The notes under the pieces were generated by a model. The model made no database searches and was not told the DNA's origin. It saw only the letters and a list, made by a program, of their open reading frames with translations. DNA of 53,599 nt. It comes from Nitrospirales bacterium. Its GTDB lineage: Bacteria; Nitrospirota; Nitrospiria; Nitrospirales; UBA8639. Positions within the stretch are counted from its first letter, which is position 1; every line of letters begins with the position of its first letter. Positions 1 to 53,599 of the stretch are shown one piece after another. Where the stretch lies: the NCBI GenBank assembly GCA_029261235.1, contig JAJDBS010000240.1, positions 1-53,599 of the forward strand, in the 5' to 3' direction. The translations under genes and the position numbers were made by a program.

Positions 1-1
1 G

Positions 2-169
2 GACCATCCTGATTTGTTTGTCTTATTAACCAACCTCATTCATCATGGAGACCCGAAACTCATTCGGGCCGCCCATGTGAACCTTCAAAGCTTGTCTAAA
101 CAAATCCGTGCCACAACCCTTCCATGGGGTTCACGCCCGCCAGGTCATTTTGAACCTCCCAGCGATTAA
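2..169 (+). CDS. C-terminal fragment of an unidentified protein
   Basis: The first bases read open in one plus-strand frame for 55 codons up to a TAA at 167-169, and the rest of the gene lies upstream of the window. The fragment is mildly hydrophobic at first (LFVLLTNL), then basic, and ends in a Gly/Pro-rich tail (WGSRPPGHFEPPSD). I recognise no family in so short a piece. The other frames are interrupted sooner, so this is the best reading, but a chance open frame cannot be excluded. Confidence 0.4.
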   Translation, partial: DHPDLFVLLTNLIHHGDPKLIRAAHVNLQSLSKQIRATTLPWGSRPPGHFEPPSD

Positions 170-280
170 CTTCTTCTAGGGATTAGATCTGAAGCCGAAT
201 AGCTCTTAACTAATCAAAATAGATAGAACACGAATAGGGAATGCTTTAGGTGAGCACGACGCTAAGAGGCTTGAACTGCC

Positions 281-652
281 TCAATGTGTTAAGGCGTTTT
301 GAACAGTCGCAAGGAGTTCGTCGAGGGTAAAGGGCTTTTGTAGGGTGTGAGTAGACAGGGGCACGTCGGATTGAGAACCTGACGATGTCCTATCAGAATC
401 AGACAAGGTCCCCATCAGGGTAATCAGAGGCAGATCAGAAGATTGCTGACACATCTGACGAAGAAGTTCTCCTCCATCATGTCCTAAGGACACGACATCA
501 GAAATGATCACCGACGCACCAAATTGCTTCTGGTTTTGAAGACCTTCCTGACACGTTGCGGCCTCCATCACCTCATACCCAACTGATTCTAACGAGAGTG
601 ACACAGAGTCGCGAACCAGCTGATCGTCTTCTATGACTAAAATTTTGTTCAT
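281..652 (-). CDS. stand-alone response-regulator receiver domain protein
   Basis: At 123 aa this is a single receiver (CheY-like) domain with no output domain. The acidic pair is E8/D9-D10 (VIEDD), the phospho-acceptor is D52 (VIISDVV), the conserved Thr lies near T82 and the conserved Lys is K106 in LQKPF, so phosphorylation should be possible. Such proteins work by protein-protein contact or as intermediates in phosphorelays. The partner kinase is not adjacent; the nearest one (42575-45097) is far away and carries its own receiver. The loop at about residues 84-98 is rich in Ser and Asp, which is unusual. The gene is the last of a run of minus-strand genes but is separated by 225 bp from the transporter, so it is probably transcribed separately. 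I see no strong ribosome binding site before the ATG. Confidence 0.85.
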   Translation of the reverse strand: MNKILVIEDDQLVRDSVSLSLESVGYEVMEAATCQEGLQNQKQFGASVIISDVVSLGHDGGELLRQMCQQSSDLPLITLMGTLSDSDRTSSGSQSDVPLSTHTLQKPFTLDELLATVQNALTH

Positions 653-877
653 ATGTCTGTAAAGAAAAGCAAGGAATGTTCCATTTGTAAGCCATCGACG
701 TTTACCTACTTTTCTTTAAAAAATTCAATAGGTTAAGAAACACCTTCTTTTTCGACATTGTGAGAATGATGCATGAAAATCCATTCACCTTGTATGTCAT
801 TGCATTCAATATGGCGAGCTTGTTCGGAAAGATCGCTCAAGATCAGATGAAGCGAGCATCGACCAGAAATCCTGCAT

Positions 878-2209
878 TCAAGAAGTCGCGTTATGCACGC
901 TCTTAGGCCCTCCTCGCATGTTATGACTATGCAGCCAAAGCCACCACATTTGTACGCTCATACCCGTCAACGTTGCAGCCACACCCACAAACAATCCTGC
1001 AATCTGTCCGTACGCAATTCCCATGATTAAGACACATGAACTTCCTAATAAATATAAACTCACGGCTTGCGTCACATAGGTCGTCGCCCCGCGAGCGACC
1101 AATTCTCCCTGAAAATAACTTTCCCAAGGACTGAGTGCTGGCAGAATAATGGCCACCCACAGCGCCGAGCTGGCCAGCGCAGAAAGTTCCGGACTCAGCG
1201 CTGCGACAGACTCAAACCATATGGTTGAAAGGGGCGTGACCGCGATTATCAGCAACGTCGCACTCGCTCCCAACGCCACGTACCAGACAAATTGTTGTAT
1301 GGGACGAAGAAAGTGAGGTCGATCAGCGAACGTCACCACGACTTCCTGTACCGCTATACCCACACTTCGAAACATAAAGGTGAGTCCGCCTAGCACTGGC
1401 CATACCGCTAAAGACTCCAACGCCCGCGGCATGCGGCTGATAGCCGCACTTCCAATAGAAATCGTGACAATGGTGATCAGCGGCGTCAGAGCTAACGGCC
1501 AATAAAATTTGACTAAGTGCTGTAGCGAAAGCTGGTTCTCGGGGACGGCTGTGTTGTGTTGTAAATCATGCACAATGGGCCGAACACAGAAAAACATAAA
1601 GCCAGCCTCAGCAAGCACACCAGTGGAAAGCGCCACCGTAGCCACAACAACTCCTGAAACGCTTTGCATCACCAAGCCGACCAGCAACACCGATGCACTG
1701 ACGCCCAATCGGATGAGTGTGCCCAAGCCAACCAATCGTGTACGGCCATTACGAATAATCAGCCCTTGGAAAAACCGTCTCACGGCAATAGCCATGGTCC
1801 ATGGGGTCATTAATTGCAAACCCATTCTGGCGGGCTCCCAAATACTCTCTGGGGCTCCTAGCAAGACTGTGACCACCACGTCATATACCGGGGAAAAAGC
1901 AAGAACAATGTGAAGAAGTGTCAGGATCCCGCCTAAGGTCAACATAAAATTCCGCATGAGGCGGTAGGCCGGCCAGTCTTTGCACAAAGCCGTGGAGGCG
2001 ACCAACATCATAATGATCGGCGCTTCGATCAAGAGAGAGAGTGGGAAGACCACACCACCGTAGGCTGCGAGATGAATTTTCGGATTGGCTAAGCGCGAAA
2101 TAGTTGCTGCGACGAACAGTAATTCCACACCCATCAGGAGCCAACTGCTGGCTAAGGGCCACCACAAACGAAACACTGTGGATAGAGGGGAAGGAGGAGG
2201 GTGTGACAC
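878..2209 (-). CDS. MATE/ANKH-like polytopic membrane transporter
   Basis: The product is 443 aa with about 12 hydrophobic segments in two similar halves (about 15-220 and 230-430), the layout of the MOP/MATE flippase superfamily. The N-terminal WPLASSWLLMG and mid-protein FYWPLALTPL both place a W/P-containing helix at the start of each half, as in ANKH (progressive ankylosis)-type proteins, which I think are the closest relatives. The substrate is unknown; ANKH exports pyrophosphate/ATP or citrate, while other MOP members flip lipids or drugs. The start shown is a GTG with no clear Shine-Dalgarno. A second GTG 12 codons in (MFRLWWPLA) would also leave the first helix intact. The gene lies 186 bp downstream of the duplicated ATPase gene on the same strand; a functional link is unproven. 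Confidence 0.7.
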   Translation of the reverse strand: MSHPPPSPLSTVFRLWWPLASSWLLMGVELLFVAATISRLANPKIHLAAYGGVVFPLSLLIEAPIIMMLVASTALCKDWPAYRLMRNFMLTLGGILTLLHIVLAFSPVYDVVVTVLLGAPESIWEPARMGLQLMTPWTMAIAVRRFFQGLIIRNGRTRLVGLGTLIRLGVSASVLLVGLVMQSVSGVVVATVALSTGVLAEAGFMFFCVRPIVHDLQHNTAVPENQLSLQHLVKFYWPLALTPLITIVTISIGSAAISRMPRALESLAVWPVLGGLTFMFRSVGIAVQEVVVTFADRPHFLRPIQQFVWYVALGASATLLIIAVTPLSTIWFESVAALSPELSALASSALWVAIILPALSPWESYFQGELVARGATTYVTQAVSLYLLGSSCVLIMGIAYGQIAGLFVGVAATLTGMSVQMWWLWLHSHNMRGGPKSVHNATS

Positions 2210-2395
2210 GTATGTTGAAGAAATTAGAAAACAAAAAATGCCAAGAATGGCGGGATGTTCATCTAGGAATCAAGAAGAACGAGTATGGTTGGATGCAAAG
2301 GCGAAGCTTATAGATTGCATGACAATAGCAAACCAACTCATATGATCGGATTGAGATTACCACAGACACTGGTTGCTACACCAAATGACTGACTC

Positions 2396-4972
2396 TTACG
2401 AGGAAGGAGGAATCGAAGGTTCTGATGCCCAGCTAATGGCCGGCGCCACTAATTCAGCCTCCTCCTCTGGAGCATTCGAGGGGACGTCAGAAATAGAACC
2501 AAGTTCTGCAGTGTCACTTTCTTCAGGCCAATGCACTTCTGGCACATCCTTTGGGTCCTCATAGGACGGCTTTAATGTCGACACTTCAACGACGCATTCC
2601 TCGCCAGGATAGAGTCGCAGAAGATCCCATTCGGTCACCCAACTTTTCACATATTTCCTCATGCTGGATCCCGTCACAATAGTGGCTGGACCTTCAGCAT
2701 CCTGCTCCCACATGCGCCATCCGTGGCCCTTAAGATGGAGCCCCCGAACAATCTGATGAACCTCCTGAATTGTTCCAGAAGAAGGCTGTCCCAACGGAAT
2801 ACGTTGAGTCTGGAGTAGGCCCATCCCTTTTTCGGCTTTATCAGCTAAAATACCATCAGAGTCGGTTTGCTTACTTCGCAGCTTCTCTAACATTTTCACA
2901 CTGTCGCCTTTTTTCTCTAAGATCTCTTCTCGAAAATCATTCGTCAGGGCAACCACCGTCCCAAGCCCTGGGAGCATCTGCCCATCAATCATATTCATCA
3001 ATCTCGCCACTTCCGCATAAGACTTCGCACGTTGATTGACTGAATAGCGACCGATAAGTTCAGCTTCATCAACTAATAAAATCCACCCAGCATATCCCGC
3101 GGCCTGCATCAAACGAGACGCGAATTGAAAACGTTGAAGCGCGAGATCTATGGCCGACACCCGCCCAAACGTATATTGTCCGCCAAAGCCTGCTTCTTGA
3201 AGATATTTTTTTAAATCACCGACACCAATAGGATCGCCGGTCCAAAATCTGGCCATGCGATGACCTAATTCCACATCCGAACTCATCCGCTCATACAGCA
3301 ATAACGTCGCGGCAAATCGACTATCGATATGATTATCCGGATTATTCACCCACGCGACCAATTCCTTATATCGAGGTGTCCACACATCACATTCACCAGC
3401 AATTTCGGCAAAGACTTCTCCCTGTTTATTAGGAACAATGGCTGATTCTATGGCTGAATAAAAGAGACGAACAGGATGATATAATGGCGTCTCCTTGCTA
3501 ATAACAATTCGACTACAGATAAAATTATGATCGAGTGCCAAATGCTGCAAATACTCGAGCACATGAGATTTCCCACTCCCAAATTCACCCTCCAGGACCA
3601 TCCCTCTAGGACAAGGCCCACTCGTAATATTTTGCTGTGTGGCTTCCAACATTCGGCGAAAACGCCCTTCCACTTCTGGCTGCATACAGCCTAATGCCGT
3701 CACCACATGCTTATTCGGCACACCCGCGCGCAAACCCTCGACGACATGTCGAGCTTCGACATCAGGTACGGTGCCTTGCGCTAGGAGCTTGGGCGGGGCA
3801 AGTGCCGTAAGGGAAGAACTTTCTTGTTCTTGCCCTTGAATTCTGACCAAGGCAGCTAAAGGATTCTGTCGATACTTTGGCCGAATATCATCCCAAACTC
3901 GAAGCTTTAATGCTTCATACCGATCAACCCCTCTACGAGCATCCGTCAGAAACGCCTGAGGTGCCAGCACCACCATGAGGATTCCTTCAATCTCATCAAC
4001 CGTATCGATAAATTGCCTCAATAACTCAAAGAGGTCCATTGTCGCGGAGGGGGTAAAGGTCAATGAGCCATCGGTTGGTGCTTCGTTTGGCTTCACAAAA
4101 TACCTGGATATATCAAGAGATAGAATGAGGCCTCCGCTCCCGGCTAACCGCAACCATCGCGTTAATGATGTCAGCATATGTCGTGCATTGTGACGCGCAA
4201 CTTTTTGGTAGATCAGGGCCTTCTTGACTCCAGAGATGAGACGGAGATCACCACAAAGCCACTCCTTCACCGCCGTAGCCAACACGCGATCTGAATCGCC
4301 TGACTCAAATTGAGCCAAGCATAATCGAATCATGGCCATCCTGAATTCGCGACAAAGCCCAGAATCACCTTCAATCGATTTTTCCAGCCATGTTTGGACA
4401 TCCCGACGAAGCATCGGTTCCTTCCGTTCGTTCAATGCCGCGACTTGACGTAATGAAAATTCATCACGACATGTCGGAACTTGATACCCATGTTCTTCTA
4501 ACAGCCGAAGCACAAAACGGTAGGCTAAATCATCCCAATCTACTTGCTTGGCAATTTTATGGAACAGCCGCTCAACCATATGTATTTTTGTAAATCGAGC
4601 ATCCACTTTGGCAAAAATATACTGTTCTGCGTTCGCCATTCCATCCAAAGCCTCCTGACAGCCTTGCAAAGAATCATGATCAGGAAAGACCCCAACTTTG
4701 ATAGCTCCACCACCTTCTCGAATAAAGCTCTTGAGGTATTCTTGCTGAAGAACGCCCAACCAATCATCTGCAGTCAGATTAAACAGCGGCTTTTCCATAT
4801 CCACACTTGTTTGAGTTGACCGTTTTTTCGAGATACTGGTAGACCTCGATTCCGGAACAGAACCAGTTGATACGTCCTTAGCGGTATCTGGATTTAAACT
4901 ATTCGATGTTACAAATGTCTCGTCAGTATTCATAGATTGCACCCGATTTAACGCATCGATTAATTTACTCAT
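2396..4972 (-). CDS. tandem BrxD/DUF2791-type ATPase, N-terminal half degenerate
   Basis: This is an 858 aa soluble protein. The C-terminal half has an intact P-loop, GEFGSGKS (462-469), and a Walker B, ILLVDEAEL (631-639), in the arrangement of BrxD/DUF2791 P-loop ATPases. The N-terminal half (about 60-380) appears to be a second, older copy. IREGGGAIKVGVF (84-96) occupies the place where a P-loop is expected but lacks Gly-Lys-Ser/Thr. GLILSLDISRYF (281-292) matches the Walker B plus RY segment of the C half (GWILLVDEAELIGRY) but has lost the DE pair. Residues 1-60 and the acidic tail after 790 look disordered. AGGGA, six bases before the ATG, supports the start. The DUF6499-like gene 98 bp upstream on the same strand is the probable partner. 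No PglZ, methylase or helicase of a BREX locus is nearby, so the role is open; a DNA-linked or regulatory ATPase is inference. Confidence 0.7.
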   Translation of the reverse strand: MSKLIDALNRVQSMNTDETFVTSNSLNPDTAKDVSTGSVPESRSTSISKKRSTQTSVDMEKPLFNLTADDWLGVLQQEYLKSFIREGGGAIKVGVFPDHDSLQGCQEALDGMANAEQYIFAKVDARFTKIHMVERLFHKIAKQVDWDDLAYRFVLRLLEEHGYQVPTCRDEFSLRQVAALNERKEPMLRRDVQTWLEKSIEGDSGLCREFRMAMIRLCLAQFESGDSDRVLATAVKEWLCGDLRLISGVKKALIYQKVARHNARHMLTSLTRWLRLAGSGGLILSLDISRYFVKPNEAPTDGSLTFTPSATMDLFELLRQFIDTVDEIEGILMVVLAPQAFLTDARRGVDRYEALKLRVWDDIRPKYRQNPLAALVRIQGQEQESSSLTALAPPKLLAQGTVPDVEARHVVEGLRAGVPNKHVVTALGCMQPEVEGRFRRMLEATQQNITSGPCPRGMVLEGEFGSGKSHVLEYLQHLALDHNFICSRIVISKETPLYHPVRLFYSAIESAIVPNKQGEVFAEIAGECDVWTPRYKELVAWVNNPDNHIDSRFAATLLLYERMSSDVELGHRMARFWTGDPIGVGDLKKYLQEAGFGGQYTFGRVSAIDLALQRFQFASRLMQAAGYAGWILLVDEAELIGRYSVNQRAKSYAEVARLMNMIDGQMLPGLGTVVALTNDFREEILEKKGDSVKMLEKLRSKQTDSDGILADKAEKGMGLLQTQRIPLGQPSSGTIQEVHQIVRGLHLKGHGWRMWEQDAEGPATIVTGSSMRKYVKSWVTEWDLLRLYPGEECVVEVSTLKPSYEDPKDVPEVHWPEESDTAELGSISDVPSNAPEEEAELVAPAISWASEPSIPPSS

Positions 4973-5070
4973 ATTCGTTCCCTACTGTTCGTTTGCCACA
5001 CATTGTCACTGTTCACAAATCCAATCTCATTTAGATATCTTCATCGACCACCCACCACAGTAGCCTTCCG

Positions 5071-5811
5071 CTATTCAGGGAAATGCAAACTGATTTGACA
5101 GGCTTCTTTATACAGCTGGGCAATGCGCGCTTCGGCCACATCAGCATCTTGAATATCGAGAAGCCTGCTCCCAAGCTCTCGAAATGGAATGCTCGATTCG
5201 ACCCCATCAAGGACTCGCAAGTACAGAGGCCATTCATCACGACATTTACGGCGTTCAAGATTTCGACCAACTTGATGTTCCTGCCATTCCATGAGATCAG
5301 CTTGTACTTTTTCCAGTTGTGGCGAAAGAGATTTTTTGAGATCAAACACCGCGGCCACGCGCCATTCAGACAAACATAACTTGACTTCTTCTCCACCACC
5401 GAGCCAATCCGGCCCCTGACCAAAATACAGTCGCCCATAGTTCGAATCGAACGACAACATCCAAGGTTTCGAGACCGCGGGGTTCGGAAGACCACTCAAA
5501 TGATATTTTTCTAATGAATTCGGCATACGCGCTTTAAAGGCTGGATGGTCGGGAGAAAAAACCTTCTTACGATAACGCGTAGGATAATTTGGATCATTGG
5601 CACAGGCTACATCATATTCATACGTTGACTGAAAATATTTTCCCCAATCCTGTCGATAGTCAGCCCGACGACGCAGAAATTCCCATCGCCAAAATGTATC
5701 ATTTAAACTCTCTGTCTCAGGATAAGATTCTCCCTCAGACCAGTTAGGCTCCATCACTGCTTGGCCTTGTTGACCATTCATATTTTTTGAAGGACGCCGA
5801 CTTTCACCCAT
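5071..5811 (-). CDS. DUF6499-like small protein, probable partner of the duplicated ATPase
   Basis: The start chosen gives 246 aa, because AGAAGG lies six bases before the ATG at 5811; the longer open frame up to 5919 has no comparable site and would run through the palindrome at 5921. Residues about 35-60 (FWRWEFLRRRADYRQDW) resemble the short DUF6499-type motif (WEFLRRNPDYRADW) seen at the N terminus of small regulatory or mobile-element proteins in proteobacteria. The rest is acidic/basic mixed sequence with LYLRVLDG and no membrane segment. The following gene, the tandem BrxD-like ATPase, begins 98 bp downstream on the same strand, which suggests co-transcription. The function is unknown; the motif assignment is from memory of the family, and the match outside it is not recognised. 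Confidence 0.55.
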   Translation of the reverse strand: MGESRRPSKNMNGQQGQAVMEPNWSEGESYPETESLNDTFWRWEFLRRRADYRQDWGKYFQSTYEYDVACANDPNYPTRYRKKVFSPDHPAFKARMPNSLEKYHLSGLPNPAVSKPWMLSFDSNYGRLYFGQGPDWLGGGEEVKLCLSEWRVAAVFDLKKSLSPQLEKVQADLMEWQEHQVGRNLERRKCRDEWPLYLRVLDGVESSIPFRELGSRLLDIQDADVAEARIAQLYKEACQISLHFPE

Positions 5812-6644
5812 ATCACACCTTCTGTTGTCTGCGACAACGGCATATTTTTTTTCGACAAGCGCTAGAGAAATCAAAGAAATTATTCCAGGGCTTCTTTCAT
5901 TTCTTCTACGTGCTTCCAACCTGACCTATCGGTCAGTTCATGTAGCAAGATGAGAACCGCGATCTTTGCGAAACTGTGAAGGATTGAATATGTCAAACAG
6001 GCAGGAACAACAGTCCTCGAATCAAGAAACTTACACGTGAGTAGGGAAGCTCGTTCTTCGTCGGGACCACGATATACCGTGTACCCACCCGAACCAGGAG
6101 AGCACAGCCACGCAACAGGCTAAAAAAATCATGGCTGCAACAAAACAGGCTTTCCCTAACATGTGGAAGATCCCTCAACGAAGTGGCGTATCATTCCGAC
6201 CATCTCTAATGATATATCGGCAGGATATGGAGAAGTCTTTACTCAAAAACCAAGAATGGGGATCTCAATGTCAGTAGATTGATCATTTGGCTGATACTAC
6301 ATATGAAGAGGGCAAGCTTTCTATCCTTGCTTCTCCCTAAGTAACAAGTAAAACCCACCTACCCACTGTCTGATCTAAATATTTGAGGACAATCTCGAGA
6401 CGGGCCAGGAGTGCAGAGCAGCAGCTAAATGACATATTGAACGGTTCAATATATTTACGAAAAATGAGGTGACTCTCAGGAGTTTTTTAGTTTTCAGAGA
6501 AATTTTTCAATAAGAATCAATGAGGTACCAGTCTTCCGCTCGACAATGACCAGCCTCTTTGGTCGAAGACTCTCATACGGGGATGAGAGCACATAGAGAA
6601 AGAATGAAAACAATATAATAGCTTACCCCACGGGCAATCCATTA
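5812..6644. other. 833-bp intergenic region upstream of the ATPase operon
   Basis: This AT-rich spacer lies between the DUF6499-like gene and glnS. The only structure I can support is the perfect inverted repeat at 5921-5936. Short open frames exist on both strands (for example minus 5993-6178, 61 codons), but none has a convincing ribosome binding site or recognisable sequence. No tRNA fold or terminator with a T-run was seen. A weak GACCA/TGGTC hairpin near 6547-6562 has no T-tract. Confidence 0.5.
5921..5936. promoter_or_regulatory. perfect 6-4-6 inverted repeat, TetR-type operator candidate
   Basis: CTGACCTATCGGTCAG is a perfect palindrome with 6-base arms and a 4-base centre. TGACC-N4-GGTCA is the kind of half-site used by many TetR-family repressors. 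It lies about 110 bases upstream of the ATG of the DUF6499-like gene, where a promoter operator could sit. No TetR gene is present in the window, so the cognate regulator would be elsewhere. The repeat is seen directly; the operator role is inference. Confidence 0.4.
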
Positions 6645-8333
6645 CTATTTCCTTTCAATTTTCGCCCACGAATCACGAAGAGAAACCGTTCGATTAAACA
6701 CGAGTTTTTGCTTATGAGAATCAGGATCTAAGCAGAAATATCCTTGCCGTTCAAATTGAAAGGAGGTCCCAATTGTCGCATCGCTCAAGCTAGGCTCAAC
6801 CCAACATGTTTCGAGGACTTGCAATGAATCGGGGTTTAGCTTTGCCTCTAAACCTTGTGATGTACCTTCGGCATCAAGGTTTGATGGCAGCAATAACGTT
6901 TCGTACACACGCACCTCAGCCGGCAAAGCATCTTGCACAGACACCCAATGAATGGTTCCCTTCACCTTTCGACCGGCCTGTGCTCCGCCGCGTTTCGTTT
7001 CAGAATCATATGTACATCGAATCGCCGTAATCTCTCCTGTGGTCTCGTCCTTGTCGACTCCAACACAACAAATAATGTACCCATATTTGAGCCGAACCTC
7101 TTTCCCAGGAGACAGTCGGAAATACTTTTTGGGAGGATCTTCTCGAAAGTCATCATGATCAATATAGATCTCTCGTGAGAAAGAAAGTTGCCTCGTTCCC
7201 CTGCTCGCATCTTCAGGATTATTCACGGCTTCGACTTCCTCAATCTGCCCCTCGGGAAAATTTTCAATAATGACTTTCACCGGATGAAGCACGGCCATGA
7301 CTCGATCCGCCGAACGATTCAGATCCTCCCGAATCGCATGCTCTAACACTCCCATCTCAATCACACTATCTCTCTTCGCCACACCGACTCGATCACAAAA
7401 ATTTCTGATGGCTGCCGGAGAGTATCCTCGGCGTCGCAAGCCTTTCAACGTAGGCAGACGAGGGTCATCCCACCCGTTCACGTGCCCTTCCTCCACCAGT
7501 TGCAGGAGCTTGCGCTTACTCATGACCGTGTGTGCAAGATTCAAGCGCGCAAATTCGATTTGTTGTGAATGACAGGAAACCTCGCATTCGCGGAGCACCC
7601 AGTCATAGAGGGGGCGATGGTCTTCAAACTCTAACGTACACAAGGAATGCGTAATACCCTCCAAGGCATCTGAAAGTGGATGGGCAAAATCATAAGTCGG
7701 ATAGATTCGCCAAATATCCCCAGTCCGATAGTGTGTGACGTGGCGTATTCGATATAAGGCCGGATCTCGCATATTAATATTGGGAGAGGCCATATCGATT
7801 TTGGCACGTAAGATATACGCCCCTTCCTCGAATTCCCCTGCCCTCATCTTTGAAAATAATTCCAGATTTTCGTCAAGACTCCGTTGTCGGTCAGGACTTT
7901 CTTTTCCTGGCTCAGTCAACGTCCCGCGATAGTCTCGAATCTCCTCTGCCGTCAAACTATCAACATAGGCTTTATTGTTCTGGATGAGCTTGACCGCGTA
8001 ATCATACAGCCGTTCAAAATAATCTGAAGCAAAGTACAGACGATCTGTCCAATCAAACCCTAACCATCGAACATCGTCCTGAATCGACTGGACATAGTCC
8101 ATTGATTCCTTGGTTGGGTTGGTATCATCCAGCCGCAAATTGCAGAAACCCGAAAACTCCTGACTAATGCCAAAATTCAAACACATGGACTTCGCGTGAC
8201 CAATATGTAAATGGCCGTTCGGTTCAGGCGGAAATCGCGTGTGGACGCGTTGACCGAATCGTTGGGATTCTTGATCGGCGAGAATCTTCGTCCGAATAAA
8301 ATCAGCTGAGGAATGGTGTTCTGAAGAGGTCAT
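6645..8333 (-). CDS. glnS: glutaminyl-tRNA synthetase
   Basis: This class I aminoacyl-tRNA synthetase charges tRNA-Gln with glutamine in the cytoplasm. PPEPNGHLHIGHAKS (residues about 35-49) carries the HIGH motif, and VMSKRKL near residue 265 is the KMSKS-type loop. LDDTNPTKE and the anticodon-binding beta-barrel region (FREDPPKKYFRLSPG, VCVGVDKDETTGE-like segment) are typical of GlnRS rather than GluRS. The length, 562 aa, is close to the 554 aa of the E. coli enzyme. I use the ATG at 8333; a TTG two codons upstream is possible, and neither has a strong ribosome binding site. The gene is flanked by spacers on both sides and appears monocistronic. Its presence implies direct Gln-tRNA charging in this organism. 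Confidence 0.95.
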   Translation of the reverse strand: MTSSEHHSSADFIRTKILADQESQRFGQRVHTRFPPEPNGHLHIGHAKSMCLNFGISQEFSGFCNLRLDDTNPTKESMDYVQSIQDDVRWLGFDWTDRLYFASDYFERLYDYAVKLIQNNKAYVDSLTAEEIRDYRGTLTEPGKESPDRQRSLDENLELFSKMRAGEFEEGAYILRAKIDMASPNINMRDPALYRIRHVTHYRTGDIWRIYPTYDFAHPLSDALEGITHSLCTLEFEDHRPLYDWVLRECEVSCHSQQIEFARLNLAHTVMSKRKLLQLVEEGHVNGWDDPRLPTLKGLRRRGYSPAAIRNFCDRVGVAKRDSVIEMGVLEHAIREDLNRSADRVMAVLHPVKVIIENFPEGQIEEVEAVNNPEDASRGTRQLSFSREIYIDHDDFREDPPKKYFRLSPGKEVRLKYGYIICCVGVDKDETTGEITAIRCTYDSETKRGGAQAGRKVKGTIHWVSVQDALPAEVRVYETLLLPSNLDAEGTSQGLEAKLNPDSLQVLETCWVEPSLSDATIGTSFQFERQGYFCLDPDSHKQKLVFNRTVSLRDSWAKIERK

Positions 8334-8638
8334 AGACAAATAAGGGTTCGTAGAATACCGAATGGCCCACGCTCTGTCTAGAAATGAACGCGTGAAGCTG
8401 CCAGCTTGACAAGACCGATCAGATCTCTGCGGATGACTATACTGGCATGACAGGAGGAAAAGGGAAATGGCATTCGCGAGATTTAAGAAACGTGAAGGCT
8501 TCTATACTCTATAGGACTAGGCGGCGTCAGACATAAACAAGCAGGACCCCGGAAGTGTCAACCCACATTCCCAGGGCCCATATTCTCTCGGGGTCCAACT
8601 CTGTCGAGCACGAAATCTTAAGATCGAATTGATGATCG
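8334..8638. other. 305-bp spacer between glnS and the pseudo-nuclease gene
   Basis: No gene of family-recognisable content is present. On the plus strand a strong purine-rich site (AGGAGG near 8451) precedes an ATG at 8467 that opens a frame of only 15 codons, ending at 8514. This may be chance or a leader peptide, but no plus-strand gene follows it. No T-run terminator is evident for the minus-strand gene that ends at 8639. Confidence 0.35.
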
Positions 8639-9322
8639 TCAGGAGAACGTTTTAGTATACACAAAGTTCTGACGAACAGAGACACCATCCTTGGGAGCAG
8701 GACCTGGTTTGGCTTGTGGAGTTTCCGCTTTTTCTTTTGAGGCTTTCGAGGGTTCCTCTTTTTGGGGTTTTGGTTCCTGATTATCTTGTGGCACGGAAGG
8801 ATTCGTTGATTCTGCTTGCTCCGGCTCTTGTCCCGCTTTCAATTGCCGAGCCCACATGTTTGGCTGACAGACGACGTTGAAATTTGGGGCAGGCACCGAA
8901 TCATCAATGCGCCATAATTCCAATTCCGTCGCATAAAAGTTTACGTCATCGCGAGAAACCATGTTGAGCCAATCCAAACTCTGTCTGATTTCAGCAGTGA
9001 TTTCTTGTCCCACACAAATAATGGCCTTGGCCTCTAAACCAGCCGCATACATAATCATTTTCCCAAGCGATTCTGACGTAATCTCATCCAAATGCCCCAA
9101 GACGATGACATAATGACCACTCTTGGCATCTTTAACCAACACACCACCTGCCAGCGAATCTAATGGAGCGTCTCCACCAGCAAATTTCAAACTGAGTTCC
9201 AACGTCTCGCCCAACATCTCCAAAATTTCTTCCTGTTGAAGCCAAGTGGCAAACCCATCAACTTCATTGGCCCACACTTCACTGAGACTAATTTTCCTGA
9301 GTTTTCCTACCGGTTTTGCCAT
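8639..9322 (-). CDS. PD-(D/E)XK-like (DUF4268-neighbour type) protein with missing catalytic residues
   Basis: At 227 aa, residues 10-160 match the pattern of a family of restriction-like nuclease domains found N-terminal to DUF4268: a WANEVDGFATWL start, then LGKMIMYAAGLEAKAI (86-101), QSLDWLN (114-120), ELELWRIDDSVPAPNFNVV (133-151) and QPNMW (153-157). In that family I expect an Asp in a D-x-L strand and an E-x-Q strand. Here the aligned positions read GGVLV (59-63) and IVLGH (73-77), so both catalytic motifs appear lost. Residues about 165-212 are a low-complexity Pro/Glu/Lys/Gln tail in place of the usual C-terminal domain. GAGGGTGTT before the ATG is a good ribosome binding site. It is probably a binding protein rather than a nuclease; the partner is unknown. 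Confidence 0.55.
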   Translation of the reverse strand: MAKPVGKLRKISLSEVWANEVDGFATWLQQEEILEMLGETLELSLKFAGGDAPLDSLAGGVLVKDAKSGHYVIVLGHLDEITSESLGKMIMYAAGLEAKAIICVGQEITAEIRQSLDWLNMVSRDDVNFYATELELWRIDDSVPAPNFNVVCQPNMWARQLKAGQEPEQAESTNPSVPQDNQEPKPQKEEPSKASKEKAETPQAKPGPAPKDGVSVRQNFVYTKTFS

Positions 9323-9783
9323 AACACCCTCAACTTCTTAAAATTGTTGATCTCAACAGAAAAATCTTCACATGATGTACCAAGTCTTATCGACGGGTTT
9401 TAAAAAAAGTTAAGGCAAAAAGACAGAAGAGACAAGCCCAATGAAAAATTCTTGCATGTTCTGTGTCATTATCTGATCTCATTTGGGAATGATGAAATAG
9501 ACACTTCCATCATCACTAAACAAACTACCAGCATGCGTATTTACGCCTAATTAACTCATCTCCTCACCAGCCAAGAAGTCATGAATCAAGGAAGGGCAAA
9601 ACGTCGCCATTGCTCTTTTTTCTAATTACGCTACAATACAAGTCATTCGTGACACGTATAGTTAGCCATCCGTTTAGGAGACCTCTCTATATCCAAGCCT
9701 GTCATGATTCCCTTCCTCTTTCACCATTCTCACTCCAGGAACAATGCCCTCGGATTCAGTATATTTTAACAGGAGGTTTGATA
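9323..9783. other. 461-bp divergent spacer
   Basis: This region lies between the minus-strand pseudo-nuclease gene and the plus-strand small lipoprotein gene, so it must hold promoters for both. An open frame starting at 9610 extends the lipoprotein upstream, but the AGGAGG immediately before 9784 and the signal peptide beginning there show that the extension is not translated as part of it. I see no clear -35/-10 pair or terminator. Confidence 0.4.
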
Positions 9784-10113
9784 ATGAAACGTCTTTATGC
9801 ATTACCACTACATGCTATCTTCGCCAGTGCTCTCATCTTTTCTGCGGCAGGTTGCGGGGAGCAATCAGATGGACCAGCTGAAAAGGCAGGAAAAGCCATT
9901 GATGGTGCGATTGAAAAAGGCACCGATTCAGTGAGTGATGCGATGAAAAGTACAGGAGACGCGATTACGGGCGCGGCTGAAGATGCCAAAGGTGCGATGT
10001 CAGACGCCGTGGATAGTACAGGCGATGCCCTTAAAGATGCTGCTGGGAAAGCAGGCGAGACGATAAAAGATGCTGGAGAGGCAGGCAAAGAGGCAGTAGG
10101 GCTAAAAGATTGA
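9784..10113 (+). CDS. small lipoprotein with helical 11-mer-like repeats
   Basis: The product is 109 aa. The start is fixed by AGGAGG eight bases before the ATG and by a lipoprotein signal peptide (MKRLYALPLHAIFASALIF) ending in the lipobox SAAGC, Cys at about residue 24. The mature part is Ala/Gly/Asp/Lys-rich, and units such as GKAIDGAIEKG, GDAITGAAEDAK, GDALKDAAGKAG and GETIKDAGEAG recur with an approximately 11-residue rhythm. That resembles LEA-like or apolipoprotein-like amphipathic helices and the small stress lipoproteins of many Gram-negatives. It is likely envelope-anchored; a stress or desiccation role is inference from composition. The gene is monocistronic and is followed by a hairpin with a T-rich tail at 10191. 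Confidence 0.8.
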   Translation: MKRLYALPLHAIFASALIFSAAGCGEQSDGPAEKAGKAIDGAIEKGTDSVSDAMKSTGDAITGAAEDAKGAMSDAVDSTGDALKDAAGKAGETIKDAGEAGKEAVGLKD

Positions 10114-10190
10114 AGCAAGGATCATAGAGTAACTTCTCAGAAAATCACAGCTCCATAAAATAGAAGTGCTTGATGACTATGAAAAGATCG

Positions 10191-10242
10191 AGGGGAGAGC
10201 TGTGCATACCAGAAATTACAGACAGATCTCCCCTTTTCTTTT
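10191..10242 (+). terminator. rho-independent terminator after the small lipoprotein gene
   Basis: AGGGGAGA (10191-10198) pairs with TCTCCCCT (10227-10234), and the stem extends by a further CTG/CAG after one mismatch, with a loop of about 20 bases. It is followed directly by TTTTCTTTT. It sits 78 bases after the lipoprotein stop codon and before the next plus-strand gene. Confidence 0.75.
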
Positions 10243-10277
10243 ATAGAGCAATGATGAAACCTACCGATAAAATAGGG

Positions 10278-10283
10278 TATAAT
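10278..10283 (+). promoter_or_regulatory. candidate -10 box (TATAAT) for the beta-barrel protein gene
   Basis: A perfect TATAAT lies 62 bases before the ATG at 10345 and just after the preceding terminator, a sensible position. The -35 region (about 10255-10260) matches TTGACA poorly. A near-palindrome GTGAAACGTTCCAC follows at 10293-10306 and could be an operator. The promoter role is inference. Confidence 0.4.
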
Positions 10284-10344
10284 TTTCATTCTGTGAAACG
10301 TTCCACATTCATCCAATGGCTATAAAAAAGGAAACCTGTCAGGA

Positions 10345-10872
10345 ATGATCGATAAATGGATCAAGACACTATTGGCAATCATGGCCCTCTTCATTGTTTT
10401 CTTCTTAAGCAATACCCAGGCCCGTGCGGAAAGTCCTTGGGGATTTGGAACAGATATAGGTTTTCTTTCAGATACAGCAGATGACACGGTCTTCACCCTC
10501 AGCTTTCAGGGTGATTATTATCTCGATTCAGAGTTTTCAATTGGCCCGCAACTGCTGATCACGCCGGGTGAAGATTTAACACAAGTGACCTTGGCTGGAA
10601 TTTCTCGATTTCATATCCCTTTAGGCACAGTCTCTATTGTACCTTTTGGCGGATTGGGAATGGTCTATGCGGATCTTGATAGCAGACGGAGCAGCGACAG
10701 TGATGTGAGTTATATCTTCCCATTTGGAGCGACAGCCTCCTTTAATGTCAACCGAACAATTTCGTTGGCCAGCACCCTCATGCTCACATTTCAAGATCTG
10801 AATTTTAAGAACCAAAGGGATAGCGACAACGTCAACATCGGCTTGTTATTCGGATTCCGTTTCCACCCGTAA
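10345..10872 (+). CDS. outer-membrane beta-barrel protein (OmpW/OprF-like small porin fold)
   Basis: The product is 175 aa. It has a Sec signal peptide with hydrophobic core LLAIMALFIVFFL and a cleavage site after NTQARA (about residue 28). The mature part alternates hydrophobic and polar residues in strand-like blocks such as FTLSFQGDYYLDSEFSIGPQ, VSYIFPFGATASFNV and NIGLLFGFRFHP. It ends in an aromatic-rich C-terminal strand, as expected for an outer-membrane barrel of about eight strands. No enzymatic motif is visible. It stands alone between a terminator and the convergent cytochrome gene. Porin, adhesin or structural roles are all possible. Confidence 0.7.
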   Translation: MIDKWIKTLLAIMALFIVFFLSNTQARAESPWGFGTDIGFLSDTADDTVFTLSFQGDYYLDSEFSIGPQLLITPGEDLTQVTLAGISRFHIPLGTVSIVPFGGLGMVYADLDSRRSSDSDVSYIFPFGATASFNVNRTISLASTLMLTFQDLNFKNQRDSDNVNIGLLFGFRFHP

Positions 10873-10914
10873 AGCCAAACGCAGGTCTCTCGAATTGTGA
10901 TCACACCACAGCTC

Positions 10915-11457
10915 TTACTCGTATAATCCTTCCAAATACGTGGCAATACGATCCAAGGCTTTCGCATTCAACCGCTTCCCATACCACCGAGGCATCACTC
11001 GATCTGAATATCCCGGGACAACATACGCTCCCGGATTCAACACAGATTCCTGAATATATTCCCGAACACTCTCGGCCTTACCCTGATAGGTCGGATCAGC
11101 CAATCGCTTGGGCCCATTTGTGCCCAAGACTAATTTTGGGCCCTGACGCCCCTTGGCTGGAGCAATACCTGGAATCGTATGACAAACGGCACACCCTGAT
11201 TGCACAAACAATTTATCGATAGGTTCATTGCCCGTGGACAATGGAACGTCGATGAGCGCCAAAGGTTTCGCTTTTTTCTTCGACCCACGACTGTCAGCTT
11301 GCACAGACTCCTTCGTCACTGCACCCTCTTCCATGTTCACATCAGAGTTCGTCAGCGAATTCATCGACAGCGTGGCTAAAATACCGCAACTCACTACCAT
11401 AAAAATTAAAAAGCCTTCTCGCCCACCAGAAGGCTCGGGGTTTTTCGATTGACTCAT
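10915..11457 (-). CDS. membrane-anchored monohaem cytochrome c
   Basis: The product is 180 aa. An N-terminal membrane helix (GFLIFMVVSCGILATL, about 15-30) anchors a periplasmic domain with a single c-type haem site CAVCH (89-93) and a probable distal Met in RVMPRWYG (M156). The haem is preceded by FVQSG and followed by GPKLVLG, the class I cytochrome c pattern, and the helix DRIATYLEGLYE closes the fold. It would carry electrons at the outer face of the inner membrane, for example to a terminal oxidase or from a dehydrogenase; the partner is not in the window. AGGAT before the ATG supports the start. The gene is convergent with the barrel-protein gene. Confidence 0.85.
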   Translation of the reverse strand: MSQSKNPEPSGGREGFLIFMVVSCGILATLSMNSLTNSDVNMEEGAVTKESVQADSRGSKKKAKPLALIDVPLSTGNEPIDKLFVQSGCAVCHTIPGIAPAKGRQGPKLVLGTNGPKRLADPTYQGKAESVREYIQESVLNPGAYVVPGYSDRVMPRWYGKRLNAKALDRIATYLEGLYE

Positions 11458-11745
11458 GAGTGATCCTATTCCTGTAGTATGACTGCCGATTGAATGTTAG
11501 TCTGATCCCCCTCTGTCTTCCAATTGAGAGGGTTCCTAAGGGCTCCTCTAACCAAATCATGAATCACCTGTCAATATTGATTAACAGATATCGCCAGATT
11601 TGCTCACGTTTTTCACCAAATGTAAGCAGACGCTCTACGCCTTGTCCTAGCAGTGCCTTTTTTGGTATCCCGTTCATCATACATCGAAAGAGCAATATAC
11701 CCAGAACGTGCGGCCCAACGACAACCTGTCATTGAATAGCCCAGT

Positions 11746-12756
11746 GTGAATTTTCCCCCGTTTCATCCTCATCGATTACTCAAAGGCCCACACCGGATGA
11801 CCCTCATCCCACGTTGGTGGCCGCGTGAAGCCATCTGTCTCACCAAGCCCACGCACGAGCGGATTTTTCAGATCACTCAGGAAACGGGGCTTCTCACAAA
11901 ATGCCATTGGCAAGCTACCCCCCAGAACAAGCCCACAATCTTGCTAATTCATGGGCTTGAAGGCTGCACTGAGTCGCACTACATGATTGGCCTCGCGCAG
12001 AAAATCTGGGCCAAAGGGTGGAACTGTATTCGCATCAATCAACGCAATTGTGGAGGCTCAGAACATCTCACGCCCACGCTCTATCATAATGGCCTGAGCC
12101 AGGATTACCAGAACATTATTCAAGAAATCACGAAACAAGACGGGTGCCAAAATATCTGGCTAATCGGTTATTCCATGGGTGGCAATCTCACGCTAAAATT
12201 GGCTGGTGAAATAGGCTCGAGCCTTCCCTCACTTCGAGGAGTCACCGCCGTATCCCCAAACATTCGGCCTGCAGCATGCGTAGAAGCATTACTTCATCCG
12301 TCGAATTGGATCTACCACCATCATTTCCTCAGGAGCCTCAAGATCAAACTACAGCACAAAGCTCAACTCTATCCTGGCAAATGGGATCTCTCACAGCTTC
12401 GCACAATCCAAAACATGTGGGAATTCGACAATGTGTATACCGCCCCCGATGGGGGATTTCACGATGCACAAGACTATTATGCGAAAAGCGCCGCCGAAAA
12501 GACGCTCAGCAACATTGTCCTTCCGACTCTCATTATTTCAGCACAAGATGATCCATTCATTCCTGTGAACATTTTTAACAATCCGACACTCAATGAGAAT
12601 CCCTCTATTCAATTACTATTAACTCAATATGGTGGACATTGCGGTTTTCTCCAACGCCGGCAATCACAAGAAGATCAGTTCTGGGCTGAAAATCGCATTG
12701 TGGATTGGATTGAAAACCAGCTGAATACCACCGCAATAGAGTCCGCGATAAACTAG
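11746..12756 (+). CDS. alpha/beta hydrolase of the YheT (COG0429) family
   Basis: The product is 336 aa, close to the family's usual 320-340. Features are the oxyanion turn LLIHGLEG (67-73 region), CGGSE, the nucleophile elbow GYSMGG with S143, the acid in SAQDDPF (D268/D269) and H298 in GGHCGF, so the triad is complete. The N-terminal FHPHRLLKGPHRMT matches the family's characteristic lead-in (pFxPpwwlrnpHlqT). The substrate is unknown; relatives are carboxylesterase-like or act on lipids. The start is a GTG, chosen because this lead-in begins right after it; no strong ribosome binding site is seen. Confidence 0.85.
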   Translation: MNFPPFHPHRLLKGPHRMTLIPRWWPREAICLTKPTHERIFQITQETGLLTKCHWQATPQNKPTILLIHGLEGCTESHYMIGLAQKIWAKGWNCIRINQRNCGGSEHLTPTLYHNGLSQDYQNIIQEITKQDGCQNIWLIGYSMGGNLTLKLAGEIGSSLPSLRGVTAVSPNIRPAACVEALLHPSNWIYHHHFLRSLKIKLQHKAQLYPGKWDLSQLRTIQNMWEFDNVYTAPDGGFHDAQDYYAKSAAEKTLSNIVLPTLIISAQDDPFIPVNIFNNPTLNENPSIQLLLTQYGGHCGFLQRRQSQEDQFWAENRIVDWIENQLNTTAIESAIN

Positions 12757-12877
12757 TACAGGGACACGACCAATACGATACATTCAACGGCCATCGCTCC
12801 TCTTGCGACTCGACAGTCAACTAGTGTAGAACCTGAGCATATATCAACCCACGAATAGCCTCAATTTATTGCATCGC

Positions 12878-14272
12878 ATGAGCCTCAAACCAACCTCACA
12901 AGAAAAAAATATTCTCCGGCACCTTCACAAGACGCAGGCACAATATTTAGAAGGGTGGCTGAACGCTCCCGCGCACATTCATCATACGGCGCGACGAATG
13001 GCCAATCCGCCCATTGAACGCCCACAAAGCCGGAAGGAATTCCAGCAACTCCTGACCTGCTTAGATATCAAACCCTCTGAAACGGTGATTGACGAAAAAG
13101 TCGGATTTGGCGTGAAAACCGCCGACAACGGCGATCGGCTCATTGCCAAATGGGAAGCACACACGGAATACTACAGCTATCAAATTTGGCATATTCCACA
13201 GAACGCTCATGCTCTCTTGGGATTTGGGCCTTTAACCTTTCCCCGCTATGTATTTCCTTTTTCACCATTAGGCTTAGAAGTCAATGCGCTCGACATCGTG
13301 GTGACCCCATCCCAGTCCTACGATCAAGAAGCGTTGGCCACGCTCTTACCTGGGCCACAGATCTATGCCAGCCAAGTCTTAGGAGACGACATCTCTGTCG
13401 CCACCAGCTTCACACCCGATGAACACGGACGGGAACGGTATCTTATTTGGGCTCCAGATTCCTCACAACTGCTTCCCAAACTCCCACGCCTCATTGATAT
13501 CCTCATCACATTGGAAAATTACACACACCTCATTCTCTTGCCATACAAAGCGTTTTCTCGATCCGTGGATCAAGTCCAAATTTACGAACAGCGCCATTTA
13601 TACCAACGGAGTGTCATTACCAAAGAACTCAAAGAGGCCAAACCTGTTCGTCTCCAACAATGGCTTGAAGGCCTCACCCATGATTTCTTAGAAGTGGGAC
13701 GGCTTGCAGACTCAATGCGCTTTCGCTTGTCAGCATCGGTTCCCTATGATCGGATCGTGCATAGCAATACCCATGCATTACAAGAACAGGCCCTTCCGGG
13801 GAGCCGCACCCTCACGGATTATATTCATTGGAAAATCACTGGTGTCGCAGATGGCTACCAACAATTAGTCAGCCGGATACATGCCTTGGAACAAGATTTC
13901 GAAGGAACGATTGCCGTCCTTCGCACAAAAGTTGAACTCGTCCTTCAAGAACAAAACCTTGCCCAACAAGATCAAAATATGAAGCTCTTGGCCAGTGTCG
14001 ATCAAACGACCAAAAGCCAAGCCATGCTGCAACACACCGTCGAAGGACTCTCTGTCATTGTGATCGCCTATTATCTCAGTGGCTTAGCTCATTATCTCTT
14101 CAAAGCCTTTCATGACATGGGCTGGCTAGCCAACGAAACCCTTGCCTCAGGAATATTTGTGCCGATGGCCTTACTGCTCTCCTTTGGGCTCATCACCTGG
14201 GGGAAAAAACGGATTCATAAGCAGCAGGCTTCTTCAAACGACCCAACGAACTCCAAGACGACAAACCCCTAG
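12878..14272 (+). CDS. DUF3422 family inner-membrane protein
   Basis: The product is 464 aa. It has the DUF3422 (COG4949) layout: a soluble N-terminal region with ERPQSRKEFQQLL, an EYYSYQIWH-type segment and NALDIVV, a helical middle part, a coiled coil at about 330-395, and two C-terminal hydrophobic helices (LSVIVIAYYLSGLAHYLF and LASGIFVPMALLLSFGLITW) followed by a short basic tail. The family function is not established; members are predicted inner-membrane proteins. I take the ATG at 12878, although a TTG three codons upstream is equally open. The gene is 121 bases after the hydrolase gene and may be co-transcribed with it. Confidence 0.8.
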   Translation: MSLKPTSQEKNILRHLHKTQAQYLEGWLNAPAHIHHTARRMANPPIERPQSRKEFQQLLTCLDIKPSETVIDEKVGFGVKTADNGDRLIAKWEAHTEYYSYQIWHIPQNAHALLGFGPLTFPRYVFPFSPLGLEVNALDIVVTPSQSYDQEALATLLPGPQIYASQVLGDDISVATSFTPDEHGRERYLIWAPDSSQLLPKLPRLIDILITLENYTHLILLPYKAFSRSVDQVQIYEQRHLYQRSVITKELKEAKPVRLQQWLEGLTHDFLEVGRLADSMRFRLSASVPYDRIVHSNTHALQEQALPGSRTLTDYIHWKITGVADGYQQLVSRIHALEQDFEGTIAVLRTKVELVLQEQNLAQQDQNMKLLASVDQTTKSQAMLQHTVEGLSVIVIAYYLSGLAHYLFKAFHDMGWLANETLASGIFVPMALLLSFGLITWGKKRIHKQQASSNDPTNSKTTNP

Positions 14273-14467
14273 TCCTTCTGATTGTCCAACACAGTGCAAT
14301 GCCTCATAACGACCACGTCGTACCACGTGCACCCTAGAGCTATGGGTCACGCAGCATTTTCCTTCCAACGAAATTTCATCAGTTAAGGTCAACCATCTAT
14401 TGACCGAAAAGGACAGCAATACCAGAGCAATCGTGTGCTCTCACCTATTGTTGAAGAAGGTCACTGT

Positions 14468-15328
14468 ATGAAAAGCGCTGAAGAACTCGTCGAACATTCT
14501 GGCTCAATCGTTTCACTACCAGAGGTCTATCTACAAGTCAAAAAGGTCATAGATGATCCCGATTCGACAATGGCTGATCTATCCGCAGTGATCAGTATTG
14601 ACCCGGGCATGACCGCCATGTTGTTAAAACTTGTCAATAGCGCGTTCTATGGCATGCCACGAAAAGTGGAGACCATTTCCCGGGCAGTCGGAATCTTGGG
14701 CATGCAACCCATACATGACCTGGTGCTGGCGGTATCAGTCACGAAAGCGTTTTCTGGGCTATCCCAGGAAGTCATGAATATGAATATCTTCTGGGCGAAT
14801 AGTTTTTTCAGCGGCTTGGCCGCACGTGAATTAGCGAGAAAATGCTTCCTGGTTGATAGTGAACGAATGTTCGTAGAAGGCTTACTTCGCGATCTTGGGC
14901 ACCTCTTACTCTACCAATATCTTCCTGAACTAGCAGAAGAAGCCATTAAAACATCAGCCAACAGTGGCGTATCAATTCATACCACCGAACAAAAACTCAT
15001 TGGATTTGATTACACGCAAGTCGGGAAAGCACTCGTCAACTCCTGGCAACTACCCATCAATTTAGGAGAAGCCATCCGCTATCAGAATAACCCCAGTGGC
15101 ACCCCTGATTATCAATTCGAGGCAGCCTTACTCAATATTGCATGCGCACTCACGGAAGGGTTTCAATCGCCAAACGGGTCAGGTCAGTGGAAGGCACTCG
15201 TCGCCCCAGAATCCTGGACCCTGACCGGTTTGGATGAAGACGCGATCGCAATGTGTCTCTTAGAAGCAGGAAAACAACTCTCGGTCATGTTAGACCTCAT
15301 GGAAGACGCCCATACTCAGGTCGCGTGA
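14468..15328 (+). CDS. HDOD domain signalling protein
   Basis: The product is 286 aa, starting at the ATG after GAAGAAGG (seven-base spacing) rather than the longer frame to 14435. An HDOD domain covers about residues 10-210: LPEVYLQVKKVIDDPDS, LSAVISIDPGMTAMLLKLVNS, AFYGMPRKVETISRAVGILG and FVEGLLRDLGHLLLYQY. HDOD proteins are HD-related helical bundles, usually without complete metal-binding residues, that act as regulatory scaffolds in motility, c-di-GMP and stress pathways. No fused output domain is present. The neighbouring genes give no clear partner, but the window is rich in c-di-GMP enzymes. Confidence 0.9.
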   Translation: MKSAEELVEHSGSIVSLPEVYLQVKKVIDDPDSTMADLSAVISIDPGMTAMLLKLVNSAFYGMPRKVETISRAVGILGMQPIHDLVLAVSVTKAFSGLSQEVMNMNIFWANSFFSGLAARELARKCFLVDSERMFVEGLLRDLGHLLLYQYLPELAEEAIKTSANSGVSIHTTEQKLIGFDYTQVGKALVNSWQLPINLGEAIRYQNNPSGTPDYQFEAALLNIACALTEGFQSPNGSGQWKALVAPESWTLTGLDEDAIAMCLLEAGKQLSVMLDLMEDAHTQVA

Positions 15329-15452
15329 TCTACCCTATTCGATTCCTTTCCATTTATACGAGAGAAAAAACAATCATTCGTCGTAAGGAAACCGACAAGT
15401 CAAACACCGGACAGACACGCCAATAGAAAAACGAAAAAAAGGGAGCACGATC

Positions 15453-16169
15453 ATGGCTGAAACAACGATACCGACGGTCATATATACCAAGACACCTCTC
15501 GTTGATGTGACCTGTCAATTGACCTTCCCACAAAATCTGAAAATTTCCGCCGCCCCTCCTGTCGGATTCCAGGAACATGTCAAAGACTCGTTCCCGATGT
15601 TTTCACTCACGCAAGATAAGACCGCCTACAATTTCATGAGTACTGATCAACGCTGGCAAATGGTGCTTGGTAAAGGAGCGCTAACACTCGTAGCCAGACA
15701 ATATGACGGGTGGGAGAACTTTTCCAAACACCTCCAAAAGGCCATGTTCGCGCTAGAAAAAGAATATCCACCTCAGTTCTTATTGCGCGTGGGGTTACGA
15801 TTTCGCAATATCATTCGAAAATCAGCTCTAGGAGTGACAAACACTGAATGGCATCAACTTCTTCAACAAAAATGGACTGGGGATTTAGTATGGGCTGGAA
15901 CGGCAGGAGAAATGAAAGCGACACACAGTGAAGTCTTGATGGGCTTAAACGGTGGGAATGATTTGGTTTGCGTTCGCCATGGATTAGTCCCCATTGCGCA
16001 GCCTATTCAAGAGATGGGCTATCTCATCGATCATGACTTCTTCGTTGACGGACAATTTGCTTTATCTGAAGTACATCAAACACTCAAGGGCTATCATCAA
16101 TCGGCTCAACGATTCTTTAAACTCTGGATCACCGATACGTTACATCAGGCCATGGCACCCAAGCCCTAA
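15453..16169 (+). CDS. TIGR04255 family protein
   Basis: The product is 238 aa with the TIGR04255 signature: an N-terminal TKTPLVDVTCQLTFP, GFQEHVKDSFP, WQMVLGKGALTLVARQYDGWENF, LLRVGLRFRNII in the middle and a C-terminal FVDGQFALSEVHQTLKGYHQSAQRFF with WITDTL. The family is widespread, often near phage-defence or toxin genes, and its function is unsettled. Here there is no recognisable partner; it is preceded by the HDOD gene and convergent with the cyclase gene. AGGGAG, eight bases before the ATG, supports the start. Confidence 0.85.
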   Translation: MAETTIPTVIYTKTPLVDVTCQLTFPQNLKISAAPPVGFQEHVKDSFPMFSLTQDKTAYNFMSTDQRWQMVLGKGALTLVARQYDGWENFSKHLQKAMFALEKEYPPQFLLRVGLRFRNIIRKSALGVTNTEWHQLLQQKWTGDLVWAGTAGEMKATHSEVLMGLNGGNDLVCVRHGLVPIAQPIQEMGYLIDHDFFVDGQFALSEVHQTLKGYHQSAQRFFKLWITDTLHQAMAPKP

Positions 16170-16312
16170 AGTGTTTCATGTGTAAAAATACTGTTCTGAA
16201 GTTCTTAGTTTTCCAGCCCAACATCTCCTAATCACCCCTTGAATTCCGAACCAGTTCTCCTTTATCCAAAAACTAACGAGACCAGCTGGCCCTTCCACTC
16301 ACACACGAACGT

Positions 16313-16328
16313 TCACTCCCACGAGTGA
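16313..16328. other. perfect 6-4-6 hairpin between convergent genes
   Basis: TCACTC-CCAC-GAGTGA is a perfect inverted repeat in the spacer between the TIGR04255 gene and the diguanylate cyclase gene. It could end transcription from either side, but neither flank has a T-run, so a rho-independent terminator is only weakly supported. Confidence 0.3.
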
Positions 16329-16385
16329 GAGATGGCTGAAATGTATCAGGGAAATTGTATAGCGCAATACGTAATCATTCCACTT

Positions 16386-17906
16386 CTACATCCGAGAAAA
16401 AGACTCTAACAATTCTAACTCAATGGGGAGTCCTGCGAGGGGACCTTCCTGAGTCCATTGTCCTACTTGATTTCGGCCAGCATTCTTCGCAGCATAGAGA
16501 GCCTTGTCAGCTTGATCCACTAATTCTAAGGGATCAGCAGACCCTAGCGAAAAACATGAGACACCAAAGCTCATCGTAAGTCGGTTGTCTCCAGTAGTCC
16601 GCACAGCTTGACTGGCTTGGGCCGAAATGGCGAGACGCAGACGTTCGGCTGCTTTAGCTGTGTCCTCAGGGCCTTTCCCAGGTAGCAAAATACAAAACTC
16701 CTCGCCCCCATATCGCCCAACAATATCGGTTGGGCGAATCGTCGTAGAGAGAATTTGTGCGACCACTTGAATCACCTGATCCCCGACGGCATGGCCAAAG
16801 CGATCATTAAATGACTTAAAATGATCGATGTCGGCCATAATACAGCCAAAATCTAATCCACCTGAAGAACCTGACGCATGGAGATCTTCAAACACCTCGA
16901 ATAAGGCTCGCCTATTAAAGCAACCCGTTAACGGATCGCGCATCGCAAGGCTTTCTAACTCAGCTTTTGATGTTTCAAGAGCCCGAATGGTTTCTTCTAA
17001 TTTTGTGACATCATCAAAAGAAACCAACATGCCTCGAATATCTCCTTGGTCATCTTGGATGGGACTCGAATTGACGCGAAACTTTTGAGTCTCCCCAGAC
17101 GAAGTCTCGGATAACGCCATGGGAAAATCCAACTCCAAACATTTCGCTTTACGAGCGGTCACCCAGGGGAAGGCCTCTAAGGGTGATCCTAATGGTGACG
17201 CAATCCAATGAAATTCGTTCAGATTTTTGCTCATGAGCGTATAGGGATCCTGCTGAACAATCTTCCCAAAGGATCGATTAGCCAAAACAATGCGTTCATG
17301 CGCATCCAACATCACGACACCCGCATTGAGCCCATCAAAAGCTGTTTTGACCCGCAAGGGAACCACAGAGCTGGGATCAAGCTGACGAAGCGTTCGTTTC
17401 ATATAGAAGAAGTAGCCTATGGAGCAGGATCCTATGACGAGGCCGAGAAACTGAATCCATGGATCTTTCAGCCAGGCAACCCATCCTCCATCGTCAAGAG
17501 ACCGAAACCGAAGCTGAACGGTACCCCACCGCTCAGTGCTATCAAAAATGGGAACCTGAATATGATCCGGAGTGGAAGTATCACCTGGGGGTTGCTTCCA
17601 AACTTGTTGATGGCGTCCCGCAAAGGCCAAGGTCTCACCATTCGCCAAGATAACGGCAGCAGAGAGAATATCCTCGTTGCGTTGAACCAAGAGAGCAAAC
17701 GCTTCTTGAATGGCCCGACTGTCTCCATGTTCGGCCAGCAGAGAATATTGGACAGCGAGAGCTTCACTATATTTTTGACGATACTTGAAAATTTCTTCAG
17801 CTTGATTAGGGATCAAATTCACCGCAAGATCGCTCATGAGGAGGATACTCAACGTGAGGGAAACCAACCCGAAACTGATCCAGAGCAATGGGTTCGAACG
17901 TGTCAT
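16386..17906 (-). CDS. membrane diguanylate cyclase: sensor-TM-PAS-GGDEF
   Basis: At 506 aa it has an N-terminal membrane helix (about 9-25), a periplasmic segment (about 30-145), a second helix (about 150-170), a PAS domain (about 185-305) and a GGDEF domain (about 320-480). The active motif is GGEEF (400-404), and RPTD (391-394), five residues ahead, is a product-inhibition I-site, so it should make c-di-GMP with feedback control. Its ATG overlaps the stop of the giant-protein gene by four bases (ATGA), which indicates translational coupling. Residues 1-310 are colinear with the hybrid kinase at 42575-45097: RNED at 76-79 and QLDPS at 175-179 fall at the same numbers in both. The product probably responds to the state of the surface protein encoded just before it; that is inference. 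Confidence 0.92.
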   Translation of the reverse strand: MTRSNPLLWISFGLVSLTLSILLMSDLAVNLIPNQAEEIFKYRQKYSEALAVQYSLLAEHGDSRAIQEAFALLVQRNEDILSAAVILANGETLAFAGRHQQVWKQPPGDTSTPDHIQVPIFDSTERWGTVQLRFRSLDDGGWVAWLKDPWIQFLGLVIGSCSIGYFFYMKRTLRQLDPSSVVPLRVKTAFDGLNAGVVMLDAHERIVLANRSFGKIVQQDPYTLMSKNLNEFHWIASPLGSPLEAFPWVTARKAKCLELDFPMALSETSSGETQKFRVNSSPIQDDQGDIRGMLVSFDDVTKLEETIRALETSKAELESLAMRDPLTGCFNRRALFEVFEDLHASGSSGGLDFGCIMADIDHFKSFNDRFGHAVGDQVIQVVAQILSTTIRPTDIVGRYGGEEFCILLPGKGPEDTAKAAERLRLAISAQASQAVRTTGDNRLTMSFGVSCFSLGSADPLELVDQADKALYAAKNAGRNQVGQWTQEGPLAGLPIELELLESFSRM

Positions 17907-20900
17907 GAAGACTTGGGAAGAGACTCAGAAGAGAGGGAGACATCCTCTTGATCTGCATCCCGAAGAATCTGGTCTATGCCTTGATGTTGGTGGGCTTCTA
18001 ACTCAGCAGCGGCCTTCACGCGCTTGGCCCAGACTTCTTTTTCTTCTTTGTTCATACTTAAGATTGGCACAGGATCAATATGCCTCCAAGAAGGTAACGA
18101 TGCCATCAAACCGGCCACCAACGCTCCCCCGCGCACCATCCACGCCACAAACCCTGTTGTGAGCGTAAACCCAGCCCCTTTCATTGAATCCATAATCCAG
18201 GAACGCTTCTCAGCCTGCTCCTCCATGGTCTGTCCCAATTCATCGGAAAATTGGTTGAGTTGCTGAAGAACATCTGCAGAGAGCTCCGTTTTAGTCAGAT
18301 CCAAAGGATCGGGATAATACGCGCGAATTTGATCAGATGTTGTCGCCCACGACCCAGGGCGTAACAATGGAGGAAGGTCCAACACATTCACCACATCATG
18401 TTGCCCACTCTGGTGTGTCTCCTCTTCCAACCCTCGACCAGCGAACCCACTCTCCTCAACAAATACATTTCCTTGACCTACTGGACCCGCGTTCTGAGAA
18501 GGGTCCCCTGGAAGACCAGGATCCGGTTCAGGCTCCGGAGTGGGTTCTGGCGTCGATTCGGGCTCTGGCTCAGGAGTCGGGTCAGGTGGAGAGGGGGAGG
18601 GGGCACCCCCTTCCATCACGTCCGTCACGGAAATAGCCAGCGTTTGCGTATCCGTGCCCCCTTGGCCATCACTGACCTGCAGCTGCACGTCATACACATT
18701 GTTGCCACCCCCATCAGCTGGATTCTCGAAATCAGGCGCCCCCACAAAACTCAAGGCCCCGCTCGTGGCATCAATCACAAATCGCGCTGCATCCGCTCCA
18801 CCAACAAGGCTATAGATCAACGGATCGCCGTCGGCATCCGTGGCCGTCAGCGTCGTCACTCCCGTCAGATTTTCTGCTAACGAAATGGCCGCAGTCGCGC
18901 CACCACCAACACTGGTCAAGACTGGGGGATCATTCACACTGACAACCGTGAGCGTCACCGTAGCCTGCCCGACACCGCCATTCCCATCGGTGATTTGATA
19001 GGTAAAAGTATCCACCCCGCTCCATCCGCTATTAGGGGTGTAGGTAAAGCTGCCATCGGCGTTCAAGACCAACGTCCCATTAGTCACATTGGCCACTGGA
19101 GTAGTGTTGACAGTTAACGTGTCAAAATCTACATCATTATCATTGCCCAAGACTCCTGTGGCCAGAGTAGTGGTCAGCGTTGTATCTTCTGCCGTCGTAT
19201 AACTATCGTTGGAAGCCACCGGCGCGTCGTTGATGCTGCTCACCGTGATCGTCGTCGCGTCCGTGTCACTCAGGGGCGTGCCCGCGCTGTCCGTGCTGAT
19301 CGTCGTCAGGGTGTCCGTGCCATTGAAGTTGGCGCTGCCTTGATAGGAAAGGCTGGCCAGGGTGGCGTTGATGTCCGCCTCGCTGCCGCTGATCGTCAGG
19401 GTGTTCGTGCCACTCGCCCCCGCACTGATGCTCGCGCTGCCACTTAAGGTCACGCTCAGGGTGCCGTTGCCCACCGTCAGCTGGGTGCTCGCCAGGTTGC
19501 CATCCACGTCCGTCACGGTAATCAGGTTGCCGCCCGTCATGGCCAGCGCCGTGTCTTCCGCCACCGTCGCCGTCGCCGGCACCGTGTTCACCGGCGCGTC
19601 GTTGATGCTGCTCACCGTGATCGTCGTCGTGGCGACATTTCCCGAGTAGGTCCCATCATCAGCCACAAACTGAATGACCCGCGTGGTCGTGGTCGGGTTA
19701 TCGGAGGTATTGTCATAGGTCACGGTCCGCAACACCTGCTCATAATTGGCGACGGTATCGGTGCCACTCAAGGTCAGGATTCCAGTCCCACTGTCATAGC
19801 TCGCCGTAATGCTGGTCCCCGTGATATCGGCGGCTAAGAGTTCAAACGCTCCATCCTGCAAATTGGTAATGGTGACGGTCAGAGAGGCGAGATTCGTACT
19901 ATCCAGATCCGTGAGGGTGGCATCACTATCCGCCAGGGTGACAGGCCCACCATCTTCAGTGAAACTCGTCACGAAGTTGGTGACGCCGGCGCCCGAACTG
20001 TCATTCGCATCCAGGTCAATGAAGGGAATAGGATTGCCAGCAGACATATTGGCGGCAAATTCCGAGGTACTGCCATAGTTGCCGCCACCCAAATCCACCG
20101 TGGCCGTGGCGGTGACAAACTCCCCGAGTCCCACAGCTGCAGCCAATGTCGAATTAAAAGAAGCATTGCCACTCCCATCCGTCGTCACCGTGGCAAACCC
20201 GAGGTAGCGTTCGGCTTCTCCATAGCCCGTGCCATCCGCCGTCGTGCTGGCAAAGAATTCAATCCGATAGGTCGTACTGGCGTTACTATTGAAGGTGCCA
20301 ATCAGATTCACATTGGCCCCGTCGGTGGAGGCAGAAGTCATGACTGGGAAGTTTTGTAGATCGTTGGCGCCTGCATCGACATCGCCTAGATCGTTTGCGG
20401 TCACGCCATCGGTTCCAAGATCAATCCCGATGCCAGAGTTCGAGTAAATGGCATTACCAAGAAGACTATTCCCAGTTCCTGAAGCATTATCAAGACCAAT
20501 ACCTGCTTGAGCGTTATACGCAAGAGTATTGCCCGCGCCGGTGGCCGTGCCTCCAATCGTGTTGCCACTAGAATTGGTAACTCGTACCCCCCAGGTTCCA
20601 TTTCCAATATCGATGGTCCCCGTTAGATCTGTCCCAATGAAATTACCTTCGACGACGGTGGCACTCGAAGAATTGGACAGAATGATTCCATCATTGCTGT
20701 TACCAGAAATCACATTACCCGCACCTGATGCAGTGCCCCCAATTTGCGTATTCGAAGCGCTATCTTCGACTTGAATACCTCGATCACCATTCCCCAGGGC
20801 CGCTGTTCCAGCCACATTGGTACCAATAAAGTTACCCTGAATCACATTACCGTCTGTGCCTGACCCAGTTACATAAATTCCGTCACCGCTATTGCTGGAA

Positions 20901-23900
20901 ATCACATTACGCGAACTCGTGGTCGTACCTCCAATAGTATTACTGGAGGCTCCACTGCTCACATAAATTCCAGCACTCCCATTACCAAGGGCAAGGCTTC
21001 CAGATGTCGTTCCGATATAGTTTCCTTGAACAAAGTTCCCCGTCGTCTCACTTCCCGTCAGGTAAATACCATGGTTGGTATTCCCAGCAATGACATTGCT
21101 CGCTCCGGAAGCTGTCCCTCCAATAACATTGCCTGATCCTGCTGTCACCCAAATGCCAAACGTATTGCCCAATGCCGCCGTACCCGTGGCATCCGTTCCA
21201 ATATAATTTCCTTCAATCACATTGCCCGTGGCATTGACGGAGGAAATCGTAATGCCCGAACTATTCCCGGCTATCACATTCCGTTCCGCTGCCGTTGTCC
21301 CGCCGATAATATTGTTCGCCCCATTGAGCCGAATACCTGCTACTGAATTTCCCAGATCCACCGTGCCAGTAACATCGGTGCCAATATAATTCCCCTGGAC
21401 AACGTTACCTGTTGTGGTGGCTCCAGATATTTCAATCCCATCACTCGTATTTCCCGAAATAATATTACGTGCGCCAGCGGTCGTACCTCCAATGGTATTA
21501 TTGGAGGCACCATTATATATCTGAACCCCATCTCCATTCCCAAGTGCTACGGTTCCCGTGATATCTGTCCCAATATAATTACCTTGAACCAGGTTCCCGG
21601 TGGCCGAGGCTCCAGACAACCAAATGCCTCTCGAAGAATTTCCAGAAATCACATTGCCAGCTCCCGCGGAAGTGCCCCCAATCACATTATCCGAACCATA
21701 CACCACCATTCCCATACTAAACCCAAGGGAGCCGGTGCCAGCCGCATTCGTTCCAATAAAATTGCCCTTAAACGTATTATTTTGAGCGCTTGTTTCAAGG
21801 CGAATTCCCGCAATCACATTCTCTTCCCCTACCCCGGTCCCACCAATTTGGTTATTATCACCGTAGATACGTAAGCCATAAGTACTGCTTAAGAGCTTCA
21901 TCCCCGTCACATCCACGCCCAGATAATTGCCCTGGACCGTATTCCCCGTGCCCGACCCTAATACCACATCATATTGATTGTTCCCGGCAATGATATTCCG
22001 TTCGCCAAGCGTGGCACCGCCAATGATATTATTATTGCTCCCAGCACTCACCTCAATGCCGCTAATACGATTACCTAGATCTACAGTCCCAGTGATATCC
22101 GTGCCAATGAAATTGCCCACGACGGTATGTCCACCCGAACCATTCAATTGAATCCCATCCCAATCAAATTGGTTAATGGCCAACCCTTGAATCGTACTGC
22201 CCGCGCCGGAGTTCAACGAAAACCCATTAAAATTCACGCCGGTCCCCGCCAATGACCCATCCAGCTCTAGGACCGGTTGTCCGGCTTGCCAGCCCGTTTG
22301 AGTCGAGCCATCAATGATCACCGCATCCGTAATGGTTGGCAGGAGAGAAGTCGGTTGAATTTGCCACCAGGAGAACCCAGCCCCCGCTCCTCCCACATAA
22401 TCCGGGTCAAAATCGGCAATTGAACCATCATCAAGCGTGGTGGTCGCGATCGTGGTGAGGGAATCGGCAATGCCGTCATTTTGATAATAGACATGCCCAG
22501 CATCGGTGAGGCCAATATCAAAGTTAATCGTATCCAAGCCAGTCGTATTATTCGTCGCTTCAATGGCTTCTCGAAGAGAGATATATCCATCGACACCCTT
22601 GTTCGCCAAAAGAGCCGCTGTCGATGAAGTGTCCCCATCCGACACGTCTGAGGTGGTATCGACAAACATGCCAACCGTGATCGCTACGGTGTCGGAATCA
22701 GTCGCGGAATTGCTGTCCGTACTCAGCACGGTCAAGGTGTCCGCGCCCGTGTAGTTCGCGGTGCCTTGATAGATGAGGGAGGCGAGCGTCGCATTGATGT
22801 CGGCTTGCGTGCCGGAGAGGGTCAGGGTGTTCGTGCCATTGGTCCCGGCACTGATGGTCGCGGCCCCACTCAAGGTCACGGTCACGGTTCCTTGCGTCAC
22901 CGCCAGTTGTACTGTCGAGAGATTACCGTCCACGTCGTTCACACTCAGGCCCGTGATGTTGAGCGCGGTGTCTTCCGCCACCACTTGTGCGCCTGGCACC
23001 GTGTTCACCGGCGCGTCGTTGACGCTGCTCACGGTAATCCCCACCGTGTCCACGTCCGTCGCACTATTGCCGTCGGTGCTCGTCATCGTGAGGGTGTCGG
23101 CGCCGCTGTAGTTGAGGGTGCCTTGATAGCTGAGGGAGGCGAGCGTCGCGTTGATGTCGGCTTGCGTGCCGGAGAGGGTCAGGGTGTTCGTGCCATTGGT
23201 CCCGGCACTGATGGTCGCCGCCCCACTTAAGGTCACGGCCACGGTTCCTTGCGTCACCGCCAGTTGTACTGTCGAGAGATTACCGTCCACGTCGTTCACA
23301 CTCAGGCCCGTGATGTTGAGCGCGGTGTCTTCCGCCACCACTTGCGCGCCCGGCACCGTGTTCACCGGTGCATCGTTGACATCGGTTATCTGAATCGCGA
23401 GCACTTCGTCGTAGGTGAGGCCACCAGAATCTGTCGCACGAACCGTGATATTGTGAGACGTCGCTGTTTCGTAATCGAGCAACGTGCCGTTCGCAACCGT
23501 GATTTCTCCAGTGGTCCCGTTGATTTGGAAGCGCCCTCCGGCATCATCAACCAAAGAGAATGTGTGCGTGTCACCACTGTCCAGGTCCATCACCCCAAGT
23601 ACATCAGCAACTCGCGTTCCATTCGCGACATTCTCAGAGACAGCTGCGGTTCCAGTCGTCACTACTCGTGAAGCAATACCGGTCAACGCCCCATCGACGT
23701 TTTCGCTTTGCCATACGGCAATCACTTGCCCGGATGACGTCTCGATGAGTTCCGACTTACGTTGATTACCGGCAGTCGTTTGATTGACGATGACCTCCCC
23801 ATCAATTGTATTCCCGCTAGCATCAAAACGTTGAGCCAAAATGGCAGAACCACTTCCGTCGCCCGCACTCGACTCCCACGACACCACAAAGCCTTCATCG

Positions 23901-26900
23901 GAACGAGTCACGCTCGACTCATAGCGTGCGGCAGACAACGTGGTATTCACCGTAAATTCCGCCGTATCCAGCACCCCATTGGCATCATAGATCGCCGCTT
24001 TCAGCGCGCTGCCCGAATCATAGGTGACGACCAGGTTGCCATCAGCCAAAGTCGTGACATCCCCAATATTATCGCCATTCAAGAGGATCTCTGAGGATCG
24101 GGCTGTGCCATCAGCGTTCATCACACGCATGCGCGTACCCAAGTCAGTCCCGTCATGGGTCCGCCAGACCACAGCGAATCCACCATCATTCAGCTTGGTG
24201 ACCTCCGTCTGTGCGCCAAACAACCCTGAGCCGGAGAGAAGAGAGCCCACTGTGAATTGGGCACCAACTGTGCTGCCAGTCCGGTCGTAGATTTGTCCCG
24301 CAATTTCGTAGGTCGTCCCGCCAATTTCATTGGCCCAGACGACAGCAAAGTCGGTTGAACTTAATGTCACCACAGTTGGCTGATAGCCTTCATTGTCACC
24401 ATCAACTCCTGGACTCACCTGAAACTCGCTGGTCGCCGGGGTCCCATCGGCATTAAATACTCGGGCTTCAGTCCAGGCATACACCCCGCTGGTCTGATCC
24501 TGCCATGCCACCACAAACCCACCATCAGAAAATGTCGCCACCGAGGGATTCGTTTCAGAATCAGTGGTTTCTGAAGTTACCAGGAATTCCGAGCCATTCG
24601 TACTGCCATCGGTGTTGTATCGTTGTCCATAAAGACCGTATCCACTACCATCCTGTCCATTGGACACCCATACAACGATATATCCCCCATCATCAAATGC
24701 CGCAATGGCCGGATCAATTTGGTCACTAGTGCCATAGGTATTAACTAATTGTTCAGCCGCTGACTCTGAGTCGAAAACAATATCCGTCGGTGCGTTGTTG
24801 ACGCCAGAGACTGTCACCGTCGTGTCGTAGTTGGCACTCGTCCCACCATCTCCATCCGTGAGGACATAGCGCACTATTCGACTACCAGTGGTTGGATTAT
24901 CCGTGTCGGTGTTCTCGTAGGTGATGTTCTGGATCAGGGCCGTCACTGATGTCGGCGTGGCTTTGTCTTCCAATAGGATAGTCAGTGGCGTGCCGCTGCT
25001 GCCGCCGAAAAAACTACCGATCTTCTCACCACCGTATTCAACGTCGCTACCATTGATGCCGATTTGTCCAGCGCCGCTGCCCTGGTGGCGAATGGCCAGA
25101 ACATCTTCGGCGTTGTCACTGCCCGCTTGGAACGACACCGTCAACGTCCCCGTATCAAAGTTACTCGAATCCACATCAGCCACGATGGCGTCGGCTCCTT
25201 GCTCAATCACCACCGCCCCATCGCCTTCGGTGTAGGCCAACGTGTCGCCGTCTAAGTTGGTCATGGTTGGGAGATCATTGACCGCAACTACCGAAATCGT
25301 GCTCGTCGACGTGAGTCCGTTCAGCCCACTCCCGTCTTCGGGAATGATATCAACCGTGCGATTTCCAGTAGTCGGGTCTTCGGAAAGGTTTTCGTATGTT
25401 ATACCTCGAACCAGCAATTGCAGATCGGCTTCTGGCGTCATGCCGCTAATATTACGCATGATCGTAAAACCATAGCCGTCAAAGTCCATCTCGAAATCTG
25501 TACTTCCAACCGTTCGTACGACAACTTCGTTCACGCCAAAGGTAAAGGTGTACCCAGCAATCGTAATTTTTTCGCTGCTCCCATCTACGAAGCCACCCAA
25601 ATTCACACCCAGGCTTTGATAGGTGATATTATCGACATCACTGACTGCGGCATCGCTGTCCGTCACATTAATCGCCCCAAGCCCCTCCGTAAACGTCGTG
25701 GTAAAATTCGTCCCAGCCCCGTCAGCCCCATTGAGGTCTGCCACAGCCTGGTCATTGACCGCGCTGACGGAAATGCTAGCCGTTTCAAGAACTACACTGA
25801 AAGGACTTGTACCCCCGAAAACAGACGCATCCACTTTGGTCCCCGCTGTGCCAGAGGTTTGGTCCCAGGCTGAAAAAGTTACGAACGCCGTATCCGCATT
25901 CAACCCATCAGGAACAAAACGCAAGCTATCGGTCGCGCGAAGGAGGAGCGAACTGCTCGTCGAAACGGACCCCACGGCCGTCCAGCCGGACCCTGTATCG
26001 TACTCCCACGTACCATTGCTGCTTACCAGCCCTGTAATCGCGATGCCCTCTACTGCTCCCGAATCCACATCCGTGATTCGATCACCTGAGACACTGGCAA
26101 TAATCGCGGAAACAAGGTCACCACTATTATTGATGTCATCTTCGGTAATGGTGGTCAGGGACATCAATCCAGAATTGTCGAGTACTGGAGCATCATTCAC
26201 ACTGCTGACCGTAATCGACACGGAATCAGAGTCGGTTAAAGCACCGGCATCTGTACTGAGGATCGTTAAGGTATCACTACCATTGAAATTGAGATCCCCT
26301 TGGTAGGTGAGGCTCGCTAACGTGGCATTGATATCGGCTTGGGTTCCAGAAATGGTGAGAGTCGTCGTGTCATTGGCTCCAGCGCTAATCGTCGCTCCCC
26401 CGCTGAGGGAGACGTTGACGAGGCCACTCGTCACCGACAATTGCACAGTGGCCAAATTGGTATCGGAATCGGCTACCGAAATCCCACTAATGGCTAATAG
26501 GGTATCTTCATTGACCACCTGTGCCCCAGGAACCGTATTCACCGGACCGCTATTCGCAACGACATTTTGAGCAAATTCGGATGTTGCACCATAGGCCAGC
26601 GCATCATCCACGCCGACTTGTCCGGCATCATCAATCACCGTCGTCGTCGCCGTCACAGACTCGCCGGAGGCCACCGCCCAGGATTCGGTGACGTTGATCG
26701 TGGCATTGCCACTGCCATCTGTCGTCACGGTCGCAAACCCCAAATACCGCTCCGCTTCGCCATGCCCAGACCCATCAGCCGCAGCACTGGCATAAAATTC
26801 AATACGATATGTCGTACTGGCGGTACTATTGAGCGTTCCCGCAATACTGACGGAACTGCCCGTCGTATTCACCGCCGTGAGTACAGGATAGTTTTGGAGA

Positions 26901-29900
26901 TTATTGGCGCCTGTATCGGCATCGCCCGCATCATTGGCCGTCACGCCGAATCCATCTTCCGTTCCGCCACCAAGATCAATTTCTAAGCTTGTATTGGAAT
27001 ATATTTGATTGCCAAGAATCGAGCTACCTGTTGTTCCCGACGTCACTGAAATCCCATCAGCCGTATTGAAGGCAATGACATTACCTTCCCCGGCGCCCGT
27101 GCCGCCAATGAGATGATTGCCTCCCGAGGTCGAGATCGAAATTCCCGCCCCTTGGTTCCCTAAATCAAGCGTGCCCGTGGCATCCGTGCCGATAGCATTG
27201 CCTTGCACGGTATAGCCAGAGGCGGAATACAGGAGAATGCCTACATAGGAATTTCCCCCAATGAGATTGCCTTCATTGGCTCCGGACCCCCCGATCACGC
27301 CATTGCTCGAGGAAGACCAAGTCTGAATACCCCAGGCATTGGCCAGGGTGGCCGTACCGGTCGCATCCACACCGATATAATTTCCTTGAATGGTGGTACC
27401 CGATGAACTTTGATCGCGAATGCCCGCGTTGGCATTACCCGCAATCACGTTGCGAGCTCCAACCACCGACCCACCAATTGTCGTATTCGTTGCACTGATG
27501 AATTCGATGCCTTCATCACTATTCCCCAAATCTACCGTGCCCGTGACATCTGTCCCGATATAATTGCCTTGTATCAGCGTATTGGAGACCCCATCCAGAT
27601 GAATCCCATCGATGTTATTGGAAATGATATTGCCTGCGCCTGTCGCTGTACCCCCAATGGTATTCGCATTCGCCCCACTACTCACGGAAATCCCATGATT
27701 GAGGTTCCCTAACGCGAGGGTTCCGCTCACATCGGTGCCGATGTAATTACCGTGCACAACATTGCCGGTCGCTCCCGCTCCAGTGATATAGAGGCCTCGG
27801 TAATCATTGCCTGAAATAATATTACGCTCGGCTGCGGTGACACCACCAACAATATTATTGGCGGCATTATAGATTTCAATCCCATCAAAGCCGTTTCCAT
27901 AATCAAGCGTCCCCGTCACATCCGTGCCGATATAGTTGCCAATGATCGTGTTGCCATCACTCTTCAAGACAATTCCATCATCCGTAAACCGATTGATCAC
28001 CAACCCTTGAATCGTACTACCATCACTTCCCACCTCGAGCCGCAATCCGTCCACCCCAGCCCCCGCACTCGTCCCATTCAATTCGACAATCGGCGTCCCG
28101 GCATAATCCGGCTCAGACGTCCCATCGATAATGATTGAATCGGTGATGTCAGGTAGCGCAGAGAGGACATCAATGGTATGCGCCCCGCCAACCAGCGGGT
28201 CAGCAATATTGAAACTAATGGTGTCGATACCCGTGGTATTATTAGCTGCTTCGATGGATTCCCGGAGCGAGATTTTGCCATCGGCTCCCTTGTTCGCAAG
28301 CAGTGCCGCTGTGGACGAGGTATCGCCATCCGACACATCTGAGGTTGTGTCCACAAACAGGCCCACCGTGATGCCCACCACATCCACGTCTGTCGCACTA
28401 TTGGCATCGGTGCTGGTCACCGTCAGGGTGTCTGCACCCGTGAAGTTCGAGGTGCCCTGATAGGTGAGGCTAGCGAGCGTGGCGTTGATGTCGGTCTGCG
28501 TCCCAGAAAGCGTCAGCGTATTGGTGCCATCCGCGCCCGCGCTGACGGTGGCCGCTCCGGAGAGCGTGACATTCACGGTGCCGCTCGTCACCGAAAGTTG
28601 GACTGTCGAAAGATTCCCATCCGAATCATTCACCGAAATCCCGCTAATTGCCAACGTGGTATCTTCCGCCACTGCCTGCGCACTTGGAACCGTATTCACC
28701 GGGGCGTCGTTCACCGTCACATTCACAGTGCCAACCGAACTGCCGCCGGCAAGACTATTGTTGATTTCTGCTTCGCTCAACGCCCGATTGAACACTTGCA
28801 CGCTATCCAAGGACCCACCAAAGAATCGATCAGCCGCCAAGTCTTGTCGGGCGCCCAAATACATATCAGTGGCGGGATCAAAGGCATCGCCTCCACGGGT
28901 GGCATCGGTGTTTTGCACGACGCCATCGAGATAGACTTTTGAACCTTCACCTGCGGCGACGGTCAACGTGTAGGTGTGCCAATTGCCATCCCCGATGATG
29001 CTACTGGCATCAAACTCTAACGAAGTATTGGACAGCGTATCGTCCGTGTCTCGAAGGACGGTCCGTAACATATTTGGATCCGTGCCATGGGTGGCTTCGT
29101 TCAAGAAGATATTCAAGCTGTTGGTGGTGTCGATAGCCCCGTGGCTATAGATATATTGAAACAAGGAGCCGGTGTTGTCATCGATTTTGATTTGAAAGGA
29201 GAGGCTGAACGAATCGGTCATCGCGAAGTCGGAGACGACGACATGGTCATCGCTTTCATCAAAGCTCAACGCGTCGCCGTAATTGCCTTCGACTGTGGTG
29301 GTGCCCGTAATGACGCCATCGTTCGTCCCAACCGCGTCGATGGCATCGCCATCTAAGCGCCAGTAACTCGTGGTGTCATCCAAATCGGCCGCCACATAGG
29401 TAAAGCTGTCGGCGCCAGTGTAGCTCGCGGTCGGGGTATAGGTGACGGTGCCGTCCTCATTGTTCACCACCGTGCCATTGGTGGGATTCCCGACATCCAA
29501 GACGGTGATGGTTTCGCTATCGAGATCAGTGTCATTCGCAGTCACATCGATATTGACCGCCGTGTTCATATTGGTGGTGGCTGAATCATTTTGTGCATCA
29601 GGCGCTTCCGTGGCTAACTCTGCAATATCACCCGAGGCGAGGGATCGATCGTAGATCCGTACATCATCAAGAAGCCCCTGGAACTCTCCGTTAATCCCAC
29701 CGTCTTGATAAGCACCAATAGTTGTATTGGTCACGGTATTGAGATCGTTGATGAATGTTGTGGTTCCAGAGGAACCAGTGTTGTACGTAAGAGCCCCTCC
29801 TATCAGTTGTTGGCCATCGATAAACAGTTGGTTCCCAGATGAAGAGGCATTGAACGCAACATGATGCCATGTGCCGTCATTGATCGTTGCGGATGACACT

Positions 29901-31126
29901 ACGTCGAGAACCGTGCTTCCGCCATCAACAATCGTCACGGATAGCTGACCGTTGCTCACAAAAAACGACAGGTAGTTCGTAAAAGAAGCACCATCACCAA
30001 TATCAAAAATTGTGCGACTACCCGAAGCAGAAAGGTTCACCCATGCCGAAATAGTTCCCTCAGAGAGCCCTGAAAATGAGGCCGTATGGGCTGTGAGATC
30101 CACATAGTCGTCTGTTCCATCCAACGACAGTTTCCCTTGGCCAACAATATCCGTGGCATCGGTCGTATCAATCGCCGCATCGCCTGATAATGTCCCATCA
30201 TTGCTATTGCCGCTAGAGTCGGTAGCATCGGCATCAAAGGTCCAATTACCGACCAACCCCGTCGTGATATCCAATACCCCGGAAAATTCTGCTTGGGCCT
30301 GTTCATCGATGATCACGTCAGTTTCAATCGTGCCGGTTTGGACTTCAAGGTCCCAGTCCCCACCTAACGCTCCTGCACCAGTCAAATCATCACTGGCCGC
30401 GATATCAGCGCCGGTGAGTTCAGCTAGCAACGTGGCCGCGTCATTCCCAGAATCGCCTTCCCCAAAATTGCAGCCATAGATGAGGAAATCGGCTTCTTCA
30501 GTTAACGCCTGATTGATGGTCGCCAGTTCATCAGCATATTCTCCTTGCATCGACGCAAGATCAAGCACACCTGTGCCTAAGCGCAATTCACCCGAATCCC
30601 CATGGGAAATAATATGCACCGCATCAATGTCGGTGCGTTCGCCTAAAATTTCTGCGATCTGTTCAATGCCATCACGGGTGGAATCCAGAAGGATCACTTC
30701 GGCATTGGGATCAATGCCTTCCATGAGGGTTTGGAAATCATCGACACTGGTATCGATGAAGACGATTTCGTTGCGGTCAGAGGGTGCGGAGAGCACCAGG
30801 CCCGATGACCAGAGCACATCATCAGGGTTTTCGGTGGTGGTCGAATCGGTGGAGGTACTGCCGTCGATGCCCGGGATTTCGGTTTGATCTTGAGTGGTGG
30901 TGTCTTGCAGCACTTCGGCGCCAGTGGCGAGAGCGGCCCCATCAAACATGATGCGCGGCTCAAGGGCAACCAGCAGGCCAATCCCGCTAGGAGCGTCCAT
31001 CGTTTCTGGCTCCGCACAGGATTCTGGCTTTTTCTTTTGTTTCGCCGCTGCCTTGGATTTGGACACCTCAGACCTCTGCTCCTTGGTGGCATCCATCGTG
31101 GCAGGTTTGCAGATCATCTTTTTCAT
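17903..31126 (-). CDS. giant LEPR-XLL/DUF4347 surface protein (about 4407 aa)
   Basis: The ATG at 31126 has AGGA eight bases before it; the frame also opens at a TTG one codon earlier. Domains (approximate residues): basic N-terminal leader; LEPRIMFDGAA (55-65, LEPR-XLL export/sorting-type motif); DUF4347 (110-285) with H175 in IISHG and C219 in LIYGCNFGEG; LamG (290-510); Ig-like; second LamG (600-790); five NTVP-type cadherin/VCBS-like modules; two right-handed beta-helix blocks (about 1010-1370 and 3010-3560) built on GNYIGTD-type turns; a propeller-like FDDGGYIVVW region (2110-2490); classical cadherin modules; a Pro/Glu stretch (about 4170-4210); and a C-terminal region with a conserved hydrophobic anchor (FVAWMVRGGALVAG, about 4325-4350) and a polar tail of about 50 residues. 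It is probably a cell-surface adhesin exported by the neighbouring HlyD/M50/TolC operon. It overlaps the cyclase gene by ATGA. Confidence 0.9.
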   Translation of the reverse strand: MKKMICKPATMDATKEQRSEVSKSKAAAKQKKKPESCAEPETMDAPSGIGLLVALEPRIMFDGAALATGAEVLQDTTTQDQTEIPGIDGSTSTDSTTTENPDDVLWSSGLVLSAPSDRNEIVFIDTSVDDFQTLMEGIDPNAEVILLDSTRDGIEQIAEILGERTDIDAVHIISHGDSGELRLGTGVLDLASMQGEYADELATINQALTEEADFLIYGCNFGEGDSGNDAATLLAELTGADIAASDDLTGAGALGGDWDLEVQTGTIETDVIIDEQAQAEFSGVLDITTGLVGNWTFDADATDSSGNSNDGTLSGDAAIDTTDATDIVGQGKLSLDGTDDYVDLTAHTASFSGLSEGTISAWVNLSASGSRTIFDIGDGASFTNYLSFFVSNGQLSVTIVDGGSTVLDVVSSATINDGTWHHVAFNASSSGNQLFIDGQQLIGGALTYNTGSSGTTTFINDLNTVTNTTIGAYQDGGINGEFQGLLDDVRIYDRSLASGDIAELATEAPDAQNDSATTNMNTAVNIDVTANDTDLDSETITVLDVGNPTNGTVVNNEDGTVTYTPTASYTGADSFTYVAADLDDTTSYWRLDGDAIDAVGTNDGVITGTTTVEGNYGDALSFDESDDHVVVSDFAMTDSFSLSFQIKIDDNTGSLFQYIYSHGAIDTTNSLNIFLNEATHGTDPNMLRTVLRDTDDTLSNTSLEFDASSIIGDGNWHTYTLTVAAGEGSKVYLDGVVQNTDATRGGDAFDPATDMYLGARQDLAADRFFGGSLDSVQVFNRALSEAEINNSLAGGSSVGTVNVTVNDAPVNTVPSAQAVAEDTTLAISGISVNDSDGNLSTVQLSVTSGTVNVTLSGAATVSAGADGTNTLTLSGTQTDINATLASLTYQGTSNFTGADTLTVTSTDANSATDVDVVGITVGLFVDTTSDVSDGDTSSTAALLANKGADGKISLRESIEAANNTTGIDTISFNIADPLVGGAHTIDVLSALPDITDSIIIDGTSEPDYAGTPIVELNGTSAGAGVDGLRLEVGSDGSTIQGLVINRFTDDGIVLKSDGNTIIGNYIGTDVTGTLDYGNGFDGIEIYNAANNIVGGVTAAERNIISGNDYRGLYITGAGATGNVVHGNYIGTDVSGTLALGNLNHGISVSSGANANTIGGTATGAGNIISNNIDGIHLDGVSNTLIQGNYIGTDVTGTVDLGNSDEGIEFISATNTTIGGSVVGARNVIAGNANAGIRDQSSSGTTIQGNYIGVDATGTATLANAWGIQTWSSSSNGVIGGSGANEGNLIGGNSYVGILLYSASGYTVQGNAIGTDATGTLDLGNQGAGISISTSGGNHLIGGTGAGEGNVIAFNTADGISVTSGTTGSSILGNQIYSNTSLEIDLGGGTEDGFGVTANDAGDADTGANNLQNYPVLTAVNTTGSSVSIAGTLNSTASTTYRIEFYASAAADGSGHGEAERYLGFATVTTDGSGNATINVTESWAVASGESVTATTTVIDDAGQVGVDDALAYGATSEFAQNVVANSGPVNTVPGAQVVNEDTLLAISGISVADSDTNLATVQLSVTSGLVNVSLSGGATISAGANDTTTLTISGTQADINATLASLTYQGDLNFNGSDTLTILSTDAGALTDSDSVSITVSSVNDAPVLDNSGLMSLTTITEDDINNSGDLVSAIIASVSGDRITDVDSGAVEGIAITGLVSSNGTWEYDTGSGWTAVGSVSTSSSLLLRATDSLRFVPDGLNADTAFVTFSAWDQTSGTAGTKVDASVFGGTSPFSVVLETASISVSAVNDQAVADLNGADGAGTNFTTTFTEGLGAINVTDSDAAVSDVDNITYQSLGVNLGGFVDGSSEKITIAGYTFTFGVNEVVVRTVGSTDFEMDFDGYGFTIMRNISGMTPEADLQLLVRGITYENLSEDPTTGNRTVDIIPEDGSGLNGLTSTSTISVVAVNDLPTMTNLDGDTLAYTEGDGAVVIEQGADAIVADVDSSNFDTGTLTVSFQAGSDNAEDVLAIRHQGSGAGQIGINGSDVEYGGEKIGSFFGGSSGTPLTILLEDKATPTSVTALIQNITYENTDTDNPTTGSRIVRYVLTDGDGGTSANYDTTVTVSGVNNAPTDIVFDSESAAEQLVNTYGTSDQIDPAIAAFDDGGYIVVWVSNGQDGSGYGLYGQRYNTDGSTNGSEFLVTSETTDSETNPSVATFSDGGFVVAWQDQTSGVYAWTEARVFNADGTPATSEFQVSPGVDGDNEGYQPTVVTLSSTDFAVVWANEIGGTTYEIAGQIYDRTGSTVGAQFTVGSLLSGSGLFGAQTEVTKLNDGGFAVVWRTHDGTDLGTRMRVMNADGTARSSEILLNGDNIGDVTTLADGNLVVTYDSGSALKAAIYDANGVLDTAEFTVNTTLSAARYESSVTRSDEGFVVSWESSAGDGSGSAILAQRFDASGNTIDGEVIVNQTTAGNQRKSELIETSSGQVIAVWQSENVDGALTGIASRVVTTGTAAVSENVANGTRVADVLGVMDLDSGDTHTFSLVDDAGGRFQINGTTGEITVANGTLLDYETATSHNITVRATDSGGLTYDEVLAIQITDVNDAPVNTVPGAQVVAEDTALNITGLSVNDVDGNLSTVQLAVTQGTVAVTLSGAATISAGTNGTNTLTLSGTQADINATLASLSYQGTLNYSGADTLTMTSTDGNSATDVDTVGITVSSVNDAPVNTVPGAQVVAEDTALNITGLSVNDVDGNLSTVQLAVTQGTVTVTLSGAATISAGTNGTNTLTLSGTQADINATLASLIYQGTANYTGADTLTVLSTDSNSATDSDTVAITVGMFVDTTSDVSDGDTSSTAALLANKGVDGYISLREAIEATNNTTGLDTINFDIGLTDAGHVYYQNDGIADSLTTIATTTLDDGSIADFDPDYVGGAGAGFSWWQIQPTSLLPTITDAVIIDGSTQTGWQAGQPVLELDGSLAGTGVNFNGFSLNSGAGSTIQGLAINQFDWDGIQLNGSGGHTVVGNFIGTDITGTVDLGNRISGIEVSAGSNNNIIGGATLGERNIIAGNNQYDVVLGSGTGNTVQGNYLGVDVTGMKLLSSTYGLRIYGDNNQIGGTGVGEENVIAGIRLETSAQNNTFKGNFIGTNAAGTGSLGFSMGMVVYGSDNVIGGTSAGAGNVISGNSSRGIWLSGASATGNLVQGNYIGTDITGTVALGNGDGVQIYNGASNNTIGGTTAGARNIISGNTSDGIEISGATTTGNVVQGNYIGTDVTGTVDLGNSVAGIRLNGANNIIGGTTAAERNVIAGNSSGITISSVNATGNVIEGNYIGTDATGTAALGNTFGIWVTAGSGNVIGGTASGASNVIAGNTNHGIYLTGSETTGNFVQGNYIGTTSGSLALGNGSAGIYVSSGASSNTIGGTTTSSRNVISSNSGDGIYVTGSGTDGNVIQGNFIGTNVAGTAALGNGDRGIQVEDSASNTQIGGTASGAGNVISGNSNDGIILSNSSSATVVEGNFIGTDLTGTIDIGNGTWGVRVTNSSGNTIGGTATGAGNTLAYNAQAGIGLDNASGTGNSLLGNAIYSNSGIGIDLGTDGVTANDLGDVDAGANDLQNFPVMTSASTDGANVNLIGTFNSNASTTYRIEFFASTTADGTGYGEAERYLGFATVTTDGSGNASFNSTLAAAVGLGEFVTATATVDLGGGNYGSTSEFAANMSAGNPIPFIDLDANDSSGAGVTNFVTSFTEDGGPVTLADSDATLTDLDSTNLASLTVTITNLQDGAFELLAADITGTSITASYDSGTGILTLSGTDTVANYEQVLRTVTYDNTSDNPTTTTRVIQFVADDGTYSGNVATTTITVSSINDAPVNTVPATATVAEDTALAMTGGNLITVTDVDGNLASTQLTVGNGTLSVTLSGSASISAGASGTNTLTISGSEADINATLASLSYQGSANFNGTDTLTTISTDSAGTPLSDTDATTITVSSINDAPVASNDSYTTAEDTTLTTTLATGVLGNDNDVDFDTLTVNTTPVANVTNGTLVLNADGSFTYTPNSGWSGVDTFTYQITDGNGGVGQATVTLTVVSVNDPPVLTSVGGGATAAISLAENLTGVTTLTATDADGDPLIYSLVGGADAARFVIDATSGALSFVGAPDFENPADGGGNNVYDVQLQVSDGQGGTDTQTLAISVTDVMEGGAPSPSPPDPTPEPEPESTPEPTPEPEPDPGLPGDPSQNAGPVGQGNVFVEESGFAGRGLEEETHQSGQHDVVNVLDLPPLLRPGSWATTSDQIRAYYPDPLDLTKTELSADVLQQLNQFSDELGQTMEEQAEKRSWIMDSMKGAGFTLTTGFVAWMVRGGALVAGLMASLPSWRHIDPVPILSMNKEEKEVWAKRVKAAAELEAHQHQGIDQILRDADQEDVSLSSESLPKSS
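20450..22130 (-). repeat. beta-helix coding repeats, second block
   Basis: Nine recognisable units of about 60-68 residues plus a terminal half unit (GNAIYSN) occur here. Each begins with a GN(Y/F)(I/L)GT-x-x-x-G-T-x-x-L-G-N turn and continues with a NxIGGT-x-x-x-x-N-(V/I)-I-(A/S)-G-N turn. The period fits roughly three rungs of a right-handed parallel beta-helix per unit. The DNA copies are diverged, so this is an old protein repeat rather than a recent array. Confidence 0.8.
22761..23377 (-). repeat. two near-identical 357-nt-spaced modules in the giant gene
   Basis: The stretch of about 260 bases from 22761 recurs from 23118 with only scattered differences, an offset of exactly 357 nt or 119 codons. 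It encodes two consecutive NTVPGAQVVAEDT modules. Related but more diverged copies are at about 19320-19590, 26290-26550 and 28450-28710. The tight identity of this pair indicates a recent duplication or gene conversion. Confidence 0.85.
27000..28000 (-). repeat. beta-helix coding repeats, first block
   Basis: Five GNYIGTD/GNYIGVD/GNAIGTD units plus a terminal GNQIYSN half unit occur here, the same unit type as the second block. Both blocks are preceded by an almost identical leader beginning FVDTTSDVSDGDTSSTAALL followed by a SLRE-(S/A)-IEA segment, so leader and helix were duplicated together. Confidence 0.8.
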
Positions 31127-31179
31127 CAAGCAGTTCCTATGCGATCACAATTTCTTCTATGGTTCCTCGCTCAACACAC

Positions 31180-31195
31180 CCCCTCAATAGAGGGG
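31180..31195. promoter_or_regulatory. 5'-leader hairpin with an alternative pairing partner
   Basis: CCCCTC-AATA-GAGGGG is a perfect 6-4-6 inverted repeat about 55 bases upstream of the giant-gene ATG. Read on the minus strand, the arm CCCC can instead pair with a GGGG four bases ahead of it (GGGGAGTACCCC). Two mutually exclusive hairpins are therefore possible in the transcript leader. A regulatory role is inference. Confidence 0.4.
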
Positions 31196-31397
31196 TACTC
31201 CCCATCTCCTTTGTCGGATATTTCACAAATCTCTTGCAGTATTTTGAGATTTTTTCTTACTTTATTTCCTCATAATGATGTTTATGAGAGATTCTATTGA
31301 CTTGCTCATACTTGCTATTGAAGGAAAGTATCGGAGGGGATACGACCGGAGAGAACGAGCGCGGATGTCACCCAAAGTTCAGGTCGTGATGGAACAG

Positions 31398-31415
31398 TTC
31401 CCTGCCTTCAGGGAA
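31398..31415. promoter_or_regulatory. perfect 7-4-7 inverted repeat
   Basis: TTCCCTG-CCTT-CAGGGAA lies about 110 bases after the exporter operon and 270 bases before the giant gene. There is no T-run on either side. It could be an operator for the giant gene or a rho-dependent transcript end. Confidence 0.35.
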
Positions 31416-31525
31416 TAGCAACACAACATGAGAATGACGAGATATTGATCGAGGCCGGGTACTGTAAAATTACAGACGATTGAGAGAGGCATTCATGAGC
31501 ACGATTTTTTCTTCATCCACGTTAT

Positions 31526-33655
31526 CTACATGCCACTTTCTCGAATGAAGACGGCCGCAACATGTTCCCACAGTTGACGAACCGCACTTCGCGATTCGCC
31601 TTCGACATGGACGAGCCCTCGCACCACTTGTGTCCAGGGCTCACCATCATCCTCCACATCCAAGGTCACGCGGTAGATTGAGGCTTCTGGTTTTATTTTC
31701 CCCTGATCATCTTGTCGCACAGGCACCGGGCCAGAATACAGCGAAGCCAAATAAGTTAACGTGAAGTGTGACTCATCAACCTGCCGAAGGTCTTGCACTC
31801 GTCCATGCCGAGGTCGGCGTGCCGGATCATCGGCATAAAACCATCCCTCACTCCCGGCCTGTAACCGCACCTGTTGCTCCTCCATCGCATAGGCCTCCAC
31901 AACCATATGTTTCGGGTTCATCACATGTGCAAGAGGGAAATCGGAACTGACCCACCGTCCTTCATGCAACGAAGACGGCATATCTGTGACCACACCAGTA
32001 AATGGCGCGGTGAGCGTTAATTGTTCACGAGCCTTGAGCAAGCCCTCCATTTCCTTTCGACCTCCTTGCAGCGTCTCCCATAGGACTTGATGATCATCTC
32101 TGTCTTCTTGATACGCCGCCTCACGTTGCACACGAAACTCAAGCGCAGCAAGACGCTCCTCCAAGGCCAGAATCTGCCGATCAAGATTTGGCGATTCCAA
32201 CTGCAGGAGTATGTCCCCTTTATTGACCTGGGCACCCTCGTGCACTTTCACAGCAGTAATTCTTGCCGGCACGGATGAAAAAATGGTTGAACGATCACGT
32301 GCTTCGAGAACTGCCGGAATGGCGACGACTCGATCCAAAGGGATCAGTCCAAGCAGGAACATCACCATCACGACGGCACCCACCGTTCGCCCGCGCCATG
32401 ATCGCATCACCTCTTCTCGTCGCTTCCACCATACTTGCACTTCTTGATACATCGGCCATGCGAGAAACCATCCTATCTCTACGACAAAGAGCAGGATGCC
32501 TAAGACCTTGAAGAAGAAGTGATAGACCAAGACCGCAATCCCCAAAAACATGAAAGCCCGATAGATCCAGATCGCCCAGGCATAGCCAGTCAGGATGCGT
32601 TGTCGACGTCGAGGGAGCGCTTCAGGTGGAGCGTCACCCCATCCAAACAACCATTCCCGCAACGTCCATTGTCCAAACGCAAAGGCCCGCGATTGAAGAT
32701 TCGGTACGCCTAACCAATCGGAAAGGACATAGTAGCCGTCGAAACGAAGCAGGGGATTTAAATTGATGAAGAGGCCCATGATCCAGCTCGTGGATGCCAA
32801 CACGAAGAGCACGCTCTTCAGCACTCCTTCCGGACACAAATGCCACAAGAACGTGGCGATCATCGCAATCCCTAATTCCACAACCGTCCCTGCAGCGGCA
32901 ATGGACGCTCGCTGGCTCCGCGAGGTCAGCTTCCAAGAATCGGTTGTATCTGTATACAACACTGGCACCATGATCAGAAATCCCACACCCATAGTTTGGA
33001 CCTGGCACCCATATCGGGCGGCCGTATAGGCATGTCCTAATTCATGCAAAATTTTTATTCCGGCCAATCCCACCATGTATGCCGTAAGACCCTGTGGTGA
33101 GAAAAAATACAAGAATGTATTCGCGAACGATTCCCATTGACGCACAATCCCAATACAGCCAATGACACCCAACGTGACCACACACACCAAGGCCGCTTTC
33201 GTGAAGAGCGGTGCGACAATCGGCAAGGTTCGTTGCAAAAAGCGATCAGGATTACAGAGGGGAATTTTAAAAAAGAGGTAGGTATGGAGGAGTTTGAGCA
33301 ACCAATGTTGCTTGGCCTGTTCGGCTTGCGCGTAGAGCCCTTGGCTGCCCCCCATCGGCGCATCTCTGGTCAAATTATGACGATGCAGAAACTGCACCAA
33401 TTCCATGACATCCCGTTGCGTCACCTTGGCTGTGGTTGAGCTGGAGACAACCTCAATCAGATGTGTGACCGACCCCAGGTGCCATTGCGACAGCAATTGA
33501 AAAGCTGCCCAGCCTATTTGGAAGTATTGGTGGCGGACCGGATCTAAGATATTCCAGGTGGGTACCCCTTCGGCTGTCGGTGTCCCCGAAAGGATTTGAA
33601 GGTCTTCCCGCAGAGGGGGAAGCGCCACATCTTCTTGAGATGATGGTGTCGCCAT
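31526..33655 (-). CDS. M50 metalloprotease-HlyD fusion exporter subunit
   Basis: The product is 709 aa from the ATG that overlaps the previous stop (TAATG). In the longer-frame numbering (two residues more): a PqqD-like winged domain (about 17-100) with NILDPVRHQYFQ; a polytopic M50/site-2-protease-like core with HELGH (206-210) and LNPLLRFDGYY giving the third zinc ligand D308; further helices to about 440; then a periplasmic HlyD-type adaptor with a lipoyl-like half (AVLEARDRSTIFSSVPARI, VNKGDILLQLESPNLDRQI) and a short coiled coil. Zinc and membrane motifs are intact, so it may be an active protease. Proteins of this fusion type occur beside DUF4347 giants. It is the last gene of the TolC-HlyD-GAF/HlyD-M50/HlyD operon. 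A role in exporting or processing the giant proteins is inference from context. Confidence 0.85.
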   Translation of the reverse strand: MATPSSQEDVALPPLREDLQILSGTPTAEGVPTWNILDPVRHQYFQIGWAAFQLLSQWHLGSVTHLIEVVSSSTTAKVTQRDVMELVQFLHRHNLTRDAPMGGSQGLYAQAEQAKQHWLLKLLHTYLFFKIPLCNPDRFLQRTLPIVAPLFTKAALVCVVTLGVIGCIGIVRQWESFANTFLYFFSPQGLTAYMVGLAGIKILHELGHAYTAARYGCQVQTMGVGFLIMVPVLYTDTTDSWKLTSRSQRASIAAAGTVVELGIAMIATFLWHLCPEGVLKSVLFVLASTSWIMGLFINLNPLLRFDGYYVLSDWLGVPNLQSRAFAFGQWTLREWLFGWGDAPPEALPRRRQRILTGYAWAIWIYRAFMFLGIAVLVYHFFFKVLGILLFVVEIGWFLAWPMYQEVQVWWKRREEVMRSWRGRTVGAVVMVMFLLGLIPLDRVVAIPAVLEARDRSTIFSSVPARITAVKVHEGAQVNKGDILLQLESPNLDRQILALEERLAALEFRVQREAAYQEDRDDHQVLWETLQGGRKEMEGLLKAREQLTLTAPFTGVVTDMPSSLHEGRWVSSDFPLAHVMNPKHMVVEAYAMEEQQVRLQAGSEGWFYADDPARRPRHGRVQDLRQVDESHFTLTYLASLYSGPVPVRQDDQGKIKPEASIYRVTLDVEDDGEPWTQVVRGLVHVEGESRSAVRQLWEHVAAVFIRESGM

Positions 33656-35118
33656 TACCAACCTATCGTTTGGCGAAACACGGATAGCGGTCGACGGAAC
33701 AAATAGAAAAAGAATGTCACGCGATCGCCATAGATCTTGGCCGTACCCTGCCAGCCAATGCGCATCGTTTCGGGACGCTTCGTGACTTCTGCTTTCACAC
33801 GGTAAGCTAACTCATTGGTTGGTAAGACTTCTGCATGGTAGCTCGCATGCGTCAGCTTCGCTGGAATGGCTGTCAACGGATCGGCGTTCAAGAACACCTC
33901 GACGTCCGCCCCATCCCGCAAGACAATGGCATCCTCAACAGGTAAATCAATCTTCAATTCATATTCCTGCGGATTGGCCACTTCCATAATTCGTTCCCCA
34001 ATCACAACCGGTTTCCCAACCCAATCTGATTTGTCACCAAATAAGGCCACACCCTGCCGCGTCGCTTTGACGTCAACTTGTTGCAAGACTTCCCATGCAT
34101 AGTCTCGCTCGGCTTCTTTCAATCGCACCTCCGAGGCTTGAACAGGCATGCCGGCTCCTGATTCTTCATCAAAAAAGGCACCCTGTGTCACTTTCCGATA
34201 TTCCATAAACCCCACGGCTAAGTTTTTTTCTGCGACTTCGTAGTCATTGCGAAATTTCGTGTCTTCATACCGAAACAGGATGTCCCCTTCTTGAACGACC
34301 GTGTTGGGTTGAACCACTATTTCCGCAATCACACCATCGAGCGGTGCCGTCACCACAACCGGATCTCGAGCGACGACTTCGACCGGCGCTAAGGTGGATA
34401 GATGCACCGGCACACACATCACACCTATGAGCAGGGCCAGTCCAATCCACAGCCAGCGTTTCGACACGGTCCAATTCTTGACGGATGTCTTCGTTTTCCC
34501 CAACGCGTTCCACGCATGCCCTACCGTTTCTGCAAAACGGCGAATTAATTGAATTTCGCCCTCCTGCCAAGACCGCTCTCGTGCGAGCCATATGCCGCCC
34601 ATGACCTGCTGATTGCTCCAAATAATAGGGCACCACATGACATGGGGAAACGCAAATCGTCGCCAATCCGCTTGCAGGTGCTTAGGACATTGCTCCACAT
34701 TGACATGACAAGGAGCTTGCAACCCTTGCTGTTCCCACATGCTCGAGACCACTTCCTCGATCCATTGCACCATGGGTGATTTTCGATCAACTACGGCAAC
34801 ACTCGACACGACTTCAACTTGGCAGGTCGTGCCTAGATGCGCCCCAAATGAAAACACGCAAGCTTGCCGGAAGCTGACGAGCCTCCTCGTTTCATTGGCT
34901 AAAAGAAAACAGAGTTCTTTGACCGTTTGGGCAGCACGAGCTTGGCTTTCTAATTGAAGTAAGGTGACAAGAAGGTGCGGATCAACTTCGGGGGCCTTCG
35001 TTGATGAGGGCACTGCTTGGGCTGAGGGAGGGGGAATCGATGCTGTTGCGTCGGGAGGAGGCTCCATAACCGGCGTCCCGGCAGACGACAGTTCACCCTT
35101 TTTGAAATCGGAACTCAT
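33655..35118 (-). CDS. GAF domain-HlyD membrane fusion protein
   Basis: At 487 aa it has a Pro-rich start (1-45), a cytoplasmic GAF-like domain (about 48-205), one membrane helix (WLWIGLALLIGVMCVPVHL, about 222-241) and a periplasmic HlyD-type adaptor. The adaptor includes VVVTAPLDGVIAEIVVQPNTVVQEGDILF (given here as the lipoyl half), a short hairpin and the beta-barrel GKPVVIGERIMEVANP. The GAF domain places a possible ligand-sensing unit on the inside of an export adaptor, which is unusual for T1SS proteins. The gene overlaps the next (M50-HlyD) by TAATG and follows the simple HlyD gene by 32 bases. It probably forms the inner-membrane assembly together with the M50-HlyD protein. Confidence 0.8.
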   Translation of the reverse strand: MSSDFKKGELSSAGTPVMEPPPDATASIPPPSAQAVPSSTKAPEVDPHLLVTLLQLESQARAAQTVKELCFLLANETRRLVSFRQACVFSFGAHLGTTCQVEVVSSVAVVDRKSPMVQWIEEVVSSMWEQQGLQAPCHVNVEQCPKHLQADWRRFAFPHVMWCPIIWSNQQVMGGIWLARERSWQEGEIQLIRRFAETVGHAWNALGKTKTSVKNWTVSKRWLWIGLALLIGVMCVPVHLSTLAPVEVVARDPVVVTAPLDGVIAEIVVQPNTVVQEGDILFRYEDTKFRNDYEVAEKNLAVGFMEYRKVTQGAFFDEESGAGMPVQASEVRLKEAERDYAWEVLQQVDVKATRQGVALFGDKSDWVGKPVVIGERIMEVANPQEYELKIDLPVEDAIVLRDGADVEVFLNADPLTAIPAKLTHASYHAEVLPTNELAYRVKAEVTKRPETMRIGWQGTAKIYGDRVTFFFYLFRRPLSVFRQTIGW

Positions 35119-35150
35119 GTGGCTAACAGGCCATCCATATACTTCAGGTA

Positions 35151-36002
35151 TTACTTAAGGTTTGCAGTTGAAGTGGTAGTGGAAGTCTCAGGGGTGGTAC
35201 TTGGACGAAAAGAAGGCTTTTTCGAGTTGCCTCGCACCTTCTGATCTAGAAATCTCGCACTTCCACTCATCCCCGCCAAGACATGCTCTGGCTCTTCTTT
35301 GAATTTCCCAAATACACGAATGGTCTGACTGACGGGGTCAACTCGCGCGCCAATTTCGAGGACTTCCGCAAGATAGAGACCCTGTGTTTCATCAATGAAA
35401 AACTTGAACACACTTTCTTTTGTCACCCAACGCAAAGACGTCGAGGGTAAAATTAATTCAATTTCGAAGGTCTTATCATTCAACACACTCATGAGCTCGT
35501 CATACGGATTCACACTTTCATGCGGATGCACGAGCGTCTTCACCACTCGCCCAGAGAAAGGTGCAGTAATTTTACAATGTCTTACCGCAATGTTGGCACT
35601 TCTCACTGCCGCCTTGGCTTGCTTCACTTGAATTTCAGAAATTTCAACTTCTAATGTTCCGATACCGTTCAAACTCGCAAGCTCCTGATTATTCACGGCA
35701 GTTTTTTCTCGGGCTTCTAGCTCAGCCTTTGAAGCCGCAAGTTCAGCCCAATATTTTTCGCAGTCAAATTCGACTAACAGATTGCCTTTTTTAAACCATT
35801 GCCCATCGCGAAATGGCATCCGTTTCACACGAGCTTGCAACTCACTGGATATGACAGCTTCTTCTAAAGGCTTCACGACGCCCCGAACCGCATTCAAGTC
35901 AGAAGACTGAATCCCTGAACTTTTCGCAACACTCATTTCCCCACTCGTAAGCAGGACACTCATACAAAAAAAACCTAGCAATCCAAGACATATTCGTATC
36001 AT
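35151..36002 (-). CDS. HlyD/RND-type periplasmic adaptor protein
   Basis: The product is 283 aa with an N-terminal signal or anchor (ICLGLLGFFCMSVLLTSG). The lipoyl halves are AVISSELQARVKRMPFRDGQWFKKG and ITAPFSGRVVKTLVHPHESV (shown as family landmarks), with a short coiled coil between them and then a beta-barrel (ELMSVLNDKTFEIELILPS). It is short for the family and has a disordered Ser/Thr/Pro tail. It would bridge the inner-membrane parts and the TolC channel. Its ATG overlaps the tolC-like stop by four bases, and the GAF-HlyD gene starts 32 bases downstream, so the operon is tightly coupled. Confidence 0.85.
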   Translation of the reverse strand: MIRICLGLLGFFCMSVLLTSGEMSVAKSSGIQSSDLNAVRGVVKPLEEAVISSELQARVKRMPFRDGQWFKKGNLLVEFDCEKYWAELAASKAELEAREKTAVNNQELASLNGIGTLEVEISEIQVKQAKAAVRSANIAVRHCKITAPFSGRVVKTLVHPHESVNPYDELMSVLNDKTFEIELILPSTSLRWVTKESVFKFFIDETQGLYLAEVLEIGARVDPVSQTIRVFGKFKEEPEHVLAGMSGSARFLDQKVRGNSKKPSFRPSTTPETSTTTSTANLK

Positions 36003-37597
36003 GGCTGTGCGACTCCTTCTTCTTGCGTCGGGCCTCCTTCCAGCCCTTGCGTCTGTTCGTGCTTGCCCTCATCTTTTGGTTCAGGCTTTAACGTCGAAAC
36101 TGTGGCATGTTGAGCCAACCATTCCCAGCGATCTTGCAGTTGCATGGCTAACTCAGCACCTTCTTCAACTGACAGATTGACCGGGAAAGGATCTTCGCCA
36201 ACCGCGGCTAACAGATTGGCATAGGCCATTTCTAATTTGGCCAAGGCCATCTCGTAGCGCAGCTCTGCCAGTAACCCTTGCACCTTCTCGCGAATAACCA
36301 TGTGCTCGCTCAATCTATTCAACGACCAAGACTGATGGACGTGCGCCGCAATTTTCATCTGGGTATCGAAATATCGTTTCGTCAATTTCACATCGTCGAG
36401 AGCCGCCTCATATTGCGCCGCTGCCACATGCACTTGGGTCATAATCGTCATGGTGAGAGCTAGGCTTTGCACATCTAAGACTTCTTTTTGGGCATCAATC
36501 ACTTGCAAGCGAGCCGGATACCGGAAGGCATTCATGAGATTCCAACTAATTTTTGCGCCATAACTCAACCAATTTTGGTTAAAGAGGAAACTATTGCTAT
36601 CCCAATTTCCTCCAACATTCGTATTGAGACTCGGTAACAATTCTAATATTGCCACCTTGGTCTCCTTCGAATTGATCCGCTTTTGATAGTCTACCGTGCG
36701 AAGTTCAGGACGATTCAATAAGGCTGTGCGTTCCAATTCATCAAGACTGTCCTTCACCTTGGAGACCAGTGGAGTCCGCTTGGGCATCACTAATTCATAC
36801 GGCTCACCAGGCTCAAGATTCATCAATTCTCCCAGTTGAATTCGCGACACAGAGAGCTCTTGATGTAATTGTTGAATTTCCTGCTGCGCCTGCAGCAATT
36901 CACGTTCATATTGCAGGGACGTGAGCGGAGTCTCTAAAGCCCGAGCACGAATAATTTGTGTTTCTGAAAGAGCATGACTGACCCAGTCATCCAGAAATGA
37001 CAGCCGCCCGAGCACACGCTCGGCACCAAGAGCCTTCCAAAAGGCTGAACGCACCTCTTGAATGACCCGATTGGCAGTTCGTCGCTTATCTTCTTCGGCG
37101 ATGAGGACATCATTTGATGCCTGTTCGGCACGCACATAGGACAGCCCAAAATCCAGCACATCCCAGCTCAGGGTCAGATTGGAGGAATAAATATTTTTTT
37201 CGGCTGAAGTCGAACCTTCCAAAGATTCCCGACCTGTGGTTAATGAACGACTGCTTGCCCCACTAAAATTGCTTCGGCCAGCATAGCCCGCATCGGCGAC
37301 CAATTTTGGCAATAAATCATAATGTGCGAGATCTAACTGACGATGCGCGACCATCTCCTTCAACCCCTGCACACGCGCTTCAAGATTAAACCGTAGTGCA
37401 CGAGCCATGGCTTCATACAAGGTAATAGGGCGAGACACAGGCTCTTGGTATTGCGTTAGTTGTGACAGATCATCTTGAACGCGTTGTTCAAGATCTTCTG
37501 GTGTCAGTGGAACAGGAGTCACAGCACAACCCACCAAAAGCCAAACAGCTCCCCAGGTCATAACCCATGCCAACATATAGGTCAGTTTTGGTACCAT
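35999..37597 (-). CDS. TolC-family outer-membrane efflux lipoprotein
   Basis: At 532 aa this is the trimeric outer-membrane channel subunit of the export operon. The signal peptide ends in LLVGC (Cys about residue 24), so it is a lipoprotein, as in OprM/CusC-type channels. Two repeated helical hairpin halves follow: LYEAMARALRFNLEARVQGLK with AHYDLLPKL in the first, LLNRPELRTVDYQKRI and LELLPSLNTNVGG in the second. The C-terminal tail after about 500 is charged and Gln/Glu-rich. It is the first gene of the four-gene exporter operon and is divergent from the second giant protein gene across a 664-bp spacer. The ATG at 37597 follows a TTG, and the ribosome binding site is weak. Confidence 0.9.
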   Translation of the reverse strand: MVPKLTYMLAWVMTWGAVWLLVGCAVTPVPLTPEDLEQRVQDDLSQLTQYQEPVSRPITLYEAMARALRFNLEARVQGLKEMVAHRQLDLAHYDLLPKLVADAGYAGRSNFSGASSRSLTTGRESLEGSTSAEKNIYSSNLTLSWDVLDFGLSYVRAEQASNDVLIAEEDKRRTANRVIQEVRSAFWKALGAERVLGRLSFLDDWVSHALSETQIIRARALETPLTSLQYERELLQAQQEIQQLHQELSVSRIQLGELMNLEPGEPYELVMPKRTPLVSKVKDSLDELERTALLNRPELRTVDYQKRINSKETKVAILELLPSLNTNVGGNWDSNSFLFNQNWLSYGAKISWNLMNAFRYPARLQVIDAQKEVLDVQSLALTMTIMTQVHVAAAQYEAALDDVKLTKRYFDTQMKIAAHVHQSWSLNRLSEHMVIREKVQGLLAELRYEMALAKLEMAYANLLAAVGEDPFPVNLSVEEGAELAMQLQDRWEWLAQHATVSTLKPEPKDEGKHEQTQGLEGGPTQEEGVAQP

Positions 37598-38261
37598 CAA
37601 AAAACTCTAATCAACCATCCTGGATATTCATCATGACTTTACCTTCATCCACATCACCAAGAAATGCATGTGGATAATTTCCATTCAGGTGGTCGATCTG
37701 CCTAACGAACTCATGCACGAAACACATGTGTTCTTCTTCCAAGCTCTTCGAGCCCCTCGTAATACAGCACGTCTAAGATAGCAGCTTCTTCGCGTTTCCA
37801 GCCGTTCCTAGCGGCACTTTTTTTCTCTTCTGTAATAGCACTCATTTGTCAAAGTTTGCAGGACTACAGTTCTGTCTCTCGGTATTTCTGCACTTCATAT
37901 TGAATACCTTCCGTTTTTTCAGACAATGAACCAGCCCTGATACATAACAATGAGCACGAACTACTGGTAACGACTTTCCTCCTCATATAAATGCGCATCT
38001 ATCATTATCCATTTTATTCAGCATCAACACTTACTGTGTTTTTATCCGAGTCCCTACTATTACGGTTTATCAAACCTGGCCGTCTTGTTCCTATACTCCC
38101 TTGATACAAGGAATTCCTACAATCTCTAACGACAACTCATCTGGCACAAGTTTTCCTAATTTCCCTCAACAACACCAAGTGACAACCAACAACTCCTAAA
38201 ATATTTCAAAATAGAGACAAGATCATTCGCTCGGTGACCGAAAAGGAAAGTGGAGAACTTT
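37598..38261. other. 664-bp divergent control region between exporter and second giant gene
   Basis: No gene is supported here. The spacer is AT-rich and must contain promoters for both the TolC-first exporter operon and the giant/kinase operon. It contains the perfect 5-3-5 repeat CCTTG-ATA-CAAGG (38099-38111) and a TGGCAC (38142) that resembles half of a sigma-54 site but lacks the GC element at -12. Short T-rich stretches occur, without a clear stem. Confidence 0.5.
38099..38111. promoter_or_regulatory. short perfect inverted repeat in the divergent control region
   Basis: CCTTG-ATA-CAAGG is a 13-base palindrome about 150 bases before the second giant gene. It is a possible operator; nothing else supports it. 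Confidence 0.3.
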
Positions 38262-41200
38262 ATGTTGTGGGACTATGTCTACATAGGAAGTCAGGTAGTT
38301 TGCAGCTTCATGCTCGACTTATGTCAAACCGCGCCAATACATGAATCTGGAGAATCAACAGTCCGTCGTGCTAACCATCCCACGAAACGCACCAGGAGAA
38401 AGACGCACACCAGATCGACGACAAGCAACTCGAAAGATACACCCGAGAACTTACGGGCACATGAAGAGCCGGGAGAGCTGGGGCTGCTTCTCGCCCTCGA
38501 ACCCAGAATCATGTTTGATGGGGCAGCCCTCGCCTCAGGGGCTGAAGTCGTACATGACCAAATCACGCAAGGTCTGGCTATCCCAGATCAAGAATTTGCA
38601 GAACATGATACGGAGACTGAGGCATTTTCCGATCCGTTCACCAACAGCATTGATCTCTTCTCGGCCCTGTCAACAGCGACGACACCTTCCGATCGACGAG
38701 AAATAATTTTCATTGATACAAGCGTTGAGGATTACCAGACGTTACTGCTCGGGATTGATCCTCATGCTGAGGCCATATTGCTCGATTCGACAAGAGACGG
38801 CATCGAACAAATTGCTGAAATTCTTGGCGGACGCACAGACATCGACGCCGTACATATCATTTCTCATGGGAATCAAGGCGAACTACGATTAGGGTCAGGT
38901 GTGCTGAATCTCGCGTCCATGCAAGGGGAATACGCCGATGAACTGGCGATCATTAACCAGTCCTTAACGGAAGAAGCGGACTTTCTTATTTATGGGTGTA
39001 ATTTTGGGGAAGGCGAAATTGGCCAGGAGGCCGCAAACCTTTTGGCTGAGTTAACCGGCACCGATGTGGCCGCTAGTGTGAACGACACTGGCAACGCTCA
39101 GTACGGCGCCGATTGGGATCTGGAATACCAAACAGGAACGATTGAAGCACAAGTCGCGGTGAGTGCCGAAACGCAAGAGGCCTGGATCGGCAAGCTGGCC
39201 GTCTTCACGGTTGATACATTTGCCGACGTCGTCAATGCTGGCGATGGCCTGACCTCGCTGCGTGAGGCCATCATCGCGGTCAATGCCGGCAGCGGTGGCG
39301 ACACTATCAACCTCGCCGCCGGAACGTATACGCTGTCGATTGCTGGAACCGGTGAAGATGCAGGGGCAACCGGCGATTTGGATATTAACAAGGATGTCAC
39401 CATTTCCGGGGCAGGTGCGGGTACAACGATCATCGATGGCAATAGCATTGACCGCGTATTTCACATCAAAGGGACCTCTAATACTGCGTCGATAAGTGGG
39501 GTCACCATTCAAGGAGGTGATCAGAGTAACGGCGGCGGAATATTTGTTGATAATACAAGCACCCTGAACCTCTCCGGTGCCACGCTCACTGGGAATAATC
39601 ACAGCGGCGCCGGAAGCGGTGGGGCCATTCACGTTCACGGAACTGCACATCTCAATGATGTCCTGTTATCCGGAAACACCGCAGACGATGGGGGTGCTAT
39701 TGGGTTTCACGGGGCAGACGGCGGATCGCTCACCAACGTCACGATAAGCGGAAATTCGACCACCGGAAAGGGCGGTGGAATTTGGAACGATTCTGTCATC
39801 ACAGTAATCAACTCCACCATAACTGGGAACATGGCGAACTCGGATGAGGGAGGAGGAGTCTATAACACCGGAACAATAACACTCACAGACACCACTATTA
39901 GTGGTAATTCAGCGACATGGGGCGGTGGAATTAACAATACCAATAATTTGACATTAGAGCGGGTGACCATTGATGGCAATACGTCCAGCAATAATGGTGG
40001 TGGAATCTATAATTTCGCTGGAAATACCGTTTCACTAACCAACGTGACGATCAGTGGAAACACCTCGGGGAACAATGGAGGAGGAATTTTCACGACCAGT
40101 TCCATCGACATCACGAACTCCACTATCGCCTCGAATTTGGGTGGTGGAGGCATTCACACAGTAGGATCTGGCGATGCCCGCCTCAAGAATACGATCCTCG
40201 ACAATAATGTTGGGGGGAATGCCAACCGAGCACTGACCTCTCTAGGCAATAATATCGACAGTGACAGCACGGCTGGCCTGGGCGATCCGCTAGATGGGGT
40301 CAACCCGATGCTAGCAGCTTTGGCGGATAATGGCGGCCCAACTCGGACTCACGCCCTACTAGGTGGCAGCCAAGCCATCAACGGCGGCACCGCGACAGGT
40401 GCGCCTGCTCTTGATCAGCGCGGAGTGAATCGCGATGGGAGCGTGGATATCGGTGCATATGAATTCACGGGTAACAGCACACCGACGCTGGACCTGGATC
40501 TGGACGATAGTTCCGGAGCCACGGGTAACGACTACAATCCTCCCTTGCCCTTTACTGAGGGCGATGGTCCTACGGCCATTGCGGACACCGACACGGCTCT
40601 TGTGGACGCGGACCTCGGCACGTTTGCCTCCGTGAAATTGGGCATCAGTGCTCTGCTGGATGGGAATGCTGAAGTGCTCATACTCGATGGCAGTACGTTT
40701 GCCCTGGCCACGGCCGTGGCGAGCCAAAATACCATGGGCGGACTTTACCATGTGGTGCTGGCGCCGAGCGGCGTAGCGGCTTCGCTGATCATCACCAAGG
40801 CAGGTGGGGGTACATTTACCGACCCCGAGACGGAAACCCTCATCAAGGCCATCCGATACCAGCACACGGACACCAGCAGCCCCACGAATGGAAACCGGTT
40901 GATTGATGTGATCGTTAACGACGGCACCCAGGATAGTGCGGCCGCACGGACGACGATCAACATCAACCCGGTTAACGACCCGCCCGTCGCCCTGGCCGAC
41001 AGCATCACCGTCAACGAAGGTTCCACTACTATCCTGAATCTCTCGGCGAATGATAGTGATGCCGATGATGGGCTGGATCTAACAAGCATCACCATTCTTG
41101 CAGGGCCCGCCAACGGTACTATCGACAGTATTAATGCCGATGGGACAGTGACGTACACCCACAATGGTTCGGAAACCCTCTCGGATAGTTTCACCTACAC

Positions 41201-42560
41201 GATCGATGATCCTTCTGGCGTGACCTCGAACACTGTGACCGTGAGCTTAACTGTGACCCCACAAAACGATTCCCCCTTGGCTGTAGCGAATAGCTTTACC
41301 GTCAACGAAAGTTCAACGAATACATTGAACCTCAGTGGGAATGATAGTGATGTGGACGATGGATTGGATCTGACCAGCATCGCGATTATCACAGGTCCTA
41401 CCAACGGCACCATCACCAGTATTAATACGAATGGGACGGTGGAGTATACCCATAACGGCTCAGAAACCGTCGTCGACAGTTTCACCTACACGATTAATGA
41501 TTTAGCTGGCGCCACGTCAAATACTGCAACCGTGAACCTCACCGTCACGCCACAAAACGATGCGCCTACGATCATTTCTGATGGGGGTGGTGCCAATGCA
41601 AACGTCTCAGTCCTCACGGGCAACACCGCTGTCACTACGGTGAATGCCACTGATGCAGAGGGCGCCCTACTGACCTACAGCATTATTGGCGGTGTAGATG
41701 CATCCTTATTTAGCATCGACCCCACCACAGGATCCCTCACCTTTCAGACAGCTCCTAACGTTCAGACGCCTGGCGATGTTGGAGGAGACAATATCTATGA
41801 CGTCATCGTGCAAGCTTCTGACGGCACATTAACCGACACCCAAGCCATTGCCATCACCGTTGCCGATTTACCAGTTGTTGTGCTCCCGCCCACCGCCGAT
41901 CCTCCATCGGAATCTCCGTCAGAAAGCGGAGAGGAAGACGCCGGGGAATCAGAGGACGAAGTATCAGGCAATGTGTTGCTCGCTGGAAGCAACCCTCAAG
42001 GTCATGGGTCCGGCGGCAATCAAAACTCCACGGGCGAGAATCCCAATGACTCCAACCAGTTGAATCATCTGGCAAAAGACAATGTAGCCCTCATGGAACA
42101 GCTCAGAGAGGGCAACGGCATCAAAGGGACTGCGGGAGACCTGATGGGTTTGTTCCAGCAGTCGTTTGAGAGGACGACGTTGAAGAGTGAGATTGCATCG
42201 TTGCTGGGAACCTCTTCGGGATTTCTGAAAGACCTCGATGAAGCCCGTGATGCATTGAATGACGTCGTCGCCACTGAAAAAACCTATGTGGCCTCGAGTA
42301 TCGCAGCTTCCACCGGACTGTCCGTGGGGTATGTCTTCTGGCTCCTTCGAAGTGGTGTGCTCCTGACTGCCTTACTCTCTTCCGTTCCTGCCTGGCAGTT
42401 CGTGAATCCTCTGCTGGTCTTAGATAGCCCGACAAAGAAAAAACGCCGCAAAAGCCAAGAAGATCCAGAAGACGATTCCGTTGAATCTATGTTTGAAAAT
42501 CACACAGAGCCCACTCAAACATCTCAAAGCAAGACAGAGAAAAATCCAAAGTCTCACTGA
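38262..42560 (+). CDS. second LEPR-XLL/DUF4347 surface protein (about 1432 aa)
   Basis: The ATG at 38262 has GGAG six bases before it; a GTG four codons upstream is less well placed. Domains (approximate residues): a basic N-terminal leader; LEPRIMFDGAAL (79-90); DUF4347 (145-320) with H202 in IISHG and C246 in LIYGCNFGEG; a right-handed beta-helix of the polymorphic-membrane-protein type (about 325-740) with repeated SGN(S/T)-x-x-x-GGGI turns; an Ig/cadherin-like region; two tandem modules with NEGSTTILNLSANDSD and NESSTNTLNLSGNDSD; a cadherin-like module; an acidic Ser/Glu linker; and a C-terminal region with the hydrophobic anchor GYVFWLLRSGVLLTALLSS (about 1355-1375), a KKKRRK patch and a polar tail. 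The leader, DUF4347 and anchor match the 4407-aa protein closely while the middle differs. It is followed after 14 bp by the hybrid kinase gene. Confidence 0.9.
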   Translation: MLWDYVYIGSQVVCSFMLDLCQTAPIHESGESTVRRANHPTKRTRRKTHTRSTTSNSKDTPENLRAHEEPGELGLLLALEPRIMFDGAALASGAEVVHDQITQGLAIPDQEFAEHDTETEAFSDPFTNSIDLFSALSTATTPSDRREIIFIDTSVEDYQTLLLGIDPHAEAILLDSTRDGIEQIAEILGGRTDIDAVHIISHGNQGELRLGSGVLNLASMQGEYADELAIINQSLTEEADFLIYGCNFGEGEIGQEAANLLAELTGTDVAASVNDTGNAQYGADWDLEYQTGTIEAQVAVSAETQEAWIGKLAVFTVDTFADVVNAGDGLTSLREAIIAVNAGSGGDTINLAAGTYTLSIAGTGEDAGATGDLDINKDVTISGAGAGTTIIDGNSIDRVFHIKGTSNTASISGVTIQGGDQSNGGGIFVDNTSTLNLSGATLTGNNHSGAGSGGAIHVHGTAHLNDVLLSGNTADDGGAIGFHGADGGSLTNVTISGNSTTGKGGGIWNDSVITVINSTITGNMANSDEGGGVYNTGTITLTDTTISGNSATWGGGINNTNNLTLERVTIDGNTSSNNGGGIYNFAGNTVSLTNVTISGNTSGNNGGGIFTTSSIDITNSTIASNLGGGGIHTVGSGDARLKNTILDNNVGGNANRALTSLGNNIDSDSTAGLGDPLDGVNPMLAALADNGGPTRTHALLGGSQAINGGTATGAPALDQRGVNRDGSVDIGAYEFTGNSTPTLDLDLDDSSGATGNDYNPPLPFTEGDGPTAIADTDTALVDADLGTFASVKLGISALLDGNAEVLILDGSTFALATAVASQNTMGGLYHVVLAPSGVAASLIITKAGGGTFTDPETETLIKAIRYQHTDTSSPTNGNRLIDVIVNDGTQDSAAARTTININPVNDPPVALADSITVNEGSTTILNLSANDSDADDGLDLTSITILAGPANGTIDSINADGTVTYTHNGSETLSDSFTYTIDDPSGVTSNTVTVSLTVTPQNDSPLAVANSFTVNESSTNTLNLSGNDSDVDDGLDLTSIAIITGPTNGTITSINTNGTVEYTHNGSETVVDSFTYTINDLAGATSNTATVNLTVTPQNDAPTIISDGGGANANVSVLTGNTAVTTVNATDAEGALLTYSIIGGVDASLFSIDPTTGSLTFQTAPNVQTPGDVGGDNIYDVIVQASDGTLTDTQAIAITVADLPVVVLPPTADPPSESPSESGEEDAGESEDEVSGNVLLAGSNPQGHGSGGNQNSTGENPNDSNQLNHLAKDNVALMEQLREGNGIKGTAGDLMGLFQQSFERTTLKSEIASLLGTSSGFLKDLDEARDALNDVVATEKTYVASSIAASTGLSVGYVFWLLRSGVLLTALLSSVPAWQFVNPLLVLDSPTKKKRRKSQEDPEDDSVESMFENHTEPTQTSQSKTEKNPKSH

Positions 42561-42574
42561 TATATTTGTATTGA

Positions 42575-45097
42575 ATGCTGAACTTCCTCTCGACAAAATC
42601 TCGTATGGCCATTGGCCAAGTCAGTCTCCTTGTGAGTGTGTTGCTGACGGCAAGTCTGTTGGGTCTCATGCCAGATCGACTCGGGGCCATTCGCGATGGA
42701 CGCGCTGCCTTAGCCGAAGCCATTGCCACTAACAGCTCAATCTTCATTACACAGAAAGACGTAGACCGTTTGGAGGGGATCTTGTCCCTGGTCGTAGACC
42801 GCAACGAAGACCTCTTATCTGCTGGCTTGCGCACAGAAGCCGGCCAATGGCTTGTCACAATTGGTGACCATGAAGAACATTGGAGAGACGATGATTCCGA
42901 AATTTCCGATCACACCCAAGTATCGGTGTCTATTTGGGAGGGTGACACGAAATGGGGGCGAGTCGAACTTCGATTCAACCCCCTGGCTGGAAAAGGCTGG
43001 ATGGGAGTTGTCACTGATCCGCAGACCCAATTCATTCTGTTCGTAGCACTCCTGAGTTTCCTAGGTTTTTATTTCTATTTGGGAAAAATGTTGAAACAGC
43101 TCGACCCCTCACAAGCCGTTCCGGAACGAGTGCGATCGGCATTGGATACCATGGCTGAAGGGCTCCTCGTCCTAGATGACACACAACAGATCATGCTTGC
43201 CAATCGTGCATTTTCCACGCTGTTAGCCACTACCCCTGAGGCTCTTTTAGGTCGGAAGGTAGGAGAGTTCCCCTGGTCTGATGCTAATGATCAACCCTTG
43301 GAGCCAAGCACTAGCCCTTGGCAGTTAGCTTTACAATCAGGCGAGGCGAAAAAAAACCAGCGCGTTCATTTGACTCTGTCCGACAACGCGCGACACACCT
43401 TCATGATCAATTGCTCCCCCATCCTTGGTAGTGGTGCAAAGAATGTGGGTGTCATGGTGAGCTTTGATGACATCACGCAATTAGAAGAAGCAGAGATCGA
43501 GTTACTCAAATCCAAGGAGGAGGCTGAAGCCGCCAACCAAGCGAAAAGTGCCTTCCTGGCGAATATGAGTCATGAAATCCGTACACCCATGAATGCTATT
43601 TTGGGTTTCACCGAACTACTCAAACGCGGCTTCGGACGTGACTCTGAGGAAACCCACAAGCACCTCGAGATTATTCATTCTAGCGGAAAACATTTGCTGG
43701 AGCTCATTAACGACATCTTGGATCTCTCAAAGGTTGAATCGGGGCACTTGGAGATAGAACGGATACAATTTAACCCCTACCATGTGATCCTAGAGGTCGT
43801 GAAAGTCCTCAGCGCGAGGGCGAGCGAGAAACAGATCGGACTCGAACTCAAACTAGAAAACGACGTACCTGAAACCATCAGCGGTGATCCAGGGCGAATT
43901 CGTCAGATCGTCACAAATCTCGTCGGAAACGCTGTGAAATTCACGGAACAGGGCGGTGTGACGGTGACCGCTTATGCCACACGATTGGATGAAGACATGC
44001 TCCAATTTCATATCGATATTGCAGACTCCGGAGTTGGAATGAGTCCTGACGCCACAACCAAAATCTTTGAAGATTTCGTCCAGGCTGATGAGTCGATTAC
44101 TCGCAAGTTTGGTGGAACTGGTCTTGGTTTATCAATCAGTCGCAAGTTTGCCCGCGCATTAGGTGGAGATATCATCGCCGAAAGTAAGCCCGGTGTGGGC
44201 AGCACCTTCAAAGTGACCCTCGATGCAGGTAAGGTGACCGAAGTGGAATGGGTGACTCCAGAACAGGCCGTCGCCACCATTGAGGCTCCCACCATACAGG
44301 ACCAAGCCAGCTGGGTCTTTCCACCAGCCCAGATCTTGGTCGTGGACGATGGCCCAGAGAATCGCGAATTTATCAAGGTGGTGTTGGAAGACTATGACCT
44401 GACGATTCATGAAGCTGGCAACGGCCGCATCGCGGTGGACATGGCCTCAACGACTAATTACGACCTCATCCTCATGGATGTACAGATGCCCGAAATGGAT
44501 GGATTCACCGCGACCCGAATATTGCGCGACCGTGGGTTGCAAGTACCCATTGTTGCCTTGACCGCCAACGCCATGAAAGGGTTCGAGCAGGAACTCTACG
44601 AGGCCGGGTATTCAGAATATCTGACCAAACCCATTGATCTGGATCGTTTTCTATCCAAGCTGGCTGAACTCTTGAATGCCAAACAGCAACAGGATGTGAT
44701 TGTTGAAGCGATCATCTCAGGGTCGCGTCAGGAATCAACGCCTGTTGCAGAAGATTCTTCTCCGATTGTGTCCAGACTTGGTGAGAATAACCCCAGATTT
44801 GCGAAAGTGATTGCACGTTTTGTGGGTCGCTTGCAAGAACAGTTGCCCGCGATGGACAAAGCCCTCTTGGCTCAAGATTTTGACGCACTGGCCAAATTAG
44901 GCCATTGGCTGAAAGGAGCAGGAGGAACGGTGGGATTCGATGAATTCTTCGAACCTGCCAGTGAACTTGAAGCTGCTGCTCAGGCAATGGATGTAGAGAC
45001 CAGCGAAAGTCATATTCAACACATTCACCGATTGGCAGCCCGCATCGTTGTGGACAACCAGCCGGTCATATCAAAGCCTGTCCCGCACTCAGACTAA
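42575..45097 (+). CDS. hybrid histidine kinase: sensor-TM-PAS-HisKA-HATPase-REC-HPt
   Basis: The product is 840 aa. Helices at about 12-31 and 152-170 flank a periplasmic segment; PAS covers about 185-305. The HisKA motif is FLANMSHEIRTPMN with H333. The ATPase has an N box (RIRQIVTNLVGNAVKF), G1 (DSGVGM) and G2 (GGTGLGLSIS). The receiver has D635 in LILMDVQMP and K685 in YLTKP. The C-terminal HPt has H777 in LGHWLKGAGG. All phosphorelay residues are present. The N-terminal 310 residues are colinear with the diguanylate cyclase at 16386-17906. The gene starts 14 bp after the second giant gene, so the pair is one operon; the next gene, REC-GGDEF-EAL, is a plausible phosphate acceptor for the HPt. 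The signal is unknown; a link to the surface protein is inference. Confidence 0.93.
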   Translation: MLNFLSTKSRMAIGQVSLLVSVLLTASLLGLMPDRLGAIRDGRAALAEAIATNSSIFITQKDVDRLEGILSLVVDRNEDLLSAGLRTEAGQWLVTIGDHEEHWRDDDSEISDHTQVSVSIWEGDTKWGRVELRFNPLAGKGWMGVVTDPQTQFILFVALLSFLGFYFYLGKMLKQLDPSQAVPERVRSALDTMAEGLLVLDDTQQIMLANRAFSTLLATTPEALLGRKVGEFPWSDANDQPLEPSTSPWQLALQSGEAKKNQRVHLTLSDNARHTFMINCSPILGSGAKNVGVMVSFDDITQLEEAEIELLKSKEEAEAANQAKSAFLANMSHEIRTPMNAILGFTELLKRGFGRDSEETHKHLEIIHSSGKHLLELINDILDLSKVESGHLEIERIQFNPYHVILEVVKVLSARASEKQIGLELKLENDVPETISGDPGRIRQIVTNLVGNAVKFTEQGGVTVTAYATRLDEDMLQFHIDIADSGVGMSPDATTKIFEDFVQADESITRKFGGTGLGLSISRKFARALGGDIIAESKPGVGSTFKVTLDAGKVTEVEWVTPEQAVATIEAPTIQDQASWVFPPAQILVVDDGPENREFIKVVLEDYDLTIHEAGNGRIAVDMASTTNYDLILMDVQMPEMDGFTATRILRDRGLQVPIVALTANAMKGFEQELYEAGYSEYLTKPIDLDRFLSKLAELLNAKQQQDVIVEAIISGSRQESTPVAEDSSPIVSRLGENNPRFAKVIARFVGRLQEQLPAMDKALLAQDFDALAKLGHWLKGAGGTVGFDEFFEPASELEAAAQAMDVETSESHIQHIHRLAARIVVDNQPVISKPVPHSD

Positions 45098-45298
45098 CAG
45101 GTACCCCCGGGTTTCCTCGTAAAAAATCATATCAATATACCAATTTATCCTTAGGATTGAACGTTGGGATTCCGAAAGAATAGGAGTAATACATCCATGA
45201 GCGCTTACTTGTGAGACAAAAACCCCCTACTCCAATCGAGTCGGAGACAGCACTCATGTTCATCACTAGCCTAAGAGAAAGTTGAAAATCGATCTCGC

Positions 45299-47155
45299 AT
45301 GATGCCGAATGGAAACAACAGCGAAGCTGGCATGCTCAGTCAGGACACCTCTGAATCATTGGGTAAACATGTTGCACCCAGAACGAATATCCTGCCAAAT
45401 GACTTGCGAACCAGTTCCGACAGTTTTGCTCAAGCCATCATCATGATGGTCGACGACGAAGACACCACGATGGACGTCATGCAAGTCTATCTGGAAGATG
45501 CGGGATATCAACACTTCGTACTTATCGAGCATTCGTCGCAGGCCATCGCAAAACTCGAAGAAATGCGTCCGGACATTTTACTCCTCGATTTGATGATGCC
45601 CGAAGTTTCAGGATTTGAAATATTAGAACAGATCAGAGTTCATCCGCTGTTGGCCCATTTGCCGGTCATTATTTTGACGTCATCATCGGACGCGACAACC
45701 AAACTCAAAGTACTTGATCTAGGGGCGACAGATTTCTTATCTAAACCAGTCGACCCCAGTGAATTGACGCTCCGGGTTCGCAATACCCTTGCGGCCAGAG
45801 CCTATCAAAATCAGATGGCCTACTATGATTCTCTCACCAAGTTACCGAACCAAAGTCTGTTTCATGATCGCTTAACCTGGTTTCTCCAGCGCTCAGAACG
45901 CCTACAGGAAAAGCTAGTGGTCCTCTACATCACCTTCGACCAACTCAAACATGTATCCAATACCATGGCGCCACAGGTCGGTGATCAAATCATTATCCAA
46001 ATTGCAGAACGCATGCATTCGTGCATTAGGAATTCCGATATGATTGGCCATGGGAGGACTACGAACACAAGAGAAATTGATAGTTTATTTCGAGTTGGTC
46101 GAGATGAATTTTCTCTTTTATGTCCAAATATGGATATTGTCGAACATGCCACGAAAATCGCATCTCGAATTCTCAAGGTCATGGAGAAACCTTTTAATGC
46201 CAATGGCACGGATGTGTATCTTTGGCCCAACATCGGAATCGCCAGTTTTCCAGCTGATGCGAAGGAGATGACCTCACTCATTCAATGTGCCGCGAGCGCG
46301 AGCGACCAAGCCAAGCTACAGGACAAGGGAGCCTTTTGTTTTTATTCGAGCGACCTCAATGCCAAGAGTTTGGACCGTCTGGAACTCGAGGCAGACCTTC
46401 GTTGCGCCATCGGAAATAATCAACTCGTCTTACACTATCAACCCAAAGTCGACGTCATGACCGGGCAGATCAAGGGCGTGGAAGCGTTGGTTCGCTGGCA
46501 ACTACCTGACGGAAGCCTACGGTTCCCTGATCAGTTCATTCCGCTCGCAGAAGATACGGACTTGATCCATCCTCTAGGAGAATGGGTGCTTCAGGAAGCC
46601 TGCGCACAAATGGCACGATGGAAAGCTCAAGGCCTGAAATTGCAAGTTGCCGTCAATCTTTCCATGAAACAATTTCGCTCCAACAATCTGGTCCCCTACG
46701 TCAGTCAGGTCATACTCAACCACGGCTTGGATGCACAATATCTCACTCTGGAGCTAACGGAAAGCCTGGTGATGGACAACCCCGAACAAGCGGTGAAGAC
46801 CTTGAAACAGTTGATTGCCCTAGGCGTCAAGCTTTCCATTGATGACTTCGGCACAGGATATTCCTCTCTCAGCTATTTGAAACGATTTCCTCTGCATGAG
46901 TTAAAGATCGACCGTTCCTTTTTACAAGACATGACGACTGATTCGGAAGACCGTGCGTTAGTCTCGGCGATGATCTATTTAGCGCATGAATTTAACCTCA
47001 ACGTCGTTGCGGAAGGCGTCGAGAACCAGGAACAACTTGACATGCTGGTCAGTCTCGCTTGCGACCAATACCAGGGGTATTTCTTTAGCCGACCAATCTG
47101 CGAACAAGATCTCGCCCCAATGCTTTCCGGTCTCGTCACTGAAGTACAAGCCTAG
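45299..47155 (+). CDS. response regulator with degenerate GGDEF and active-looking EAL domain
   Basis: The product is 618 aa: a disordered start (1-45), receiver (about 47-165) with VDDED and phospho-acceptor D97 in LLLDLMMP, GGDEF-like domain (about 180-345) and EAL domain (about 365-605). The cyclase motif reads VGRDEF instead of GGDEF, so synthesis is unlikely. The EAL domain retains GVEALVRW, NLSMKQFR, ELTESLVM, IDDFGTGYSSL, LKIDRSF and VVAEGVE, so c-di-GMP hydrolysis is expected, under phosphorylation control. It is 201 bp after the hybrid kinase on the same strand and is the obvious acceptor of its HPt phosphate. The frame begins ATG-ATG with a weak ribosome binding site. A palindromic element starts 1 bp after the stop codon. 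Confidence 0.92.
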   Translation: MMPNGNNSEAGMLSQDTSESLGKHVAPRTNILPNDLRTSSDSFAQAIIMMVDDEDTTMDVMQVYLEDAGYQHFVLIEHSSQAIAKLEEMRPDILLLDLMMPEVSGFEILEQIRVHPLLAHLPVIILTSSSDATTKLKVLDLGATDFLSKPVDPSELTLRVRNTLAARAYQNQMAYYDSLTKLPNQSLFHDRLTWFLQRSERLQEKLVVLYITFDQLKHVSNTMAPQVGDQIIIQIAERMHSCIRNSDMIGHGRTTNTREIDSLFRVGRDEFSLLCPNMDIVEHATKIASRILKVMEKPFNANGTDVYLWPNIGIASFPADAKEMTSLIQCAASASDQAKLQDKGAFCFYSSDLNAKSLDRLELEADLRCAIGNNQLVLHYQPKVDVMTGQIKGVEALVRWQLPDGSLRFPDQFIPLAEDTDLIHPLGEWVLQEACAQMARWKAQGLKLQVAVNLSMKQFRSNNLVPYVSQVILNHGLDAQYLTLELTESLVMDNPEQAVKTLKQLIALGVKLSIDDFGTGYSSLSYLKRFPLHELKIDRSFLQDMTTDSEDRALVSAMIYLAHEFNLNVVAEGVENQEQLDMLVSLACDQYQGYFFSRPICEQDLAPMLSGLVTEVQA

Positions 47156-47156
47156 A

Positions 47157-47313
47157 AGTCTGTCGGTCTTAGGGAATCGAAAGCGAAAAAGTAGATGAGC
47201 GAGGTCAGATTTTGACGATTTTGCCGGTCCATAGTGGGACTATGAACCAAGAAATCGGCGAAATATGGACCGTTCAGATGCTTTTGTAGCCGATGCTTCA
47301 AGTCCGACAGACT
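47157..47313. mobile_element. 157-bp palindromic element (MITE-like) with 14-bp terminal inverted repeats
   Basis: The ends AGTCTGTCGG-T-CTT (47157-47170) and AAGTCCGACAGACT (47300-47313) are inverted copies with one mismatch. Inside are CATAGT-GGG-ACTATG (47230-47244), CGGTCCATA (47225-47233) matched by TATGGACCG (47264-47272), and ATTTTGCCG matched by CGGCGAAAT, so the whole element can fold into one long hairpin with alternative pairings. It has no coding capacity. Its first base is 1 bp after the EAL gene's stop codon, so it may also end that transcript. I recall similar elements from Nitrospira-type genomes; that is memory, not a search. Confidence 0.75.
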
Positions 47314-47527
47314 CCTGATAGCCACCACAGACACATCGTGTGATTCATTTTTTCAACCACAGACCTGCAAGTGTCACATAGCCGCGACTTTTCTCAATAA
47401 ATCCTCTCGACCAGACAAGAGAATGTCTGATCGAAGTAGGCAGGCCTATTTCCTCATGTTATGATACGACCTTTGCATATCTGGATCACAGCTCTGTTCC
47501 ACATTCTATGCGAGACACTTTGCCACT

Positions 47528-48445
47528 ATGACCTTTATTCCCACTTCCGATATCGCGGCGCGTGGCGCTTCGCTCGTGAAAGCCTCACAGAAGAAATCCC
47601 TTCCGCCCTGGTTTAAGGTTCAATTACGACCAGGCCCTCATTACAAAGAACTACGCCAACTGGTCAAGACTCACAACCTTCATACAATCTGTGAAGAAGC
47701 ACGCTGTCCGAATCTGTGGGAATGCTGGAATAACCGAACAGCCACGTTTCTGATTCTTGGAGATATCTGTACGCGACGTTGCCATTACTGCTCAGTCACA
47801 ACAGGTCGACCTTTGGAGCTCGATGCCCAAGAACCTCAACGTGTGGCCGAAGCCGTGAAGCTGCTGAAACTACGGCATGCAGTGATTACTTCCGTGAATC
47901 GTGATGATTTACCAGATGGAGGGGCAAAGCCATTTGCAGAAACCATTGCTCGAATTCGTGAGGTCAATCCCACTTGCACGGTAGAAGTCCTGATTCCTGA
48001 TTTTCAGGGCCATCAAGAAGATGTCGCCACCATCATCAAAGAAACCCCCGATATCCTCAATCACAACATTGAAACTGTGCCACGTCTCTTTCCGTCCATT
48101 CGACCACAAGGAAAATACGAGCGCTCGCTTGACGTTCTTCAATGGGCAAAGGAAATGGGTGCCAGAACCAAATCAGGCCTGATGGCAGGGTTAGGGGAAA
48201 CAGAAGATGAAATACGAAACGTGTTGATCGATCTTCGAAGGGTCGGCTGCGAAATGCTCACGCTCGGACAATATCTTCGCCCGACCTTACAGCATGCCCC
48301 GGTGGCTCGATTCTATACACCCGAGGAATTTGCGGAGTTTAAACGGATAGCCTTAAACCTGGGATTTGAGCATGTTGAATCCGGCCCTCTCGTCCGAAGC
48401 TCCTATCATGCAGAACAACAAGCTTCCCACACGCTTGCGCCCTAA
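47528..48445 (+). CDS. lipA: lipoyl synthase
   Basis: This 305 aa radical-SAM enzyme inserts two sulfurs into protein-bound octanoyl groups to make lipoyl cofactor for pyruvate and 2-oxoglutarate dehydrogenases and glycine cleavage. Both iron-sulfur sites are intact: the auxiliary cluster Cys in CEEARCPNLWECW (C55, C60, C66) and the radical-SAM site CTRRCHYC (C81, C85, C88). The conserved C-terminal Arg-Ser motif RSSYHAEQ, whose Ser ligates the auxiliary cluster, is present. Length is standard. The partner lipB is not adjacent. The start has only a weak ribosome binding site. It is flanked by spacers and appears to be transcribed alone. Confidence 0.96.
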   Translation: MTFIPTSDIAARGASLVKASQKKSLPPWFKVQLRPGPHYKELRQLVKTHNLHTICEEARCPNLWECWNNRTATFLILGDICTRRCHYCSVTTGRPLELDAQEPQRVAEAVKLLKLRHAVITSVNRDDLPDGGAKPFAETIARIREVNPTCTVEVLIPDFQGHQEDVATIIKETPDILNHNIETVPRLFPSIRPQGKYERSLDVLQWAKEMGARTKSGLMAGLGETEDEIRNVLIDLRRVGCEMLTLGQYLRPTLQHAPVARFYTPEEFAEFKRIALNLGFEHVESGPLVRSSYHAEQQASHTLAP

Positions 48446-48829
48446 CATATACTCGCGTTTACTCGGTTGAGGAATTCAGGTGCAAGAGCTGATCATGTCA
48501 GCTTGATACGAACTGTTGCACGCATTCTCTGGTCTTGGGTTCTTGGTAGGGCAAGAAAACACTGGCTTTTTTTGGAAAGGGAGTCGAGATATAAATGCTC
48601 GCATAGGTTTCGAAGCGTTGAAAAATCAACAATCGAACATTCATGTGAGCAGTTTTCACATGTCATCTTTGGACTCTTTACTTCTGCACGTGATATAATA
48701 CAAAAAATAGCGGAGGCCCAAACACTTCAGAGTTCTCACCCTATCTCCCCCAAGTGACAAAATGAACTCCCTGAAATGCCCGAGCCTCCCGCATTCTTGA
48801 GTGCTTTCACTCATCTCACCATAATCTTA
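48446..48829. other. 384-bp spacer after lipA
   Basis: No gene is supported. A perfect repeat AGCTGA-TCATG-TCAGCT lies at 48487-48503, 42 bases after the lipA stop, and TGAGTG-CTTT-CACTCA lies at 48798-48813, 17 bases beyond the stop of the convergent small-protein gene. Both are placed like transcript ends, but neither has a T-run. The frames crossing this region lack recognisable sequence. Confidence 0.4.
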
Positions 48830-49171
48830 TCAACGAATAATTAATGCATGCCCATCGCTGGTAGAAATTAAAGCCTGTAACACTTGTCCCGGCTCTTTCT
48901 GGCCATTAGGAAATGCTGTATCTTTCCCGATCTCTACTCGAATCGGTTCTTTTGTCGCCTCTCCTTCAACCACATACACATTGCCTTGAATTTCCTTTAA
49001 GGTACCTTCAACATTCTGAAATTGTGTCGACGACTGTCCAGATTGAGCCTGAATACCCTTGTTACTCTGAAGAAGCGCACCGCCAACGTTGGCTTCTCCT
49101 GCAAAACTTGGGGCAACACCTTGGCAACCGAGAATCACAACCGCTGCACAGAGATAGATGAACTGTTTCAT
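48830..49171 (-). CDS. small exported protein of unknown function
   Basis: The product is 113 aa. GAGGAGG, six bases before the ATG at 49171, fixes the start. The N terminus (MKQFIYLCAAVVILGCQGV) is a signal peptide that can be read either as a lipoprotein signal (VILGC, Cys about 16) or as cleaved after APSFA. The mature part contains a small beta-rich domain, VEGTLKEIQGNVYVVEGEATKEPIRVEIGKD as landmark order (VEGTLKEI, NVYVVEG, IRVEIGKDT), ending in LISTSDGHALIIR. This resembles short periplasmic proteins with an OB/SH3-like fold, sometimes annotated from 'residue modification with DUF5666-type' repeats, but I cannot assign a family firmly. Function unknown. Confidence 0.75.
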   Translation of the reverse strand: MKQFIYLCAAVVILGCQGVAPSFAGEANVGGALLQSNKGIQAQSGQSSTQFQNVEGTLKEIQGNVYVVEGEATKEPIRVEIGKDTAFPNGQKEPGQVLQALISTSDGHALIIR

Positions 49172-50229
49172 GATCAACCTCCTCAGTATTCAATACCCAC
49201 CGAAAATGAGTATCCGGCCAATCTAGTGATGAATAATATATTTATTAGCTAATGCAAAGGCTATTCCCTTTCTCTCATTCTCCCGATTTCTAGCCTAAAT
49301 CCAACGAGTTGTGAGCTATTCAGTGCTCTCTAAGGCCAACGAGTGTTGTCGGACATGCAGGCGACAACCTACATTATGGGATCGTCTGCTGTAGGGAGAA
49401 TAGTGCAGCATTCAAGAAGCAAAGTAGACGGGTAGACTTCTGCTGCTCGGGATCAATACAAGAAGAGAAAACATCCTTCCGTTCCTCAGTGCTGATCGAT
49501 GAACGGCCGATTAGCATTCCCGCGGCACGAGAACGCTTTGCCTTGTTCTTCTCGTCATCCACCACTTAAATGCCTGTCTCATCACGTGATCTGATTATCA
49601 CTCCTTCTCTGACAGGACGGAGCCACCCCCAGACGCCAATCAGCAAACCACTTCGGTTCATCCATCTACCTATCCCCTCTCTACCCTCATTCCCTGACAT
49701 CGCAGTGGAGATAGATCCAAGACCTGTTGAATAAATCAGATCCATGCTCCAGAAAGACGAGCCACTTCAGGGAGAGGGACTGTTCAAAAAAGTCCGTCCA
49801 ACAAGGCCACAGCCTTTTGGTGCGCGGAGCGTACTCTCAGTACGTGAACACAGTAAAAGGGCGACTTGCCTATGCGAAATCGCTTCGGCAGGCATGGAAC
49901 AGCTACGCTGTCAGCCGTAGCTTTGGCGAAGGCTGGCGGATTTTCTCAACAGTCCTATCCAAAATCTGCAGGTCCGTCTGCAGGTCTGCTCCAGCATATC
50001 ATCCCTCGAGAATCAGCCCTCACCAACCTCCGCTCTTGGCTCTGCGTCACCACACTTCGCAGGCAACACGCAGACGGCTCTATGCCAAGTACTATCACGT
50101 ACATCAAATGGAGTATATTGACGAAAATTTACTTGCTAGGTATTTTTGACTGAGAAAAGTACGCGCTGCCGGAGCCTTATGTGTCCACACTGAGTCATGA
50201 AATCATTGCTGGCTGAAGGAGTTCTACCA
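49172..50229. other. 1058-bp region without a supported gene
   Basis: The region holds the palindromic element at 49777-49955 and otherwise non-coding sequence. Open frames at 49374-49565 (minus, 63 codons) and 49727-50149 (plus, 140 codons) lack ribosome binding sites, and the latter is translated largely through the palindromic element. A small direct repeat, CTGCAGGTC-CGT-CTGCAGGTC, occurs near 49968-49990. The promoter of the Pal-like gene must lie at the right edge. Confidence 0.5.
49777..49955. mobile_element. 179-bp palindromic element (MITE/REP-like)
   Basis: The left end GGACTGTTCAAAAAAGTCCG and the right end, read in reverse as GGACTGTTGAGAAAATCCG, are imperfect terminal inverted repeats of about 19-20 bases. 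The interior carries CGTACT-CTC-AGTACG (49830-49844) and GC-rich arms, but no transposase or coding sequence. It is a second family, different in sequence from the element at 47157. Similar short dispersed repeats with TTCAAAAA-type ends are, as I recall, common in Nitrospira genomes. Confidence 0.65.
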
Positions 50230-50934
50230 GTGAACAAACACACGAGATCAACCATGAAAGACATAAAAATAGTGCACAAACCAATACTGCTCCTGATCAT
50301 GCTCGCGTTCTTACTCAATGGATGTGAAAGCCTGTCGAACATCTTTGCCAATACACAGGAACAGATCCCACCGCTCGAGATTCAAACAGGAGGTACTGAT
50401 TCGAATGAATCTAAGGTAGTGGAGGCAGAAGAAGTGAAGGAAGAGGCACTTCCAACAATGAGTAAACCTCATTCGCCTACCACTTCGTCGGTGGAGTATG
50501 GAAAAAGATCACGACCTGATGGACGCTATCTTCCTCTGGTCCTCTTTCCGTTCGACTCATGGGAGTTAACACCTGACGCGGAAAAAACACTACAAGAAGC
50601 GAGCAATTGGTTGCGCACATCAATTCATGGAGAATTGACGATTGAAGGGCACACAGATGCCAAAGGCACGAACGCCTACAACCACGCATTGGGCTACAAA
50701 CGGGCGAATGCCGTCATGAAATATCTCAAAGATCTTGGCATCAAGCCTGACACCATGGAGCCAATTTCATTTGGGGAATTAGACCCTATTTGCCAGGAAG
50801 AAGATCAATTTTGTTATGACATGAATCGACGCGCGTTTATGTTTGTTGCCAACCGTAAACTGCCTTCGCTTCTCAAATCCTTTCAAATACCTCTCCCTGA
50901 ATTAGCTCAACCTCTTGAGGAGAAGGCACCATGA
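50230..50934 (+). CDS. Pal/OmpA-like peptidoglycan-associated lipoprotein
   Basis: The product is 234 aa from a GTG at 50230, chosen because GGAG lies seven bases ahead; an ATG eight codons later is possible, and the frame also extends up to 50197. The signal peptide (ILLLIMLAFLLNGC) has its lipobox Cys at about 32. A disordered Glu/Ser/Pro linker leads to an OmpA-C/Pal domain with LFPFDSWELTPDA, LTIEGHTDAKGTNAYNHALG and NRRAFMFV, which bind peptidoglycan diaminopimelate. The domain has an extra Cys pair near the end (ICQEEDQFCYD), as in many Pal-like proteins of this phylum type. It is likely an outer-membrane lipoprotein attached to the wall. Its stop overlaps the following coiled-coil lipoprotein gene (ATGA), so the two probably act together. 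Confidence 0.87.
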   Translation: MNKHTRSTMKDIKIVHKPILLLIMLAFLLNGCESLSNIFANTQEQIPPLEIQTGGTDSNESKVVEAEEVKEEALPTMSKPHSPTTSSVEYGKRSRPDGRYLPLVLFPFDSWELTPDAEKTLQEASNWLRTSIHGELTIEGHTDAKGTNAYNHALGYKRANAVMKYLKDLGIKPDTMEPISFGELDPICQEEDQFCYDMNRRAFMFVANRKLPSLLKSFQIPLPELAQPLEEKAP

Positions 50935-52961
50935 TGACACTCAATAATTTGTCGCCATACCAGCCCTCATGGTTCATTCTTACTTGTCTCATCAGTACCT
51001 TTGGGTTCTCCGGATGCGCGGAACTGCCTGCGCTCATGGGTGGATCGAAGACTGTTGCATCGGAACAAAGTGTGGGAGAACAAGTCGCGGCTCCCACGCC
51101 ACCACCAACCATTGAAGAAGTGGAAGAGGCCATTTCTGCCACCAAGACCTTATTGGATGATCAACAAAAGCAGATTGGTGACGTGTTGTCTCTGCGGGGG
51201 GAAGTGAAGCAAACGCTACGAGAGTTCCGCGACCAACATCTCGCCCCTATGAACGCGACGATTGCCACCCTGGAGCAGCAAGTTGGAGGGTGGGAACACA
51301 CGTCGACTACCAATCAAGCGACTCTCACGACAACCATAGAAAAGCTCACACAAGACGTCAAACAGTCCCAAAAACGAGTTGGGGTCTATGGGGAACAGGT
51401 GACGATTTTAGTCGATCAAATCGACCAGAATAACCGCCAATACGAAAAGCTCTTAACGGCATTCCAAGACTCCTTGGTTGCGTTTAAAGAAACGATGGGA
51501 GAATTTACTGTCACCCTTGTGACAGAAAAAGATCGGGCAACACAAGAAGAAGAACGACTGGCGAATCAATTAAGCGCACAGCAGCAAACTCTCGATCAAG
51601 TCATGCCAACGGCTAAAGAGATTCTTGATATTCAAAAGCGACTCAATCAACTCCATGGCTACATTAACCAAGTGAGGGATACCGTTACCTCAGATACGGC
51701 TGCATTGCAGACGACCCTGAACAATACAGCACCGGATGATCTTCGTCATATACTCACATCACTCGAGCAGCGATTCCAGCTAACTCAAGTCCCTCCCTCG
51801 AACCCAGCCCTCACTGAAGACCTCGAGGCCCTAGAACAACGCGTGGGAGAGTCGGAGAAACTCTATACCGAGAGAGTCAACGCCCTCAATGAGAACATCC
51901 AAAAAATTTTAGTTGCGATAAACGACGATGACAAGACACAAGAAACTGAGAACCTTCACGCCCTCGTCACTTCTCTCGAACAGCAATACCAGCAATTGGC
52001 CCAAGCCCCTTACGCCAACCCTGCCCTCACTGAACACCTTGAGGCCATGGAACAACGCATGGAAAAGTCGGAGAAACTCTATACCGAGAGAGTCAACGCC
52101 CTCAATGAGGACATCCAAAAAATTTCAGTTGCGATAAACGAGAATGACAAGACACAAGAAACTGAGAACCTTCACGCCCTCGTCACTTCTCTCGAACAAC
52201 GATTCCAGCTGTTACCCCAAACGTCTTCCTCCAACCCTACGCTCAATACAGACCTACAAGCGTTGCAACTACGGGTCGAACAATCAGAACAACAGAGCGC
52301 CGAGGCAGTAAAAAATCTCCAGGAAGACATGCAGAAAATTTCGGTGACAAAGCAAGCCGACGATATGACTCAAGAAATAGAGAATCTCCAAGCTGTCGTC
52401 ATCTCACTCGAGCAACGCTACCAGCAATTAGCCCAAGCCCCTTCCTCGAACCCTACCCTTACGGAGAACCTCCAGGCCTTGGAACAACGAGTGCAAGAAT
52501 CAGAAAAACACTATGCTAAAACGGTGAAAGGTCTCCATGGGGATATCAAGAAACTTTCGGTCGGGGGGCAATCAGGGCTAAAGGCTCCAGAAACGGAGAA
52601 ACTTCAATCTCTTGTCGCATCACTCGAGCAGCGATACCAGCAGTTGGCTCACGACCCTTCTTCAAACCCCGCGCTCACGAAACACCTGAAGGCCCTGGAG
52701 CAACGCCTTGAACAATCCGAAATACAGTCCGCGACAACCATCAAGGCGCTCCAATATGACCTCCAAAAAGTTTCATCAAGAATGGCCACGTTGACCCAAT
52801 CCATTGGTGCCGAGACAGTGGAAGCCCTTCACCATGATATTCAGGAGGTATCTGCGGGAATGCTGAAACTCGCCCAATCCATCAGCCATTTGGAACAAAC
52901 CAAGATTCCGAGCAATTCGATTAAGGCTGGTTCGATTACAACACCAGAAGCTTCACGCTAG
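50931..52961 (+). CDS. coiled-coil lipoprotein with 72-residue tandem repeats
   Basis: The product is 676 aa, translationally coupled to the Pal-like gene (ATGA). The signal peptide ends in GFSGC (Cys about 29), so the protein is lipid-anchored. From about residue 60 the sequence is almost wholly coiled coil, Gln/Glu/Lys-rich. From about residue 277 it carries tandem units of 71-72 residues, each beginning SLEQ(R/Q)(F/Y)Q and containing SNP-(A/T)-L and a LEQR-V segment. It is probably a long periplasmic rod or spacer working with the Pal-like lipoprotein, perhaps spanning part of the envelope; no enzymatic domain is visible. No family assignment beyond coiled coil is possible. Confidence 0.8.
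   Translation: MMTLNNLSPYQPSWFILTCLISTFGFSGCAELPALMGGSKTVASEQSVGEQVAAPTPPPTIEEVEEAISATKTLLDDQQKQIGDVLSLRGEVKQTLREFRDQHLAPMNATIATLEQQVGGWEHTSTTNQATLTTTIEKLTQDVKQSQKRVGVYGEQVTILVDQIDQNNRQYEKLLTAFQDSLVAFKETMGEFTVTLVTEKDRATQEEERLANQLSAQQQTLDQVMPTAKEILDIQKRLNQLHGYINQVRDTVTSDTAALQTTLNNTAPDDLRHILTSLEQRFQLTQVPPSNPALTEDLEALEQRVGESEKLYTERVNALNENIQKILVAINDDDKTQETENLHALVTSLEQQYQQLAQAPYANPALTEHLEAMEQRMEKSEKLYTERVNALNEDIQKISVAINENDKTQETENLHALVTSLEQRFQLLPQTSSSNPTLNTDLQALQLRVEQSEQQSAEAVKNLQEDMQKISVTKQADDMTQEIENLQAVVISLEQRYQQLAQAPSSNPTLTENLQALEQRVQESEKHYAKTVKGLHGDIKKLSVGGQSGLKAPETEKLQSLVASLEQRYQQLAHDPSSNPALTKHLKALEQRLEQSEIQSATTIKALQYDLQKVSSRMATLTQSIGAETVEALHHDIQEVSAGMLKLAQSISHLEQTKIPSNSIKAGSITTPEASR
51759..52835 (+). 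repeat. five tandem copies of a 213/216-nt unit in the coiled-coil gene
   Basis: Units begin at 51759, 51972, 52188, 52404 and 52620; spacings are 213, 216, 216 and 216 nt, the last copy being partial and diverging into the C terminus. Parts of copies 1 and 2 are almost identical in DNA (about 130 bases around 51850-51985 and 52066-52200), which marks a recent duplication. The others are diverged. Confidence 0.9.
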
Positions 52962-53112
52962 ACCCGCAGAAGTATACGTAATCATGCCTGCTTCCAACAG
53001 ACGAGATGCCGCTTTTCTGTTTTGAATTCATTGATGATTAGGCCAAAAAGAAGGAAGGAGCTATAATGTTTTATTAGAGATCGTATTAACCAGAATTTGG
53101 AATACGTGGATC

Positions 53113-53599
53113 ATGCGTGATTTCTTCCCTGGATTAGCGGGCATTCCTGCTGCAAAATCCTCTATCAGTTTTGTAGATGGAGCAGAAGGAATTTTAGAAT
53201 ATCGTGGAATTCGTATTGAAGATCTGGCTGAACACAGTTCCTTTCTTGAAACCACCTTCCTTCTACTTTTCAAACGACTCCCTGCAAAAAATGAATTAGA
53301 GCGATTCACCAGGGATATTTCTCATCACCGTCGCATCAAATACCGCATCATTGATCTTTTGAAATCGCTCCCAGAGCAAGGACACCCCATGGACGCGCTG
53401 CAATCAGCAGTAGCAGCACTAGGGATGTTTTATCCAGTTTACGATGTGAGAAATGAAACCACACGGTATCTCACGGCCGTCCGTCTGATTGCTAAACTTC
53501 CCACAATTGTTGCCGCCTTTGCTCGGTTACGACGAGGAGATGAATCAATCCAACCCCGGGATGATCTCTCCTTCGCAGAAAATTTCCTCTACATGCTCA
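53113..53599 (+). CDS. gltA: citrate synthase, N-terminal part (runs off the window)
   Basis: The first 162 codons are present. The product condenses oxaloacetate with acetyl-CoA (or cleaves citrate in the reverse TCA cycle in some autotrophs). The start FPGLAGIPAAKSSISFVDG, followed by GILEYRGIRIEDLAEHSSFLE and TFLLLFKRLP, is characteristic of a type of citrate synthase that begins without the long N-terminal extension. The following HPMDALQSAVAALGMFYP is the conserved helical region. The catalytic His and Asp lie beyond the end of the window. The ATG has only a weak GTGGA ahead of it. It is transcribed from the spacer after the coiled-coil gene. Confidence 0.9.
   Translation, partial: MRDFFPGLAGIPAAKSSISFVDGAEGILEYRGIRIEDLAEHSSFLETTFLLLFKRLPAKNELERFTRDISHHRRIKYRIIDLLKSLPEQGHPMDALQSAVAALGMFYPVYDVRNETTRYLTAVRLIAKLPTIVAAFARLRRGDESIQPRDDLSFAENFLYML

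Follow-up and report, generated by a model that had tools for sequence, protein, structure and literature searches.

A putative, undescribed system for surface display of giant adhesin-like proteins in a Nitrospira-like bacterium

Introduction

How might giant DUF4347 proteins reach the cell surface if the exporter operon beside their genes encodes no ABC pump, and what is the role of the signaling genes directly behind them? This question is raised by contig JAJDBS010000240.1 of the Nitrospirales assembly GCA_029261235.1, which was analyzed over its whole stretch of 53,599 nucleotides (the window). Judged from its sequence, the gene set looks like an undescribed machine for surface display of giant adhesin-like proteins. 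The original prediction knew of no described system with this composition, and no account of one was found in the open-licence PMC literature.

Organization of the locus

An exporter operon of four genes was predicted to lie between two DUF4347 giants, and the open reading frames and domain matches bear this out to the base. The operon is encoded on the reverse strand and consists of a TolC-family outer-membrane protein (OEP; 35999..37600), a HlyD-type periplasmic adaptor (35151..36002), GAF-HlyD (33655..35118), which has a GAF domain, a hydrophobic stretch (read by eye) and a HlyD domain, and M50-HlyD (31526..33661), in which a possible PqqD/RRE-like N-domain is followed by an M50 intramembrane protease and a HlyD adaptor. 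It is flanked on one side by giant 1 (17903..31129, reverse strand, 4408 aa), with DUF4347, LamG and cadherin/Big repeats (Big_9), and on the other by giant 2 (38250..42560, forward strand, 1436 aa; the true start may differ from the first codon of the ORF), with DUF4347 and cadherin/Big repeats.

Each giant gene is closely followed by a sensor gene. Read directly from the sequence, the stop of giant 1 and the start of a diguanylate cyclase (sensor 1, 16386..17906, reverse strand; SensN input domain, PAS and GGDEF) share ATGA, and a 14-nt gap separates giant 2 from a hybrid kinase (sensor 2, 42575..45097, forward strand; SensN, PAS, HisKA, HATPase, REC and Hpt); both junctions are as originally described. 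A REC-GGDEF-EAL gene (45299..47155, forward strand), absent from the earlier description, is located 201 bp downstream of the kinase.

Recurrence of the gene set across genomes

The census comprised 269 genomes of the class of the window, 88 of which carry DUF4347. An M50-HlyD ortholog was identified in at least 87 of these 88 genomes, and at least 104 of 136 DUF4347 matches are located within 20 kb of M50-HlyD; these counts are lower bounds from the best four or fewer M50-HlyD candidates per genome and come from non-independent genomes. All four exporter genes were present in 33 of 33 testable cases, out of 64 M50-HlyD genes. Chance clustering is rejected by these numbers, and the proposal that one ABC-less exporter operon goes with the giants is upheld. 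The 20-kb neighborhood census had itself been suggested beforehand, and its opposite outcome, giants that are usually found without the exporter, did not occur.

Related gene sets were also found in Nitrosomonas, other Proteobacteria and Methylobacterium. Misbinning may affect the bins of Chloroflexi, Kuenenia and Methylorubrum. At least 77 related loci were found, counting the nearest only, and 22 of these, not titled Nitrospira or kin, were taken further. Three loci titled Nitrosospira were left out, two (L206 and L226) because they match class-genome contigs in length and the third (L234) as the same isolate as L226. In 6 of 23 gammaproteobacterial DUF4347 genomes no M50-HlyD was found at E ≤ 1e-30.

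Leader, DUF4347 and tail of the giants

An N-terminal leader, LExRxMFD[AG]A, is common to the giants and nearly universal, by a pattern that was derived from the same giants on which it was scored; the control for this pattern gave three matches, all of one sequence type. In the window, the leader core LEPRIMFDGAA is located at 30932..30964 (reverse strand) in giant 1 and at 38496..38528 (forward strand) in giant 2. The designation of the giants as LEPR-XLL proteins is borne out for this core motif, but not for the LEPR-XLL model NF012209, for which both giants remain below the cut-off of 17 (14.4 and 14.5 bits).

DUF4347 (PF14252) clearly exceeds its curated cut-off of 24.6 in giant 1 (30272..30766, reverse strand, 190.5 bits) and giant 2 (38703..39191, forward strand, 183.1 bits). 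Its Cys is kept in 150 of 151 copies and its His in 125 of 151, and both copies in the window have both residues (SHG and YGC in giant 1). The other 26 copies have Glu, Asp or Lys in place of the His, therefore cleavage by DUF4347 cannot be universal. When solved structures were searched with the DUF4347 profile, 9qpe_G was the sole match, with the His and Cys motifs aligned; Pfam CHAT and C80 gave sub-threshold matches only, each in 2 of 40 DUF4347 members. From its sequence, DUF4347 may be akin to a domain of putative cysteine proteases, with clan CD/C80-like peptidases as the candidate group. The domain of the matched effector, Tce1/PA0256 (PDB 9qpe), is named DUF4347 in PMC8262886. However, Tce1 is a free T6SS cargo, whereas here DUF4347 is the N-terminal domain of a leader-bearing giant.

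A hydrophobic C-terminal tail is conserved in many giants. It is encoded at 18059..18172 (reverse strand, GFTLTTGFVAWMVRGGALVAGLMASLPSWRHIDPVPIL) in giant 1 and at 42312..42422 (forward strand) in giant 2. The giants consist largely of cadherin, Ig-like and LamG repeats and are candidate adhesins.

Sensors behind the giants

The SensN input domain is common to both sensors of the window. In sensor 1 it was located by alignment and class search (17367..17906, reverse strand), and two hydrophobic stretches could be read in it by eye. The GGDEF domain of this sensor carries an intact RYGGEEF. In the REC-GGDEF-EAL protein the GGDEF is degenerate (GRDEF) and the EAL intact (EALVR, DDFGTGYSSL), and from these motifs the protein is likely the phosphodiesterase output of sensor 2. 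An EAL protein terminates the kinase branch, and the effects of the two giants on c-di-GMP may therefore be opposite in sign.

The predicted adjacency of giant and sensor is real and recurrent, both in the regions examined, which were picked for their giants and are therefore biased, and in the class-wide SensN search as a wider check. The adjacency set contained 96 ORFs with DUF4347 or a tail, five of which are unclassed, with fewer than 700 bases downstream. SensN sensors were found directly behind tail-bearing giants, and two ORFs classed as having no tail adjoin a sensor, one being a short fragment and the other having its tail on a separate ORF; a number of further ORFs of this class are short or broken, and their lack of a tail may be artefactual. 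That every giant has a sensor is nevertheless rejected, since 23 tail-bearing ORFs lack one directly downstream and SensN was not found in 22 of the 88 DUF4347 genomes of the class (best 12 or fewer candidates per genome scored). Sensors are therefore not obligatory. The claim of a dedicated sensor per giant is true of the window but does not extend to the genomes at large: in addition to these 22 genomes, three others (G232, G233 and G250) each have two sensors for three to four giants.

An alternative of some weight, although short of probable, is that the exporter and the giants are one system and the sensors are ordinary biofilm regulators in adhesin operons, with no physical sensing. Enzymes of c-di-GMP turnover are commonly found next to adhesin genes, and such regulators would fit the tail-bearing giants without a sensor, the tandem giants that share a single one and the sensors that remain beside decayed or absent giants. 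They would fit less well with the conservation of SensN directly behind tail-bearing giants in the regions examined while the outputs vary between GGDEF, GGDEF-EAL, HisKA and HATPase (an output was recognized by motif in all but 17 of 37 sensors, some of the 17 being cut by the sequence end and one, at L102, having a HATPase), nor with locus L106, where a sensor-tail pair is present and no exporter was found within the 20 kb examined. In the tail-sensor comparison, for which one of 37 pairs was too short and was left out, the co-variation may stem from joint inheritance without contact; we infer that the sensors watch the giants.

The exporter and the question of an ABC pump

The HlyD adaptor and the TolC-family protein of the operon are canonical family matches, and the GAF domain of GAF-HlyD barely passes (23.0 bits versus a cut-off of 22.4). 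Pfam M50 was matched in 36 of 36 M50-HlyD sequences, and H204, E205, H208 and D306 are invariant in their alignment. D306 is presumably the distal Asp zinc ligand of site-2 protease, and M50-HlyD has the M50 site-2 protease signature (HExxH and distal Asp), with its HELGH zinc motif at 33032..33046 (reverse strand). The N-domain (33380..33598, reverse strand) is predicted by one model to have the order beta-beta-beta-alpha-alpha-alpha, and PqqD/RRE Pfam matches to it were sub-threshold, in 1 of 36 and then in 2 of 19 members. A PDB profile search with this domain gave no match better than E 0.2, and the VIA-align rows for M50-HlyD cover mostly residues 424-692 and barely the N-domain and the M50 part. 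That the N-domain is a PqqD/RRE-like leader binder is a weak lead. Among RiPP export proteases, the daptide HExxH protease model NF041824 matches the M50 core and the upstream region (E 2e-46); however, M50-HlyD reaches 158.8 bits where 300 would be needed to pass the cut-off, its neighbors are giants and its HlyD half is fused.

As in type I secretion (ABC, HlyD and TolC), HlyD adaptors and a TolC-family protein are encoded beside giant repeat proteins. In contrast to type I systems, no ABC permease/ATPase is co-encoded with the adaptor, the inner-membrane partner is an M50 protease-HlyD fusion, and a second adaptor, GAF-HlyD, is present. Type I substrates carry C-terminal signals, whereas here a conserved N-terminal leader is found.

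Alternatively, the operon could supply just the periplasmic and outer-membrane parts of a conventional type I system, with the giant moved across the inner membrane by Sec or by an ABC pump encoded elsewhere and M50 only processing it. This is considered rather unlikely, although the HlyD and TolC parts are canonical. No ABC gene is present inside the operon of the window, and an ABC hidden nearby is ruled out, as only 3 of 64 M50-HlyD genes have one within 7 kb, each on the opposite strand; among the matches listed for 20 regions outside the class there was no ABC. A separate ABC-type system elsewhere in the genome had been named as the outcome that would speak against the prediction, and here the result is divided. 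T1SS ABC proteins over curated cut-offs are present in at least 18 of 25 giant-bearing genomes (16 by TIGR01846, G233 and G228 by TIGR01842, which was run on 9 of the 25) and could be borrowed, but in 7 of 25, including the single-contig genomes G232 and G056, no protein reached the cut-off of TIGR03375, TIGR01846 or TIGR01842, with the best 29 or fewer of about 40-70 candidates per genome scored for TIGR03375 and TIGR01846, so that a weak candidate could be missed. The ABC queries were four true ABC proteins from loci of the genome of the window (the longest ORF at L006 is not an ABC). In this genome, which is about 83% complete, ABC_membrane proteins best match MsbA-type models, and none exceeded a T1SS cut-off among the matches listed. 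Against Sec, a signal-peptide-like stretch was not seen in the giants by a crude test, the best 12-residue hydropathy exceeding 1.9 in just 3 of 84. An exporter without a recognized energy source is unusual and, like the ABC proteins that could be borrowed, counts against a pump-less reading.

That the locus serves proteolytic release, with M50 and DUF4347 shedding the giants as products or toxins rather than for adhesion, is improbable: it would account for two protease-type domains, one with a putative T6SS effector protease relative, but adhesin-type repeats (cadherin, Ig-like and LamG) dominate the giants, 26 of 151 DUF4347 copies lack the His and the conserved tail suggests retention.

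Discussion

Around the composition, recurrence, linkage and motifs that are observed, we infer export, cleavage, the energy source and sensing, and propose, with confidence evenly poised, a system in which a leader directs the export of giant surface proteins, these proteins are then sensed, and the M50-HlyD fusion replaces the type I ABC pump. The N-domain of M50-HlyD might bind the LExRxMFD[AG]A leader, as its weak resemblance to PqqD/RRE domains hints. By their family roles, M50-HlyD, GAF-HlyD, HlyD and TolC would form a conduit through both membranes, which the giant would thread N-terminus first. DUF4347, just past the leader, would cut the N-terminus where His and Cys are kept. The hydrophobic C-terminal tail would then lodge in the inner membrane and keep the giant anchored but exposed, and, more speculatively, the M50 protease could free it. 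The tight linkage and co-inheritance suggest that the co-encoded sensor reads the state of the tail via SensN. Giant 1 would signal to the diguanylate cyclase and giant 2 to the kinase and the REC-EAL phosphodiesterase, pushing c-di-GMP in opposite directions.

In the LapA/LapD/LapG system, the fate of a giant adhesin is tied to c-di-GMP and proteolysis. Here, a giant surface protein would likewise be linked to both, but it would be retained by a C-terminal membrane tail, and the giant would be the source of the signal and c-di-GMP its target. LapD or LapG domains were not seen among the window proteins scanned.

Tentatively, the gene set may represent an undescribed and widespread class of Gram-negative secretion, in which a protease-adaptor fusion reads an LExRxMFD leader with no ABC pump, the giant is anchored by its C-terminal tail, and paired sensors read this tail, here with opposite c-di-GMP outputs. 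If the ABC pump is truly unneeded, this would add a route for very large proteins through two membranes. It would then also explain how DUF4347 giants arrive at the surface of nitrite oxidizers, ammonia oxidizers and other Proteobacteria. The pairing of tail and sensor would tie one individual surface protein to c-di-GMP in a way that can be tested directly, which bears on how nitrifiers form flocs and biofilms.

Organization of the locus

The genes of the window (53.6 kb, a single contig of a draft genome with 264 contigs), their order, the overlap of giant 1 with the cyclase gene and the gap between giant 2 and the kinase gene were all as originally predicted when examined by ORF and domain searches and by direct reading. 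The giants match the LEPR-XLL model, to which they were first assigned, only under its cut-off. Absent from the original prediction was a REC-GGDEF-EAL gene 201 bp downstream of the kinase gene. At 50197-52961, an OmpA-family gene is followed by a gene for a 676-aa protein with weak Pfam matches only, and the gene ends overlap.

Literature searches of open-licence papers yielded no description of this exporter, giant and sensor composition. The nearest mention was a giant protein of Vibrio that combines RTX parts with a LEPR-XLL domain, for which the available text names no exporter (PMC10868602). The composition, its recurrence and the linkage of giant tails to sensors are genomic facts that go beyond the original prediction; the mechanism of export and sensing is proposed.

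The exporter accompanies DUF4347 giants

Among 269 genomes of the class, DUF4347 was present in 88 and M50-HlyD (E<=1e-20) in at least 113. In 96 of these the protein was of ortholog grade, being either full-length or a fragment of higher identity; the other 17 had just a paralog with 24-30% identity. The ortholog was found in at least 87 of the 88 DUF4347 genomes (Fisher 6e-59, kinship uncorrected), the sole exception being G239, whose DUF4347 is a fragment; nine class genomes had the ortholog without DUF4347. Of 136 DUF4347 matches, 104 lay <=20 kb from M50-HlyD and the remaining 32 were on contigs other than that of M50-HlyD. The four-gene set was complete for all 33 M50-HlyD ORFs (64 in total) with 5 kb of upstream sequence, and close relatives carried several giants per single exporter (three in G250, four each in G232 and G233).

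An open frame of 255 codons elsewhere in the window's own genome holds a third, partial DUF4347 match (G000:C49:23157-23411, locus L003; 28.8 bits). The exporter operon of G200 contains an ANF_receptor (periplasmic binding protein) gene (L088:4261-5628). Three leaderless DUF4347 proteins start almost at the domain (L157, L158 and L160, on G149:C39, G093:C5 and G112:C46), and M50-HlyD was not found on their contigs.

Outside the class, 20 of 22 DUF4347 genomes with titles other than Nitrospira or its kin among the matches listed had M50-HlyD at 33-47% identity, and two had the paralog only. In 229 Gammaproteobacteria, DUF4347 occurred in 23, M50-HlyD (E<=1e-30, both subfamilies pooled) in 30 and both in 17; leaving out two genomes that prompted this search, 15 of 21 DUF4347 genomes had M50-HlyD. 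The paralog subfamily adjoins giants in gammaproteobacterial loci L314, L315 and L316, which suggests a second exporter version built on this distant M50-HlyD. In Methylobacterium, TolC, GAF-HlyD and M50-HlyD (L330) share a contig with a DUF4347 giant (L243). In a tree of 29 M50-HlyD proteins, a supported set of 14 holds the Nitrospira-type rows together with two bins, whose titles read Chloroflexi and Nitrosospira. Gammaproteobacteria and Nitrosomonas are its neighbours, the paralogs are separate from it, and G200, a genome of the window's class, lies outside it.

Giant ends and their sensors

The leader LExRxMFD[AG]A precedes DUF4347 in 81 of 82 ORFs of one giant set and was found in 100 of 103 ORFs of a second, partly overlapping set vs 3 of 1680 control ORFs. 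In DUF4347, the Cys is kept in 150 of 151 distinct copies and the His in 125, with Glu, Asp or Lys replacing it in 26. The profile matched a solved DUF4347 chain (9qpe_G) across both motifs (E 4.5e-4); 9QPE was deposited with PMC13323088, where the protein is described as a putative cysteine protease. Among DUF4347 ORFs whose 3' end is complete, 50 of 84 shared a hydrophobic C-terminal tail (consensus tG.tLS.GfvaW.lRsg.LLaslla..PAW..fdPLpvl). Short or broken ORFs made up many of the 34 without it, and some of the 34 ended in a shorter hydrophobic stretch.

In fetched regions, which had been chosen for their giants, a sensor with the shared input domain SensN lay directly downstream of 34 tail-bearing ORFs and was absent from 23; 32 tail-less ORFs had none and two, both fragmentary or broken, had one. 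The spacing was -25 to +79 bp (37 pairs). A whole-class SensN search, free of this selection, identified SensN in at least 77 genomes; the exporter ortholog occurs in 72 of these and DUF4347 in 66. At the best 30 SensN loci, a tail stood just upstream in 24 (some decayed), one was masked and five had no intact tail.

SensN sensors beside a decayed or missing giant were observed in several Nitrospira-type genomes (L349, L350, L351, L364, L366, L368 and L369), a number of them in a common gene neighbourhood; sensors can thus outlast giants. In G077, a 167-aa ORF with little beyond the tail is directly ahead of a SensN sensor (L367:2675-3178), and class searches found neither DUF4347 nor the exporter ortholog in this genome.

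Possible borrowing of an ABC pump

No ABC gene lies within the exporter operon, and a pump could be borrowed from a T1SS encoded elsewhere. In 25 class genomes, with the best <=29 candidates scored per genome, the TIGR03375 cut-off was passed in none and that of TIGR01846 in at least 16; TIGR01842, tested on the nine genomes without TIGR01846, was passed in G233 and G228. Seven genomes with giants and exporter, including the single-contig G232 and G056, thus had no T1SS ABC match to these three models among the candidates scored. This counts against a borrowed T1SS pump; it speaks to that pump only and not to the energy source of the exporter.

Signalling outputs

The sensors share their input domain and vary in their output domains. 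By motif, 12 of 37 sensors had GGDEF, seven were HisKA hybrids and 18 had a HATPase or unrecognised output; the sensors of L316 and L329 carry GGDEF-EAL. In the window, the branch of giant 1 ends in a cyclase with an intact GGEEF, and that of giant 2 in the REC protein, in which GGDEF is degenerate and the EAL motifs are intact. From these motifs we infer that the two branches would act oppositely on c-di-GMP.
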